48,111 nucleotides of DNA from Clostridia bacterium. Its GTDB lineage: Bacteria > Bacillota > Clostridia > Christensenellales > Aristaeellaceae. This document shows, piece after piece, positions 1 to 48,111 of this stretch (positions are counted from its first letter, which is position 1; the number at the start of each line of letters is the position of its first letter). Where the stretch lies: assembly GCA_017448975.1 (NCBI GenBank), contig JAFSKN010000030.1, positions 1 through 48,111 on the forward strand. Direction: 5' to 3'. The notes under the pieces are model-generated. The model was given only the letters and a program-made list of their open reading frames with translations, made no database searches and was not told the DNA's origin. Made by a program: the position numbers and the translations under genes.

Positions 1-84
1 AAGCCCTCTATCTTTCGTAATTACGAAGCAGCAGGCGGCGTTTGCTTGACAAATCCATACATGCATCTTCGCCTGGAGCGGGGT

Positions 85-128
85 CAAGGGGGATCATCCC
101 CCTTGTGGGGTGCGGGGCAAAGCCCCGC
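85..128. repeat. Two tandem perfect hairpins
   Basis: Positions 85-105 form a perfect inverted repeat (CAAGGGGGA, loop TCA) and positions 112-128 another (GCGGGGC, loop AAA). They lie downstream of the minus-strand polygalacturonase gene, but no T tract follows in either direction, so a classic terminator is not supported. They may protect the 3' end of that transcript. The rest of bases 1-156 holds no gene; a 14-bp palindrome TTCGTAATTACGAA lies near the left edge, and the motif ACTTAAAGTGTTCTTTA at 143-159 recurs with one change at 9721-9737. Confidence 0.6.
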
Positions 129-156
129 CGGTCTCCTTTGTGACTTAAAGTGTTCT

Positions 157-1509
157 TTAGAGCCCGCCGGAATGATCCTTCCAGCAAACGCTCGCGTCCT
201 GGCAGTGTTCGGTTTCCGTCAGCGTGCCGTTCCAGGCTTCATGGGTCCCGGAAAATTCCGCCGCGCTGCTTTGCAGGGAAAGGCCCTTCACCCACCGGGC
301 GTACAGGGCGGGGATGCTGTGGGGGTATATATGCCGGGCGGAGGGCTGTTCGTCAAACAGGCCGCCGGGCTGGGTGCCCTGGCGGATAAAGCGCAGGCGG
401 ATTTCGTTCAGCCGCACGTCCTCGATCACGCTGCTTTCCTCGCCCGCCAGGAACAGGCTGCTTTCACAGTCCAGGTCGATGTGGGAAAAGGACAGCCGCC
501 GGATCGTTCCGGGAGAGGCCAGGGCGCTGCCCTTGCGGAACGTGGCGCTGACGAAAATGGGTTCGCCCTTGCCCCACCAGCCGGGCGCGCCGGGCAGGTC
601 ATAGGCGTCGGCATAGCGCCGCACGCTGCCGGTCAGGTGGTGGGCCTGAATGCTTTCCACCGTGCCGCCGTCCCGCACCCAAACGCCGATGGCGCGGGAG
701 CAGTCCTTGACGATACTGTCGGCAAACACCACCCGGCGGATGATCCCGTGGGTCTCCGTGCCGATTTTCAGAGCGGAATCCCGGCTGTGCAGGACGCAGC
801 CGGTGATGGTCACGTTCTCGCAGGGCCCGTATCGCTTCGCCATGGGGGCGGTGGATTTGAGCACGATGGCGTCGTCCCCCGTTTCCACCAGGCAGTTGGC
901 AATGACCACGTCCTGGCAGCAGTCCGGGTCGATGCCGTCGTTGTTGGCTCCCCGGTCGTTGTTCAAAATCTGCATATCGTGAACGCGCACCCGCCTGCAG
1001 CCCGCCAAATGCAGCGTCCAGAAAGAGGCGTCCTTCAGCGTCACGCCCGTGATTTCCAGGCCCGTCACGTTTTCAAACAGCATGAGGCGGGGCCGGAAGG
1101 GGGCGCAGCGGAGGGGACATTCATGGAAACCGGCGTCCACGTCCGCGTCGGAAAACACCCGATCGCCCTGGCCGTCGATGACCCCGCCGCCGGTGACGCG
1201 GATATCCTCCGCGTCCCGGGCGCCTAAGAAAAAGCCGCCGTTCCAGCCCTCGATGGGCTGTTCCCCCGGGGCGGCGGGAAAGGATTGGATTTCGTTTTCA
1301 TCCAGGCTGGAAACCAGCGCCGCCCCCGTTTCCAACCGCAGCTCCACGTGGCTTTTCAGCAGGACGGAGCCGGAATAATACCTGCCGGAAGGCACGAAAA
1401 CTGTGCCGCCCCCCGCGCCCGCCGCCGCGTCGACGGCGGCCTGGATGGCGGGCGCGCAGTTGGCGCGTCCGTCCGGAACCGCGCCGAAATCCAATACAGA
1501 ATAGATCAT
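157..1509 (-). CDS. GH28 polygalacturonase / exo-galacturonase-like glycoside hydrolase
   Basis: This 450-residue protein should hydrolyse alpha-1,4 bonds of polygalacturonate or rhamnogalacturonan oligomers. The N-terminus (MIYSVLDFGAVPDG, then TAIQ-like AIQAAVDAA) is the usual start of the right-handed parallel beta-helix GH28 family. Catalytic-region motifs are visible: NNDGID at 189-194, GDD at 211-213 and SALKIGTETHG near 245-255, matching the family NxD, DD and G/RIK segments. No signal peptide is present, so it probably acts in the cytoplasm on imported oligomers. The start ATG has AAGGAG about 6 bases upstream. It begins only 10 bases after the AraC gene stop, so the two form a minus-strand operon. 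Exact substrate (homogalacturonan or rhamnogalacturonan) cannot be read from sequence. Confidence 0.9.
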   Translation of the reverse strand: MIYSVLDFGAVPDGRANCAPAIQAAVDAAAGAGGGTVFVPSGRYYSGSVLLKSHVELRLETGAALVSSLDENEIQSFPAAPGEQPIEGWNGGFFLGARDAEDIRVTGGGVIDGQGDRVFSDADVDAGFHECPLRCAPFRPRLMLFENVTGLEITGVTLKDASFWTLHLAGCRRVRVHDMQILNNDRGANNDGIDPDCCQDVVIANCLVETGDDAIVLKSTAPMAKRYGPCENVTITGCVLHSRDSALKIGTETHGIIRRVVFADSIVKDCSRAIGVWVRDGGTVESIQAHHLTGSVRRYADAYDLPGAPGWWGKGEPIFVSATFRKGSALASPGTIRRLSFSHIDLDCESSLFLAGEESSVIEDVRLNEIRLRFIRQGTQPGGLFDEQPSARHIYPHSIPALYARWVKGLSLQSSAAEFSGTHEAWNGTLTETEHCQDASVCWKDHSGGL

Positions 1510-1519
1510 TTTTCGCTCC

Positions 1520-2470
1520 TTACGGTTCTTTGTCGGCGGGCACTGCTTCCGCCGCCGTCCAGCCGGTGAAGGTCAGCAGGGAGGGGCGGGGGCTGTCCGC
1601 CGCCGTTTTCCGCCAGGCCATGGGCGTGCAGCCCATGGCTTGGGCGAAGTGGCGGTTATAGCTGCTCAGGGAATTATATCCCACCCTTCCGGCCACTTCC
1701 ATGACGGACAGGCCGGAGGAGCGGAGCAGGGCGCAGCTTTTCAAAATCCGCGTTTGATGCAGGAACGCCAGGGGGGAAGTGCCGATTTCCTCCTTGAACA
1801 GCCGCCGGAAATGGGTGGGGCTCAGGTGGCAGGCCTGGGACAGGCGTTCCTGGGGAAAATCCAGCATATACTTTTCGTGAATGTAATCCAGGGCCGGGGA
1901 AATGAAGGACATTTCGGGATCCCGGACGCTTTCCGTTTCCTCCTGGCTGTACGCCCGCAGCATGCCGATGAGCAAAGCCACGCACAGGCCCCGCACCCGG
2001 GCCTGATACCCCGGGGGCTGCTCCACCATTTCCTGTACGATGTCCTCGGCGTACCGTTTGGCCCAGGCATCCCTGTTTCCGTGCAGCAGCAAATGGCAGT
2101 CGGATAAAAAGTAGTCCGCGTCCTTGAGGCCGCTGACCGGACGCAGGGCGGCGGACCCCAGCAGGGCGTCCGGATCCAAAAACAGATAGCTCCAGCGGCT
2201 GGCTTCCTCCGGGTCGGACCAGGTGGTGTGGGGCACATTGCGGGCGATGCAGGTCACGTCCCCGGCGGAAAAATGAATGTGCTGATTGTTGAACACCATC
2301 GTGCCGCCGGAAGTGTGGCAAATGCCGATCTCCAAACAGTTGTGGATATGCAGGTGCTTGCCCGGAATGGGGCTGATGTGCCACTGATCTCCCGTCAGCA
2401 CCAGGAGGGGAAAATCGGCGGGCAATTCATAATTCCGGTATTCCAGCACCTTTCGCCTGGGACGGGACAT
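1520..2470 (-). CDS. AraC-family transcriptional regulator with N-terminal cupin
   Basis: The 316-residue protein has a cupin-like sensor half (HIHNCLEIGI, with histidines typical of the AraC ligand-binding domain, about 35-110) and a C-terminal double helix-turn-helix (about 200-300). Recognisable pieces are LSQACHLSPTHFRRLFKEEIG and the second-helix signature VAGRVGYNSLSSYNRHF. It probably senses a uronic-acid or rhamnose-containing sugar and activates the GH28 gene directly downstream. The start ATG has GGAGG 10 bases upstream. The gene is divergent in role from the LacI repressor next door, so the locus appears to be under both positive and negative control. Confidence 0.9.
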   Translation of the reverse strand: MSRPRRKVLEYRNYELPADFPLLVLTGDQWHISPIPGKHLHIHNCLEIGICHTSGGTMVFNNQHIHFSAGDVTCIARNVPHTTWSDPEEASRWSYLFLDPDALLGSAALRPVSGLKDADYFLSDCHLLLHGNRDAWAKRYAEDIVQEMVEQPPGYQARVRGLCVALLIGMLRAYSQEETESVRDPEMSFISPALDYIHEKYMLDFPQERLSQACHLSPTHFRRLFKEEIGTSPLAFLHQTRILKSCALLRSSGLSVMEVAGRVGYNSLSSYNRHFAQAMGCTPMAWRKTAADSPRPSLLTFTGWTAAEAVPADKEP

Positions 2471-2520
2471 GATGAAGCCTCCTCCGTATGTCCATTCAAT
2501 ACGAGCATGTGAATAAGCAA

Positions 2521-2629
2521 GAGCGTTGAGAACGGAGAGTTGAGGGTTAAGATGAAACAGAGAATCAATCAGTTTTTCCCGTTTGCAGTCAAACGAATCT
2601 CAACGCTCCGCTCTCAACGCTCAACTCTG
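2521..2629. repeat. Dispersed palindromic AGAGTTGAG repeat, copy A
   Basis: The arms at 2521-2544 and about 2600-2626 form an imperfect inverted repeat of 24 bases with two mismatches, separated by about 55 bases. The arms are built from short units of the form GAGNGTTGAG. Two more elements of the same design lie at 9616-9716 and 36854-36955. This copy fills the space between the araC start and the lacI stop. It has no T tract and no coding content, and resembles a small non-autonomous or REP-like palindrome. Confidence 0.75.
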
Positions 2630-2646
2630 ATATGATGGCATACCGA

Positions 2647-3678
2647 TCATTGATCGCGTATAACCCTGGCGCACGATCCCCGCTCGATCAGTTCCCATTC
2701 CACGGTTTCTTTTTTGTCCTCGCCGCTGATCAGCAGCTGCACGGCCCGCGCGCCGGTGCGCTGCTGGTGGGTATTGATGCTGGTCAGGGGCGGGCAGAGG
2801 TACGGTGCGCAGAACAGATCGTCGCAGCCCACGATGGAAAGCTGGCCCGGCATATCCAGGCCCCGCTTCCGCGCCGCGGCCTGGCAGCCCATGGCCACCA
2901 GATCGTTCAGGGCGATAACGGCGGTGGGCCAGTATTCGGGCTTGAGGCCGTCCAGCATGTTGCCCAGCGCCGTTTCCCCCGCTTCCGCCGTGCCTTTTCC
3001 GTATACCCGGTAGGAGCCGGTATAGGGCAGCCGCGCGCCCCGGAGGCCTTCCATGTAGCCCTCGTCCCGGCGCAGAGGGTCCTTATCCTCCTGCACGCCG
3101 CCGATGAACGCGATCTTTTCGTGGCCCAGAGACACGAGGTACGCCACGATTTGGCGCATCATGGCGGCGTCGTTGTTGGACACCGCCGGAAAATCGTACC
3201 AGGGGGGCACGCAGCCGATCAGCACCACGGGCATGAAGCGCTTGAGTTCCCGCAGGGCGGCAAGCACCTGCCCGTCATGGTCGGGCGACAGGTACTCCAC
3301 ACACACGATCACGCCGTCCAGCCGCCGTTCCACCAGCATGGTGGCCGGGTCGTAAGCCCGGGTATCGATGCTGGACCAGGGGAAAAGGCTCATGGAATAG
3401 CCCATTTTGCGGGCTTCCTCATACGCGCCGGAAAAAATCATGGCATAATGGGGGTTCAGCAGCTTGGGCAGCACGATGCCCAGAGAGTGGGTGGTTTTGC
3501 TGATCATGCCCCGGGCGATGGAGCTGGGGCGGTAATTGTGCCGATCGATGGCGGCCTGCACCTTTTCCCGCGTGGCGGGGGAAACGTTTGTTTCTCCCCG
3601 CAGCACGCGGGATACCGTGGCGATGGAAACCCCGGCGTCCGACGCGATATCGTAAATGGTAGCGTTTTCATTTTGCAT
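2647..3678 (-). CDS. LacI-family transcriptional repressor
   Basis: The 343-residue protein starts with a canonical LacI DNA-binding domain (ATIYDIASDAGVSIATVSRVLRG, hinge RPSSIARGM) followed by a periplasmic-binding-protein-like effector domain. It is expected to repress the divergent pectin operon and itself until a sugar ligand binds. The start ATG is preceded by GGAGG. Two near-identical palindromic operators in the 231-bp divergent region, one just downstream of each -10 box, fit autoregulation plus control of the GH105-led operon. Confidence 0.95.
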   Translation of the reverse strand: MQNENATIYDIASDAGVSIATVSRVLRGETNVSPATREKVQAAIDRHNYRPSSIARGMISKTTHSLGIVLPKLLNPHYAMIFSGAYEEARKMGYSMSLFPWSSIDTRAYDPATMLVERRLDGVIVCVEYLSPDHDGQVLAALRELKRFMPVVLIGCVPPWYDFPAVSNNDAAMMRQIVAYLVSLGHEKIAFIGGVQEDKDPLRRDEGYMEGLRGARLPYTGSYRVYGKGTAEAGETALGNMLDGLKPEYWPTAVIALNDLVAMGCQAAARKRGLDMPGQLSIVGCDDLFCAPYLCPPLTSINTHQQRTGARAVQLLISGEDKKETVEWELIERGSCARVIRDQ

Positions 3679-3726
3679 GGGAAACCTCCGCTTGCCCCAG
3701 GGCGGATTGATTCGGACAGGCCCGTG

Positions 3727-3769
3727 ATGTAAGCGCTATCATTATACAATGCATGCCGTAAAAATGCAA
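3727..3769 (-). promoter_or_regulatory. lacI promoter with overlapping operator
   Basis: On the minus strand a -35 TTGCAT (3764-3769) and a -10 TATAAT (3741-3746) are separated by 17 bases. A 15-bp operator ATGTAAGCGCTATCA (3727-3741) abuts the -10 box on its downstream side, where a bound repressor would block initiation. The operator also fits the CcpA cre consensus, so the bound protein could be the local LacI, CcpA, or both. Confidence 0.8.
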
Positions 3770-3818
3770 GTGTCCACCAGAAAATTCTGTTTTTGCGGCT
3801 TTTTTGTGAAAAAATGTA

Positions 3819-3860
3819 TTGACACAGGCCGCTGATAAGGCTATAATGAAAGCGCTATCA
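3819..3860 (+). promoter_or_regulatory. Promoter and operator of the pectin-utilisation operon
   Basis: A perfect vegetative promoter is present: TTGACA (3819-3824), 17-bp spacer, TATAAT (3842-3847). The operator ATGAAAGCGCTATCA (3846-3860) overlaps the end of the -10 box and differs from the lacI-side operator at a single position. This arrangement gives strong transcription that a LacI-type repressor can shut off. Confidence 0.9.
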
Positions 3861-3909
3861 CAAAGGAACGATTTCAAGCGACGACGAAGACAGGCAGGTG
3901 ACTTCCCCC

Positions 3910-4959
3910 ATGCGTGAAACCTATCGGCAGACGGCGGATCGAGTGCTGGGCATGCTCAAGCGGGCGGACGGCAACGACCCTTCCCGCGGGCATCTGACCA
4001 TGAACAACTGGGAATGGCCCACCGGCGTGGCGCTGTACGGCATTTATAAGACCTATCAGCAGAGCGGGGACCGGTCCATTCTGGATTACCTGACCGGCTG
4101 GTATGACGATATGCTTTCCCGGGAGCAGCAGCCCCACCGCAATGTGAACACCGTGGCCCCGGTGCTGACGCTGACCTGCCTGTACCAGGAAACGAAAAAC
4201 GAAAAGTATCTGCCCGTCATCGAAAGCTGGATCGATTGGGTCATGAAAGAAATGCCCCGCACCGAGTACGGCGGCTTGCAGCACTGCACGGTGTGGAACA
4301 AGCATTATCAGCAGCTCTGGTGCGACACCCTGTTCATGGTGGGCCTGTTCCTGGCCAAAGCGGGGATTGTGCTGAACCGCCCCGAGCTGATCGAGGAAGC
4401 GGAATTCCAGTTCCTCATGCATATCCGCTATTTGCAGAACAAGGTGAACGGCCTGTTCTACCACGGCTGGACCTTTGACCGCCGCCACAATTTCGCCGAA
4501 GCCTTCTGGGCCCGGGGCAACGCCTGGTTCACCGCCGCCGCTGTGGAATTATTTGATATTACCAAGCGGGAGAACGCCGCCATGCGTATGATCCACGCTG
4601 CCTGGATGGATCAGGTGCTGGCCCTGTGGAAGTACCAGCGGGTGAACGGCCTGTATACCACCCTCATCGACGTGGAGGAAACCTACTGCGAAACCAGCGC
4701 CACCGCCGCCATCGCCTACGGCGTGTTCAAGGGCGTGCGGCTGGGCTGGCTGCCCCAGGAGCCCTACCAGCAGATGGCCATGCTGTCCGCAAACGCCGTT
4801 CTGGATCAGATCGACGAAACCGGCGCGGTGCAGGGCGTTTCCGGCGGTACCGGCATGGGCCACAATTTGCAGCATTATAAAGATATTATCGTCACCCCCA
4901 CCGCCTACGGCCAGGGACTTACTTTCCTGATGCTGACGGAACTGATGATTCGGGAATAA
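3910..4959 (+). CDS. GH105 unsaturated rhamnogalacturonyl/galacturonyl hydrolase (YteR/YesR-like)
   Basis: The roughly 349-residue protein matches the GH105 (alpha/alpha)6-barrel family, which removes the unsaturated uronic acid left at the non-reducing end by pectate or rhamnogalacturonan lyases. Hallmarks are NNWEWPTGVALYGI near the start, the QQLWCDTLFMVGLF segment with the probable general acid Asp139, and the HGWTFD...FWARGNAWF region. No signal peptide is present, so it acts on imported oligomers. I prefer the ATG at 3910, which has AGGTGA 9 bases upstream, over an in-frame GTG at 3898. It is the first gene after the operator-controlled promoter. Confidence 0.93.
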   Translation: MRETYRQTADRVLGMLKRADGNDPSRGHLTMNNWEWPTGVALYGIYKTYQQSGDRSILDYLTGWYDDMLSREQQPHRNVNTVAPVLTLTCLYQETKNEKYLPVIESWIDWVMKEMPRTEYGGLQHCTVWNKHYQQLWCDTLFMVGLFLAKAGIVLNRPELIEEAEFQFLMHIRYLQNKVNGLFYHGWTFDRRHNFAEAFWARGNAWFTAAAVELFDITKRENAAMRMIHAAWMDQVLALWKYQRVNGLYTTLIDVEETYCETSATAAIAYGVFKGVRLGWLPQEPYQQMAMLSANAVLDQIDETGAVQGVSGGTGMGHNLQHYKDIIVTPTAYGQGLTFLMLTELMIRE

Positions 4960-4999
4960 TAGACGCAAACAACATTTTGACGGAAGGAAGGGGACGCCT

Positions 5000-5956
5000 A
5001 TGAGCACCAGTGCGGCTGAACGCAAAAAACTCCATGGAACGGGCAAAGTATACTGGCGGCGGCTGAGGGCGGATATTTCCCGTGACAGGTGGCTGTATCT
5101 GCTGCTGCTGCCGGGTTTTATCTACTTCATCGTGTTCAAGTACCTGCCCATGTTCGGCATCGTGATCGCCTTTGAAAACTACGTGCCCTTTTCCGGGGTG
5201 CTGGGCAGCCAGTGGGTGGGGCTGAAATGGTTCCAGTACTTCTTCAAATTCCCGGCCTGGATCAATTACCTCACCAACACCCTGATCCTGAGCCTGATGA
5301 GCCTTGTGTTCTACTTCCCCGCGCCCATCCTTCTGGCGCTGCTGCTGAACGAAATGCGCTCCCTGCGGTACAAGAAGGTGCTGCAAACCATGCTCTATGT
5401 GCCGCACTTTATTTCCATCGTGATCGTGGTGTCCATCACCTTCGTGATGTTCGGCACCTCCGGCATCGTGTACAAGCTGACCCAGCAGGTGCTGGGCCAT
5501 ACGATTCCCTACATGGGCAGCCCGGACACCTTCCGCTGGATGATCATTGGCCAGACGATCTGGAAGGAAACCGGCTGGGGCACCATCATTTTCTTAGCCG
5601 CCCTCACCAATGTGGACACCCAATTGTACGAAGCGGCCATGGTGGACGGCGCGGGCCGCCTCCGCCGCCTGTGGCACATCACCCTGCCCGCCATCCGCTC
5701 CACCATCGTGCTCATGCTGATCCTGCGCATGGGCAGCGTGCTGGATACGGGCTACGACCACCTGATCCTGATGGCGAACCCCCTGAACCGTTCCGCCAGC
5801 CAGACCCTGGACGTGTTCGTGTACCAGCAGGGCATCCAGCAGGGCCAGTTCAGCTACGCTTCCGCCATCGGCCTGATGAAGGCCGTCGTCAGCGTGACGC
5901 TGGTCGTGACATCCAACAAGATCGCCCATATGCTGGGCGAACAGGGCCTGTACTGA
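5000..5956 (+). CDS. ABC sugar transporter permease, LplB type
   Basis: The 318-residue membrane protein has about six hydrophobic helices and the inner-membrane permease signature EAAMVDGAGRLRRLWHITLPAI near residue 215, which docks the ATPase. The N-terminal pattern (DRWLYLLLLPGFIYFIVFKYLPMFGIVIAFENY) is typical of LplB/YtcP-type partners for oligosaccharide uptake. It pairs with the next gene and the binding protein to form an importer for pectin-derived oligosaccharides. No ATPase gene is in the operon, so a shared MsmX-like ATPase encoded elsewhere is inferred. Confidence 0.93.
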   Translation: MSTSAAERKKLHGTGKVYWRRLRADISRDRWLYLLLLPGFIYFIVFKYLPMFGIVIAFENYVPFSGVLGSQWVGLKWFQYFFKFPAWINYLTNTLILSLMSLVFYFPAPILLALLLNEMRSLRYKKVLQTMLYVPHFISIVIVVSITFVMFGTSGIVYKLTQQVLGHTIPYMGSPDTFRWMIIGQTIWKETGWGTIIFLAALTNVDTQLYEAAMVDGAGRLRRLWHITLPAIRSTIVLMLILRMGSVLDTGYDHLILMANPLNRSASQTLDVFVYQQGIQQGQFSYASAIGLMKAVVSVTLVVTSNKIAHMLGEQGLY

Positions 5957-5972
5957 GGAAGGGGGAGAGAAT

Positions 5973-6917
5973 ATGGCAGAACGTACGTTGACCCCCAAGA
6001 ACAAAAAGATGCTGGAATCCTCCGGCCCCGTGGGCCAGAACGCCACCTTAGGCAGCCGCATCTTCGATATCGCCAACTATCTGATCGTTACGCTGATCGC
6101 GCTGACCACCATCTTCCCCTTCATCTACATCATCGGCGCGTCCTTCGCCACGGAATATGAAATCGCCACCCGGCCCATGTTCATCATTCCCCAGGACGTG
6201 ACCACCGCCGCTTACCAATTCATCTTCTCTTCCAACAAGATCCTGCGGGGCTTCGGCAATTCCCTTCTCATTACGGTATGCGGAACGGCCATCAACCTGT
6301 TTTTCACCGTCACCATGGCCTACGCCCTGTCCAAGAGCCGCCTGCGGGGCCGCAATTTCTTCCTGAACATGGTGATCGTGTCCATGTTCTTCTCCGGCGG
6401 CATGATCCCCGGCTACATCGTGGTGGCCAACATCCTGAACCTCAAAAACACCTATTGGAGCGTGCTGCTGCCCGGCGCCATCAGTGCCTATAACATGATG
6501 ATCGTGAAGAACTTCTTCCAGGGCATCCCCCAGGAGCTGGAAGAATCCGCCTCCATGGACGGCTGCACGGACATCGGGGTGCTGCTGCGCATCGTGCTTC
6601 CCCTGAGCCTGCCGGTGCTTGCCACCTTCGGCCTGTTCTACGCCGTGGGCCACTGGAACGCTTACTTCGGCGCTATGATCTACATGAAAACGGCCAAGGA
6701 AAAGTGGCCCCTGCAGGTGCTGCTGCGCGAGCTGATCATCCTGTCCAACGGCACCGCGGGCGACATGAACAACCTGGACCCCGAATTTGTGCAGCCGCCG
6801 GAACAGTCCGTGAAAATGGCGGTCATCGTGGTGTCCACCGTGCCCATCATGTGCGTGTACCCCTTCCTGCAAAAGTACTTCGTGAAGGGCGTTATGGTAG
6901 GCGCTTTGAAGGGATGA
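5973..6917 (+). CDS. ABC sugar transporter permease, YtcP type
   Basis: The 314-residue second permease starts 16 bases after the first one, with GGGGGAGAG just upstream. It has about six membrane helices and the docking loop EESASMDGCTDIGVLLRIVLPLSLPV. The family heterodimerises with LplB-type permeases. Its stop codon overlaps the first base pairs of the tandem structured repeat that separates it from the solute-binding protein gene, an arrangement that could allow different expression of membrane and binding components. Confidence 0.93.
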   Translation: MAERTLTPKNKKMLESSGPVGQNATLGSRIFDIANYLIVTLIALTTIFPFIYIIGASFATEYEIATRPMFIIPQDVTTAAYQFIFSSNKILRGFGNSLLITVCGTAINLFFTVTMAYALSKSRLRGRNFFLNMVIVSMFFSGGMIPGYIVVANILNLKNTYWSVLLPGAISAYNMMIVKNFFQGIPQELEESASMDGCTDIGVLLRIVLPLSLPVLATFGLFYAVGHWNAYFGAMIYMKTAKEKWPLQVLLRELIILSNGTAGDMNNLDPEFVQPPEQSVKMAVIVVSTVPIMCVYPFLQKYFVKGVMVGALKG

Positions 6918-7121
6918 ACCGCCGACGACCGCCTGTGGCGGGAGTTTCGTCGGCGGTGAAATCAGCCGAAACAAGCAATGTCCGCATGAAGCGGACTTGC
7001 GCCGATTGAGGCTGCGGGAGAACCGCCGACGACCGCCTGTGGCGGGAGTTTCGTCGGCGGTGAAATCAGCCGAAACAAGCAATGTCCGCATGAAGCGGAC
7101 TTGCGCCGATTGAGGCTGCGG
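6916..7121 (+). repeat. Tandem structured RNA-like repeat, copies 1 and 2
   Basis: Two essentially identical units repeat with a 104-bp period (6916-7019 and 7020-7121). Each can fold into P1 (CCGCCGACGA with TCGTCGGCGG, enclosing hairpin CCGCC-tgt-GGCGG), P2 (CAGCC with GGCTG) and P3 (GCAA-t-GTCCGC, loop ATGAA, GCGGAC-TTGC). A third, diverged copy on the minus strand at 48013-48111 keeps all stems through compensatory changes. The tandem sits 84 bases before the solute-binding protein start. It could be a cis-regulatory RNA, an mRNA-stabilising structure or a mobile repeat; I do not recognise it as a named family. Confidence 0.85.
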
Positions 7122-7205
7122 ACAAAACAAACTCGGCCTGCCCCCCCGGTTATCCGCGGCTGGAAGCCGCTGAACGATAACAAAATAAAAAGGAGGAAAT
7201 CCCAA

Positions 7206-8714
7206 ATGAAGAAAATCGTTGCCCTGTTCCTGGCGATGGTGATGCTTCTGTCCATGGCGAGCTTTGCCGCCGCGGAAGAGCCCTTCGTAATCACCGTCAT
7301 GGTGCCCGAGTTCACCTATGATGCGGACTATGTGGAAGAAGGAAACCCCATCCTGGCCAAGATCGAAGAACTGACCGGCGTTAAGCTGAAGATGCAGTTC
7401 ATGGCCAATGAAGGCTATGGCGACACCGTCAGCACCACCATGACCGAGAACAATCCCCCCATGGTCATGGCCGTGACCGACGCCCGCGCTCCCATCATCG
7501 TGGATTCCGCCCGGGCCGGCGCCTTCTGGGATCTGACCGACTTCATCAATGACGCGGAAAACTATCCCTACCTGGCCGCCGGTTCTCCCGCCGTGTATCA
7601 GAACATCGCGGTTGACGGCCGTGTGTACGGCATCTTCCGCGGCCGCGCTTTCCCGCGCGCCGGCGTGTACTATCGTCTGGACATCGCCAAGGAAGCTGGC
7701 TTCGACAAGGAAGTCAAGACCCTGGATGACCTGACCGAACTGGCGGAAGCCCTGGCTAAGGTCAGCGACGACACCTACGCCCTGAATATGTGCTCCTACA
7801 CCGCCGGTACCATCAACGTGATCACCGTGGCCTTCGGCGCGCCCAACACCTGGGGCATCGACGAGAACGGCGACATCTATCCCGCTCACCTGTCCCCCGC
7901 TTACCTGGAGGGCCTGAACTGGCTGCGCCATCTGTATGAAATCGGCGGCATCGATCCGGACTTCTCTCAGATCCCCACCTCCGAATGGGACAACATCGAG
8001 CGCACCGGCAAAGCCTTCATGCGCTTTGACTGCCTGGACAACGCGCACCGTCAGCAGGAATGGTTTGAAAACAATGCTGGCGTCACCGAGCAGATCTTCC
8101 AGACCGTGGGCCCCATCGCCAAGGCGGACGGCTCCGTCACCGTGTGGCCTCAGAACAACGGCTTCGCCGGTGAGATCCTGATCAACAAGAAGAGCGTTTC
8201 CGAAGCTGACCTGCCCAAGGTCGTCAAGTTCCTCGACTGGTGCAACGGCCCCGAAGGCCAGACCATCCTGAACGCCGGCCTGGAAGGCGTCACCTATTGG
8301 ATCAACGAAGACGGCTACCGCTATGTGCCCGAAGACAAGGCGGATGAAGCCAGCAAGAACAGCAAGGCTTATCTGCACGACTTCAACCAGCTGGGCATGG
8401 GCGTTCCCGGCAACCTGGAGAACCCCCCCGCCGTGCTGAACAAGGGCGTGACCAAGCTGCGTGAGCGCTACAATGCCCTGAACATCGAACTGGCTCCCTA
8501 CGCGGTGGCCAACCCCTGCTTCCCCTTCGTGAGCGAGACCTATCAGGCCTTCGGCACCCAGCTGGATCCCATCATCTCCGACGCGGCTGTGCAGTACATC
8601 GCCGGCCTCATCGACGAGGATGGCCTGCGCGCGGCCTGGGCGGACTGGGCTGCTCAGGGCGGCGATATGGTGACCGCTGAATACAACGAAGCCTATCACG
8701 CTTCCATCAAATAA
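7206..8714 (+). CDS. Extracellular solute-binding protein for oligosaccharides
   Basis: The 502-residue exported protein begins with a signal peptide (MKKIVALFLAMVMLLSMASFAAA) and continues as a type-I extracellular solute-binding protein of the LipO kind, with the aromatic/acidic cleft pattern seen in large oligosaccharide binders. The start ATG is chosen because GGAGG lies about 10 bases upstream; a longer reading frame would run back through the structured repeat. Unusually there is no lipobox cysteine, so the protein is predicted to be cleaved by signal peptidase I and not lipid-anchored. It would feed the two permeases upstream. Confidence 0.93.
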   Translation: MKKIVALFLAMVMLLSMASFAAAEEPFVITVMVPEFTYDADYVEEGNPILAKIEELTGVKLKMQFMANEGYGDTVSTTMTENNPPMVMAVTDARAPIIVDSARAGAFWDLTDFINDAENYPYLAAGSPAVYQNIAVDGRVYGIFRGRAFPRAGVYYRLDIAKEAGFDKEVKTLDDLTELAEALAKVSDDTYALNMCSYTAGTINVITVAFGAPNTWGIDENGDIYPAHLSPAYLEGLNWLRHLYEIGGIDPDFSQIPTSEWDNIERTGKAFMRFDCLDNAHRQQEWFENNAGVTEQIFQTVGPIAKADGSVTVWPQNNGFAGEILINKKSVSEADLPKVVKFLDWCNGPEGQTILNAGLEGVTYWINEDGYRYVPEDKADEASKNSKAYLHDFNQLGMGVPGNLENPPAVLNKGVTKLRERYNALNIELAPYAVANPCFPFVSETYQAFGTQLDPIISDAAVQYIAGLIDEDGLRAAWADWAAQGGDMVTAEYNEAYHASIK

Positions 8715-8733
8715 TCACGAACCGTTCATTCCC

Positions 8734-8760
8734 GGGGCTGCCGCTTCGCGCGGCAGCCCC
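8734..8760 (+). other. Intercistronic hairpin after the binding-protein gene
   Basis: An 11-bp perfect stem (GGGGCTGCCGC with GCGGCAGCCCC, 5-base loop) follows the stop codon. It lacks a T tract and a good ribosome binding site for the next gene follows at once, so it looks like an mRNA-stabilising or partial-attenuation hairpin, not a full terminator. Confidence 0.7.
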
Positions 8761-8778
8761 ATCCTATGCGGAGGAACT

Positions 8779-9579
8779 ATGAACAGAGTATACTGCTGCT
8801 TTCCCGGCGGGAAGCATAAGGCCCTGACCATGAGCTACGACGACGGCCGCACCCAGGACCGCCGTCTGGTGCAAATCTTTAATGAAAACGGCATCAAAGG
8901 CACGTTCCACCTGAACAGCGGCCTGTTTGACCGGGGCGACCGGGTGATGCCCGAAGAAATCCCCGCCCTGTACAAAGGGCACGAGGTGGCGTGCCATACC
9001 GTCACCCATCCCACCATCGCCCGCTGCCCTCTCCCCGAGGTGGCCCAGGAGGTGCTGGAGGACAGAAAGACCCTGGAAAAGTATACCGGCTATCCCGTGC
9101 GGGGCCTCAGCTACCCCAACGGCTCCGTGAGCCGGGACATTGAAAATCTGCTGCCCGCCCTGGGCATCCGCTATTCCCGGGTGGTGGGCTCCTCCGACAG
9201 CTTCGCCCTGCCGGAAAACCCCTACCGCTGGCAGGCCACCTGCCACCATAACCACAGGCTGCTGGAATTGGGCGAACAGTTCCTGAGCCTGTTCAAAAAG
9301 CAATACCTGTACCTCATGTACGTGTGGGGCCACAGCTATGAATTTGACGATAAGGGCAACTGGGAGCTGATGGAGAGCTTCTGCCGACAGATGTCCGGCA
9401 AAGAGGACATTTGGTACTGCACCAACATCGAGTTCCTGGATTGCATGGATGATTTTAACCGCCTGCAATTCGCGGCGGACAACAGCTTTGTGTATAATCC
9501 CAACGCCCGGGACTGCTGGATCTCGGTCAGCGACGGCGCGCCCATTTGCATCCCGGCGGGGGGAATAGTAAGACTGTAG
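8779..9579 (+). CDS. CE4-type polysaccharide deacetylase-like protein
   Basis: The 266-residue protein has a NodB-homology fold: motif 1 SYDDG (Asp21-Asp22) and motif 2 HTVTHP (His73, His77), the metal ligands and catalytic base of carbohydrate esterase family 4. No signal peptide or membrane anchor is present, which argues against cell-wall modification. Within this operon a role in removing acetyl groups from imported pectic oligomers is inferred, but the substrate is not shown by sequence. GGAGG lies 6 bases before the ATG. Confidence 0.85.
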   Translation: MNRVYCCFPGGKHKALTMSYDDGRTQDRRLVQIFNENGIKGTFHLNSGLFDRGDRVMPEEIPALYKGHEVACHTVTHPTIARCPLPEVAQEVLEDRKTLEKYTGYPVRGLSYPNGSVSRDIENLLPALGIRYSRVVGSSDSFALPENPYRWQATCHHNHRLLELGEQFLSLFKKQYLYLMYVWGHSYEFDDKGNWELMESFCRQMSGKEDIWYCTNIEFLDCMDDFNRLQFAADNSFVYNPNARDCWISVSDGAPICIPAGGIVRL

Positions 9580-9615
9580 GAATTGCCAGTCGTATACTTC
9601 AAGAACGCTCTAAAT

Positions 9616-9716
9616 CAGAGTGGAGAGTTGAGAGTGGAGAGTTGAGATTTATATAGTCAATCAACGCAGGACGCTCTTGTGATAAACACTATATCATCTC
9701 AACTCTCAACTCTTTT
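9616..9716. repeat. Dispersed palindromic AGAGTTGAG repeat, copy B
   Basis: The left arm (9616-9647) contains tandem GAGAGTTGAGAGTG-type units and the right arm (9694-9714) is their reverse complement, with a spacer of about 48 bases. The element is inserted inside the pectin operon between the deacetylase and the lyase. The motif ACTTAAAGTGCTCTTTA just after it (9721-9737) repeats one at 143-159, which may mark an older common flank. Confidence 0.75.
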
Positions 9717-9788
9717 GCTAACTTAAAGTGCTCTTTAAATCCCAGCCGACTGTACAGATACAAACCCAGAAAAGAGGAGGAATCGAAC

Positions 9789-10850
9789 ATGGAAATCTAT
9801 CGGGACAAAATCACGGGCTATGAGGTGCGCCGCTACGCCAACGGGCCGGAGCGCAACGCCAAGCTGTATTTCACCTGCGAAAACTTCTCCACGGACGATC
9901 AGTATTTCTTCTTCATGAAGCAGCAGCTGGAGGGCCGGACCGACGGCGGCTGCTACCGCGCCAACGTAATGACCGGCCAGATCGACCGGGTGACGGATTA
10001 TTCCTTCCGGGGCTTTGCCACCGACCGGGAAAAGAACATCGGCTACACCTGCAAAAACGAAACCGAAGTGTACGCCGTGGACCTGAACACCATGGCAATG
10101 ACCAAAATCGGCGATCTGCCCAAGGGCGGCCAGATCACCGGCCATTTGACCGCCGCCAACACCGGCCGCGTCGCGTGCAGCTATCACCTGGCCAACAAGT
10201 ATTACGGCCTGGTGATCCTGGACCCCGGCAAAGAAGCGGAAGTGGTGTATCAGAGCGACTACCGCTTGGGACACGCCCAAATCTGCCCCACGGATGAAAA
10301 CCTGATTTTCTACATCCACGAAACGGAGGGCGACGCTTTCCAGCGCACCTGGATGTTCGACGTGAAGGAGCGCTACGTGCGGCCCTATTACGTGGAGCAT
10401 CCCAGTGAATGGATCACCCACGAGGTCTGGTCGGCGGACGGCACGGAAATGGCCCTGATGAAGCTGGACCCCGCCGGTTTCGTGGACGGCGAAAAGGGCG
10501 AAACCCACACCGGCAACATCATCATCGGCGATAAGGACGGCCGCCATTTCGACGTGGCCGCCTCCAGCCTGCAAATCCTGCATCCCTGCATCAGCCGGGA
10601 CCACCAATGGCTCTGCGCCGACCGCATCAGCTACTTAGGCACCACCGTGCAGGAGGGCGTGGTGCTGATCGAGCGGGCCACGAAGAAGGCCAAGCTCATC
10701 GCCTCCACCGGCTCCTGCAAGACCGGCGCGGATCACCAGCACCCCTCCTTCAACCGCAAGGGCGATATGATCCTGTTCTCCAACCCCGATGAAAACGGCG
10801 TGGGCCAGGTGTGCACCATCGATTTGAACCAGGTCTGGAAGGATTGGTGA
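9789..10850 (+). CDS. PL22-like oligogalacturonide lyase
   Basis: The 353-residue protein resembles the seven-bladed beta-propeller oligogalacturonate lyases (PL22), which convert unsaturated di-galacturonate to 5-keto-4-deoxyuronate. Blade repeats and the metal-site segments are visible: GHAQICP, THEVWSADG and DHQHPSF, the last matching the family Gln/His manganese ligands. It is cytoplasmic, as expected. A strong AGAGGAGG site lies before the ATG. It follows the palindromic repeat but remains in the same transcriptional direction and leads straight into the acetylesterase gene with a 4-base gap. Confidence 0.87.
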   Translation: MEIYRDKITGYEVRRYANGPERNAKLYFTCENFSTDDQYFFFMKQQLEGRTDGGCYRANVMTGQIDRVTDYSFRGFATDREKNIGYTCKNETEVYAVDLNTMAMTKIGDLPKGGQITGHLTAANTGRVACSYHLANKYYGLVILDPGKEAEVVYQSDYRLGHAQICPTDENLIFYIHETEGDAFQRTWMFDVKERYVRPYYVEHPSEWITHEVWSADGTEMALMKLDPAGFVDGEKGETHTGNIIIGDKDGRHFDVAASSLQILHPCISRDHQWLCADRISYLGTTVQEGVVLIERATKKAKLIASTGSCKTGADHQHPSFNRKGDMILFSNPDENGVGQVCTIDLNQVWKDW

Positions 10851-10854
10851 ACCC

Positions 10855-11523
10855 ATGTCCGTCATTTGGATCATCGGCGATTCCACGGTGGAGGATAACC
10901 AGCCCCCCTTCCGGGGCTGGGGCTGGGCGCTGCCGCAGTACGTGCGCCCCGGCGTCACGGTGCGCAACATCGCTTTAAGCGGCCGCAGCAGCCGCAGCTT
11001 CCGGGCGGAGGGACTGTTCGCCCCGGCGGAACGGGACATGGCGGCGGGGGACCTGCTGCTGATTCAATTCGGGCATAACGACGAAAAGGACGACGAGCGG
11101 CACACCGACCCGGACACCACCTTCAAAGCGGAGCTTTGGAAGTATTGCCAATTCGCCCTAAGCAGGGGGGCCCAGCCCGTGCTGCTGACCCCCGTTTCCC
11201 GCCGCTTTTTCGTGGGCGGGGGCAGCATGCTCTACACCCACGGGGAATACCCCCGGGCGATCCGGGAGCTGGCGGCGGAAAAGGGCGTGCCCCTGTGCGA
11301 CCTTAAAAAGGACAGCCGGGCGCTGTACCTTTCCTTGGGCGAAGAAAAAACGGCGGACCTGTTCGTGCGTTTAGCCCCCGGCGAACACCCGGATTTCCCC
11401 GACGGACACGACGACAAAACCCATTTCAACGCTTACGGGGCCAATGAAATCTGTAAGCTGGTGGTGCGGGAAATGCGTTCATATCCCGCGTGCGCCGCGT
11501 ATTTGAAGGAGAAAGCGGAATAA
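10855..11523 (+). CDS. CE12-type rhamnogalacturonan/pectin acetylesterase (SGNH hydrolase)
   Basis: The 222-residue SGNH hydrolase carries all family blocks: GDST with nucleophile Ser10, Gly43 in LSGRSS, GHND at 73-76 and the catalytic D187-x-x-H190 in DKTHFN. CE12 enzymes remove acetyl groups from rhamnogalacturonan or pectin. No signal peptide is present, so it works on imported oligosaccharides with the CE4 and PL22 proteins encoded upstream. The gene starts 4 bases after the lyase stop and closes the operon; a strong terminator follows. Confidence 0.92.
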   Translation: MSVIWIIGDSTVEDNQPPFRGWGWALPQYVRPGVTVRNIALSGRSSRSFRAEGLFAPAERDMAAGDLLLIQFGHNDEKDDERHTDPDTTFKAELWKYCQFALSRGAQPVLLTPVSRRFFVGGGSMLYTHGEYPRAIRELAAEKGVPLCDLKKDSRALYLSLGEEKTADLFVRLAPGEHPDFPDGHDDKTHFNAYGANEICKLVVREMRSYPACAAYLKEKAE

Positions 11524-11583
11524 CGCCCCGCGCGTTTTCGTCCCCGGCTGCGCCAGCTTCTCATTCGGCTGCCGATTTATACG

Positions 11584-11623
11584 AATCGCCATAGCGGGCC
11601 AGCCCGCTATGGCGATTTGTGCG
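11584..11623 (+). terminator. Terminator of the pectin operon
   Basis: A 16-bp perfect stem (AATCGCCATAGCGGGC, loop CA) spans 11584-11617 and is followed by a short T-rich run. Its position 60 bases after the acetylesterase stop makes it the likely operon terminator. Confidence 0.8.
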
Positions 11624-11642
11624 TTCAATTCCTTTTTTCCGT

Positions 11643-11858
11643 TCACGCAGTCCTCCGCAGCGTTTCGCCGAAGCATGCATAAACGATCGCGTCAAGGGCG
11701 GCGGATATTTCACGGAACGGCCGGTTCAAATCCAGGGATCGCACTTCGATTTTGTTTCCGCCCATGGCCACAGATAAAAACGGCTCTGTTTCTTCCGCCG
11801 TTCTCGCGTACAGCAAAAGCCCGCTGACGTTTCCGCTGTTCGTTTTAAAGCATGCCAA
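11643..11858 (-). pseudogene. Relic: C-terminus of an McrC-like 5-methylcytosine restriction protein
   Basis: About 70 residues read VSGLLLYARTAEE...MGGNKIEVRSLDLNRPFREISAALDAIV. From memory of the family this resembles the C-terminal tail of McrC-type proteins (LLYAKT...SGN.I.VKTLDLN). An in-frame stop lies just upstream of the opening TTG and no ribosome binding site is evident, so this is probably a decayed fragment. The assignment should be tested by a profile search. Confidence 0.45.
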
Positions 11859-11944
11859 CAGTCATACCTGCAGCGGCAGACATCGCCTCCGGCCGGGATA
11901 CTGTACTGGAAAAGGGAATAGAAATCATAAAAAAGAATACCTGA
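11852..11944 (+). pseudogene. Possible relic: C-terminal end of an S41-like peptidase
   Basis: Thirty codons encode a segment ending ADIASGRDTVLEKGIEIIKK, which resembles the extreme C-terminus of S41 carboxy-terminal proteases and related proteins. It is too short to be a gene and overlaps the opening of the McrC-like relic on the other strand. It is offered as a tentative relic only. Confidence 0.3.
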
Positions 11945-11998
11945 AATCCAATTTGTCGAGGCGGCGCAGAATGATCATCATGGCGGAGGGAAGAGAAA

Positions 11999-12295
11999 AT
12001 GCGGGAATGCCCTATGATTACAACATACGGAAACCCAAATGCTTCGATTGTCCTGATTCAGATGGTCGACGACCATGATCTTGAAGGAATTGAATCCGAA
12101 GCAGCGGAAATAAAGAAACGGACGGATGCTGATTTCTGTCTGCTTGCTATCAAGGTTCAAAACTGGAATTGTGATCTGTCGCCGTGGCCCGCGCCCGCTT
12201 TGTTCGGCAAGGAGAACTTTGGAAACGGGGCAGCTGATACGCTCAATGCGGTGCTGAAAATCTGTACGGATCAGGAAAAAACCCATTTCATATGA
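11999..12295 (+). pseudogene. N-terminal fragment of an esterase-like protein
   Basis: The 98-residue frame (or 93 from the ATG at 12014) contains VLIQMVDDHDLEGIE...KVQNWNCDLSPWPAPALFGKENFGNGAADTL, which looks like the first third of a putative esterase family of the alpha/beta-hydrolase fold. The frame ends before any nucleophile elbow, so the product is truncated. A GGAGGGAAGAG tract precedes the first ATG. It may still be translated, but enzymatic activity is unlikely. It lies just outside the left end of the integrated element. Confidence 0.45.
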
Positions 12296-12437
12296 GCGAC
12301 ATACGAACCACCATTTTGGAAAAAAGAATCGAGCCCTAATCATCTCCCCCTGCCAAATCTTCCCGCCCTTTCCTTTCGCATAAATCCCCTTTCCATGGAA
12401 AACCTATGGCTGATGAAAGTCAAGGAGGCGCGTGAAT

Positions 12438-12614
12438 TTGCGAGCAACAGGCATTGTACGCCGTATCGACGAGCTGGGCCGCGTGGTGATCCCCAAAGAA
12501 ATCCGCAGAACCCTGCGCATCCGCGAGGGTGACCCGTCACTGATGGGATTGACACAGATGGAGCAATTTTGCCTTGCCATGATGGATACAGCGGAGAGAT
12601 TTGGGGAAAAATGA
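12438..12614 (+). pseudogene. spoVT: spoVT, interrupted 5' part (SpoVT residues 1-33 plus element-derived tail)
   Basis: The frame encodes MRATGIVRRIDELGRVVIP..., the AbrB-type swapped-hairpin DNA-binding domain of the stage V sporulation regulator SpoVT. I choose the TTG at 12438 because homologues start at this Met and GGAGG is 9 bases upstream; the GTG at 12432 is only 3 bases from it. Homology stops exactly after Gly31-Asp32-Pro33, where the integrated element begins. The following 25 residues come from the element. The missing SpoVT part (starting LEIYTDRDGEVILKKYSPIG) is found 15.69 kb away, fused to the recombinase. The truncated domain is unlikely to bind DNA. Confidence 0.95.
12513..12550 (+). 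other. attL: left junction of the integrated element
   Basis: Chromosomal spoVT sequence lies left of the core GGTGACCCG (12528-12536) and element sequence lies right of it. The element half (12533-12550) is an inverted match, 15 of 18 positions, to the element half at the other end (28203-28220). The core is shared by both junctions and sits in the same reading frame. Confidence 0.92.
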
Positions 12615-12650
12615 GCAAAAACCAACTCGATCTACGAAAGGGGAATGAAT

Positions 12651-12902
12651 ATGGATTTCTATACCGCATTTTATGACATGGACGAAAACCGCGTGTTTGT
12701 TTGGATGACCGATGGGAAGATCATAGCGATTGACTGTACAAAAGTGGAAAACGCCTTTGCTGATAACCTGTATGAACGGTCTGAATTGGATTACCTAATC
12801 TACAACGATCCCATTGCTTATGCGGAATTGATCCTCAATGGAGATGCAGGACGGTATTTGAAAGCGGTAACAGCTTACAAAACGGATGAAGCCCTGATCT
12901 GA
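12651..12902 (+). CDS. Small conserved hypothetical protein (DUF6061-like)
   Basis: The product (83 residues) reads MDFYTAFYDMDENRVFVWMTDGKIIAIDCTKVE... and is compact, acidic and without membrane segments. I have a weak memory of similar small proteins (DUF6061) in Clostridial mobile elements, but no function is known. I prefer the ATG at 12651, 8 bases after AAAGGGG, over the ATG at 12645. A strong terminator follows directly, so it is a single-gene unit at the left end of the element. Confidence 0.7.
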   Translation: MDFYTAFYDMDENRVFVWMTDGKIIAIDCTKVENAFADNLYERSELDYLIYNDPIAYAELILNGDAGRYLKAVTAYKTDEALI

Positions 12903-12909
12903 TCAGCAG

Positions 12910-12942
12910 CCCCCGCGCAAGATCGAGAGCGCGGGGGTTTTT
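12910..12942 (+). terminator. Rho-independent terminator
   Basis: A 9-bp GC stem (CCCCCGCGC with GCGCGGGGG, 10-base loop) is followed by TTTTT. It ends the transcript of the small gene at 12651, and perhaps also of the interrupted spoVT. Confidence 0.9.
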
Positions 12943-12971
12943 GCGTTCAGGAGTTGACACAATAATGACAT

Positions 12972-13020
12972 AATTAAAGCGGCGGTGAACAGCAAAAAAT
13001 CCTGTTCGCAGCCGCTTTAA
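12972..13020. repeat. AAAGCGGCGGT hairpin repeat, copy 1
   Basis: A two-part hairpin: outer stem TTAAAGCGGC with GCCGCTTTAA and inner stem GAACAG with CTGTTC around a CAAAAAATC loop. Two diverged copies lie at 18623-18673 and 18682-18732, all inside the integrated element. The copies keep the motif AAAGCGGCGGT and a GCAAAAA loop. Confidence 0.75.
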
Positions 13021-13082
13021 GCAATTGGACGTATGGAAAGACTATTTATCGGTACAAGGGGATCATTCCCCGCTTTTATAAA

Positions 13083-13436
13083 TCATTTTCGGAATATTTT
13101 TCCAAGCGCGTTCAGGATATCTCTGCCTGTTTTGTGTCTCTGATGAGATGAATCATGCTGACCATCATCCCAATCACGTGTCCAATCCTGCTCTATACGA
13201 ATCCCAGAGTCATCGCTCCGGAATGTATATGTATCTGTTTCTTCAACCCTATACGTATCTTCCGAATCAAAGGACTTATATGATTTGTGGTAAGTCCGGG
13301 ACTGGCCGTCGTAAGCATCCCGGTTCTCTACCAAGGAATGCAGTTGCTCAACCTCGTAATCTTTGTAACGTCCATTTCCCAGATCAATGTGTTCGCTGAT
13401 TTCGGCCTTCAAGCGGCTCTTCTCTTTACGATCCAT
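13083..13436 (-). CDS. Hypothetical protein, third gene of the HTH operon
   Basis: The 117-residue hydrophilic protein is rich in Asp, Arg, Ser and Tyr and has no membrane segment or domain that I recognise. It starts 3 bases after the stop of the preceding membrane protein gene, with AGGAGG before the ATG, so it is translated as part of the same minus-strand operon. Co-occurrence with two HTH-membrane proteins suggests an accessory role in that unit; no function can be assigned. Confidence 0.65.
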   Translation of the reverse strand: MDRKEKSRLKAEISEHIDLGNGRYKDYEVEQLHSLVENRDAYDGQSRTYHKSYKSFDSEDTYRVEETDTYTFRSDDSGIRIEQDWTRDWDDGQHDSSHQRHKTGRDILNALGKIFRK

Positions 13437-13439
13437 GGT

Positions 13440-14033
13440 TTAACCTCCTGTTATTCTTTGGTCTCGTCGTCTTTTTTCTTCGGAAAAGAACGGAACAACT
13501 TTTGTGTTCCACCACTTTTTAACATGAGGTACAGCTTTATAGACTCTGTAGCCGATGCCTGCTAACAAGGCAGCCCCGCCTGCGAAAATACCCGCCACAG
13601 CAAGTCCGCTAAGACCATTCTCAGAATCCGTGGAATCTGAGATGGCGGATTCAGGCTTTTCAATTGGAAACAGATCAGACCGGGATGCACGAAAGGCTAC
13701 ATCGGCTTCAGCACGTTCGGCCTTTATAGCATCCCATTTCAGGCGGCGTGCCTCGGCGACAGCATCACGCACAGCCTGGCAGCTCTCCGGTGAAGTATCA
13801 AGGGCATCTTTGATGCTTTCATCCCACGTCCGCTGTGTCCAGTTACGGTTATACCAGGAATAGCCACCAGGGCCGCGATGGAAGTCGGTTTCCTTTGCAA
13901 ACGGTGCTCCCTTTTCAGTTACAACATACGCACCAGGGGCACCCTCAAGAAATCCCTGATCCTTAAGAAGCTGGTTCATTTCCTGAGAATTCAGGCCAAG
14001 ATCCTCCCCAAGAATACGAGCGCTTTTCCCCAA
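13440..14033 (-). CDS. Antirepressor-like HTH protein with a membrane segment
   Basis: The N-terminal 60 residues (GEDLGLNSQEMNQLLKDQGFLEG...YVVTEKG) resemble the winged-helix part of phage antirepressor proteins (L..G....N..L...G....Y..T.KG). A single hydrophobic helix lies near residues 147-168 (LAVAGIFAGGAALLAGIGYRVY), followed by a basic tail, giving a membrane-bound regulator. The start is a TTG with GGGAGG about 10 bases upstream. It is the middle gene of a three-gene minus-strand operon. Function is inferred only from this architecture. Confidence 0.65.
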   Translation of the reverse strand: MGKSARILGEDLGLNSQEMNQLLKDQGFLEGAPGAYVVTEKGAPFAKETDFHRGPGGYSWYNRNWTQRTWDESIKDALDTSPESCQAVRDAVAEARRLKWDAIKAERAEADVAFRASRSDLFPIEKPESAISDSTDSENGLSGLAVAGIFAGGAALLAGIGYRVYKAVPHVKKWWNTKVVPFFSEEKRRRDQRITGG

Positions 14034-14048
14034 AGTTCTTTAGCCTCC

Positions 14049-14486
14049 CTAATCTTTGTTATGTCCCAGTATTGCAATGAGTGCTGCACTAACCACCACA
14101 CCACTTGCCGCAAGAATAGCTTTCCAAGCGTTAGAAGCGGATTTTCGTTCGCTTGGCTGCTTAACTATGGATGGAGCGAGAAGCTTCGCTTTGGATAAAA
14201 TCTCCGTCCGCTCCGCATCGGTGTAGTCTCCAGGATGATCGACTAATGCATCAATGACGTAGTAAAGCATTTGCGTGTCTTCCTTGGAGGCGGCAATTTC
14301 GTCATCAAGGATTTTCCTTATAGCCAGGTATTGCATCTTGGTCATCTTGTACTTTTCTTCTCCCTGTTCGATGGTGCTGATGGTCTGTCGCTTAACACCG
14401 AGCTTTTCGGCTAACACCGCTGCAGTCCAACCTGCACAGCTTCGAATTAATGCAAGGTTTTTTTGCAGGCGAGGTAGTTCATCCAT
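14049..14486 (-). CDS. Tail-anchored XRE-family HTH protein
   Basis: The 145-residue protein has an XRE-type HTH at 8-50 (WTAAVLAEKLGVKRQTISTIEQGE), a linker, and one C-terminal membrane helix (about 120-142, AILAASGVVVSAALIAILG). It is probably a membrane-tethered DNA-binding protein, leading the three-gene operon. A consensus promoter (TTGACA-17-TATAAT) lies directly upstream. In an integrative element such a protein could be the immunity/excision repressor, but this is inference. Confidence 0.75.
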   Translation of the reverse strand: MDELPRLQKNLALIRSCAGWTAAVLAEKLGVKRQTISTIEQGEEKYKMTKMQYLAIRKILDDEIAASKEDTQMLYYVIDALVDHPGDYTDAERTEILSKAKLLAPSIVKQPSERKSASNAWKAILAASGVVVSAALIAILGHNKD

Positions 14487-14511
14487 GAGGAATTCCCCCT
14501 TTCACAAACAG

Positions 14512-14540
14512 ATTATACACCATCCTTTGCGCTGTGTCAA
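14512..14540 (-). promoter_or_regulatory. Promoter of the tail-anchored HTH operon
   Basis: On the minus strand TTGACA (14535-14540) and TATAAT (14512-14517) are 17 bases apart, a perfect vegetative consensus. The transcription start would fall about 20 bases before the ATG. Confidence 0.9.
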
Positions 14541-14577
14541 TATATCGACATTATGAAAGGAGAAAACAAAAAACAAC

Positions 14578-14774
14578 TTTACCTCCCTGCTCCGCGCGCG
14601 GGACAAACCCAAGGACATCGCAGTGCCGCGCCGACCTTATAATTTGGCACTAATGGAGCCAGGAAAACCGTCAACGCTACCACGGCAATCCAACTTTCCA
14701 CTGTGTATGCCTGCGTTCGGGTGATCTCAGAAATCGTCGCGAGCCTGCCGCTGGGTGTGTACTATTGCCATTAA
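14578..14774 (+). pseudogene. Relic of an HK97-type phage portal protein gene (N-terminus)
   Basis: Two frames together give a portal N-terminus: FTSLLRARDKPKDIAV in the first frame, then after a -1 shift TVNATTAIQLSTVYACVRV followed by ISEIVASLPLGVY, which is the well-conserved first block of Caudovirales portal proteins. A stop follows three codons later. The frameshift and truncation show that it is dead. It indicates that a tailed phage contributed to this element. Confidence 0.8.
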
Positions 14775-14804
14775 GTATTCTCTAAACGCGTTATGTGCTG
14801 AATC

Positions 14805-14829
14805 AGCCGCTTCTTCGGAGGCGGCTTTT
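14805..14829 (+). terminator. Short terminator
   Basis: AGCCGC pairs with GCGGCT around a 10-base loop and is followed by TTTT. It separates the portal relic from the promoter of the ATPase gene. Confidence 0.65.
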
Positions 14830-14865
14830 CATGATGACAACTCACTATGCGAAATCCTTCGCTTT

Positions 14866-14919
14866 AATTTCGCGAAATTGTTGCTTTATTTCGCGAAATC
14901 GGTTATAATAATTTCGCAA
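14866..14919 (+). promoter_or_regulatory. Promoter with TTTCGCGAAA operator palindromes
   Basis: A promoter TTGCTT (14881-14886), 17 bases, TATAAT (14904-14909) carries the palindrome ATTTCGCGAAAT (14888-14899) within its spacer. An identical palindrome with longer arms, AATTTCGCGAAATT, lies just upstream (14866-14879) and a half-site ATTTCGCAAT follows the -10. This is the signature of a strongly autoregulated gene; the MerR-like head of the downstream protein is an obvious candidate binder. Confidence 0.8.
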
Positions 14920-14942
14920 TCCAAGAAGCGAGGTGCGCATTT

Positions 14943-16793
14943 ATGGAGTATATGACGATATCGGAAGCGGCGAGGCAGTGGGGTTTTTCTTCCCGGCGTG
15001 TTCAGCAGCTGTGCAAGGAAGGCGCTGTTGCGGGCGCAAAAAAAGAAGGGCGATCCTGGCTGATTCCGGCGGATACGCAAATGACCGTCAGGACGAAAGC
15101 GATGAACCGCAGGCAGCTTCTTCCCCTGCCGGTCGGGATTTCCAGCTATATTGAAGCTGTGACCAAATACTATTATATCGACAAAACGCTGCTGATCAGG
15201 GACTTGCTCGATTCCCTGCCCAAGGTATCGCTGTTTACAAGGCCGCGACGCTTTGGCAAAACGCTGAACATGGATATGCTGCGCGTTTTCTTTGAACGAA
15301 CGAAAGCGGATACATCCCAATATTTCAAAGAAAAAGCCATCTGGAAATGCGATGATTACTACCAACGCTTTCAAGGGCAATACCCCGTCATCTATCTCTC
15401 GTTCAAGGACGTCAAATATACGACCTGGGAAAACGCCCTCAAAGACATCGCCGCCAATATTCGCGGCGAATATGCCCGCCATCAGGAGCTGGCGGAAAGC
15501 ACTGCCTGCAATACGGTGGAACTGCAAACTTACCAGACAATCGTCACAGGGCAGGCCGATGAAGTCATTCTTTCCCGTTCGTTGGCTGTCCTCTCCGCCA
15601 TGCTTCATAAACACTACGGCATGGAGACCGTGATTATCATTGATGAATACGATACGCCCATCCAGCAGGGTTATACCTGCGGATACTATGATCAGGTGAT
15701 CGGGTTTATCCGAAATCTGTTTTCAGGAGCCTTCAAGGATAATGCGGATCTGGCGTATGGATTCATGACCGGTATCCTGCGGGTAGCAAAGGAAAGCATT
15801 TTCAGCGGCATGAACAACCTGAAGGTCAATACGATCCTGGACGACCGCTACAGCAGCTACTTCGGATTTACGAAAGAAGAAGTTGTCCAAATGCTGGCGT
15901 ATTACGGCAGAGAAGAAAAGCTTGCCGAAGTTTGCGAATGGTATGACGGTTACCAGTTTGGGCAATCAGAGATATTCAATCCCTGGTCGGTCATCAATTA
16001 TGTGGACGACAGCTGCCATCCGAAAGCCTTCTGGCAGTCCACCGGCAGCAATGAAATCATCGGAGAGATCATTGCGCAGGCATCCCCCGCCATCATGGAA
16101 AACCTTCGTCTGCTGATGCAGGGAACACATGTTACGACGTATGTGGATACTGGCGTAATCTATCCGGAAGTCAAAAAGAATCCGTCCAGCATCTACAGTT
16201 TTCTGCTCGTCGCGGGCTATCTTCGCTGCACGGAAATTATCCCGCAGGATGACGGCAATTTCATGTGCCGGGTTTCCATCCCAAACAAGGAAATCTCTTT
16301 CGTATTTTCCAAAGAAATTATTTCCAGGCTGAATACTGTCAGCGCGGAATCCACGGCAGCGGCCATTCAGCAGGCGATCTTCGAGAAAAACACGGATCAA
16401 CTGCGGCAAAGCATAGCGTCCTACCTGACGGAGTCCATCAGCGTCTATGATACGAGCAGTGAAGCATTCTATCAGGGATTGATGATCGGCCTGTGCGCCA
16501 TCCTCAATCACCGGTATGCTGTCCGCTCCAATCGAGAAGCCGGGCTGGGCCGTTTTGATATTCAGCTAGCGCCCATGGATCGGCAGTTGCCAGGCTTCCT
16601 CTTTGAATTAAAAGCGTCAAAGAAAGAAGCCGAGGGGCTGGATGCTCTGGCTGCAAAGGCGCTTGAGCAAATCAAAGAAAAACAGTATATCACAGAAATG
16701 AAAGCAGCGGGAATCAAAGAAATCGTCTTGATTGGCATTGCTTTCCGGGGAAAAGAAGTCGCGCTGATCAGCGAAACCTGTGATGAATGCTGA
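14943..16793 (+). CDS. AAA-ATPase-like / PD-(D/E)XK nuclease protein with N-terminal MerR-like HTH
   Basis: The 616-residue protein joins three parts. Residues 1-50 (MTISEAARQWGFSSRRVQQLCKEG...WLIPAD) form a MerR/excisionase-type winged helix. Residues about 60-340 match the AAA-ATPase_like family, with a P-loop RPRRFGKT and Walker B VIIIDEYDTP. The C-terminus (GRFDIQL...GFLFELKASKK) is the PD-(D/E)XK nuclease of the DUF1703 type. Such proteins are widespread in gut bacteria and are suspected to act in genome conflict; the activity is not established. The HTH head is unusual and fits autoregulation through the palindromes in its promoter. Confidence 0.85.
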   Translation: MEYMTISEAARQWGFSSRRVQQLCKEGAVAGAKKEGRSWLIPADTQMTVRTKAMNRRQLLPLPVGISSYIEAVTKYYYIDKTLLIRDLLDSLPKVSLFTRPRRFGKTLNMDMLRVFFERTKADTSQYFKEKAIWKCDDYYQRFQGQYPVIYLSFKDVKYTTWENALKDIAANIRGEYARHQELAESTACNTVELQTYQTIVTGQADEVILSRSLAVLSAMLHKHYGMETVIIIDEYDTPIQQGYTCGYYDQVIGFIRNLFSGAFKDNADLAYGFMTGILRVAKESIFSGMNNLKVNTILDDRYSSYFGFTKEEVVQMLAYYGREEKLAEVCEWYDGYQFGQSEIFNPWSVINYVDDSCHPKAFWQSTGSNEIIGEIIAQASPAIMENLRLLMQGTHVTTYVDTGVIYPEVKKNPSSIYSFLLVAGYLRCTEIIPQDDGNFMCRVSIPNKEISFVFSKEIISRLNTVSAESTAAAIQQAIFEKNTDQLRQSIASYLTESISVYDTSSEAFYQGLMIGLCAILNHRYAVRSNREAGLGRFDIQLAPMDRQLPGFLFELKASKKEAEGLDALAAKALEQIKEKQYITEMKAAGIKEIVLIGIAFRGKEVALISETCDEC

Positions 16794-16844
16794 GATTCAT
16801 TTTGTGATTAAAAAGGAATGATCTGTTTGTAATAATAATTACTC

Positions 16845-16873
16845 TTGACAGAAAGGATCATGATGCTTATAAT
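16845..16873 (+). promoter_or_regulatory. Promoter of the XRE-HsdS-HEPN gene
   Basis: TTGACA (16845-16850) and TATAAT (16868-16873) are 17 bases apart, a perfect consensus. An AT-only imperfect palindrome of AAAT/ATTT units follows (about 16876-16901) and could be an operator for the XRE domain of the product. Confidence 0.88.
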
Positions 16874-16918
16874 AAAAATAAATAAATTTATTTATTTATT
16901 TAGAAAGGGGGGAGATGT

Positions 16919-18493
16919 TTGAATGAACCATCGGATTTTGGAAAATACTTAAAAGAAAAAAGACTTAGCATTGGAATTAATCAAACTCAATTGGCAGCAT
17001 ATATCAACAAAACTGGTCAATATATTAGCAATATTGAAAAAGGCAAAAACAACGCCCCCCCCCCGATAAAATGGTGTACGGTTTCGCTTAGCGATGTTAT
17101 TAATCGTGGGAATCGGCTTGAAGCCAGTGTATTTGATGTTGAGGCAAAGCAAGCTTGGGAAACAATCCGAAAAGGGAAATATCCTCTTACTACTATTGGC
17201 GGACCGGATGGGATGGCAACATCTTATACATGTGCAAGGTTTAAACGAATATGGGTAGAAGAATCGGACTATCCTATTTATCAACCATCTACAATTATGG
17301 ATATTAAACCTACCCCGGATGGGTATATATCACGACTGACCGAAACAAACATTGAAGGGCTTCGTGTATCAAAAGGGCAGGTATTAATGACATGTTCAGG
17401 CACCATAGGTAAAGTTTCATATGTGTCCGATACTCTGGATCATTTGATATTTAGTCATGATCTGCTTCGGATCAACTGCAAAAAAGAACAAGATTCCGGT
17501 TATGTATATACATATTTGAAAAGCAGAATTGGTAATAAGATTCTTTTGACCAACAGCTATGGTGCGGTTATTACGCACATTGAGCCGGAACATTTAGCAA
17601 ACGTTCCTATCCCTAATGCGCCGAAATCAATCAGGGCAAAAATTCATTCTTTAGTTCTCCAATCCTTTACATTGCGCGATGAATCAAATAAACTGATTGA
17701 TGAAGCAACCAAAATATTAATGGATGAATTGCACCTTCCCCCAATAAATAAATTTGAAGTTGATGATTATAAAAAAGGGGCTTCTGTCGAAACATTCAAC
17801 GTAAAGTTAAGCAATCTGGCAGGACGAGCTGATGCATCTTATCATCTACCTATTGAGTATATAGCAAATCAGACAAATCGGTTTCGGCAATACATGATTA
17901 ATTTAATCGATTCAGAAAGCTCTGAAGGCATTTCCTATCGTGAAAGTATTGCTAAACTACATGAATCTTTGTTGGATGCCGCCATTACCTCGCAAGAGTA
18001 CAGAGGAGCAAGAACTTCCGTTTCTTTTTCGGAGGTTCCTATTAAGAATAGCAATACTCATAACAGAATAGTATATATGGGAATAATGTATGATTGCTCT
18101 TTTGCTCATGGTTTAATTACAACTAATGTGACAAATACAAAAAACAATAATATTCTATTCAATTATCAAGCGGAATACAATGAAGATGATATAAAGAGTC
18201 AATCTGATTTTCAACACTTAACAAGTGTTAGACAAGAAAAATGCTTAAACTGCTATAAAGAGCTAAACCCATACAAAATTGAAAGTGTTTTGCTGCAAGG
18301 TGAAAACTGTAAAAAAATTGGAGCGTACAGCTTTGTAAACGATTCGAGAAGAATAAGTCAAGCAATAATTACAATTCTATACTTATTGCGTTGTTGCCTT
18401 GCACACGGAGATATATCTCCGGATGAAGCAGCTAATGAGGTATATAAATATGCATATGAAATCATATGTCCACCCTTAAAAAAATTGCGATAA
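16919..18493 (+). CDS. XRE-HTH / HsdS-like target-recognition / HEPN-like fusion protein
   Basis: The 524-residue protein appears to fuse three modules. Residues 1-46 are an XRE HTH (LSIGINQTQLAAYINKTGQYISNIEKGK). After a run of ten C bases (17055-17064, coding Ala-Pro-Pro-Pro) comes a type I restriction specificity half-subunit (about 50-300): KWCTVSLSDVI...RLEASVFDVEAKQA, GGPDGM, YPIYQPST, LLTNSYGAVITHIEPEHL. The C-terminal 200 residues are not a second recognition domain; they end in ILYLLRCCLAHGDISP, an Rx4H motif as in HEPN ribonucleases. The start is TTG after GGGGAG. No methylase or HsdR gene is adjacent. The AT-rich composition marks it as recent cargo, probably a defence or toxin protein. 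Confidence 0.75.
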   Translation: MNEPSDFGKYLKEKRLSIGINQTQLAAYINKTGQYISNIEKGKNNAPPPIKWCTVSLSDVINRGNRLEASVFDVEAKQAWETIRKGKYPLTTIGGPDGMATSYTCARFKRIWVEESDYPIYQPSTIMDIKPTPDGYISRLTETNIEGLRVSKGQVLMTCSGTIGKVSYVSDTLDHLIFSHDLLRINCKKEQDSGYVYTYLKSRIGNKILLTNSYGAVITHIEPEHLANVPIPNAPKSIRAKIHSLVLQSFTLRDESNKLIDEATKILMDELHLPPINKFEVDDYKKGASVETFNVKLSNLAGRADASYHLPIEYIANQTNRFRQYMINLIDSESSEGISYRESIAKLHESLLDAAITSQEYRGARTSVSFSEVPIKNSNTHNRIVYMGIMYDCSFAHGLITTNVTNTKNNNILFNYQAEYNEDDIKSQSDFQHLTSVRQEKCLNCYKELNPYKIESVLLQGENCKKIGAYSFVNDSRRISQAIITILYLLRCCLAHGDISPDEAANEVYKYAYEIICPPLKKLR

Positions 18494-18622
18494 TAATGGA
18501 AATCCGTAATAGCTGTCAAGACAATTTCTGTTTACGATAATTGGTCGTCGGACACTCCTACTTTGATGGGCTGCCTGTAAACCCATTTAATCTGCCATAT
18601 GATCTGATTTCAATATTTCCCA

Positions 18623-18732
18623 AATTAAAGCGGCGGTAAACGTGCAAAAATGGCGTTGACAGCCGTTTTAATTATGATTATAATTTAAAGCGGCGGTGAA
18701 ATGCAAAAAATCTTCTTTGCAGCCGGTTAAAG
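18623..18732. repeat. AAAGCGGCGGT hairpin repeats, copies 2 and 3
   Basis: Copy 2 (18623-18673) pairs AATTAAAGCGGC with GCCGTTTTAATT and has an inner AACG/CGTT stem. Copy 3 (18682-18732) keeps AAAGCGGCGGTGAA and GCAAAAAA and ends GCAGCCGGTTAAAG. They lie in tandem just before the second ATPase gene, 5.6 kb from copy 1. The remaining bases 18494-18622 show no gene. Confidence 0.7.
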
Positions 18733-18750
18733 CGATCGGGGGTATAGAAA

Positions 18751-20184
18751 ATGATCGGGCGGGAAAAAGAAGTTAAGGAACTGAACAAGCTGTATGACAG
18801 AAACCGTGCGGAGCTGATAGCTGTTTACGGAAGACGCCGCGTCGGAAAAACCTACTTGATCGACGAAACCTTTGCGGGCAGGATCACTTTCCGTCACGCC
18901 GGGCTTTCCCCGGCAGATGAAGACGCGAAAGGTCTGCTTCGGGCGCAGTTGGATCATTTTTGCAATTCATTGATTCTTTTCGGCATGGAGAAAAGCAGTA
19001 AGCCGGATAACTGGCTGGATGCCTTTCTGCTGCTGGAACAATTTCTGCAAAAAAAGGACGACGGATCACGGCAGCTTGTATTTCTGGATGAATTGCCCTG
19101 GCTGGACACACCGCGGTCAGGGTTCATCCGGGCTTTTGAAGGGTTCTGGAATAACTGGGGATGCCATCGGAAGAATCTGATGGTCATCGTATGCGGCAGC
19201 GCAAATTCCTGGATGATGAACAGCCTGATCAATAATCACGGCGGCCTGTATAATCGGGTCACTTATGAAATCAAGCTCGCTCCCTTCACACTGCGGGAAT
19301 GTGAAGCGTTCTTCCAGGCAAACAATATCAGGTTTTCGAGATACGATATTGCCCAGAGCTACATGATCTTTGGCGGTATTCCGTATTATCTGGGGTATTT
19401 TGACGGCGAATATAGCCTGGCTCAGAATGTGGACAGGATGATCTTTGCCAGAAACGCAAAGCTGAAGGATGAATATGACAGGCTGTACCAATCGGTGTTT
19501 ATCAACCCGGATACGGAAAAAACCATCGTCACATTTTTGGCGACGCGCAATGCCGGCTATACCAGAAAAGAAATCGCCGAAAAGCTCGGCTTATCCGATG
19601 GAGGCAGACTGTCCAAGAATCTGAATGCGCTGATCGCCAGTGATTTTGTTGTGAAATATGTGCCCTTTGGCATGGGAAAGCGTGAGGAACACTATAAAGT
19701 CGTTGATCCCTTCTGCCTGTTCTATCTGCATTTTGCCCAGGAGATAAACGGTGGCAGCGAAGCCTTCTGGCAGGAGAACGTGACAGCCCAACCCGTTGTC
19801 ACCTGGCGGGGCTTGGCTTTTGAACATGTTTGCTTTAATCACATTCTCCAGATCAAAAAGGCGCTGGGCATTTCCGGCGTTATCACCTCTGCCTCCGCAT
19901 GGTCCAAACGGGAGGACGATCAGGAAGGAACACAAATTGATTTGCTGCTGACCCGGAATGATAACGTTCTGAATATGTGTGAAATCAAGTACTATGGCGG
20001 TAAATTCACCGTAAAAAAGGACGATTACCTGACGCTGCTCGGAAGGCAGGAAATTCTGATGGGCAAAGTAAGCCCCAAAATGACGATTCGCAGTACGCTT
20101 ATCACCACATATGGGCTGACGCAAAATGAATACAGCGGGGTATTTACCAATGTAATCACATTGGATGATTTATTCGCTGAATAG
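18751..20184 (+). CDS. Archaeal-type AAA+ ATPase with winged helix and DUF234-like nuclease domain
   Basis: The 477-residue protein begins with an archaeal-ATPase P-loop (ELIAVYGRRRVGKTYLI) and Walker B (LVFLDELPWLDT), followed by the sensor region VIVCGSANSWM. A winged helix lies near 270-310 (YTRKEIAEKLGLSDGGRLSKNLNAL). The C-terminus (GTQIDLLLTRNDNVLNMCEIKYY) is the DUF234 PD-(D/E)XK-like domain. These solitary STAND-like proteins are common on mobile elements; a role in DNA cleavage or defence is suspected, not shown. The ATG lies 20 bases after hairpin repeat copy 3. Confidence 0.88.
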   Translation: MIGREKEVKELNKLYDRNRAELIAVYGRRRVGKTYLIDETFAGRITFRHAGLSPADEDAKGLLRAQLDHFCNSLILFGMEKSSKPDNWLDAFLLLEQFLQKKDDGSRQLVFLDELPWLDTPRSGFIRAFEGFWNNWGCHRKNLMVIVCGSANSWMMNSLINNHGGLYNRVTYEIKLAPFTLRECEAFFQANNIRFSRYDIAQSYMIFGGIPYYLGYFDGEYSLAQNVDRMIFARNAKLKDEYDRLYQSVFINPDTEKTIVTFLATRNAGYTRKEIAEKLGLSDGGRLSKNLNALIASDFVVKYVPFGMGKREEHYKVVDPFCLFYLHFAQEINGGSEAFWQENVTAQPVVTWRGLAFEHVCFNHILQIKKALGISGVITSASAWSKREDDQEGTQIDLLLTRNDNVLNMCEIKYYGGKFTVKKDDYLTLLGRQEILMGKVSPKMTIRSTLITTYGLTQNEYSGVFTNVITLDDLFAE

Positions 20185-20211
20185 AATGTAATTTGAAAGG
20201 GAAGGATTTGC

Positions 20212-21207
20212 TTGAAAGAATATAAACTGATTGCCCCAGATATTGACCGCCTTCTTCTCTTTTTTGACCGCGGGCACATCAATCCATCCATCCCCTCCAA
20301 GGCGCTGGTCACGGCAATGGAACCGTTATTCTCCATGCTTTCTGATCTTGCTCCGATGGAGAACAATGAAGAAGTAAAGACGATTTGGCTGCAGATCCCC
20401 CGAGGCAGCATGGATGATTATGACCGCTATGAGGATTTATTGGAGTATGGAGAAATAAAAACAAGAGATGAATACAAAGCCCGTTGGCTCGATGATTATC
20501 CCAATGAAGTAAAATGGTATCGGCTGGTACTTGTGGAATCGCATAACAAAAACCATGAACTCAGTTTCCGCGGCGTCTCACTGGACAATAAAATGATTAT
20601 CAGTGCGGAACTGGATCGGAACGAAGGTCCCTCGTCCTCCGTATTTACTGAAGAAGCCGCAGTAGCGCTTTGCGCTCTGATAGCGAATGCTGCTGCTGTA
20701 TCTATGGGGAAAGTCAGGGAGGGAACATATAATGAGGATGTCAATGCGCATCTTCCTTACTGGTTCCGCACAGGGGTCATCAAACGAAACATATTATGGG
20801 AAAACGACCCGGCATGGAAAGAGGATGCGTTGGATGGATTGAGTGCTGAGACCGTCACCGAATTCAGAAAACTCTTGGATAGCGGTGCTAATGAGCCAGA
20901 TAAGATAGGAAGAATAACAAGTTTTACCGCCAATGATTTCTTTCGTGCATGTGCCTGTGGCTATCGTGCGCTCGATTATGATTGCGGCACGCTCTCGCCA
21001 TCTGCGCTTTATCTTCGCTACGCCGATGGCAGAGATGAAGGACTTACGGGAACAGGACACGGACTAAACGAAGGCCCGGGTATTGATTTTAATGACCCTG
21101 CCGCTTGGGATGTGTGGTTTTTCAGCCAGCGTGGTGGAGGGCATCCCTGGGAAGTGGTTCGTGGCGGAAACAGCACACATGTCGATCTTTTTGTGTGCCA
21201 TGATATC
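20212..21207 (+). pseudogene. 3'-truncated gene of unknown function
   Basis: The frame starts at a TTG after GGAAGGA and encodes about 332 residues with conserved-looking blocks (RGGGHPWEVVRGGNSTHVDLFVCHD at the end). I do not recognise the family. Convincing coding ends at GATATC (21202-21207). Beyond that, the frame runs on to 21825 only as the antisense of the sigma-like gene, so the formal 537-residue product is a chimera. The natural C-terminus seems to have been lost in a rearrangement that fused two convergent genes. Confidence 0.6.
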
Positions 21208-22011
21208 GCTGACCCGGCCGCAGCGCATGCAGATGGCATTGCGTTTTTCCAGCAGCATCTGATCCCGGAAGGACAGGCTTCGGAAAGCCTTATCGATTTT
21301 CTCCGCTTCTATGCCGTCTTCAAGAATGCTGACATAGTCCCACTCGTCCGGCAGCAGTTCTTCATAAGGTTCTTCCTCATCGTCCTCTTCATTGAATTCC
21401 GGCAGAAGCCTGTTGCGCTGCTCCCAGGCCGCTTTCAGCTTTTCTGCCGCTGTTTCTTCCGTGCAGCCATATTTTTTCGCATAGATCCGGATAGTTGCAT
21501 TGGTGTTCCCTTTGCAGTCGTTATAGATCAGCATAATTTGCCGGGCAGACTTGTAATCATACAGGGAATCAAAGGAATAGTTTTCCTCCGTCATGCGATT
21601 GCGCAGCATGGCGTCCGTGAGGAAATGACGCATATAGGTGAGAAAAGACGCGCCACGATTTGGATCATATTCCTGAAAACGGCGGAGCACTTCCATCCGG
21701 CACGCGAGCTTCAGATCCATGAGACGGTACGGCGAATAAGGGCCGGGTTCACGGCTCAAAAAGCCATGGACACGCACATTGAAATACCACTCTTTTTCGT
21801 GGAGATAAAAGAAGATGTATTTTAGCTCCCGGGTTTCCTGCGCCAGGCGGATGTAATCGTTCACATCGCAGCCTTTGATCTTAGGCGGGGAGGGGATCAG
21901 CTGATACGCGCTTTCCGCATCCTCGATCGTCAGCATTTGCCGCTGTGCCTGGGATGCCCGCGGCATATGTCCTTCCAAATCCCAGGAATAATCCTTCAGT
22001 ATCTGTTCCAA
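21064..22011 (-). CDS. Sigma-70 region 2-like protein, 3'-truncated
   Basis: Residues about 80-150 (LMDLKLACRMEVLRRFQEYDPNRGASFLTYMRHFLTDAMLRNRM) match sigma-factor region 2 (core binding and -10 recognition); a weaker region 4-like part follows (AFRSLSFRDQMLLEKRNAICMRCGRVSD). Homology should stop at the GATATC junction (21202-21207); the last 46 codons are antisense to the truncated plus-strand gene. The start is TTG with GGAGG 5 bases upstream. It follows the DUF6076 gene with a 12-base gap in the same operon. Similar sigma-like proteins occur in Clostridial plasmids; the truncated form may be inactive. Confidence 0.65.
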   Translation of the reverse strand: MEQILKDYSWDLEGHMPRASQAQRQMLTIEDAESAYQLIPSPPKIKGCDVNDYIRLAQETRELKYIFFYLHEKEWYFNVRVHGFLSREPGPYSPYRLMDLKLACRMEVLRRFQEYDPNRGASFLTYMRHFLTDAMLRNRMTEENYSFDSLYDYKSARQIMLIYNDCKGNTNATIRIYAKKYGCTEETAAEKLKAAWEQRNRLLPEFNEEDDEEEPYEELLPDEWDYVSILEDGIEAEKIDKAFRSLSFRDQMLLEKRNAICMRCGRVSDIMAHKKIDMCAVSATNHFPGMPSTTLAEKPHIPSGRVIKINTRAFV

Positions 22012-22023
22012 TGTTTCCTCCGT

Positions 22024-23145
22024 TTATGTCATCAGCCGCTGAGCTTCGGCTTTCAGCGCATTTTGCTCCATTTCTTTCAGGTAGGAGCCTTTTGCATAAT
22101 CAAGATCGGCCAAGGCACGCTGCTTTTTATCTTTTGCCAGCTTTTTCATGGCGTCAGCCAATTCTTTGCTCAATGTGCCGCGCCGCAGGCATTGGTCAAT
22201 AGTGTTCATGCGGCGGTTATAAGGAATAATCAGCGGATGATCGGCTGCCTTTTCCCGTTCATCTCGTCCGTTCATGTTCCCGATCACCCGGCACTTGCGG
22301 CCCTTGGGATCAGTGACGCAGATTTCACCGCAATACTTCGTGCGCCGGGCGTCTGTTGTCAGAAACCACCGGCCGCAGATGGCGCAGCGTTTCAGGGCAT
22401 GGCCTACGGATAAACCCTCAAAAAAGTCAGCCCGCAGCATCCCACCGAAGGAAAGAAAGTGCATGTGCTTTTGCATCTGCATATGACCATTATCCGGTGC
22501 TGGGGCTGCTGTATACTGCACGGTCACGTTCGCCATAGACATCCAGGAATCTGTGCCGTCCCCGATCAGGAAGTTCTTGGGGAAGGATTGGCTGAATTGG
22601 GTCAGGTAGGCTTCTTTCGTGCGGGGCTGATCCTCTGTATCCAGCTTTTCGGCAAAGGGAGAAATATGCGCCTGGAGCATGGTGATCGCGTCATAATAGT
22701 TGGCCATCGTCGGGGCCAGCGCCAGTAAAACCTGGGTCGGAATATACTTCTTTTTTGCTTCCTCATTCATCTTTTCGTTCTGCACGATATTGCTGAACGC
22801 CCGGATCTTTTTGAAGGCGTCCACCGTAAATGCCTGATCCAGCCGTTGATCCAATTCCGGCATGTCGAGGAAAGTGAAGGGCTCATGCTTCGCAATCAGC
22901 TTTAGCTGCGGATGGGCAGCCAGCCCGGCGCTGCTTATAGCGGTTTTATCCACTACGCCGGTATGAAACATGGTGTTGACTGCGGCAACTCGTTTACACA
23001 ACGGCAGCGCTTCTTCCAAGGATTCTTTGGGGATATTCAGCGCCATGCAGGCAATCGCTCCGGCAGGCAAAACCCGATCCCTGTATTGAACGGTATCGTC
23101 CGCATAAATCAAAGTGGTTATCTCGGCTTCTTTTTTCGTGTTCAT
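22024..23145 (-). CDS. DUF6076-type protein with a CGR-like zinc motif
   Basis: The 373-residue protein has a C-terminal cysteine cluster (RCAICGRWFLTTDARRTKYCGEIC...RKCR), suggesting a zinc-binding knuckle, followed by a charged helical tail. I associate this layout with DUF6076 proteins of gut Firmicute mobile elements; function unknown. I start at the ATG at 23145, which has GGAGAA 7 bases upstream; the open frame extends further but without support. It heads an operon with the sigma-like gene. Confidence 0.75.
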   Translation of the reverse strand: MNTKKEAEITTLIYADDTVQYRDRVLPAGAIACMALNIPKESLEEALPLCKRVAAVNTMFHTGVVDKTAISSAGLAAHPQLKLIAKHEPFTFLDMPELDQRLDQAFTVDAFKKIRAFSNIVQNEKMNEEAKKKYIPTQVLLALAPTMANYYDAITMLQAHISPFAEKLDTEDQPRTKEAYLTQFSQSFPKNFLIGDGTDSWMSMANVTVQYTAAPAPDNGHMQMQKHMHFLSFGGMLRADFFEGLSVGHALKRCAICGRWFLTTDARRTKYCGEICVTDPKGRKCRVIGNMNGRDEREKAADHPLIIPYNRRMNTIDQCLRRGTLSKELADAMKKLAKDKKQRALADLDYAKGSYLKEMEQNALKAEAQRLMT

Positions 23146-23243
23146 GTCTTTTCTCCACAATACGAATATTTGTTCCCTTTCCACCTGCATTATACAGCAT
23201 CTTTTCCAAAAAGAAAAGCCCCGTCGTGTTTTTTCTTTTTGGC

Positions 23244-23446
23244 CTTGTCGGGCGATTTTCATGTTTTTGACGAATTTCAACATAATAATAGTGAGGGAAA
23301 AACGAAAACCTGAAAAAGATGATGACAGGATGCCGCTGATCATACGTTTGTGATCGTATGCTTCATCGGTCTGTCATGTTGATCGATTCCGTCTTGTCAG
23401 CCTTTTTTCATGGTTTTTGGATTTTTCAACATAATTATAGTGAGGG
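23244..23446. repeat. Paired ~54-bp direct repeats upstream of parM (parC-like)
   Basis: Two similar units (23244-23297 and 23392-23446) share CTTGTC, TTTTCATG, TTTTTG and the block TTTCAACATAATNATAGTGAGGG. Between them is a hairpin CATACG-8-CGTATG (23341-23360). Direct repeats just upstream of an actin-type partition operon are the normal form of a parC centromere, where ParR binds. They could alternatively be promoter duplications. No gene is visible in 23146-23584. Confidence 0.65.
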
Positions 23447-23584
23447 GTGACACCCTTTCAGAGAGGAGCGGATGCCTATTGATTGTATGATTTATTGATT
23501 CTTTTGTCCCGGTTTCCCCACGCGGCAGGCGATATGGCCTGCCTATTTTATTTGCGCCGCGAAAGGCGGCAGAAAGAGGTATAA

Positions 23585-24520
23585 ATGATTGAACTGAAAA
23601 GGAAACCCATTCTCATTCCGATTGACCACGGCTACGGCAACGTCAAAACGCCCAACTTCATTTTCCCCACCGGCATCACGGAATACAAAGAAGAACCGGC
23701 CATGTCCACGGATACCCTTCGCTGGGCTGGCCGCTGGTATGCCATCGGAGACACCCACAAAGAATTTATCGCCGACAAAACGGCAGACGAGGACTATTTG
23801 AAGCTGACCATGGCAGCCATTGCCAAGGAACTGAAACTGCGTGGGCTGACCGAAGCACCGGTTTATCTGGCCGTGGGCTTACCTCTGACCTGGGTGGGCC
23901 AGCAGAAGGACAGCTTCATCCGGTATCTGACTCAGGTGCGGAACCTGGAATACACCTTCAACGGAAAAGACTACGACGTGGAGATCGTGGGCGTGGAAAT
24001 GTTCGCCCAGGGTTTCGCCGCTGTGGCGGATCGCCTGAAAGAGTTCACCGGGGTAAACATGCTCTGCGATATCGGCAACGGCACCATGAATATTATGTAC
24101 ATCAACAACGGGCGGCCCATCAGTGGCCAGTGCTACACGGAGAAATTCGGCACCCATCAATGCATGTTGGCAGCTCGGGAAGCGCTGATGCGAACGCTGC
24201 ATTTGAAGGTGGATGACAGCATCATCGAACAGGTGCTCCGCACCGGCGCGTCTGACGTGGACGAAAAGGTGGTGACCATCATCCGGGATACCGCAACGAA
24301 CTATGTGGCTGGGATCATGCGCAGCCTGCGGGAGCATGAGTACAACCCCATGCTGATGAAGCTGTGGTTCATGGGCGGCGGTGCTTGCCTGATCCGGCAT
24401 TTCGGGCCCCTTGATCCCAACCGGATCATCATCCTGGACGATATCAAAGCCACGGCCAAGGGCTATCAACGGCTGGCTGTCAAGGCGCTCCGGAAACGGG
24501 GTGTTTCCTTTGAAGAATGA
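23585..24520 (+). CDS. parM: ParM/StbA-like actin-family plasmid segregation ATPase
   Basis: The 311-residue protein has the actin/Hsp70 fold signatures: phosphate-1 loop IPIDHGYGNVKT near the start, phosphate-2 CDIGNGTMNIMYI, and adenosine motif WFMGGGACLI. ParM polymers push apart sister plasmids. The next gene is a ParR-like adaptor overlapping by 11 bases, and direct repeats lie upstream, so a complete type II partition cassette is present. Its survival suggests that the excised form of the element is, or was, a replicating circle. Confidence 0.88.
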   Translation: MIELKRKPILIPIDHGYGNVKTPNFIFPTGITEYKEEPAMSTDTLRWAGRWYAIGDTHKEFIADKTADEDYLKLTMAAIAKELKLRGLTEAPVYLAVGLPLTWVGQQKDSFIRYLTQVRNLEYTFNGKDYDVEIVGVEMFAQGFAAVADRLKEFTGVNMLCDIGNGTMNIMYINNGRPISGQCYTEKFGTHQCMLAAREALMRTLHLKVDDSIIEQVLRTGASDVDEKVVTIIRDTATNYVAGIMRSLREHEYNPMLMKLWFMGGGACLIRHFGPLDPNRIIILDDIKATAKGYQRLAVKALRKRGVSFEE

Positions 24521-24839
24521 GAACCGCGTCAGCTTCACCGTGCGTCTGAACCTGAATAATGCTCGTCACCGTCTGGCCTGGGAACATCTAAAGAATAGTT
24601 CCAACTCCTATACGGCTACTATCGTGGAGGCACTGACGAAGGAAGCGGCTCCCGTCCTCGGTCTGCCTGACGCCGATGGGCTGAAAGCTCTCGTGCGGCA
24701 GGCAGTCTCCGAAGCGATGCACGACCTGCCCCTTGCCGTGCAGCTGGGCAGCGCTTCGGAAGAAACCGGCGGGAAAGTCGAAATCGACGATGAGGATTAC
24801 GACATTGCCGACGGTTTCATGAGCGCCCTGGGCTGCTGA
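24510..24839 (+). CDS. parR: ParR-like partition adaptor
   Basis: The 109-residue protein starts with KNENRVSFTVRLNLNNARHRLAWEHLKN, a ribbon-helix-helix-like DNA-binding start, and ends in an acidic disordered tail, the usual ParR form in which the C-terminus contacts ParM. I use the TTG at 24510, which overlaps the parM end by 11 bases and gives translational coupling. A rho-independent terminator follows. Confidence 0.75.
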   Translation: MKNENRVSFTVRLNLNNARHRLAWEHLKNSSNSYTATIVEALTKEAAPVLGLPDADGLKALVRQAVSEAMHDLPLAVQLGSASEETGGKVEIDDEDYDIADGFMSALGC

Positions 24840-24883
24840 AGGTGATACCAAAGCGGCATCAGAAGCGCGAATCCACAAAAATG

Positions 24884-24909
24884 CGGTATCAAAACGATAC
24901 CGTTTTTTT
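24884..24909 (+). terminator. Terminator of the parMR operon
   Basis: CGGTATC pairs with GATACCG around AAAAC and is followed by seven T residues. Confidence 0.93.
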
Positions 24910-24920
24910 GTGGCCGGATG

Positions 24921-25119
24921 CGGGATGCAAGGGGAAGGCCCTTGCTCGGGGTCCAGAGGGAGGCCGAAGGCCGACTAGCGACAGCAAATGCTTGCATTTG
25001 CCGAGCGTAGCCTCGGAAAGCTGCACTGCTTTTCGAGGCCGGAGAGTCCAGGGGCGAAGCGCCTTGGGCCGGGTGCAGGGCGGCAGCGCCTGCGCGGGAT
25101 GCAAGGGGAAGGCCCTTGC
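24921..25119. repeat. Identical 25-bp direct repeats in a hairpin-rich non-coding tract
   Basis: The 25-base sequence starting CGGGATGCAAGGGG occurs twice without change (24921-24945 and 25095-25119); each copy contains a GCAAGGG...CCCTTGC hairpin. Further small hairpins lie between them (GCAAATG/CATTTGC, GGCC/GGCC pairs, GGCGAAGCGCC). The tract lies between the partition cassette and the relaxase relic and codes for nothing evident. It could be a replication or transfer origin region. Confidence 0.6.
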
Positions 25120-25152
25120 CGGGAATCCAAAGGGCAGCGCCCGTGGCCCAGT

Positions 25153-25192
25153 GAAGTGTTGAGCATCGACACTTCGTACTGGGTATTACCTG
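25153..25192 (+). other. Candidate oriT next to the relaxase relic
   Basis: An inverted repeat GAAGTGT-9-ACACTTC (25153-25175) is followed by CGTACTGGGTATTACC and lies about 100 bases before the relaxase frame. MOB-type relaxases usually nick just beside such an inverted repeat. This is a positional guess with no experimental motif match. Confidence 0.3.
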
Positions 25193-25277
25193 TCGAAAAT
25201 CTCAGGTGCCGGGGAACGGAAGTTACTCTGCGCAAAAAGAAGACTGCCACGAAAACAGAAGAAACGGAGGTGACGCC

Positions 25278-25991
25278 ATGCCCGAAACCAAACAGCGGGT
25301 GTCCCGTCACAATGGCCGCGCGGGGAAGCACGGCGTCTATAACCCCAAGCACAACGACCGGCAATTCGACGTAAACCATGCGGACAACATCGACAAAAGC
25401 CGGACGAGCATGAACCTCTACGGCGGCAAAGCCAACCGGGATAAGAATGATTATATCATCGAAGCCCAACGGGAGAAGATCGCCGAGCTGGAACGGCGCA
25501 ATGCCGAGCTGACAGCGGACAACGAGGCCCAGAGCCGGATCATCGCCCAGAAAACGGCGGAATTGGAGGACAAGCTGGAAAAGCTCTCCGATGCAGACAC
25601 GACACTGGATGAAGTGGCCGATGTTGCATACAGGGAGGCGGTCAAGGTCGTTGCAGCCAAGGCCATCCAAGAAACGCAGAAGCAAGACCTGATGGTTCTG
25701 GAAAAAGGTAAGCAACAGGTCATGTCCCCGGAGATCAAAATGAAGCAAAAAGACCGGGAGCTTGTGGTGGAGTGGTTTGAAAAAGCAGCCAATACCCTGA
25801 AAAAGAAAGCCAAATCGTTTTTTGAAAAGGTCGTCGAAGCGCTCCACCTGCCCACTACCAGGGAAGCAGCCAAAGAGAAAATCAAAGAGCAGGCTAAACC
25901 GTCGATTTATGAATTGCTGCGAACTTACAAGCAGAAATCCCAGGAGACACAAACACGGAAACCAAGGCAGCATAGCTGGGAAGAAAGATAA
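25278..25991 (+). pseudogene. Internally deleted Mob/Pre-type relaxase
   Basis: The N-terminus (VSRHNGRAGKHGVYNPKHNDRQFDVNHADNID) is the start of a Firmicute MobL/plasmid recombination relaxase and the remainder (from about residue 57) is the long coiled-coil C-terminal part (DYIIEAQREKIAELERRNAEL...). The histidine-rich catalytic core that should lie between them, some 250 residues, is missing, while the frame stays open over 237 residues. The ATG has GGAGG upstream, so a coiled-coil protein is probably made, but it cannot nick DNA. It shows that the element was once mobilisable. Confidence 0.72.
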
Positions 25992-26081
25992 AACGAAAAA
26001 CAGAAACCGTTTAAGTCCCATTGACAGAGCCATTGACCCGCCGATGCGAAAGCGTATATTCATCAGCGTGTTTCTTTTCCG

Positions 26082-26111
26082 GGGAGCCGTCCCGCGTGAC
26101 GGCTCCCTTTT
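26082..26111 (+). terminator. Rho-independent terminator after the relaxase relic
   Basis: A 10-bp stem GGGAGCCGTC/GACGGCTCCC with a 6-base loop is followed by TTTT. Confidence 0.92.
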
Positions 26112-26174
26112 ATAAAACGGAATTCAAAAGTATAGAAAACCTGAATTGGAAAATAATGAGAAAGGAGGTACTCC

Positions 26175-26441
26175 ATGAAGATAGAAGTATTTGACGGAAA
26201 AAAGCTGGTTTGCGTTTGGTTATCCCATAAAGATCAGAATGATCCCGCTTTGCAGGAGAGACTTAAGCCTTTGTACCAGGAATATAAGCAGAAGAAATAT
26301 CTCGTCTCTGTTTTTTTCTCAGGGCATGAGGATATCGAGGAATTGACACGGGATTTGCTCCAATATAACCGGAAAAAGATCGAGGAAGACAGTATCGCCG
26401 CTGAAAGGAAGAAAAAGAAATCCTACGAAATGGCACTTTGA
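26175..26441 (+). CDS. Small hypothetical protein upstream of the recombinase
   Basis: The 88-residue charged protein (MKIEVFDGKKLVCVWLSHKDQNDPALQERLKPLYQEYKQKKYLVSVFFSG...) has an alpha/beta N-terminus and a lysine-rich helical tail; I do not recognise a family. A near-perfect AAAGGAGGT precedes the ATG. Small genes of this size often sit beside large serine recombinases and include recombination directionality factors, so that role is a testable inference, nothing more. Confidence 0.7.
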   Translation: MKIEVFDGKKLVCVWLSHKDQNDPALQERLKPLYQEYKQKKYLVSVFFSGHEDIEELTRDLLQYNRKKIEEDSIAAERKKKKSYEMAL

Positions 26442-26443
26442 GC

Positions 26444-26472
26444 TTGCATTTCCCAAAAACATATGATACAAT
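26444..26472 (+). promoter_or_regulatory. Promoter of the recombinase gene
   Basis: TTGCAT (26444-26449), 17 bases, TACAAT (26467-26472), about 35 bases before the TTG start codon. In the integrated state this promoter also transcribes the 3' part of spoVT. Confidence 0.82.
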
Positions 26473-26507
26473 ATCGTCTGTAAATACAAAGGAAGGAGGA
26501 AACGAAA

Positions 26508-28682
26508 TTGATAGAGCGTTTTTCCATCGCCGGATATGCCCGCATTTCGGTAGATGAGGAACTGGATCGGGATAATACGTCCATCGAAAATCAAAAGGCG
26601 ATTATCACGGATTTTGTCAAGACCAGGTTTCCCGACAGCGAGCTTACGTTTTTTGAAGATCGGGACAAATCGGGTTATACCTTCGAGCAGCGGCCCGGGT
26701 ATCAGCGCATGCGCCGGATGCTGATGGAACACAAATTCGATATCCTGATCGTGAAGGATTTTTCACGTTTCTCCCGCCGGAACAGCCGGGGATTGGTGGA
26801 GCTGGAGGATTTGCGGGACGCGGGCATCCGCATCATTTCCATCGGCGATAACGTGGACTATCCCAACGACGATGAGTGGCTGAAAATCCAGTTTCAGTTT
26901 TTGATCAACGAAATGCCGGTGACCGATACCTCCAAGAAGGTGCGGGCGGTGGTCAAGCGCCGCCAGGAGGACGGCAAATGGATCTGCGCCGCGCCTTATG
27001 GGTACATCGTCAACGCCCGGCAGGAATTTGAGCTGGTGCCCACCGAAGCGGATATCGTGCGGAAAATTTTTCAGCTGTATATCGACGGCTGGGGTTACAA
27101 GCGCATCGCCAATTACCTGACTGATGAACTCATTCCCACGCCCCGGATGGAGGAACGCACTCGGGCGGAAGCCCAGGGGAAGGAATACCGACGGGAGGTC
27201 AAGCCCGAATGGGCCATCGTAACGATCCAGGGCATTCTTTCCAACGATTTCTATATTGGCACCCTGCGGCAGGGAAAGTATTACCGCAAAAAGATCAACG
27301 GCAGGGACGTGAAGAAAGACGTCGATGAGCATATCGTGATCGAGAATCATCATCATCCCATCCTCGACTACCGCACCTTCGCCACCGCCAAGGCGCTGAT
27401 GGAGAAGCGCACAACCACCGATTACCGAGGCGTCAAGAAGTACGAAAACAACTACTCCGGCTTCCTGAAATGCGGAGACTGCGGATCGCCCATGTTTACC
27501 ATGAGCAAGCCGGGCTCTCAGGAGGCCTACCGCTGCGGGCTGTATCACCGGCGGGGACTCAAGGGCTGCACCAGTCATTTTGTGAAAACGGCCACCCTGG
27601 ATCAGGTGCTGAAAACCTATCTGCGCAAGGTGCGGGATGGCTCCCAGGCCATGCTGGACCGGCTCAACGCCGACATTCAGAAGCAGGACAGCGATTTGGA
27701 AGAAACGGCAGTCAGCGTAACCCATTTGCAGGAAACGCTGGACAATTTGCAGGAGGAACTGAAAGCCACCAAGCGCCAGCGGGTTCGAGACCTGATGAAG
27801 CACCCGGAGCAGGAAGCTGTATTGGAAGAAACCTACGACGAGATGGAAACCGATCTGGTGAACCGGATATCCGGCTTACAGGCCCAGATCACCCTGACGG
27901 AGGATAAACGCAACCTGATCATCCGGGTGAACCGCAAAGCGAAAACGGCCATGGAGGTTTTTGACGATATCCTGAACAAGGATCATCTGGATTCCCGGGA
28001 CCTGAACCTGATCATCGATCAGATCATTATTTTCGAGGATCATATCGACGTAAAGCTCAAGGCCGATATCGACACGCTGCTGAAAACCGGCGAGCTGCCA
28101 AACGCCCAGGAGGAGGACGCCGCAAATTTTAAAACCGGCACAGAAGGCATGGTCACTCTTGTCCAGCGGGCCAAAAACACCCGGGACAAGGTCTTCTGTG
28201 TCAATACCATCAGCGACGGTGACCCGCTGGAAATTTACACAGACCGGGACGGAGAAGTGATTTTGAAGAAGTATTCCCCCATTGGGGAAATGAGTTCCTT
28301 TGCCAAGGACTACACGGAATCGCTGTTCCGGTCCCTGGGGCATATCGCGTGCATCGTGGATCGGGACCAAGTGGTGGCGGCCAGCGGCGTGAGTAAAAAA
28401 GAGCTGTGGGACAAACCCATCAGCCCCGATCTGGAAAGCGCCATTCAGGCGCGGCAGACGGTGAGCAGCAACCGCACGGGCGGCGGCAAGATCGTGCCCG
28501 TGACCAACGAGGAGGACGTGTCCGGCTACACGGCCCAGGTGGTGTCTCCCATCATCGCGGACGGGGAGGCCATCGGCGCGGTGCTGCTGCTTTCCCGGGA
28601 ACAGGGGGCCCGCATGGGCGATACGGAAATCAAGGTGGCGGAAACGGCGGCGGGCATTGTGGGCCGCCAGATGGAACAGTAA
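26508..28682 (+). CDS. Large serine recombinase fused in frame to SpoVT C-terminal domain
   Basis: The 724-residue frame starts at a TTG after GGAGG. Residues 1-150 are the resolvase catalytic domain (GYARIS with Ser14 as nucleophile; RDKSGYTF; KDFSRFSRR). Then come the recombinase domain (about 165-275), a zinc ribbon (CGDCG...C...C, about 323-352) and a coiled coil (about 375-445). Recombinase sequence ends near Gly571-Asp572-Pro573. From Leu574 to Gln724 it is SpoVT: LEIYTDRDGEVILKKYSPIG plus the GAF-like domain ending AAGIVGRQMEQ. The switch coincides with the attR core. In the excised circle the recombinase would instead end with the 25 residues encoded at 12537-12611 (598 residues in all). 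Confidence 0.95.
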   Translation: MIERFSIAGYARISVDEELDRDNTSIENQKAIITDFVKTRFPDSELTFFEDRDKSGYTFEQRPGYQRMRRMLMEHKFDILIVKDFSRFSRRNSRGLVELEDLRDAGIRIISIGDNVDYPNDDEWLKIQFQFLINEMPVTDTSKKVRAVVKRRQEDGKWICAAPYGYIVNARQEFELVPTEADIVRKIFQLYIDGWGYKRIANYLTDELIPTPRMEERTRAEAQGKEYRREVKPEWAIVTIQGILSNDFYIGTLRQGKYYRKKINGRDVKKDVDEHIVIENHHHPILDYRTFATAKALMEKRTTTDYRGVKKYENNYSGFLKCGDCGSPMFTMSKPGSQEAYRCGLYHRRGLKGCTSHFVKTATLDQVLKTYLRKVRDGSQAMLDRLNADIQKQDSDLEETAVSVTHLQETLDNLQEELKATKRQRVRDLMKHPEQEAVLEETYDEMETDLVNRISGLQAQITLTEDKRNLIIRVNRKAKTAMEVFDDILNKDHLDSRDLNLIIDQIIIFEDHIDVKLKADIDTLLKTGELPNAQEEDAANFKTGTEGMVTLVQRAKNTRDKVFCVNTISDGDPLEIYTDRDGEVILKKYSPIGEMSSFAKDYTESLFRSLGHIACIVDRDQVVAASGVSKKELWDKPISPDLESAIQARQTVSSNRTGGGKIVPVTNEEDVSGYTAQVVSPIIADGEAIGAVLLLSREQGARMGDTEIKVAETAAGIVGRQMEQ
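28203..28237 (+). other. attR: right junction of the integrated element
   Basis: Element sequence lies left of the core GGTGACCCG (28218-28226) and spoVT sequence lies right. The element half-site AATACCATCAGCGACGGT (28203-28220) is the inverted partner of the half-site at attL. The likely crossover dinucleotide is the GA at 28221-28222, matching GA at 12531-12532. Confidence 0.92.
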
Positions 28683-28693
28683 CCGGAAAAAAA

Positions 28694-28744
28694 CCGCGCG
28701 GAAGGGTGCATTGCGCAGCGCCCGTCCGCGCGGCGTTTCTTTTG
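28694..28744 (+). terminator. Terminator after the spoVT 3' part
   Basis: CCGCGCGGA pairs with TCCGCGCGG, enclosing a second small GGGTGC/GCGCCC hairpin, and is followed by TTTCTTTT. It would be the native spoVT terminator. Confidence 0.85.
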
Positions 28745-28850
28745 GCGTCACAGGCGCGGGGTGGGCGGCCGCCCGCAAATTCAGGAAGATCGCCTCCTCG
28801 CTGCATTGGAAGCGCCGTTTTGTAACAATTGTAAAACTTTCCATCCGGCA

Positions 28851-28879
28851 TTGAGCTGCCATGGCTGCCGCGGTATAAT
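28851..28879 (+). promoter_or_regulatory. Promoter of the SH3/PDZ protein gene
   Basis: TTGAGC (28851-28856), 17 bases, TATAAT (28874-28879). The ATG follows 33 bases later behind AAAGGAGG. Confidence 0.82.
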
Positions 28880-28911
28880 CATAAAGGAATCATTCAAAGG
28901 AGGAAACCGTT

Positions 28912-30321
28912 ATGAAAAAGCTGATCGCACTGTTTTTATCCCTTTGCTTATTGCTCGCCGCGCTGCCGGCGCTGGCGGACGGCCCGCAAATCGGCTATGT
29001 GAACGGGGAAACGAAGGTCTACATGGATGCCTCGGACAAGGCGATGGTGGACGGGGTGGCCAGCTTAGGCACCCAGGTGCGCATTGAGGAAGAAACCCTG
29101 ACCGACGGCGTCGGCTGGTATCGGGTGACCTTCCTGTCCAATGAGAAAACAGGCTGGGTGCTGGCCGACGACGTGGATCTGGTCATCGCCAAGAAGGCCA
29201 TCACGGCCAGGCAGGCCGAGCCCTCCGCCGCTGGCGGCGTAATTGCTGTGGCGGACGAATCCGCCTTTCCCGTGCTCCGGGCCAGCGGCATCGTGGACCC
29301 GGACACCCTGCCCGGCGCGCCGGACCCCTCCATGTACAGCCTGATCGAGGTGGGCCAGACCAGCGAAACGGTGCAGCAGATTCGGGCCCGGCTGAAAGCA
29401 CTGGGCTATTCGGTGGAAGGCTCCGGCAAAAAGCTGACCAAGGAATATACCGCGGCCATCAAGCAGTTCCAGAAGCAGAACGGCATGGCGCAGGACGGCG
29501 TCTGCTCGCCGGAATTCCAGGCCAAGCTCTTCTCCGCCAACGCGGGAACCAAGAAGAACGGCGCGCCTTTGGCAAAGGAAGACCCCCTGATCATCACCAA
29601 GGGCAGCGTGAAAACGTCCAATAAAGGTGAAGGCATCATTTCCTTTACCGTCAAGAACAAAACCGGGGAAAAGGTGGACGCTTTCGACTTTGACATGCGG
29701 CTGTACAGCACCTATGGCGAACGCTTCCTGCTGGGCAGCCTCAGCGACAAAATCACCATCATGGACGAAATCAAGGTCTTCAACGCCTCCGAAGAGCGCA
29801 AAACCCTGAGCAAGAACCAGGAAATGACCCTTTCCATGACCATGGGCGATTACTATTTCGCCGGGTGCATGGTCGCCATTATGGCTTACCACACCGAAAG
29901 CGGCCACACGGTGCGCATCCCGGAGGATCAGCGGCACTGGTACGCCTTTGGCAAGGGCGTGACCGCCGGTTACCAGCCTGTGCTGATCACCGATCTGACG
30001 GAGGAGGAACAGCGCCTGGCGGCGGCGTGGACACTGGGGATATCCGGCGTTTATGTGGACCCGGAAATCGCCAAGTTCTATAACGCCCGGGAGGGGTACC
30101 TGGTGACGAGTATGGAACCCGGCAGCCTGGCGGACGCGGCGGGCCTGAAAGCCGGCGATATCCTGCTGGCTATCGGCGACGTGCGGATCTTCGGCGACGG
30201 ATCGCTGGACCGCGCCAAGGCCAGCATGGCGGAGGGGCAGACCGTGACGGTGCTCTTCTATCGCAACGGCAAAGTGTGGCAGACCCAGCTGACCTGGCCC
30301 AGCAGCACGTTCAGCATTTGA
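28912..30321 (+). CDS. Exported SH3 / peptidoglycan-binding / PDZ protein
   Basis: The 469-residue protein has a signal peptide (cleaved near ALPALA-DG), an SH3b-like domain (about 28-95, GWYRVTF...TGWVLADDV), a PG_binding_1 domain (about 140-205, VQQIRARLKALGY...AIKQFQKQNGMAQDG) and a C-terminal PDZ domain (about 385-465, VTSMEPGSLADAAGLKAGDILLAIGD). The middle 160 residues are a beta-rich domain I do not recognise. No protease triad is visible, so it is probably a cell-wall-bound scaffold or sensor, perhaps linked to sporulation or envelope stress. It has its own promoter and terminator. Confidence 0.82.
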   Translation: MKKLIALFLSLCLLLAALPALADGPQIGYVNGETKVYMDASDKAMVDGVASLGTQVRIEEETLTDGVGWYRVTFLSNEKTGWVLADDVDLVIAKKAITARQAEPSAAGGVIAVADESAFPVLRASGIVDPDTLPGAPDPSMYSLIEVGQTSETVQQIRARLKALGYSVEGSGKKLTKEYTAAIKQFQKQNGMAQDGVCSPEFQAKLFSANAGTKKNGAPLAKEDPLIITKGSVKTSNKGEGIISFTVKNKTGEKVDAFDFDMRLYSTYGERFLLGSLSDKITIMDEIKVFNASEERKTLSKNQEMTLSMTMGDYYFAGCMVAIMAYHTESGHTVRIPEDQRHWYAFGKGVTAGYQPVLITDLTEEEQRLAAAWTLGISGVYVDPEIAKFYNAREGYLVTSMEPGSLADAAGLKAGDILLAIGDVRIFGDGSLDRAKASMAEGQTVTVLFYRNGKVWQTQLTWPSSTFSI

Positions 30322-30370
30322 CCGGACACGCATGAAAAGCCGGGAGCCACTGGGCAATCCCGCATAAAAA

Positions 30371-30417
30371 GCAGGGCATTCGGCTGCGGAGAGCAGCGGG
30401 ATGCCCTGCCGTTTTTT
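30371..30417 (+). terminator. Rho-independent terminator
   Basis: GCAGGGCAT pairs with ATGCCCTGC around a 21-base loop and is followed by TTTTTT. The remaining bases up to 30599 show no gene. Confidence 0.88.
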
Positions 30418-30602
30418 GTATCGCCTGATGTATTTCAAAAGGATTCGTACCATGTTTATGCTGTGGCTGTCAAGAAAAAAGCTCGGAAAAAAGGCGGTTT
30501 CAGGTATATTTTTTCATGATTTGTCCCATTGGCGGCAGGAATTTGCGTCCTAAGTCCAGAATATGCAAAGATGGTTGATTGTGATGTTTTTGGAGGCGGA
30601 TG

Positions 30603-31142
30603 ATGAGGCTGGAACCCCCGCGCCGTGCGCCGGATGACGAACAAAAGCTGATCGTGCTGTGCTGCCTGAACAATTTGGGGCCGTGCACGGAATTGCAGTT
30701 GCTTCAATTCCTGTTCGAGTACGATTTGATGAATTATTTTGAAATGATGTTCGCCCTCAACGATTTATGCGACCGGGGGCAGGCGGCGCGCACGAAAAAA
30801 AGGACGGGGTATTTGTACGCGATCACCGTGGCGGGCGTGGAAGCCCTGTCGCTGTTCGGCAACCGGGTGCCCCCCAGCGTTTACGCACTGGTGCTGAAAA
30901 ACGGAAAAGAATGGAAGCAGCGCTTCCGCCGGGAGGCCCAGAACCTGTCCGAAATCACGCAGACGGACCGGGGCGAGTATGAATTGAAGCTGCGGGTGGT
31001 GGAGCAGGACATGGACATGATGACCCTGACCGTTTCCCTGCCCACCCGGGAAATGGCGCAAAAGCTTTCGGACCGGTGGCCCGGCAAAGCCTCAAAAATT
31101 TACGCGGAAGTTTTCCGCATGCTGACGGAGCCATTCAAATGA
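30603..31142 (+). CDS. DUF4364 family protein
   Basis: The roughly 179-residue protein matches the DUF4364 pattern of Clostridia: an N-terminal winged helix ([44 protein letters not shown]) and a C-terminal beta-rich half. It is probably a DNA-binding regulator; its target is unknown. The ATG at 30603 has GGAGG 6 bases upstream; the ATG at 30600 would be too close. Its stop overlaps the ispDF start (ATGA), so the two are translationally coupled. Confidence 0.82.
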
Positions 31143-32266
31143 ACGTTTACGCGGTGATTTTATGCGGCGGCAGCGGCACGCGCATGGGCGTATCCGGCAA
31201 CAAAACGCTGCTGAAAACGGGCGGCGTGCCCGCCATTGTGCGGGGTTTTCGGGCCTTTGCCGCCGTGACGGACGGGATCGTGCTGGTGGCCCGGGCGGGA
31301 GAAGAAGCCTTTTTCGCTGAAACGCTGGCCTCCTACGGCCTGAAAGCGCTGGCCATCGTCCCCGGCGGGGCGGACCGGCAGGCGTCGGCTCTGTGCGGAT
31401 TAAAAGCTCTGCCCCCGGATGCTGAAATTGCCCTGATCCACGACGGGGCGCGGCCCTTCGTGACGGAAGCCATCATCCGCCGGGTGATCGACAGCGTGAA
31501 GCAGTTCGGCAGCGGGGCGGCCGCCGTGCCCTGCCGGGACACCGTGAAGCGGGCGGACAAGGACGGAAACGTGCTGGAAACCCTGGACCGCAGCACGCTT
31601 TGGCAGATGCAGACCCCCCAGGGCTTTTTCGTAAAGGATTTACTGGCCGCCCACGCCGCCGCGACAGATCGATATACAGATGACGCGGCGCTCATGGAGG
31701 CGGCGGGGCATGCCGTGCGGCTGGTGCCCGGCAGCCCGGACAATATCAAACTGACTTCGCCGGAGGATTTGCGCATGGTGAATGGGATGCTCACGCCCCG
31801 GATCGGCACGGGCTTCGACGCCCACCGGCTGGTGGAGGGCCGGGAACTGTGGTTAGGGGGCGTTCAAATCCCCTATGAAAAGGGCCTGCTGGGCCACAGC
31901 GACGCGGATGCGCCTTTGCATGCACTGACGGACGCTTTGCTTGGCGCGGCGGCCATGGGGGACATCGGCAAGCTGTTCCCGGACAGCGATCCGCAGTACA
32001 AGGGCATTTCTTCCATTTTGCTGTTGGAAGAAGTGCGAAAACGGCTGACGGACGCGGGCTTTACTATCGGCAACGTGGATTTGACCATCGTGTGCCAGGC
32101 CCCCAAGCTGGCCCCCTATATCCCGAAAATGCGGGAAAAAATCGCCAAAGCCCTGGAAATAAGCCCGGATCAGGTGTCCGTCAAGGCCACCACCACCGAA
32201 CGCATGGGCTACGAGGGCCGGGGGGAGGGCATCAGCGCCCAGGCGGTGGCCATGGTGTTTCAGTAA
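31139..32266 (+). CDS. ispDF: Bifunctional IspD/IspF (MEP isoprenoid pathway)
   Basis: The 375-residue fusion carries IspD (about 1-216; [20 protein letters not shown]), which makes CDP-methylerythritol from MEP and CTP, and IspF (about 220-375; [40 protein letters not shown]), which forms the cyclodiphosphate using the metal ligands Asp and His of GTGFDAH. Fusion of these two non-consecutive steps is known in several phyla. The start ATG overlaps the DUF4364 stop. The present C-terminus ([11 protein letters not shown]) has a diverged leftover copy after hepT. Confidence 0.96.
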
Positions 32267-32281
32267 AGAAAGGCGGAGTTT

Positions 32282-32587
32282 ATGAGCGGAAAGGTGTATT
32301 CTCTGGATGAAATCCGAAGTATCGCCGTACCCATCGCCGCCCGGCATGGGGTGGCGGCGCTGTATCTGTTCGGTTCCTACGCACGGGGCGAGGCGACGCC
32401 GGAAAGCGACCTGGATTTTCGCATTGAAAAGGGAAAAATTCGATCGCTCTTTCAATTGACCGGCTTTGAAATGGACATGGAGGAAAGCTTTGATAAGCCT
32501 TTGGATGTGCTGACAACTTCTATGCTGTCCGAGCAGTTTTTGCGCAGCATCCAGCCGGAGGAAGTGTTGATTTATGCCGAAAATTGA
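32282..32587 (+). CDS. mntA: MntA-type nucleotidyltransferase antitoxin
   Basis: The 101-residue protein is a minimal nucleotidyltransferase with the motif LFGSYARGEATPESDLDFRI (GSx10DxD). MntA proteins AMPylate and silence the partner HepT ribonuclease. It overlaps the hepT start by 14 bases, the typical cassette layout. It begins 15 bases after the ispDF stop, with AAAGGCGGAG upstream, and the pair looks inserted at the ispDF 3' end. Confidence 0.9.
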   Translation: MSGKVYSLDEIRSIAVPIAARHGVAALYLFGSYARGEATPESDLDFRIEKGKIRSLFQLTGFEMDMEESFDKPLDVLTTSMLSEQFLRSIQPEEVLIYAEN

Positions 32588-32933
32588 TCTTGCAGCGCGA
32601 GAAAGAAGCATCATTGAGCATATGCTTCAATACTGTGAGCAGTTGGAGGAAACGCTCCAAGAAATCAATCATGACCAAAAACGTTTCCTCGAAAGCCACA
32701 CCTACCAAAACGCAATTGCCATGTGTATTCTGCAATTGGGCGAATTGACCAAACAGCTTTCTTATGATTTTACGAAGCAATATCCCGAAATACCCTGGCG
32801 GATCATGGCCCGGACGAGAGACAATTACGCGCATCATTACGGCAGCATGGATTTTTCGCTCGTGTGGGAAACGGCGATTCAGGATGTGCCTGTTGTTCGG
32901 GATTTTTGCAGGAAAATTCTTGAAGCGCTATGA
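32574..32933 (+). CDS. hepT: HepT-type HEPN ribonuclease toxin
   Basis: The 119-residue all-helical protein carries the HEPN motif RDNYAHHYG (Rx4HxY), the catalytic site of HepT toxins, which is also where MntA attaches AMP at the Tyr. It overlaps mntA by 14 bases. Immediately after its stop lies a relic of a second ispF 3' end, evidence that the cassette arrived together with a new ispF terminus. Confidence 0.92.
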   Translation: MPKIDLAARERSIIEHMLQYCEQLEETLQEINHDQKRFLESHTYQNAIAMCILQLGELTKQLSYDFTKQYPEIPWRIMARTRDNYAHHYGSMDFSLVWETAIQDVPVVRDFCRKILEAL

Positions 32934-32941
32934 TGCGCAAC

Positions 32942-32983
32942 ATCTGCGCGGATCAGGTGTCCATGGTGTTCCAGGAAATGTAA
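32942..32983 (+). pseudogene. Relic of an ispF 3' end
   Basis: Beginning 8 bases after hepT, the frame ICADQVSMVFQEM-stop aligns with the last residues of the intact IspF domain ([11 protein letters not shown]-stop). The nucleotide match is good around ATGGTGTTYCAG. It is best explained as the original, now cut-off end of ispDF. It has no start and cannot be a gene. Confidence 0.65.
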
Positions 32984-33090
32984 TCGTTGCTTGCGCACAT
33001 GATAGGTGCGTCAAAATAAAATTCTCACGGGGAACCAACACACAAAAGTGGCAATGCCCACCATCCCGAAACGGTTTTCGGAAGGGGTTT

Positions 33091-33126
33091 GGGGAAACCG
33101 CTTTTGACACAAAAGCGGTTCCCCCC
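33091..33126. repeat. GGGGAAACC hairpin
   Basis: GGGGAAACCGCTTTT pairs with AAAAGCGGTTCCCC with one bulge and a GACAC loop. Its ends resemble those of the larger cloverleaf repeat at 37834-37941 (GGGGAAACC...CTTTG and its complement), as if that element had lost its interior. No T tract follows on the plus strand; the HerA-like gene begins 23 bases later. Confidence 0.6.
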
Positions 33127-33148
33127 AAGAAAAAAGGAGGACAAACAC

Positions 33149-34909
33149 ATGCTTCTCAACGGCAACATCTGGGTTGGCACATCAGAGGGCGGCGCGGTGA
33201 GCTTCCTGCCGTCCATGGCGAACCGGCACGGCCTGATCGCCGGGGCCACGGGCACGGGCAAAACCGTGACGTTGCAGGTTCTGGCGGAGGGCTTCTCGCA
33301 GCTGGGCGTGCCCGTATTCATGGCGGACGTAAAGGGCGATCTGGCGGGCCTGTGCGCGCCGGGCCAGGGCAGCGGCAAGATCGACAACCGGCTGGCGTCC
33401 TGCGGCGTAAGCCATTTCCCCTTCCGGGCGTGCCCGGTGACGTTCTGGGACGTGTACGGCGAAAAGGGCCATCCTGTGCGCACCACGGTGAGCGAAATGG
33501 GCCCCCTGCTGCTGGCCCGTATGCTGGGCCTCAATGAAACCCAGACCGGCGTGCTGCACATCGTATTCCGCATCGCGGACGACGAAGGCATGCTGCTGCT
33601 GGACTTAAAGGACGTAAAGGCCATGCTGGCCTACGTGGGCGAAAACGCCGCCCGGTACACACTCGATTACGGCAACGTAGCCAAGGCCACCGTGGGGGCC
33701 ATCCAGCGGGCCATCGCCATCCTGGAATCCCAGGGGGGCGACCAGTTCTTCGGGGAACCGGCCCTGGATATCCGGGACTGGTTCTGCCAGGACGAGGACG
33801 GCCACGGCATGGTGAACATCTTAGCCGCCGAAAAGCTGTTCCGGAAGCCCGCCATGTATTCCACCTTCCTGCTGTGGATGTTGGGCGAGCTGTATGAGAT
33901 CCTGCCCGAGCAGGGCGATAAAGAACTGCCCCGGATGGTATTCTTCTTCGACGAAGCCCATCTGCTGTTTGACGATTGCAGCAAGACCCTGCTGGAGCGC
34001 ATCGAACAGGTGGTGCGCCTGATCCGGTCCAAGGGCGTGGGCGTGTTCTTCATCACCCAGAGCCCCATGGACGTGCCCTCTTCCATCCTGGGCCAGCTTT
34101 CCGGCCGGGTGCAGCACGCCCTGCGCGCCTTCACGCCCCAGGAGCAGAAGGTGGTCCGCGCCGTTGCGCAGACCTTCCGGGTGAATCCCGCCTTCGACAC
34201 CGAAGCGGCCCTGACCCAGCTGGCCACCGGCGAAGCCCTGCTTTCCTTCCTGCAGGAGGACGGAACCCCCGCTATCGTGCAGAAAGCCACCATCCTGCCG
34301 CCCCAGAGCCAGATCGGCATGATTACCGACGACCTGCGCAAGACCTTTATGGACACCGACGCCATCGGCGAAAAGTACGATACGGCCTTTGACCGGGAAA
34401 GCGCCTACGAGGTGCTGTCCGCCCAATTCATGCAGGGCACCGGCGCCACCCAGACCCAGGTGGTGCGTCCCGTACCCGTCCAGGAGGAACAGGCCGCCGC
34501 TTCTGCTCCGGCCCAGCCCGTGTACCAGCCCATGACCTTCCGGGTGTTCAACCCCGCCACCGGCCAGTACGAGGAGCAGACCGTGGGCACCCTGCAGCAG
34601 CCCGCCGCCGCGTATCAGCAGCCCGCGTACCAGCAGCCCGTCCAGGAGGCCCAGCCCGTTTACACCACGGCCCAGCCCGTATATCCCGCGGTGCAGCAGA
34701 CGGCCCCCGCCCCCGCAGCCCCGGCGGCTGAACAGCCCAAGGAAAAGGAACGGAAGCTGGCGAAAAAGCCCAGCGAAATGACCACCGCCGAAAAGTACCT
34801 GAACAGCTTCATCACCTCCGCCACCACCGGCGCGGGCCGGGAAGTGGGCCGCCAGGTGTCCCGCTCCATTTTGGGTATTTTCGGCATCGGCACCAGCAAG
34901 AGAAAATAA
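33149..34909 (+). CDS. HerA-like ATPase (DUF853 family)
   Basis: The 586-residue protein has a P-loop GATGTGKT (32-39), a Walker B VFFFDEAHLLF (Asp268-Glu269), and the HerA/FtsK-type fold of the DUF853 family found in many bacteria; proposed roles are in DNA translocation, but the physiological function is unknown. The region about 450-545 is a low-complexity Pro/Gln/Ala/Tyr linker with repeated QPVY and YQQP units, and the C-terminus is basic (EMTTAEKYLNSFITSATTGAGREVGRQVSRSILG). GGAGG lies 8 bases before the ATG. It has its own bidirectional terminator. Confidence 0.88.
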   Translation: MLLNGNIWVGTSEGGAVSFLPSMANRHGLIAGATGTGKTVTLQVLAEGFSQLGVPVFMADVKGDLAGLCAPGQGSGKIDNRLASCGVSHFPFRACPVTFWDVYGEKGHPVRTTVSEMGPLLLARMLGLNETQTGVLHIVFRIADDEGMLLLDLKDVKAMLAYVGENAARYTLDYGNVAKATVGAIQRAIAILESQGGDQFFGEPALDIRDWFCQDEDGHGMVNILAAEKLFRKPAMYSTFLLWMLGELYEILPEQGDKELPRMVFFFDEAHLLFDDCSKTLLERIEQVVRLIRSKGVGVFFITQSPMDVPSSILGQLSGRVQHALRAFTPQEQKVVRAVAQTFRVNPAFDTEAALTQLATGEALLSFLQEDGTPAIVQKATILPPQSQIGMITDDLRKTFMDTDAIGEKYDTAFDRESAYEVLSAQFMQGTGATQTQVVRPVPVQEEQAAASAPAQPVYQPMTFRVFNPATGQYEEQTVGTLQQPAAAYQQPAYQQPVQEAQPVYTTAQPVYPAVQQTAPAPAAPAAEQPKEKERKLAKKPSEMTTAEKYLNSFITSATTGAGREVGRQVSRSILGIFGIGTSKRK

Positions 34910-34915
34910 TGGCAT

Positions 34916-34956
34916 CCCCATCAAAAGCGGCTTTCGGGCCGCTTTTTTGATTGGGG
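34916..34956. terminator. Bidirectional terminator
   Basis: A long stem CCCCATCAAAAGCGGC / GCCGCTTTTTTGATTGGGG with a TTTCGG loop carries a T run on both strands. Confidence 0.9.
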
Positions 34957-35040
34957 AGCGCGTTCCTCCCTGTTCCGGAGGCGGATATCCTCCGGCCTGG
35001 CAAAACCGTGTTTTTTCCGCAATTTCCGCCGTTTGCGCAG

Positions 35041-35069
35041 TTGCGAAACGGGGCACAATATGGTATCAT
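35041..35069 (+). promoter_or_regulatory. argS promoter
   Basis: TTGCGA (35041-35046), 17 bases, TATCAT (35064-35069). No T-box is visible in the 40 bases before the start codon. Confidence 0.7.
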
Positions 35070-35110
35070 GAAGGGGTATTTTCCATTATGGTTTCCAGGA
35101 GGTTCTTTTT

Positions 35111-36820
35111 ATGGATATGAGACAGCGCATCGGCGCTTTGGCGGGCGAAATGCTGCAAAAAGCCTTTCCGGAGGCCCAGGGGCTGCCGGAGGATCTGGCG
35201 GCGCTGCTGGAGGTGCCCCCGGAAAAAAGCATGGGGGATTACGCCTTCCCCTGCTTCAAGCTTTCCAAAGCCCTGCGCATGGGCCCGCCCATGATCGCAA
35301 AGAAGCTGGCGGAATCGGCGGACAAGCCGGAGATCGCCCGGGTGGAATGTGTGGGCGGTTATTTGAATTTCTTTTTCAACCGGGAAAACTTCGCCCGGGA
35401 GCTGCTTAACGCCATCATGGCCGCGCCGGAAAAGTGGGGTGCCAGCCAGGACGGAAACGGCAAAACCGCCGTGGTGGAGTATTCCAGCATCAACATCGCA
35501 AAGCGCTTCCATTTGGGCCACCTAAGCACCACCGTGATCGGCAACAGCTTAAAGCGCATTTATGACTTCCAGGGATGGAAAACCGTGTCCATCAACTATT
35601 TGGGCGACTGGGGCACCCAGTTCGGCAAAATGATCGCCGCTTACAAGCGCTGGGGCGATAAGGCCCAAGTGGAAGCGGGCGGCGTGGACGAAATGACTAA
35701 GCTGTACGTGCGCTTCAACGACGAAGCCAGGGAAAACCCCGCCTTAGAGGACGAGGGCCGGGCCTGGTTCAAGAAGATCGAGGACGGCGACGAGGAAGCC
35801 CTGTCCATCTTCCGCTGGTTCAAGGACGTGACCCTGCGGGACGCCATGAAGGTGTACGACGTGCTGGGCGTGCGCTTCGACAGCTACGATGGCGAAAGCG
35901 TCATGGCCAAGAAGACCGACCGGGTGGTGCGGGAGCTGGAAGAAAAGGGCCTGCTCAAGGATTCCGACGGGGCCAGGATCGTGGACCTGGAGCCCTACGA
36001 CATGCCGCCCTACCTGATCCTGAAATCGGACGGCGCTACGCTTTACGCCACCCGCGACATCGCCGCCGCCATTTACCGCAAGGAAACCTACCATTTCGAC
36101 CGGAGCCTGTACATCGTGGCTTACCAGCAGGATCTGCACTTTAAGCAGCTTTTCAAGGTGCTGGAACTCATGGGCTACGATTGGGCCGATCAGTGCCAGC
36201 ACGTGGCTTTCGGCATGGTATCCTACGAGGGGCAAGCCATGGCCACCCGCACGGGCCACGTGGTGCTGCTGGACGAATTGCTCACCCGCGCCCAGGAGCG
36301 GGCTTTGGCCATCATCAACGAAAAATCCCCCGGCCTGGAAAACAAGGAAGAAGTGGCCCGGCAGGTGGGCGTGGGCGCGGTGGTATACGCCACGCTGCAA
36401 AACAACCGCATCAAGGACATCGATTTCTGGTGGGACCGGGCCCTGAACTTCGACGGCGAAACGGGCCCCTATGTGCAGTACACCTTCGCCCGGTGCTGCT
36501 CCGTGCTGCGCAAGGCCCCGGAGATCGCGGCGGCCCCCGATTACGCGGCGCTCACCGACGACGAGGCCCAGGCCCTGCTGCGGCTGCTGTCCCGGTTCCC
36601 GGAGGCGGTGGCGGAAGCCTGCCTGCGCAACGAACCCTCCATCGTCACCCGCGCCACCACGGAAATCGCCAAGGCCTACAACAAATATTATTACGAGCAC
36701 CGCATCCTCGACGACGATCCCGCCGCCACGGCTGCCCGGCTGCAACTGACCGACGCCTGCCGCCAGACCATCAAAACCGGCCTGTATCTGATCGGGCTGG
36801 ACGCGCCGGAGCGCATGTAA
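35111..36820 (+). CDS. argS: Arginyl-tRNA synthetase
   Basis: The 569-residue class I synthetase charges tRNA-Arg. Visible marks are the N-terminal Add-1 domain, YSSINIAKRFHLGHLSTTVIGNSL with the HIGH variant HLGH at 134-137, SINYLGDWGTQFGK, YEGQAMATRTGHVVLLDEL (KMSKS-equivalent region) and the C-terminal anticodon-binding DALR-type domain ending near LIGLDAPERM. The start has GGAGG 8 bases upstream. Length and order are normal for the family. Confidence 0.96.
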   Translation: MDMRQRIGALAGEMLQKAFPEAQGLPEDLAALLEVPPEKSMGDYAFPCFKLSKALRMGPPMIAKKLAESADKPEIARVECVGGYLNFFFNRENFARELLNAIMAAPEKWGASQDGNGKTAVVEYSSINIAKRFHLGHLSTTVIGNSLKRIYDFQGWKTVSINYLGDWGTQFGKMIAAYKRWGDKAQVEAGGVDEMTKLYVRFNDEARENPALEDEGRAWFKKIEDGDEEALSIFRWFKDVTLRDAMKVYDVLGVRFDSYDGESVMAKKTDRVVRELEEKGLLKDSDGARIVDLEPYDMPPYLILKSDGATLYATRDIAAAIYRKETYHFDRSLYIVAYQQDLHFKQLFKVLELMGYDWADQCQHVAFGMVSYEGQAMATRTGHVVLLDELLTRAQERALAIINEKSPGLENKEEVARQVGVGAVVYATLQNNRIKDIDFWWDRALNFDGETGPYVQYTFARCCSVLRKAPEIAAAPDYAALTDDEAQALLRLLSRFPEAVAEACLRNEPSIVTRATTEIAKAYNKYYYEHRILDDDPAATAARLQLTDACRQTIKTGLYLIGLDAPERM

Positions 36821-36853
36821 CCGAAAGCGGCTGCGCGGCATACACAATATAAT

Positions 36854-36955
36854 GAGAGTTGAGAGTGAAGAGTTGAGAGTTGAGATTGATTTTGTTCAAT
36901 CATGCATTGTATTCCATTCTTAATCTCCACTTTCAACTCTCCACTCTCCACTCTG
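36854..36955. repeat. Dispersed palindromic AGAGTTGAG repeat, copy C
   Basis: The arms (36854-36887 and about 36922-36955) match as an inverted repeat at 29 of 34 positions with a spacer of about 35 bases, built from GAGAGTTGAGAGTG-type units. It fills the space between argS and dapF. Confidence 0.78.
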
Positions 36956-36975
36956 CCTAAAAGGGGGTTCGTGGC

Positions 36976-37812
36976 ATGAAATTCACGAAAATGCACGGCA
37001 TCGGCAACGATTATCTGTTCGTCAACTGTTTTGAGGAAGTGATCGAGAATCCGGAGCGGTTAGCCATCGTCATGTCCAAACCCCATTTCGGGGCGGGGGC
37101 GGACGGCCTGGTGCTGATCGAACCGGCGGACGGGGCGGATTTCGCCATGCGCATCTTCAACGCCGACGGCAGCGAAGCCGAAATGTGCGGCAACGCCCTG
37201 CGCTGCATCGGCAAGTATGTGTATGAACGGGGCATGACCGACAAAACCGAGCTGACCATCGAAACCAAGGGCGGCGTGAAGCAGCTTTGGCTGACCGTGG
37301 AAAACGGCAAGGTGGCCCGCGTCAAGGCCGATATGGGCACGCCGGAGCTGAACCCCCGCCTGATCCCCGTCGATTTGCCCGGGGAACTGGTGCTGCGCCA
37401 CCGGCTGCAAATCCTGGGCCAGACCTGGTTCATCACCTGCGTGAACATGGGCAACCCCCATTCCGTGGTCTTTGTCCGCGACCCGGAGGTCATCGACCTG
37501 CCCACCATCGGCCCCATGATCGAGCATCACCCCCTGTTCCCCCGGCGTACCAACGTGGAATTCGTGCGGGTGATCGACCGCAACATCCTGCAAATGCGCG
37601 TGTGGGAGCGCGGCGCGGGCGAAACCTTAGCCTGCGGCACCGGCGCCTGCGCGTCCCTGGTAGCCGCCGTCTTAGGCGGCCTTTCCAACCGCACGGTGCA
37701 AATGAAGCTCTCCGGCGGCAACCTGCAATTGCAATGGAGCGCCGACGATAACCACGTGTACCAGACCGGCCCCGCGGCGTTCGTGTACGACGGGGAATGG
37801 CTGGGGGATTAA
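36976..37812 (+). CDS. dapF: Diaminopimelate epimerase
   Basis: The 278-residue enzyme converts LL- to meso-diaminopimelate for lysine and peptidoglycan. The two active-site cysteines are present: Cys71 in EMCGNALRCIG and Cys220 in ACGTGACAS. The N-terminus KFTKMHGIGNDYLFVN and the MGNPHSVVFV block are typical. The gene lies one position before dapL, its metabolic neighbour, with a 343-bp gap. A GGGGG tract precedes the ATG. Confidence 0.97.
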   Translation: MKFTKMHGIGNDYLFVNCFEEVIENPERLAIVMSKPHFGAGADGLVLIEPADGADFAMRIFNADGSEAEMCGNALRCIGKYVYERGMTDKTELTIETKGGVKQLWLTVENGKVARVKADMGTPELNPRLIPVDLPGELVLRHRLQILGQTWFITCVNMGNPHSVVFVRDPEVIDLPTIGPMIEHHPLFPRRTNVEFVRVIDRNILQMRVWERGAGETLACGTGACASLVAAVLGGLSNRTVQMKLSGGNLQLQWSADDNHVYQTGPAAFVYDGEWLGD

Positions 37813-37833
37813 ACGGGGAAGACGTGGAATAAT

Positions 37834-37941
37834 CTGGGGGAAACCATTCTTTGCTGTCCGGGGCTGCCGCCCGGCCTACGCTGAAAATCATCCACTGGAT
37901 GATTTTCCGGGCGCTTCGGCCCCAAAGAAGGTTTCCCCCAG
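37834..37941. repeat. Cloverleaf-like inverted-repeat element between dapF and dapL
   Basis: A perfect 12-bp outer stem (CTGGGGGAAACC, 37834-37845, with GGTTTCCCCCAG, 37930-37941) continues after a small bulge into CTTTG/CAAAG. Inside are three hairpins: CCGGG...CCCGG, the perfect GAAAATCATCCA-c-TGGATGATTTTC (37882-37906) and GGGC...GCCC. No coding potential is evident. It resembles a MITE or a structured RNA. The remaining bases 37942-38155 show no gene; the dapL ribosome binding site GAGGGAGG precedes 38156. Confidence 0.7.
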
Positions 37942-38155
37942 CCCCCCTTCCAAGAAAGCCGCAAAGGCAATCTTTTTTCCTGCAAAAATGCGGAAAATTG
38001 CGGTTGATAAAAATGGCGCGCAAAAATCCAGTACCAAAAAAGAACCGTTTAACGGGTGACTTTTCGGCGGAGCATGATATATACTGGTCATGGTCTGTCC
38101 GAAACCGGAAAACCATGGGTTTCGGCTTTCCAAATAAAATGAGGGAGGCTGTCCC

Positions 38156-39364
38156 ATGAAAATCAACCAGAACCTTGCCGCGCTGCCCGCCGGATACTTA
38201 TTTGCCGAGATCGCCAAGCGCGTGAAGGAATACTCCGCCGCCCATCCCGACGCCGATATTTTGCGCCTGGGCATCGGCGACGTGACCCTGCCCCTGGTGC
38301 CCGCCGTGGTGGATGCCATGAAAGCCGCCGCCGATGAAATGGGCACCCTTTCCGGCTTCCACGGCTACGGCCCCGATTTCGGCTATGACTGGCTCATTGA
38401 CGCCATCATCGCCGGGGATTACACCGCCCGGGGTGTGGAAATCGGCAAAGACGAGGTGTTCGTTTCCGACGGCGCCAAGTCCGACGTGGGCAATTTGCAG
38501 GAGCTGTTCGGCCCGGACGCCAAAATCGCCGTCACCGACCCGGTGTACCCCGTGTACGTGGATTCCAACGCCATGGCGGGGCGCTTAGGCGCTTATGAAA
38601 ATGGCCAGTGGACCAATCTCAATTATCTGCCCTGCACGGCGGAAAACGGCTTCGTGCCCCCCCTGCCCGAGGACGATATCGACGTGGTGTACCTGTGCTA
38701 TCCCAACAACCCCACCGGCACGGTGCTCACCAAGGATCAGTTAAAGGTCTTCGTGGACTGGGCCCTCCAGCACAACGCCCTGATCGTGTACGACGCGGCC
38801 TATAAAGCGTTTATCAGCGGCCCGGACATTCCCCGGAGCATTTATGAAATTCCCGGCGCGAAAAAATGCGCCATAGAGTGCTGCTCCTTCTCCAAGACGG
38901 CGGGCTTTACCGGCACCCGCTGCGCCTACACCGTGGTGCCCAGGGAATTGATCTTCGACGGCGTTTCCCTCAACCGCGTTTGGGGCCGCCGCCAGGCCAC
39001 CAAGTTCAACGGCGTGTCTTACGTGACCCAGAAAGCCGCCGCCGCCGTGTACACCGAGGCGGGCCAGCGCCAAATCATGGAAAACATCGCCTACTACCGG
39101 GAAAACGCCAAGGTGATCCGGGAGGGCCTCGCCAGCGCGGGCATGCGGGTGTTCGGCGGCGAGCACGCCCCCTATATCTGGCTCAAAACCCCCGGAACCC
39201 TCTCCGGCTGGGATTTCTTCGACCTGCTGCTGGATAAGGCCCACGTGGTGGGCACCCCCGGCGAGGGCTTCGGCCCCAGCGGCGCGGGATATTTCCGCCT
39301 GACGGCTTTCAATACGCTGGAAAAGACGAAGGAAGCGGTCAGAAGGATCGTGGATGTGCTGTAA
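38156..39364 (+). CDS. dapL: LL-diaminopimelate aminotransferase
   Basis: The 402-residue fold-type I PLP enzyme converts tetrahydrodipicolinate directly to LL-diaminopimelate, which DapF next door epimerises. Marks: [11 protein letters not shown] near 37-47, [21 protein letters not shown] and the PLP-binding Lys247 in [12 protein letters not shown]. The C-terminus reads [25 protein letters not shown]; a diverged copy of this same end lies after the following HTH gene. Use of DapL rather than the acylated routes is typical of many Clostridia. Confidence 0.96.
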
Positions 39365-39435
39365 AAAAGCAAATCCTATGCGGGCCTTGCCAGTCTATAA
39401 CGAATACAAGGACTGGAAAGAAAGGAATGACGGCA

Positions 39436-39708
39436 ATGGCCGATAAACAGCTTACCTGGCAGGAGCTTGAAAATGAAATCTTCACCCCGGAAGAAATCCT
39501 TGCCAGCAAAGCGCGGGTTCAAATCATCAGCGCCGTAATCGATGCCCGCAAAGAAAAGGGGCTTTCCCAACAGCAGCTTGCCGAATTAGCCGGAGTCAAG
39601 CAGCCAGCCATCGCCCGCCTGGAAAACGGCAGCGTAAGCCCCAGCCTGGATACACTGTCCAAACTGCTGATTCCCCTGGGGAAAAAGATTGCAATCGTGG
39701 ACGCATAA
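39436..39708 (+). CDS. XRE-family HTH protein, HigA-antitoxin-like
   Basis: The 90-residue protein has a central Cro/C1-type HTH (EKGLSQQQLAELAGVKQPAIARLENGSVSPSLDTLSKLL). The size and short acidic N-terminus (TWQELENEIFTPEEI) match HigA-type antitoxins, but no toxin gene accompanies it, so it may be an orphan. I prefer the ATG at 39436 (AAAGGA 9 bases upstream) over 39427. It lies between the intact dapL and a leftover dapL 3' end. Confidence 0.82.
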   Translation: MADKQLTWQELENEIFTPEEILASKARVQIISAVIDARKEKGLSQQQLAELAGVKQPAIARLENGSVSPSLDTLSKLLIPLGKKIAIVDA

Positions 39709-39713
39709 CAAGG

Positions 39714-39788
39714 TATTTTCATTTAACGGTCTTCAATACCCTGGAAAAGACCAAGGAAGCCGTGAATTGGATTAAAGAAATACTGTAA
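39714..39788 (+). pseudogene. Relic of a dapL 3' end
   Basis: Six bases after the HTH gene stop, 24 codons plus stop read [17 protein letters not shown] followed by NWIKEIL. The end of the intact DapL reads [17 protein letters not shown] followed by RRIVDVL. The match is in frame and includes the stop, with clear sequence divergence. It has no start and is a displaced or duplicated 3' end. Confidence 0.9.
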
Positions 39789-39906
39789 TCTAAAGATATT
39801 GTTCAGTAGATGGGGATACCGAATCCCGCGAGGGGTGAATTGCCATTATTGATCCGAATGAGGCGCTTTTTTCCTCGAAATACTTTTGAAATATGGGGGT
39901 GGTGGG

Positions 39907-40551
39907 ATGAAGGAATACGAATTGCTGAGAGCGGAAATGATGCAGTATTATTCAGAAATAAACAGCACCCAAAACATTTTGTATACATCTGTTGCGGCAA
40001 TTCTCGCTTTCAGCTTTAATATCAGCGCAGAAACGCCGACATCACCCGCCCCGCCGTTTTGTTTTCTGTTGTTTCTCCTTCCCTATATGGTAGTTGTTCC
40101 ATTATTTCTTGCGTGCGAAAGAAAACACAAAAATGTATGCAAACTTGGAACATATTTATGCGTATTTCTGGAAGGAAATGAGTTTAAGTGGGAAAGCAGG
40201 CATTATGTGTGCGATGACATCCCCAAAAACAGAAAGAGAGACTGGAAATCTTACTTCATGTACTATACCATCCTCTTTGTTTGTTCGTTTATATCGTTCC
40301 TGAAACTCATGGAAGATAGTCGTCTGACGTGGGAAATCAAAGTAATATGTACGTTGCTTATTATCGCCTTATTTGTTTTTTCTTATGTTTTTATGAAAAC
40401 AAACACATTTAATTATGTTGTTGAAAGGAATAAAATGATCAAGGAATGGAAAAGAATTAAAGAGTTGGAGCAAAGCAAAACGGAAAATATTTCTCCCGCT
40501 TCCCGCAATTGGCATTTTGATTCTTCCCTTAATAGGTATATCACTTATTGA
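39907..40551 (+). CDS. Four-helix membrane protein of unknown function
   Basis: The 214-residue protein has four hydrophobic segments in two pairs (about residues 25-42, 50-72, 119-137 and 147-167), an amphipathic N-terminus (LLRAEMMQYYSEINSTQNI) and a charged C-terminal helix. I recognise no enzyme motif; the layout recalls membrane effectors of small conflict systems but homology is not shown. The gene is AT-rich compared with its neighbours and lies just beyond the dapL relic, so it is probably acquired. The ATG at 39907 follows GGGGGTGGTGG. Confidence 0.65.
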   Translation: MKEYELLRAEMMQYYSEINSTQNILYTSVAAILAFSFNISAETPTSPAPPFCFLLFLLPYMVVVPLFLACERKHKNVCKLGTYLCVFLEGNEFKWESRHYVCDDIPKNRKRDWKSYFMYYTILFVCSFISFLKLMEDSRLTWEIKVICTLLIIALFVFSYVFMKTNTFNYVVERNKMIKEWKRIKELEQSKTENISPASRNWHFDSSLNRYITY

Positions 40552-40600
40552 TAAGAACAAAGTCATTTGACATTTGAAAAACACAAAGAGGTGATCTTAC

Positions 40601-41878
40601 ATGGTACGGGCAATCGTGGGCGCCAATTGGGGCGACGAAGGAAAAGGCAAAATCACCGATATGCTGGCGGAGAACAGCGATATCGTGATCCGGTTTCAGG
40701 GCGGGGCCAACGCGGGCCACACCATCATCAACAACTACGGCAAGTTCGCCCTGCATCTGCTGCCCTCCGGGGCGTGCCACAGCCACGTGCTGAATGTGAT
40801 CGGCCCCGGCGTGGCGCTGGATATCGAGGCGCTGCTTGCCGAGATCAAAACGCTGACGGATCGCGACGTGCCCGCGCCCCATCTGCTGATCTCCGATCGG
40901 GCCCAGGTGCTGATGGAATACCACGTGGCCTTCGACTGCTACGAGGAAGAACGGCTTGGCAAAGCCTCCTTCGGCAGCACCAAGAGCGGCATCGCGCCCT
41001 TCTACGGGGACAAGTACATGAAGATCGGCCTGCAGGTGTGCCAGATGCTGAACAAGGAAATCCTGCGCCAGCGGCTGACCAACGCGGCGAAGCTCAAAAA
41101 CGCCATGCTGGAAAGCCTGTACCATAAGCCCCTGCTGGACGTGGACCAGCTTACGGAAAAGTATTACGCCCTGGCCAAGCAGATCGAGCCCATGGTGGGC
41201 GACGTGGCCCAATACCTGCACAAGGCGGTCAAAGAGGGCAAACGCATCCTGCTGGAAGGCCAGCTGGGCACCCTGCGGGACCCGGACCACGGCATTTTCC
41301 CCTTCACCACCTCCTCCTCGCCCCTGGCAGGCTTCGGCACGGTGGGCGCGGGCCTGCCGGTGACCGCTTTTGAACAGGTGATCGCCGTGACGAAGGCCTA
41401 TTCCTCCTGCGTGGGCGCGGGCCCCTTCACCACCGAGCTGTTCGGCGACGAGGCGGAAGAACTGCGCAAGCGCGGCGGCGACGCGGGCGAATACGGCGCG
41501 AAAACGGGCCGTCCCCGGCGGGTGGGCTGGTTTGACGCGGTAGCTACCCGCTACGGCTGCATGGTGCAGGGGGCCACGGACTGCGTGATGACCAATTTGG
41601 ACGTGCTGGGCTACCTGGACGAAATCAAGGTGTGCGTGGCCTACGAGATCGACGGCAAACAGGTGCGGGATTTCCCCGTCACCCCCCTGCTGGACAAAGC
41701 CAAGCCCGTCTACGTCACGCTGCCCGGCTGGAAGCAGGATATCCGGGGCCTGACGAATTACGCGGACCTGCCCGAAAAATGCCGCCAGTACGTGGAATTC
41801 ATCGAAAAGGAAATCGAATGCCCCCTTACCATGCTGTCCAACGGCCCCAAGCGGGAAGAGATCATTTATCGGAAGTAA
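40601..41878 (+). CDS. purA: Adenylosuccinate synthetase
   Basis: The 425-residue enzyme joins IMP and aspartate with GTP, the first committed step to AMP. The N-terminal GTP-binding loop ANWGDEGKGKITD, FQGGANAGHTI, EGQLGTLRDPDHG and the C-terminal GPKREE region are characteristic. AGAGGTGAT precedes the ATG. A hairpin terminator follows immediately. Confidence 0.97.
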   Translation: MVRAIVGANWGDEGKGKITDMLAENSDIVIRFQGGANAGHTIINNYGKFALHLLPSGACHSHVLNVIGPGVALDIEALLAEIKTLTDRDVPAPHLLISDRAQVLMEYHVAFDCYEEERLGKASFGSTKSGIAPFYGDKYMKIGLQVCQMLNKEILRQRLTNAAKLKNAMLESLYHKPLLDVDQLTEKYYALAKQIEPMVGDVAQYLHKAVKEGKRILLEGQLGTLRDPDHGIFPFTTSSSPLAGFGTVGAGLPVTAFEQVIAVTKAYSSCVGAGPFTTELFGDEAEELRKRGGDAGEYGAKTGRPRRVGWFDAVATRYGCMVQGATDCVMTNLDVLGYLDEIKVCVAYEIDGKQVRDFPVTPLLDKAKPVYVTLPGWKQDIRGLTNYADLPEKCRQYVEFIEKEIECPLTMLSNGPKREEIIYRK

Positions 41879-41887
41879 AAACCACAA

Positions 41888-41944
41888 TACAGGGAAAAAA
41901 CATCGTTCAAGGGGCCTTCCCTCTTGACCGATGTTTTTCTGTAT
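41888..41944 (+). terminator. purA terminator overlapping the riboswitch promoter
   Basis: ATACAGGGAAAAAACATCG pairs with CGATGTTTTTCTGTAT (41929-41944) across a loop containing a small GGG/CCC hairpin. The 3' arm carries the T run and also overlaps the spacer of the next promoter. Confidence 0.75.
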
Positions 41945-41952
41945 AGTAAAAT
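41924..41952 (+). promoter_or_regulatory. Promoter of the glycine riboswitch / AGCS transcript
   Basis: TTGACC (41924-41929), 17 bases, TAAAAT (41947-41952). Confidence 0.85.
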
Positions 41953-41965
41953 ACATTCTGTCATG

Positions 41966-42142
41966 CGAAGCATGCAGGAAATATCCCAAAGGATAGCCGA
42001 AGGAGCAACACTCTCAGGCGCTGCCAAGGGCGGCGGGACTGTATGCGGATGGCACTCTGGAGAAGCCCGGAGAAAGACCGGGGGCCGAAGGTGCAAAGCC
42101 GCGAAAGCGGCTAATCTCTCAGGCAAAAGGACAGAGGCGGCG
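41966..42142 (+). promoter_or_regulatory. Tandem glycine riboswitch
   Basis: Two glycine aptamers lie in series. Aptamer 1 includes GCCGAAGGAGCAA and CTCTCAGGC (about 41995-42020). Aptamer 2 includes CACTCTGGAGAAGC, GCCGAAGGTGCAA and CTCTCAGGCAAAAGGACAGAG (about 42053-42137). These are the invariant blocks of the gcvT-type riboswitch. An intrinsic terminator follows, so control is probably transcriptional. The regulated gene is an AGCS amino-acid symporter, a known target class; whether glycine turns it on or off cannot be decided from sequence alone. Confidence 0.95.
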
Positions 42143-42186
42143 ATTTTTTCCTTTGGATCGGAATCGTTTTGCCGTGCCGGTTTGAG

Positions 42187-42218
42187 AGAGTTTCGCTTCG
42201 GCGGACTCTTGTTTTTTT
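42187..42218 (+). terminator. Expression-platform terminator of the glycine riboswitch
   Basis: AGAGT-TT-CGC pairs with GCG-G-ACTCT and is followed by TTGTTTTTTT, 27 bases before the symporter start. It lies where a ligand-controlled terminator is expected. Confidence 0.8.
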
Positions 42219-42245
42219 ATCTTCTTTGAGAAAGGATCGTGCATC

Positions 42246-43748
42246 ATGGACAGCATCACCCAGAACATCGCTTCCATCAACGACGCCGTCAACGGCATCG
42301 TATGGGGCGTGCCCGCCCTGGTCCTGCTCATCGGCACCGGCGTGTTGATGACCGTATTGACGAAATTCTTCCAGTTCCGGCGTTTCGGCCACATGTGGAA
42401 AAACACCATCGGCGGCCTGTTCAGCAACAAAAGCATCACCCAAAGCAAGGACAAACATTCCATTTCCCAGTTCCAGTCCCTGTGCACCGCCCTGTCCGCC
42501 ACCATCGGCACGGGCAACATCGCGGGCGTGGCCTACGCCATCACCATGGGCGGCCCCGGCGCGGTGTTCTGGATGTGGATCGCCGCCATCGTGGGCATGA
42601 TGACCAACTATTCCGAAAACGTGCTGGGCATCTTCTTCCGCCGCCGGAATGAAAAGGGCGAATGGAGCGGCGGCGCCATGTACTACTTGAAAGACGGCGT
42701 GGGCAAGATGAAGTATGGCAAAGTGATCGGCACCGTGCTGGCCACGCTGTTCTCCTTCTTCGCCGTGATCGCCTCCTTCGGTATCGGCAACATGGGCCAG
42801 GTGGTTTCCATCACCGAGAGCATCAACACCCTGATCCCCGTGGAGCCCACCACCGTGAACCTGTTCACCGCTCTGGTGATCATCGTGCTGGCTTCCCTGG
42901 TGATCTTAGGCGGCCTCAAGCGCATCGCCACCACCAATGAGCGCATCGTGCCCTTTATGGCCGTGTTCTTCGTTATCGGCTCCCTGATCATCATCATCCT
43001 GAACATCGCCAAGGTGCCCGCCGCTTTCGCTTCCATCTTCGCGGGCGCGTTCAATTTCAAGTCCGCAGCCGGCGGCGTGGGCGGCGCCATCATCGCCCAG
43101 GCCATGACCTGGGGCTTCAAGCGCGGCGTGTTCTCCAACGAAGCGGGCTTAGGCTCCTCCGTGATGGTGCACTCCGCCTCCAACGTGAAGGAGCCGGTGG
43201 TGCAGGGCCTGTGGGGCATCTTTGAAGTGTTCGCCGATACCATCATCGTGTGCACCTGCACCGCCCTGGTGATCCTCACCTCCGGCGTGGTGGACATGGA
43301 AACCGGCGCGTCCCTCTCCGGCGCGTCCAAGCTGGGCCTGGCCACCGAAGCCTTCACCAAGACCTTCGGCACCTTCGGCGGCGTGTTCCTGTCCGTGGCC
43401 GTGTGCCTGTTCGCCTTCACCACCATCCTCGGCTGGAGCTACTACGGCACCAAGGCCTGGGAATACCTCTTCGGCACCAAATCCACCTTAGCCTATAAGA
43501 TCGCCTTTATCGCCATGGTGGCGGTGGGCGCCATCATCGACGTGTCCCTGGCCATCGACCTCTCCGATACCTTCAACGGCCTCATGGCCATCCCCAACCT
43601 CATCGGCGTGGTGTGCTTAAGCGGCCTGGTGGTCAAGATCACCAAAAACTACTCCGCCCGCAAGATCACCAAAAAACAGCCCGATCTGGAACCCATGTAT
43701 TCCGCTTTCCCCGAAATTCAGGCGGAACAGGAAGCCAGGGAAGACTGA
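42246..43748 (+). CDS. AGCS-family sodium:alanine/glycine symporter
   Basis: The 500-residue membrane protein has about ten to eleven helices and AGCS hallmarks: TKFFQFRRFGHMWKNT, ALSATIGTGNIAGVAYAITMGGPGAVFWMW, FSNEAGLGSS and VCLFAFTTILGWSYYGTKAWEYLFG. It imports glycine or alanine with sodium. The glycine riboswitch just upstream supports glycine as a physiological substrate. AAAGGA lies 9 bases before the ATG and a terminator follows. Confidence 0.95.
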   Translation: MDSITQNIASINDAVNGIVWGVPALVLLIGTGVLMTVLTKFFQFRRFGHMWKNTIGGLFSNKSITQSKDKHSISQFQSLCTALSATIGTGNIAGVAYAITMGGPGAVFWMWIAAIVGMMTNYSENVLGIFFRRRNEKGEWSGGAMYYLKDGVGKMKYGKVIGTVLATLFSFFAVIASFGIGNMGQVVSITESINTLIPVEPTTVNLFTALVIIVLASLVILGGLKRIATTNERIVPFMAVFFVIGSLIIIILNIAKVPAAFASIFAGAFNFKSAAGGVGGAIIAQAMTWGFKRGVFSNEAGLGSSVMVHSASNVKEPVVQGLWGIFEVFADTIIVCTCTALVILTSGVVDMETGASLSGASKLGLATEAFTKTFGTFGGVFLSVAVCLFAFTTILGWSYYGTKAWEYLFGTKSTLAYKIAFIAMVAVGAIIDVSLAIDLSDTFNGLMAIPNLIGVVCLSGLVVKITKNYSARKITKKQPDLEPMYSAFPEIQAEQEARED

Positions 43749-43761
43749 AACAAGCATATAT

Positions 43762-43794
43762 AAAAGGGCTGTCGCGGTTGCGGCAGTCCTTTTT
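43762..43794 (+). terminator. Terminator of the AGCS gene
   Basis: AAAAGGGCTG pairs with CAGTCCTTTT (one mismatch) and ends in a T run. Bases 43795-43943 show no convincing gene. Confidence 0.85.
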
Positions 43795-43943
43795 ATGACG
43801 GAAAGAAATCGAAAGGTGGAACGTGAAAATGTTTATAGCCGTGTCAGGTGTGGCTAATGTAAACGGCACGGCATCTTAGACTAACGATTGCAAGATACGA
43901 TCCTTCTTTCAATTGGTTTTGAGGAAACGCTGGCCTTGGAAGC

Positions 43944-45335
43944 TTATGAATCGTGCGTTTGCGTATCTTGCTGAGGCTCGGATGATTCATGACCTGCCAA
44001 ATGAACCGGAGCCGCTTCCCAGCTTATCGTCGCCTTGTTATGGTATGGCGAAAGGTTCCAATTGTTTATCAGCCGGTCGATGACGACATGGACGCCCATT
44101 TCGTGTGTTTCCGGCAGCAAAAGGAAGATTTGGGTGTTGCTGACCTCCACCATGACGTCACTGTTCCTCAGCGATTTTTGTATCAGCTGCCTGAATTCCG
44201 TTGTGATCATGATGTGCTGTTCGCTGTCGATCATACGATCGCAAGGCGTAACGGTGAACAAAACCCGATAGGCAGCGCCTTGATATCGCTCCATATAGCG
44301 CATCATATACCGGTAGGTGTTGATGAAGGCTTCTCTGCCCATCCACATGGCGTTTGGGGATATGCTTCTCTCTTCGAGAATCCTGGTGACGGTTTCAAGA
44401 TTCAGCTTATCGGAAGGATCAAGCGTATCGATCTGCGGGCTGCCGCTCAGGGCGCATCCGCCTTTTCCGGTCTGTTTCACGGTACCCAGCGCCTGATCCG
44501 CCAAATGAAACAGCTTTCGATAGGACCGCCCGTGAACGGGTACCGCTGCAGCGCCGATGGAGACGCCGGTGGGAAATTTCAGGCCGTCCTCAAAAAGCTG
44601 ATTCATTATTTCGAGGTAATCCCGGTTGATTCGCTCGGTAAAATGCCGCAGTTCGTTCTCTGTCCGCATATTTTTCGCGAACAGCAAAAATTCGTCTCCG
44701 CCGATTCGGCCGCATATGTCTTCGCTGCGCATATTGTTTTTCAACAGGTCGGAGAACATGACGATGACCCGATCGCCTATATCGTGTCCGTATAGATCGT
44801 TGAAGAGCTTGAAAGAATCAAGATCCAAAACGCACAGAAATCCCGTCTCCACCTGGCAAATTGCTTCCATGCGGTCTTCGACGGTATCCTTGTTCAGAAA
44901 ACCTGTCATCCGGTCGATCATGGCGTTTCTTTCAAGCTGCACCAGCTTTTTCTGCGTTAGGAGGGCGTTTTGAACTCTGCGTGTCAATATGTCAGGATTG
45001 ATGGGCTTGTGGATATAATCGATAGCCCCCAGCCGCAATCCGTCGGTCTCTGACGCCTGCTTTTCATCGGTCGATAAGAAAATGACGGGGATATTGGCTC
45101 TGCCGTCTTTCAGATGGCGCACGGCCTTCAGGATTTCAAAGCCATCCATATCCCGCACGAAAATATTGATCAAAAGCAGATCGGGAACAGAAGCGCTCTG
45201 CTGGAGATAATCCAGCAATTCCCGACCCGTTTTCAGTAAAGTGGTATTTATGCCGATATTCTTCAGCGCGCTTTCGGCTATTTGTAAATCTGTTGCATTA
45301 TCATCGACAATGATAATCCAGTCCGCCACAATCAT
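43944..45335 (-). CDS. Receiver-like / GGDEF diguanylate cyclase with degenerate second GGDEF
   Basis: The roughly 463-residue protein has an N-terminal receiver domain (about 1-120), a GGDEF domain (about 145-310; RIGGDEFLLF, with an RSED inhibitory site five residues before it) and a C-terminal 130-residue part that looks like a second, inactive GGDEF (SNTQIFLLLPE in place of the signature). In the receiver the phosphoacceptor position reads LLLINIFVRDMDG: Asn replaces the usual Asp, while the acidic pocket (VDDN) and Lys (HKPI) remain. It should make cyclic di-GMP, but control by phosphorylation is doubtful. The ATG at 45335 abuts AGGAGG; the GTG at 45329 has better spacing. Confidence 0.88.
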   Translation of the reverse strand: MIVADWIIIVDDNATDLQIAESALKNIGINTTLLKTGRELLDYLQQSASVPDLLLINIFVRDMDGFEILKAVRHLKDGRANIPVIFLSTDEKQASETDGLRLGAIDYIHKPINPDILTRRVQNALLTQKKLVQLERNAMIDRMTGFLNKDTVEDRMEAICQVETGFLCVLDLDSFKLFNDLYGHDIGDRVIVMFSDLLKNNMRSEDICGRIGGDEFLLFAKNMRTENELRHFTERINRDYLEIMNQLFEDGLKFPTGVSIGAAAVPVHGRSYRKLFHLADQALGTVKQTGKGGCALSGSPQIDTLDPSDKLNLETVTRILEERSISPNAMWMGREAFINTYRYMMRYMERYQGAAYRVLFTVTPCDRMIDSEQHIMITTEFRQLIQKSLRNSDVMVEVSNTQIFLLLPETHEMGVHVVIDRLINNWNLSPYHNKATISWEAAPVHLAGHESSEPQQDTQTHDS

Positions 45336-45506
45336 CCTCCTCCCGTACAAGATTGCTTTCTCCGCTCACTTTGTACAAGAAATGGCAGCAGTCTCCGGCT
45401 TATGAAAACCTCTTTGGACATACTGCTCCTTTTGCATTATAATGAAAACCTGACAAACGCATCAAGGGGATGTGGCGGAATGCCACATAAAAAAAGACCA
45501 TAGTTC

Positions 45507-45535
45507 TTGCGATTTTGCCTGATAGTGGGTATGAT
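45507..45535 (+). promoter_or_regulatory. Promoter of the XRE-receiver / kinase operon
   Basis: TTGCGA (45507-45512), 17 bases, TATGAT (45530-45535). A second candidate, TTGGAC-18-TATAAT, lies at 45414-45443, followed by a hairpin ATGTGGC-5-GCCACAT (45469-45487). Confidence 0.65.
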
Positions 45536-45568
45536 GTTTACAAAATATATCGTTGGGAGTCTTGGTTC

Positions 45569-46165
45569 ATGATTTTACCTTTTTCAGAAGCACTGCGCCG
45601 ATTGCGGATAGAGAAGGGCTATTCACAGCAGCGGCTTGCCGACGCACTGCACGTTGATCGATCCACCGTTACGAAATGGGAGACGGGCGACCGCGTACCC
45701 GACGCGGTCATGATCTCCCTGCTCTCCGACTGTTTAGGCGTGAATGTCGCCGAGCTCCTGCACGCTTCGGAGAAGTCTGCCGCCCAGCCTGCCGTCATGA
45801 TGGTAGACGACGAGAGCATCATTTTGCGGGGCAGCGTCCCCATCCTGGAGAAAGCCATTCCTGACGCGGAAATCGCCGCTTTTACGATACCGGCCGAAGC
45901 CGTGGCATACGCGAAGGCTCATCCCGTTTCGCTGGCGTTCCTGGATATCAAGATGGGGCGGGTCAGCGGTTTGAACGTCTGCCGGGAGCTTTTGGCAGTC
46001 AATCCCCTTACCAACGTGGTCTATCTCACGGCGTACCGGGAGTATTCCTTTGACGCCTGGGCTACCGGCGCCTGCGGCTATCTGCTCAAGCCCATCACTG
46101 TGGATGCGGTGCAAAAAATCCTGGCGGAGCTGCGATATCCGATCACAAGAGGTGGCGGCGTATGA
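45569..46165 (+). CDS. XRE-HTH / receiver fusion response regulator
   Basis: The 198-residue protein has an XRE HTH at the N-terminus (LRRLRIEKGYSQQRLADALHVDRSTVTKWETGDRVPDAVMISLLSDCLG) and a receiver domain at the C-terminus (about 75-195) with all key residues: VDDE, Asp in LAFLDIKMG, Thr in VYLTAY and Lys in LLKPI. This order is the reverse of normal response regulators, and no LytTR output is present although the partner kinase is LytS-type. I start at the ATG at 45569, with GGGAG 10 bases upstream. It overlaps the kinase gene (ATGA). Confidence 0.88.
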   Translation: MILPFSEALRRLRIEKGYSQQRLADALHVDRSTVTKWETGDRVPDAVMISLLSDCLGVNVAELLHASEKSAAQPAVMMVDDESIILRGSVPILEKAIPDAEIAAFTIPAEAVAYAKAHPVSLAFLDIKMGRVSGLNVCRELLAVNPLTNVVYLTAYREYSFDAWATGACGYLLKPITVDAVQKILAELRYPITRGGGV

Positions 46166-47427
46166 TGATGAGCGGTATAACGCTTGCCAATTTTGCCATT
46201 GCGGTCAGCACGTTTATCATCTCCGTGCTGGGCCTGATTCTGGTGATTTTTCTGCGCAAGACAATTCGGGAGAACCGCATCTCCTTTCTGGCCTTTTTCC
46301 TTCTGCTGGTAGGATATACATCTTCGGCTGTGATCAACGAGCTTGCCGATACGGCGGTCATTTCACAGATCTCACTGTTTTCAAATTCCCTGTTCTCGTC
46401 CCTGCTGATCCCGGCCATCACAATATATCTGCTTCGCTGCGCCGGGAAGGACTGGCGGCACAGCCCGCTGTTCGCGGCGGTTGCCAGCCTGTGGGCAGTG
46501 TACTTTGCGCTGCTGGCCGTCACGCAGTTTACCACCTGGATATACTATTTCACTCCGGACAACGTCTATCACCGCGGAGCGTGGTATCCGCTGCTCCTGA
46601 TCCCGCCCGCTCTGCTGATGGTGGTGAATCTGATTGGCCTGTGGCGCTTCCGCGCCGCGCTTACGCACCGGCAGCGGGTCGCTTTTCTCATTTACTTTGT
46701 GGTGCCGCTGGTCTGTATGCTGATACAGATGTTTTTCTTCGGCCTGCTGCTGATCGTATTCGGCACAGCGTTGGCTGTGCTCTTCATGTTCGTCTTTTTC
46801 CTGTACGATCAGGTGGAGCGTTCGATTCGGCAGGCTGAGGAAAACGCCAGGCAGCGCGCCAGCATCAATGTGCTCCAGATGCGCCCGCATTTTATCTGCA
46901 ACACCATGATGAGCATCTACTACCTGATCGCGCTGGACGCCGAAAAGGCGCGGCAGGTCACCCTGGATTTCACCACGTATCTTCGGGACAACTTTACCGC
47001 CATCGCCAAGGAGGATACGATCCCCTTCGCGGAGGAACTGGAACACACGCGGGCATATCTCGCGGTGGAAAAGGTGCGGCACGAGGATAAGCTGTATATA
47101 GAATTGGATGCGCCCTGCACATCGTTCCGCGTTCCCCCGCTGACCCTGCAGCCTATCGTGGAAAACGCCATTGTGCATGGTGTCAGCCCTGACCTGGAGC
47201 CGCTTTATCTCTCCATATTGACCCGGGAGACAAAAACAGGCAGCGAGATCATCGTGGAGGATACCGGCCCCGGCTTTGCGCCAATCGATGACCACGAGCC
47301 GCATATTGCGCTGGCGAATATCCGGGAACGCCTGAAAATGATGTGCGGCGGCACCCTGGAGATCACATCGCGTGAAACGGGCGGGACCAGAGTTACGATT
47401 CGGGTGCCGCTCAAGAATGCGAAATAA
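46162..47427 (+). CDS. LytS/YehU-type sensor histidine kinase
   Basis: The 421-residue protein has about seven N-terminal membrane helices (to about residue 215), a short coiled coil, the His_kinase block LQMRPHFICNTMMSIYYL with the phospho-accepting His, and an HATPase domain with N box ENAIVHGV, DTGPGF and LANIRERL. The canonical NPHFLFN is altered to RPHFICN. It starts inside the stop of the XRE-receiver gene, so the two form a two-component pair. The membrane part is not a recognised sensor; the ligand is unknown. Confidence 0.9.
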   Translation: MMMSGITLANFAIAVSTFIISVLGLILVIFLRKTIRENRISFLAFFLLLVGYTSSAVINELADTAVISQISLFSNSLFSSLLIPAITIYLLRCAGKDWRHSPLFAAVASLWAVYFALLAVTQFTTWIYYFTPDNVYHRGAWYPLLLIPPALLMVVNLIGLWRFRAALTHRQRVAFLIYFVVPLVCMLIQMFFFGLLLIVFGTALAVLFMFVFFLYDQVERSIRQAEENARQRASINVLQMRPHFICNTMMSIYYLIALDAEKARQVTLDFTTYLRDNFTAIAKEDTIPFAEELEHTRAYLAVEKVRHEDKLYIELDAPCTSFRVPPLTLQPIVENAIVHGVSPDLEPLYLSILTRETKTGSEIIVEDTGPGFAPIDDHEPHIALANIRERLKMMCGGTLEITSRETGGTRVTIRVPLKNAK

Positions 47428-47536
47428 CCCCTTGAACCAACTGAACCAAAAACAATTGACGGCAAGTTGTTTTAGGTTCCGCCGATAGAAGCGCGGTCAG
47501 CTCAAATCTTCACTTTTCCCCTTCAGCAGAACACGC

Positions 47537-47941
47537 TTAGCTTTTCGCCAAGATTCCCGCCCTTTGCATGGCTTCCATCAAGCTCTTCGCGCACTTTTCA
47601 TAGGCCCTGTCGTCGCCCCCGTAGGGGTCGGGGATGGGGGGCCAGAGCACGCTGATCTTGCGGGAATACGCGGGAAATATCATGTTCAGGACGGCTTCGT
47701 GGGCTTCGGTCATCACCCATACTTCCTCCGCGTCCCGCATCATGGTTTCATCCAGCATGCGCGCCTTATGGCCGGTGAGATCGGCCCCGTACAGCCTTGC
47801 GGCGCGGATGGCCCGGGGCGACGCGGGGGCGCCGGGATTGGCGTGCAGCCCGGCGGATTGGGCGTCCACCCCGGCGGCCCGGGCCATGGCGCAGGCCATG
47901 GGGCTGCGGCAGGTGTTGCCCGTACAGACAAATAAGATCAT
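47537..47941 (-). CDS. Low-molecular-weight protein tyrosine/arginine phosphatase
   Basis: The 134-residue protein has the LMW-PTP active loop CTGNTCRS (Cys6 to Ser13) and the general-acid Asp in IPDPYGGD. The Thr in CTGNTCRSPMA is a mark of the YwlE-type arginine phosphatases in Firmicutes, so arginine dephosphorylation is plausible. The ribosome binding site is weak (GAGG, 14 bases away). A structured repeat of the same family as 6916-7121 lies 72 bases upstream of its start. The gap 47428-47536 holds nothing evident. Confidence 0.92.
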   Translation of the reverse strand: MILFVCTGNTCRSPMACAMARAAGVDAQSAGLHANPGAPASPRAIRAARLYGADLTGHKARMLDETMMRDAEEVWVMTEAHEAVLNMIFPAYSRKISVLWPPIPDPYGGDDRAYEKCAKSLMEAMQRAGILAKS

Positions 47942-48012
47942 AGCGTTGCACCATTCCTCATTTACAAATCGGGATTTGTGGAGGAGACGTTGGGGGCTCT
48001 CCGCCCCCAGTT

Positions 48013-48111
48013 CCGCAGGCTCAATAGTCGCAACTCCCCTTCATGGGGAGATTGCTCCTTTTCGCCTGATCTCACCGCCGATGAGATTCCCGCCACTGGC
48101 GGTCATCGGCG
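48013..48111 (-). repeat. Structured RNA-like repeat, copy 3
   Basis: Read on the minus strand this is a diverged copy of the 104-bp units at 6916-7121: P1 arms CGCCGATGA and TCATCGGCG, hairpin CCGCC-agt-GGCGG, P2 CAGGC with GCCTG, P3 GCAA-t-CTCCCC, loop ATGAA, GGGGAG-TTGC. Relative to copy 1, base pairs in P1, P2 and P3 change on both sides while loop bases are kept. It is cut by the window edge at its 5' end. A GGGGGC/GCCCCC hairpin and ACAAATC/GATTTGT follow before the phosphatase gene. Confidence 0.85.

Follow-up and report, generated by a model that had tools for sequence, protein, structure and literature searches.

The spoVT locus and its intervening element

The stretch of DNA analysed here (the window; 48,111 bases) carries spoVT in two pieces that lie 15.7 kb apart, with codons 1-33 at 12438-12536 and the last 151 codons beyond a set of intervening genes:

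12349..12431, + strand: spoVT upstream stretch (blastn matches start at about 12349 in intact and stub loci)
12438..12536, + strand: spoVT 5' part, codons 1-33 (TIGR02851 positions 1-32, 61.4 bits; MazE/AbrB-type N-terminus)
12528..12536, + strand: attL core GGTGACCCG (putative crossover dinucleotide GA)
12537..12614, + strand: integrase C-terminal tail, SLMGLTQMEQFCLAMMDTAERFGEK and stop codon, which here closes the SpoVT stub ORF
12645..12902, + strand: DUF6061 protein (Pfam, 102 bits)
14049..14486, - strand: HTH regulator (Pfam HTH_31/HTH_3)
14943..16793, + strand: predicted AAA-ATPase with PD-(D/E)XK domain and N-terminal HTH (Pfam AAA-ATPase_like, PDDEXK_9)
16919..18493, + strand: HTH and type I specificity-like protein (Pfam HTH_3, Methylase_S; PADLOC specificity models)
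18751..20184, + strand: ATPase of candidate defence family PDC-S27 (PADLOC PDC-S27, 627.6 bits)
21064..22011, - strand: weakly sigma-factor-like protein (weak PHROG and NCBIfam matches, E about 1e-3)
22024..23343, - strand: DUF6076 protein (Pfam, 162.6 bits)
23585..24520, + strand: ParM/actin-like partition protein (Pfam ALP_N; PHROG 691 partition protein, 115 bits)
26175..26441, + strand: 88-aa ORF directly 5' of int (72 of 91 loci have a homologue; three duplicated contigs are counted among the 91)
26508..28217, + strand: large serine integrase body (Pfam resolvase, recombinase, zinc ribbon)
28218..28226, + strand: attR core GGTGACCCG, second copy
28227..28682, + strand: spoVT 3' part, continuing the int frame for 151 codons and a stop (Pfam SpoVT_C, 149.5 bits; TIGR02851 26-180, 189 bits)

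The core occurs exactly twice in the window (12528 and 28218), on the same strand and in the same frame, and joining the halves there yields a single open frame of 186 residues from GTG 12432 or 184 residues from TTG 12438, the likely start. This bears out, at base level, the earlier note's claims that a 15.7-kb element splits spoVT and that its exact removal would leave a continuous 184-residue SpoVT. Among the loci of the genus that were compared, the stretch 12349..12431 is kept whether spoVT is intact or a stub. The genome to which the window belongs gave three SpoVT-family matches (the 5' piece at 61 bits, the 3' piece at 189 bits, and a short one resembling a paralogue), and no intact spoVT was found in its 80 contigs (85% complete); sigG scored above the cut-off, and spoIVA was not found in this incomplete draft. 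Chance does not account for the split: other genomes show spoVT divided at the same codon, and the element end, once rejoined, forms a palindrome.

The element has a GC content of 48.6%, versus 59.1% and 57.4% in its flanks, and cargo varies among the elements examined. Phage structural genes were absent from the ten element ORFs scanned with PHROGs, and relaxase and transfer genes from the element ORFs of the window scanned with Pfam, so neither a prophage nor an integrative conjugative element was retained as a description. As in sporulation gene-intervening elements, a serine recombinase lies near the element end, the sporulation gene is split between directly repeated cores, and the joined halves form an intact in-frame gene in the window, to which Flintibacter muris (below) is an exception. 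The 88-aa ORF had no match in Pfam, PHROG or NCBIfam; it is possible, though doubtful, that it encodes an accessory factor or, at a guess, a directionality factor.

The integrase and spoVT reading frames both cross the core

At the right end of the element, a large serine integrase is fused in frame to the SpoVT C-terminal domain in a 724-aa ORF (26508-28682). Residues 51-458 match YokA in the PDB (E 2e-20) and residues 567-724 match PDB 2w1t. Its Resolvase, Recombinase and zinc-ribbon domains, shared with SP-beta SprA/YokA and other large serine recombinases, together with the catalytic serine (serine 14 of YXRXS, invariant in 8 and in 20 aligned proteins; alignments A1 and A4), place it among the large serine recombinases, while unlike SprA/YokA it has a C-terminal SpoVT domain when integrated. 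At the left end, the SpoVT stub continues past the core and ends in the tail that belongs to the integrase. Reciprocal crossing of the core indicates that integration exchanges C-termini between the integrase and SpoVT, and the circular form would give the integrase back its own tail of about 25 residues. The stub was modelled with a mean pLDDT of 70 and a pTM of 0.33, with a C-terminal helix at 39-54, and the fusion with a mean pLDDT of 63 and a pTM of 0.37, values too low to place its domains. Features that had escaped the earlier note are the fusion, the position of attP within the integrase gene, the conserved exchange of tails and how widely the family extends.

Rejoining the element ends in silico places attP inside the integrase ORF, which would thus receive a new 3' end on integration, and reconstitutes a palindrome whose 25-bp arms match at 84% around a centre within the core. 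The centre falls on the same core base in the elements of 10 relatives for which both ends were available, our own included. Over 45 rows of left and right ends, mean arm match was 0.70 for attP, 0.40 for attB and 0.31 for shuffles, with attP exceeding the best of 9000 shuffles (0.625) in 36 rows and lying at or below it in nine, two of these at 0.42 and 0.46. Three genomes, each with two or three stubs, together contribute seven of the 45 rows, and at most three of those seven pairings can be correct; the set leaves aside L172 and L179, full stubs that the pattern missed, L181, which is degenerate, and L182, which stops at the core. As mispaired ends still score 0.66 and the arms are family-wide, the palindrome marks a type of site rather than pair-specific matching. 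The central dinucleotide is GA in 45/45 rows; we infer a 2-bp crossover there, between this palindromic attP and a dissimilar attB. Together these features support the earlier proposal of a site-specific serine-recombinase element whose exact excision would restore spoVT.

Split spoVT recurs among relatives

A single scan returned 430 related integrase matches, of which 80 were kept and 41 of those 80 loci used to survey the state of spoVT. The in-frame integrase-SpoVT_C fusion was present in 81 of 86 relatives; four others are cut by contig ends and one adjoins lepA, with spoVT intact. Among the 41 genomes, which had been chosen for carrying the integrase, 40 had only a split spoVT and no intact copy (the stub was not recovered in five of these), and the 41st had the element beside lepA and an intact spoVT. 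Four of eight viral loci were read, the remaining ones being 28-31% identical or an 87-residue match. The spoVT N-half was not found within the 10 kb fetched around genome-contig integrase loci, and stubs were fetched separately. In a set of 100 genomes (own included), 11 carried the integrase and none of the 11 an intact spoVT. The earlier note had proposed looking for empty sites in related genomes: across 29 same-genus genomes, own included, spoVT was intact in 14, split in 13 and found in neither form in two, as expected of an intervening element.

This recurrence bears on whether the arrangement is an assembly or binning artefact. The window does come from an incomplete draft genome, but the same junctions appear in many further genomes, among them records of named isolates and the three-contig genome G053, and in 19 cases directly oriented halves lie on one contig with 7.0-80.8 kb between them; we consider an artefact exceedingly improbable.

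Stubs from varied hosts, 42 in all, keep the N-terminal sequence; the pattern that retrieved them left out six further stub loci (two full length, three truncated or degenerate, one at a contig end), and 41 stubs were aligned, with L047 and L055 left out. Among cultured carriers, Butyricicoccus pullicaecorum DSM 23266 (stub L188, right end L132) and Flavonifractor sp. An100 (stub L185, right end L121) have stubs of full length. Some copies look decayed. The only stub found in F. muris (L159) is missing codons 1-9, which means that removing the element exactly would not restore spoVT there; the partial stub match of G127 contains a stop codon, and G012 has a frameshifted stub alongside an intact spoVT.

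Selection on both partners and movement between hosts

The tail forms an ungapped 26-codon block in 45/45 tails with a dN/dS of 0.13-0.24, and in two shifted frames pN was at or above pS, indicating that the integrase tail is under purifying selection. For SpoVT_C, dN/dS was 0.045 in 12 split versus 0.040 in 14 intact genomes (G015, partial, was left out), which indicates that split and intact genes evolve alike under equally strong purifying selection, in a comparison that has little power if all insertions are recent. The earlier suggestion of a parasite that blocks late sporulation becomes less likely in light of this equality.

Integrase and SpoVT_C trees disagree: of 52 supported integrase splits, 31 are contradicted by supported splits in the SpoVT_C tree (the set includes one identical pair, L068 and L052), and L124 and L141 share 93% of the integrase and 38% of SpoVT_C. 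The fusion is therefore made anew in different hosts, and the trees show that the element has moved between them. This conflict weighs on the idea that the fusion has been domesticated as a stable chimeric protein, with excision playing no role. The open fusion frame in 81/86 relatives and purifying selection on SpoVT_C within the fusion would fit such a protein; the repeated origin of the fusion, the joint conservation of attP palindrome, catalytic serine and tail, the differing cargo and the frequency of intact spoVT in close relatives do not, and we regard domestication as very improbable.

Possible excision

Exact excision is strongly implied, and it probably happens in at least some cells or lineages; that it is tied to sporulation is a tentative proposal, to which we give slightly less than even odds. 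A 22-base attP pattern, with one mismatch allowed, gave no hit for a circle in 396 genomes of the order, and the exact pattern was absent from viral contigs; divergent attP forms escape the pattern in both searches. MT839487.1 (L153) was considered as a closed circle and rejected, as its ends do not join and a terminal repeat was not found. In G041, a contig with intact spoVT and a stub contig are identical over their first 141 bp and diverge exactly after GGCGACCC, but this genome has no integrase and its intact contig is unbroken on the C side, so a mixture of strains explains G041 as well as excision does.

The absence of a circle from these searches is what would be expected of an ordinary site-specific island for which spoVT is a mere conserved landing site, such that SpoVT is inactivated, excision has no developmental use, carriers are defective in spore formation, and the split state lasts either because it arose recently or because life in the gut does not require sporulation. 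The 5'-truncated F. muris stub and the frameshifted G012 stub next to an intact gene also fit this account, and a Clostridioides difficile spoVT mutant is described as lacking heat-resistant spores (PMC3789822), making a permanent sporulation block plausible. Against it stand the near-equal dN/dS of SpoVT_C in split and intact genomes, the N-terminal sequence retained in the 42 stubs, and the near-universal occurrence of the split gene alone in genomes selected for the integrase. We judge this alternative improbable.

Discussion

We favour, with a probability of roughly 0.78, a spoVT-targeting mobile island with attP in int, whose crossover swaps C-termini and whose exact reversal restores both genes. 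Several parts of this reading are evident from the sequence itself, namely that spoVT is split, that the two fusions are reciprocal and in frame, that attP is reconstituted as a palindrome, that this architecture recurs, that the tail and spoVT both remain under selection, and that the element has moved between hosts. The island would insert through its dedicated large serine integrase at a single spoVT codon (GGN GAC CCG; REGDP|LEI), and as attP lies towards the 3' end of the integrase gene and shares the reading frame of the target, one crossover would exchange the C-termini. The integrase would lose its conserved helical tail and gain the GAF-type C-terminal domain of SpoVT, the N-terminal 33 residues of SpoVT would acquire the tail, and the exact reverse reaction would restore both genes together.

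Six sporulation intervening elements serve for comparison: skin/sigK, SP-beta/spsM, vfbin/spoVFB, gin/gerE, yin/yabG and phi3T/kamA (PMC10747680, PMC5595907, PMC8270828). As described there, each likewise has a serine recombinase and sits at a short direct repeat within a sporulation gene, such that precise excision would rebuild that gene, and gin is likewise described without phage genes. Their targets differ in that five of the six genes (sigK, spsM, spoVFB, gerE and yabG) are described as mother-cell genes, spoVFB by way of the mother-cell synthesis of dipicolinic acid, whereas spoVT encodes a forespore regulator; the literature searched yielded no report naming spoVT as a target, in line with the earlier note. 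The attP of SP-beta is described between sprA and sprB, whereas here it lies within the integrase gene and domains are swapped on integration.

The integrase of myxophage Mx8 is a tyrosine integrase. In the account available of Mx8, attP lies within the int coding sequence, integration creates a new 3' end, and a reversible covalent switch of integrase activity was proposed (PMC6070905). The spoVT element shares the position of attP and the new 3' end but differs in using a serine integrase, in gaining a conserved host sensory domain as the tail, in giving the host gene the integrase tail in return, and in targeting a sporulation gene. Integration-dependent immunity of mycobacteriophage BPs, as described, also places attP in a coding gene and changes the protein by replacing its C-terminal tail, although there a repressor is altered and loses a degradation tag (PMC4557955), while here the integrase itself is altered. 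Engineered serine integrase fusions that control directionality have been reported (PMC5737554), and the integrase-SpoVT_C fusion would by analogy be their natural counterpart.

It is unlikely, though conceivable, that this exchange acts as a directionality switch wired to the host and operating in the germ line of sporulation. The GAF-type sensory domain, replacing the tail, would make an excision-competent integrase that answers to the forespore; excision there would rebuild SpoVT, allow the spore to mature and return the integration tail to the integrase; and the circle, maintained by the ParM-like protein in elements that have one, would ride in the spore and re-insert at germination, such that spoVT would cycle between split and joined states each spore generation.

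For our preferred reading of a mobile, exactly reversible island, the choice of target has a consequence. As the mother cell is doomed to die, known intervening elements are dispensable once excised; excision in the forespore, in contrast, passes to the spore, and the element is left with re-insertion, persistence as a circle or loss. In its reciprocal swapping of tails in frame, the element would offer a natural reversible covalent switch built on a serine integrase, and the hundreds of related integrases with a conserved site are possible recombination tools. For the gut bacteria that carry the element, spoVT will score as absent or pseudogenised in many genomes although it may be restorable.

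Reciprocal fusion of spoVT and a serine integrase gene

The earlier note held that spoVT is cut after codon 33 and continues 15.7 kb downstream from the same nine bases, and the sequence agrees: the core GGTGACCCG occurs in the window only at 12528 and 28218, in identical frame, and the frame joined at the core encodes a normal SpoVT. No second spoVT was found in the window's genome, which is only 85% complete. The open reading frame (ORF) of 60 residues from 12432 comprises SpoVT residues 1-33 followed by 25 foreign residues, and the second half of spoVT is carried by a 724-residue ORF starting at 26508, whose domain order is resolvase, recombinase, zinc-ribbon and then the SpoVT C-terminal domain (SpoVT_C). 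When the element ends are rejoined, the integrase terminates in the 25 foreign residues of the 5' stub, and the joined ends form a palindrome (84% across 25-bp arms) centred within the core; the joined spoVT site (attB) is non-palindromic, with a best value of 50%. Together, the integrase ending and the palindromic join place attP inside the integrase gene (int), such that integration swaps C-termini in frame. Our best reading is that the element integrates site-specifically into spoVT with reciprocal exchange of tails, and that excision would undo this exactly, as the reverse of integration.

A conserved attachment site and integrase tail in a broad family

Scanning 84,980 species genomes with an integrase protein alignment yielded 430 relatives, the best 80 of which were retained; their contig titles include Oscillospiraceae, Flavonifractor, Oscillibacter, Butyricicoccus and Flintibacter, among others. 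Eight more relatives came from viral contigs, and two, 50-66% identical, from phage records. Among 86 relatives examined (the best 80 of 430 from genomes, four viral and two phage), the integrase reads in frame into spoVT in 81, the sequence stops before the junction in L079, L100, L147 and L153, and the L087 integrase adjoins the lepA 3' end. The latter, a near-identical integrase type with a different tail in a host whose spoVT is intact, occupies a secondary site. Split spoVT without an intact copy was found in 40 of the 41 genomes searched out of the 80 retained, the remaining one, with the lepA insertion, having an intact spoVT. A full-length stub accompanied 33 of the 40 split genes; G105 (F. 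muris) has only a 5'-truncated stub, G127 has a partial match containing a stop, and no stub was found in five.

Core position, frame and palindrome centre are identical in ten elements with both ends, the window's included. Across 45 left/right rows, arm matching was 0.70 for attP, 0.40 for attB and 0.31 for shuffles, and the highest of 9000 shuffle values (0.625) was surpassed by the attP arms in 36 rows, attP being weak in nine. Mispaired left and right ends score 0.66, and the attP arms are therefore a motif common to the family. The central dinucleotide is GA in 45/45 rows; in some elements the two cores differ at a third codon position, as expected if a match is needed only at the 2-bp crossover.

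The 26 codons starting at GDP are free of gaps in 45/45 tails (consensus about GDPSQTTLxxWERFCFGMLDLAKRMG) and the tail is helical in a low-confidence structure model. For codons 11-26, which lie outside the attP arm, dN/dS is 0.13-0.24 among pairs differing by as much as 40%, and in the two shifted frames pN is at least pS. The ungapped alignment, dN/dS and shifted-frame result thus identify the tail as a genuine protein end, most likely belonging to the integrase itself.

Mobility and cargo

When a tree of 76 integrase bodies was set against that of the SpoVT_C domains fused to them, supported SpoVT_C splits contradicted 31 of 52 supported integrase splits; L124 and L141, for example, have integrases 93% identical but SpoVT_C only 38% identical. 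GC content is 48.6% in the window's element versus 59.1% and 57.4% in its flanks. Elements on single contigs span 7.0-80.8 kb (19 cases) with unlike cargo: the window's element encodes PDC-S27, a candidate defence ATPase, together with a ParM-like protein and an AAA-ATPase bearing a nuclease domain; the element of relative G001 has a type I restriction system as well as a HipA-like protein.

18751-20184: PDC-S27 candidate phage-defence family, strong match (627.6 bits)
21064-22011 (-): protein encoded within the element, weak match to sigma factors

The first suggests that the window's element carries defence cargo, and the second could conceivably regulate excision genes. In a subset of elements (L132, L134, L104, L112 and others) an ORF of ~340 residues, immediately upstream of int, overlaps the int start; we take it to resemble a RhuM-family protein.

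Probable continued use of spoVT and traces of mixed states

Within one genus, SpoVT_C has a dN/dS of 0.045 in 12 split versus 0.040 in 14 intact genomes. sigG exceeds the cut-off in the window's genome, as does spoIVA in split relatives G001, G002, G007, G009, G015 and G017; spoIVA is partial in G016 and G018, and was not found when searched for in the window's genome (85% complete), G004 and G011. According to PMC3789822, C. difficile spoVT is controlled by sigma-F and sigma-G and a mutant yields zero heat-resistant spores, and a spore former with a permanently split spoVT should therefore pay a cost.

In G041, an intact-spoVT contig and a stub contig share their initial 141 bases and diverge exactly after GGCGACCC; no integrase was found in this bin. 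In G129 one contig stops at the core, and its overlap with the attL contig is exactly 55 bases, the mark of an assembly-graph branch at that point whose second branch was not seen; two G123 contigs are common over 131 bases before entering different element left ends. These traces fit occupied, empty or differently occupied sites mixed in one sample, and are equally compatible with excision or strain variation. A direct search for attP (the circle) in 396 genomes of the order and in viral contigs found none.

Three stubs are 5'-truncated and start near codon 10: L193 (G139), L181 (G129) and L159 (Flintibacter muris, G105), the last lacking codons 1-9. L193 and L181 have a common upstream junction, CTTGACAT...GGGA, a pattern that L159 does not match. 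Surplus stubs occur in several genomes: in G012 a frameshifted stub (L061) accompanies an intact spoVT, in G023 (L053) element left-end sequence lies upstream of the stub, there are two stubs in G113 (L165, L166) and three in G123 (L174-L176), and G004 has two 1.6 kb apart (L039, G004:C9), each with spoVT upstream sequence and an element left end; one guess is that surplus stubs derive from elements carrying a spare attB. The F. muris truncation, the G012 frameshift, the surplus stubs, the weak attP rows and the circle not found count against the best reading.

Proposed control and novelty

For the C. difficile skin element, PMC5025042 describes a recombinase that every cell produces and a directionality factor, specific to the mother cell, that decides; by analogy, a forespore directionality factor could decide for the spoVT element. 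A candidate for this putative factor is the 88-aa ORF upstream of int, which is conserved at 72 of the 91 loci. The fused SpoVT domain may itself modify the integrase, much as integration alters that of Mx8 (PMC6070905). No paper naming spoVT as the target of an element or recombinase was found among openly licensed articles in PubMed Central. Intervening elements and attP-in-int switches are already known; as far as we have found, spoVT as a target, the combination of features and the breadth of the family are new.
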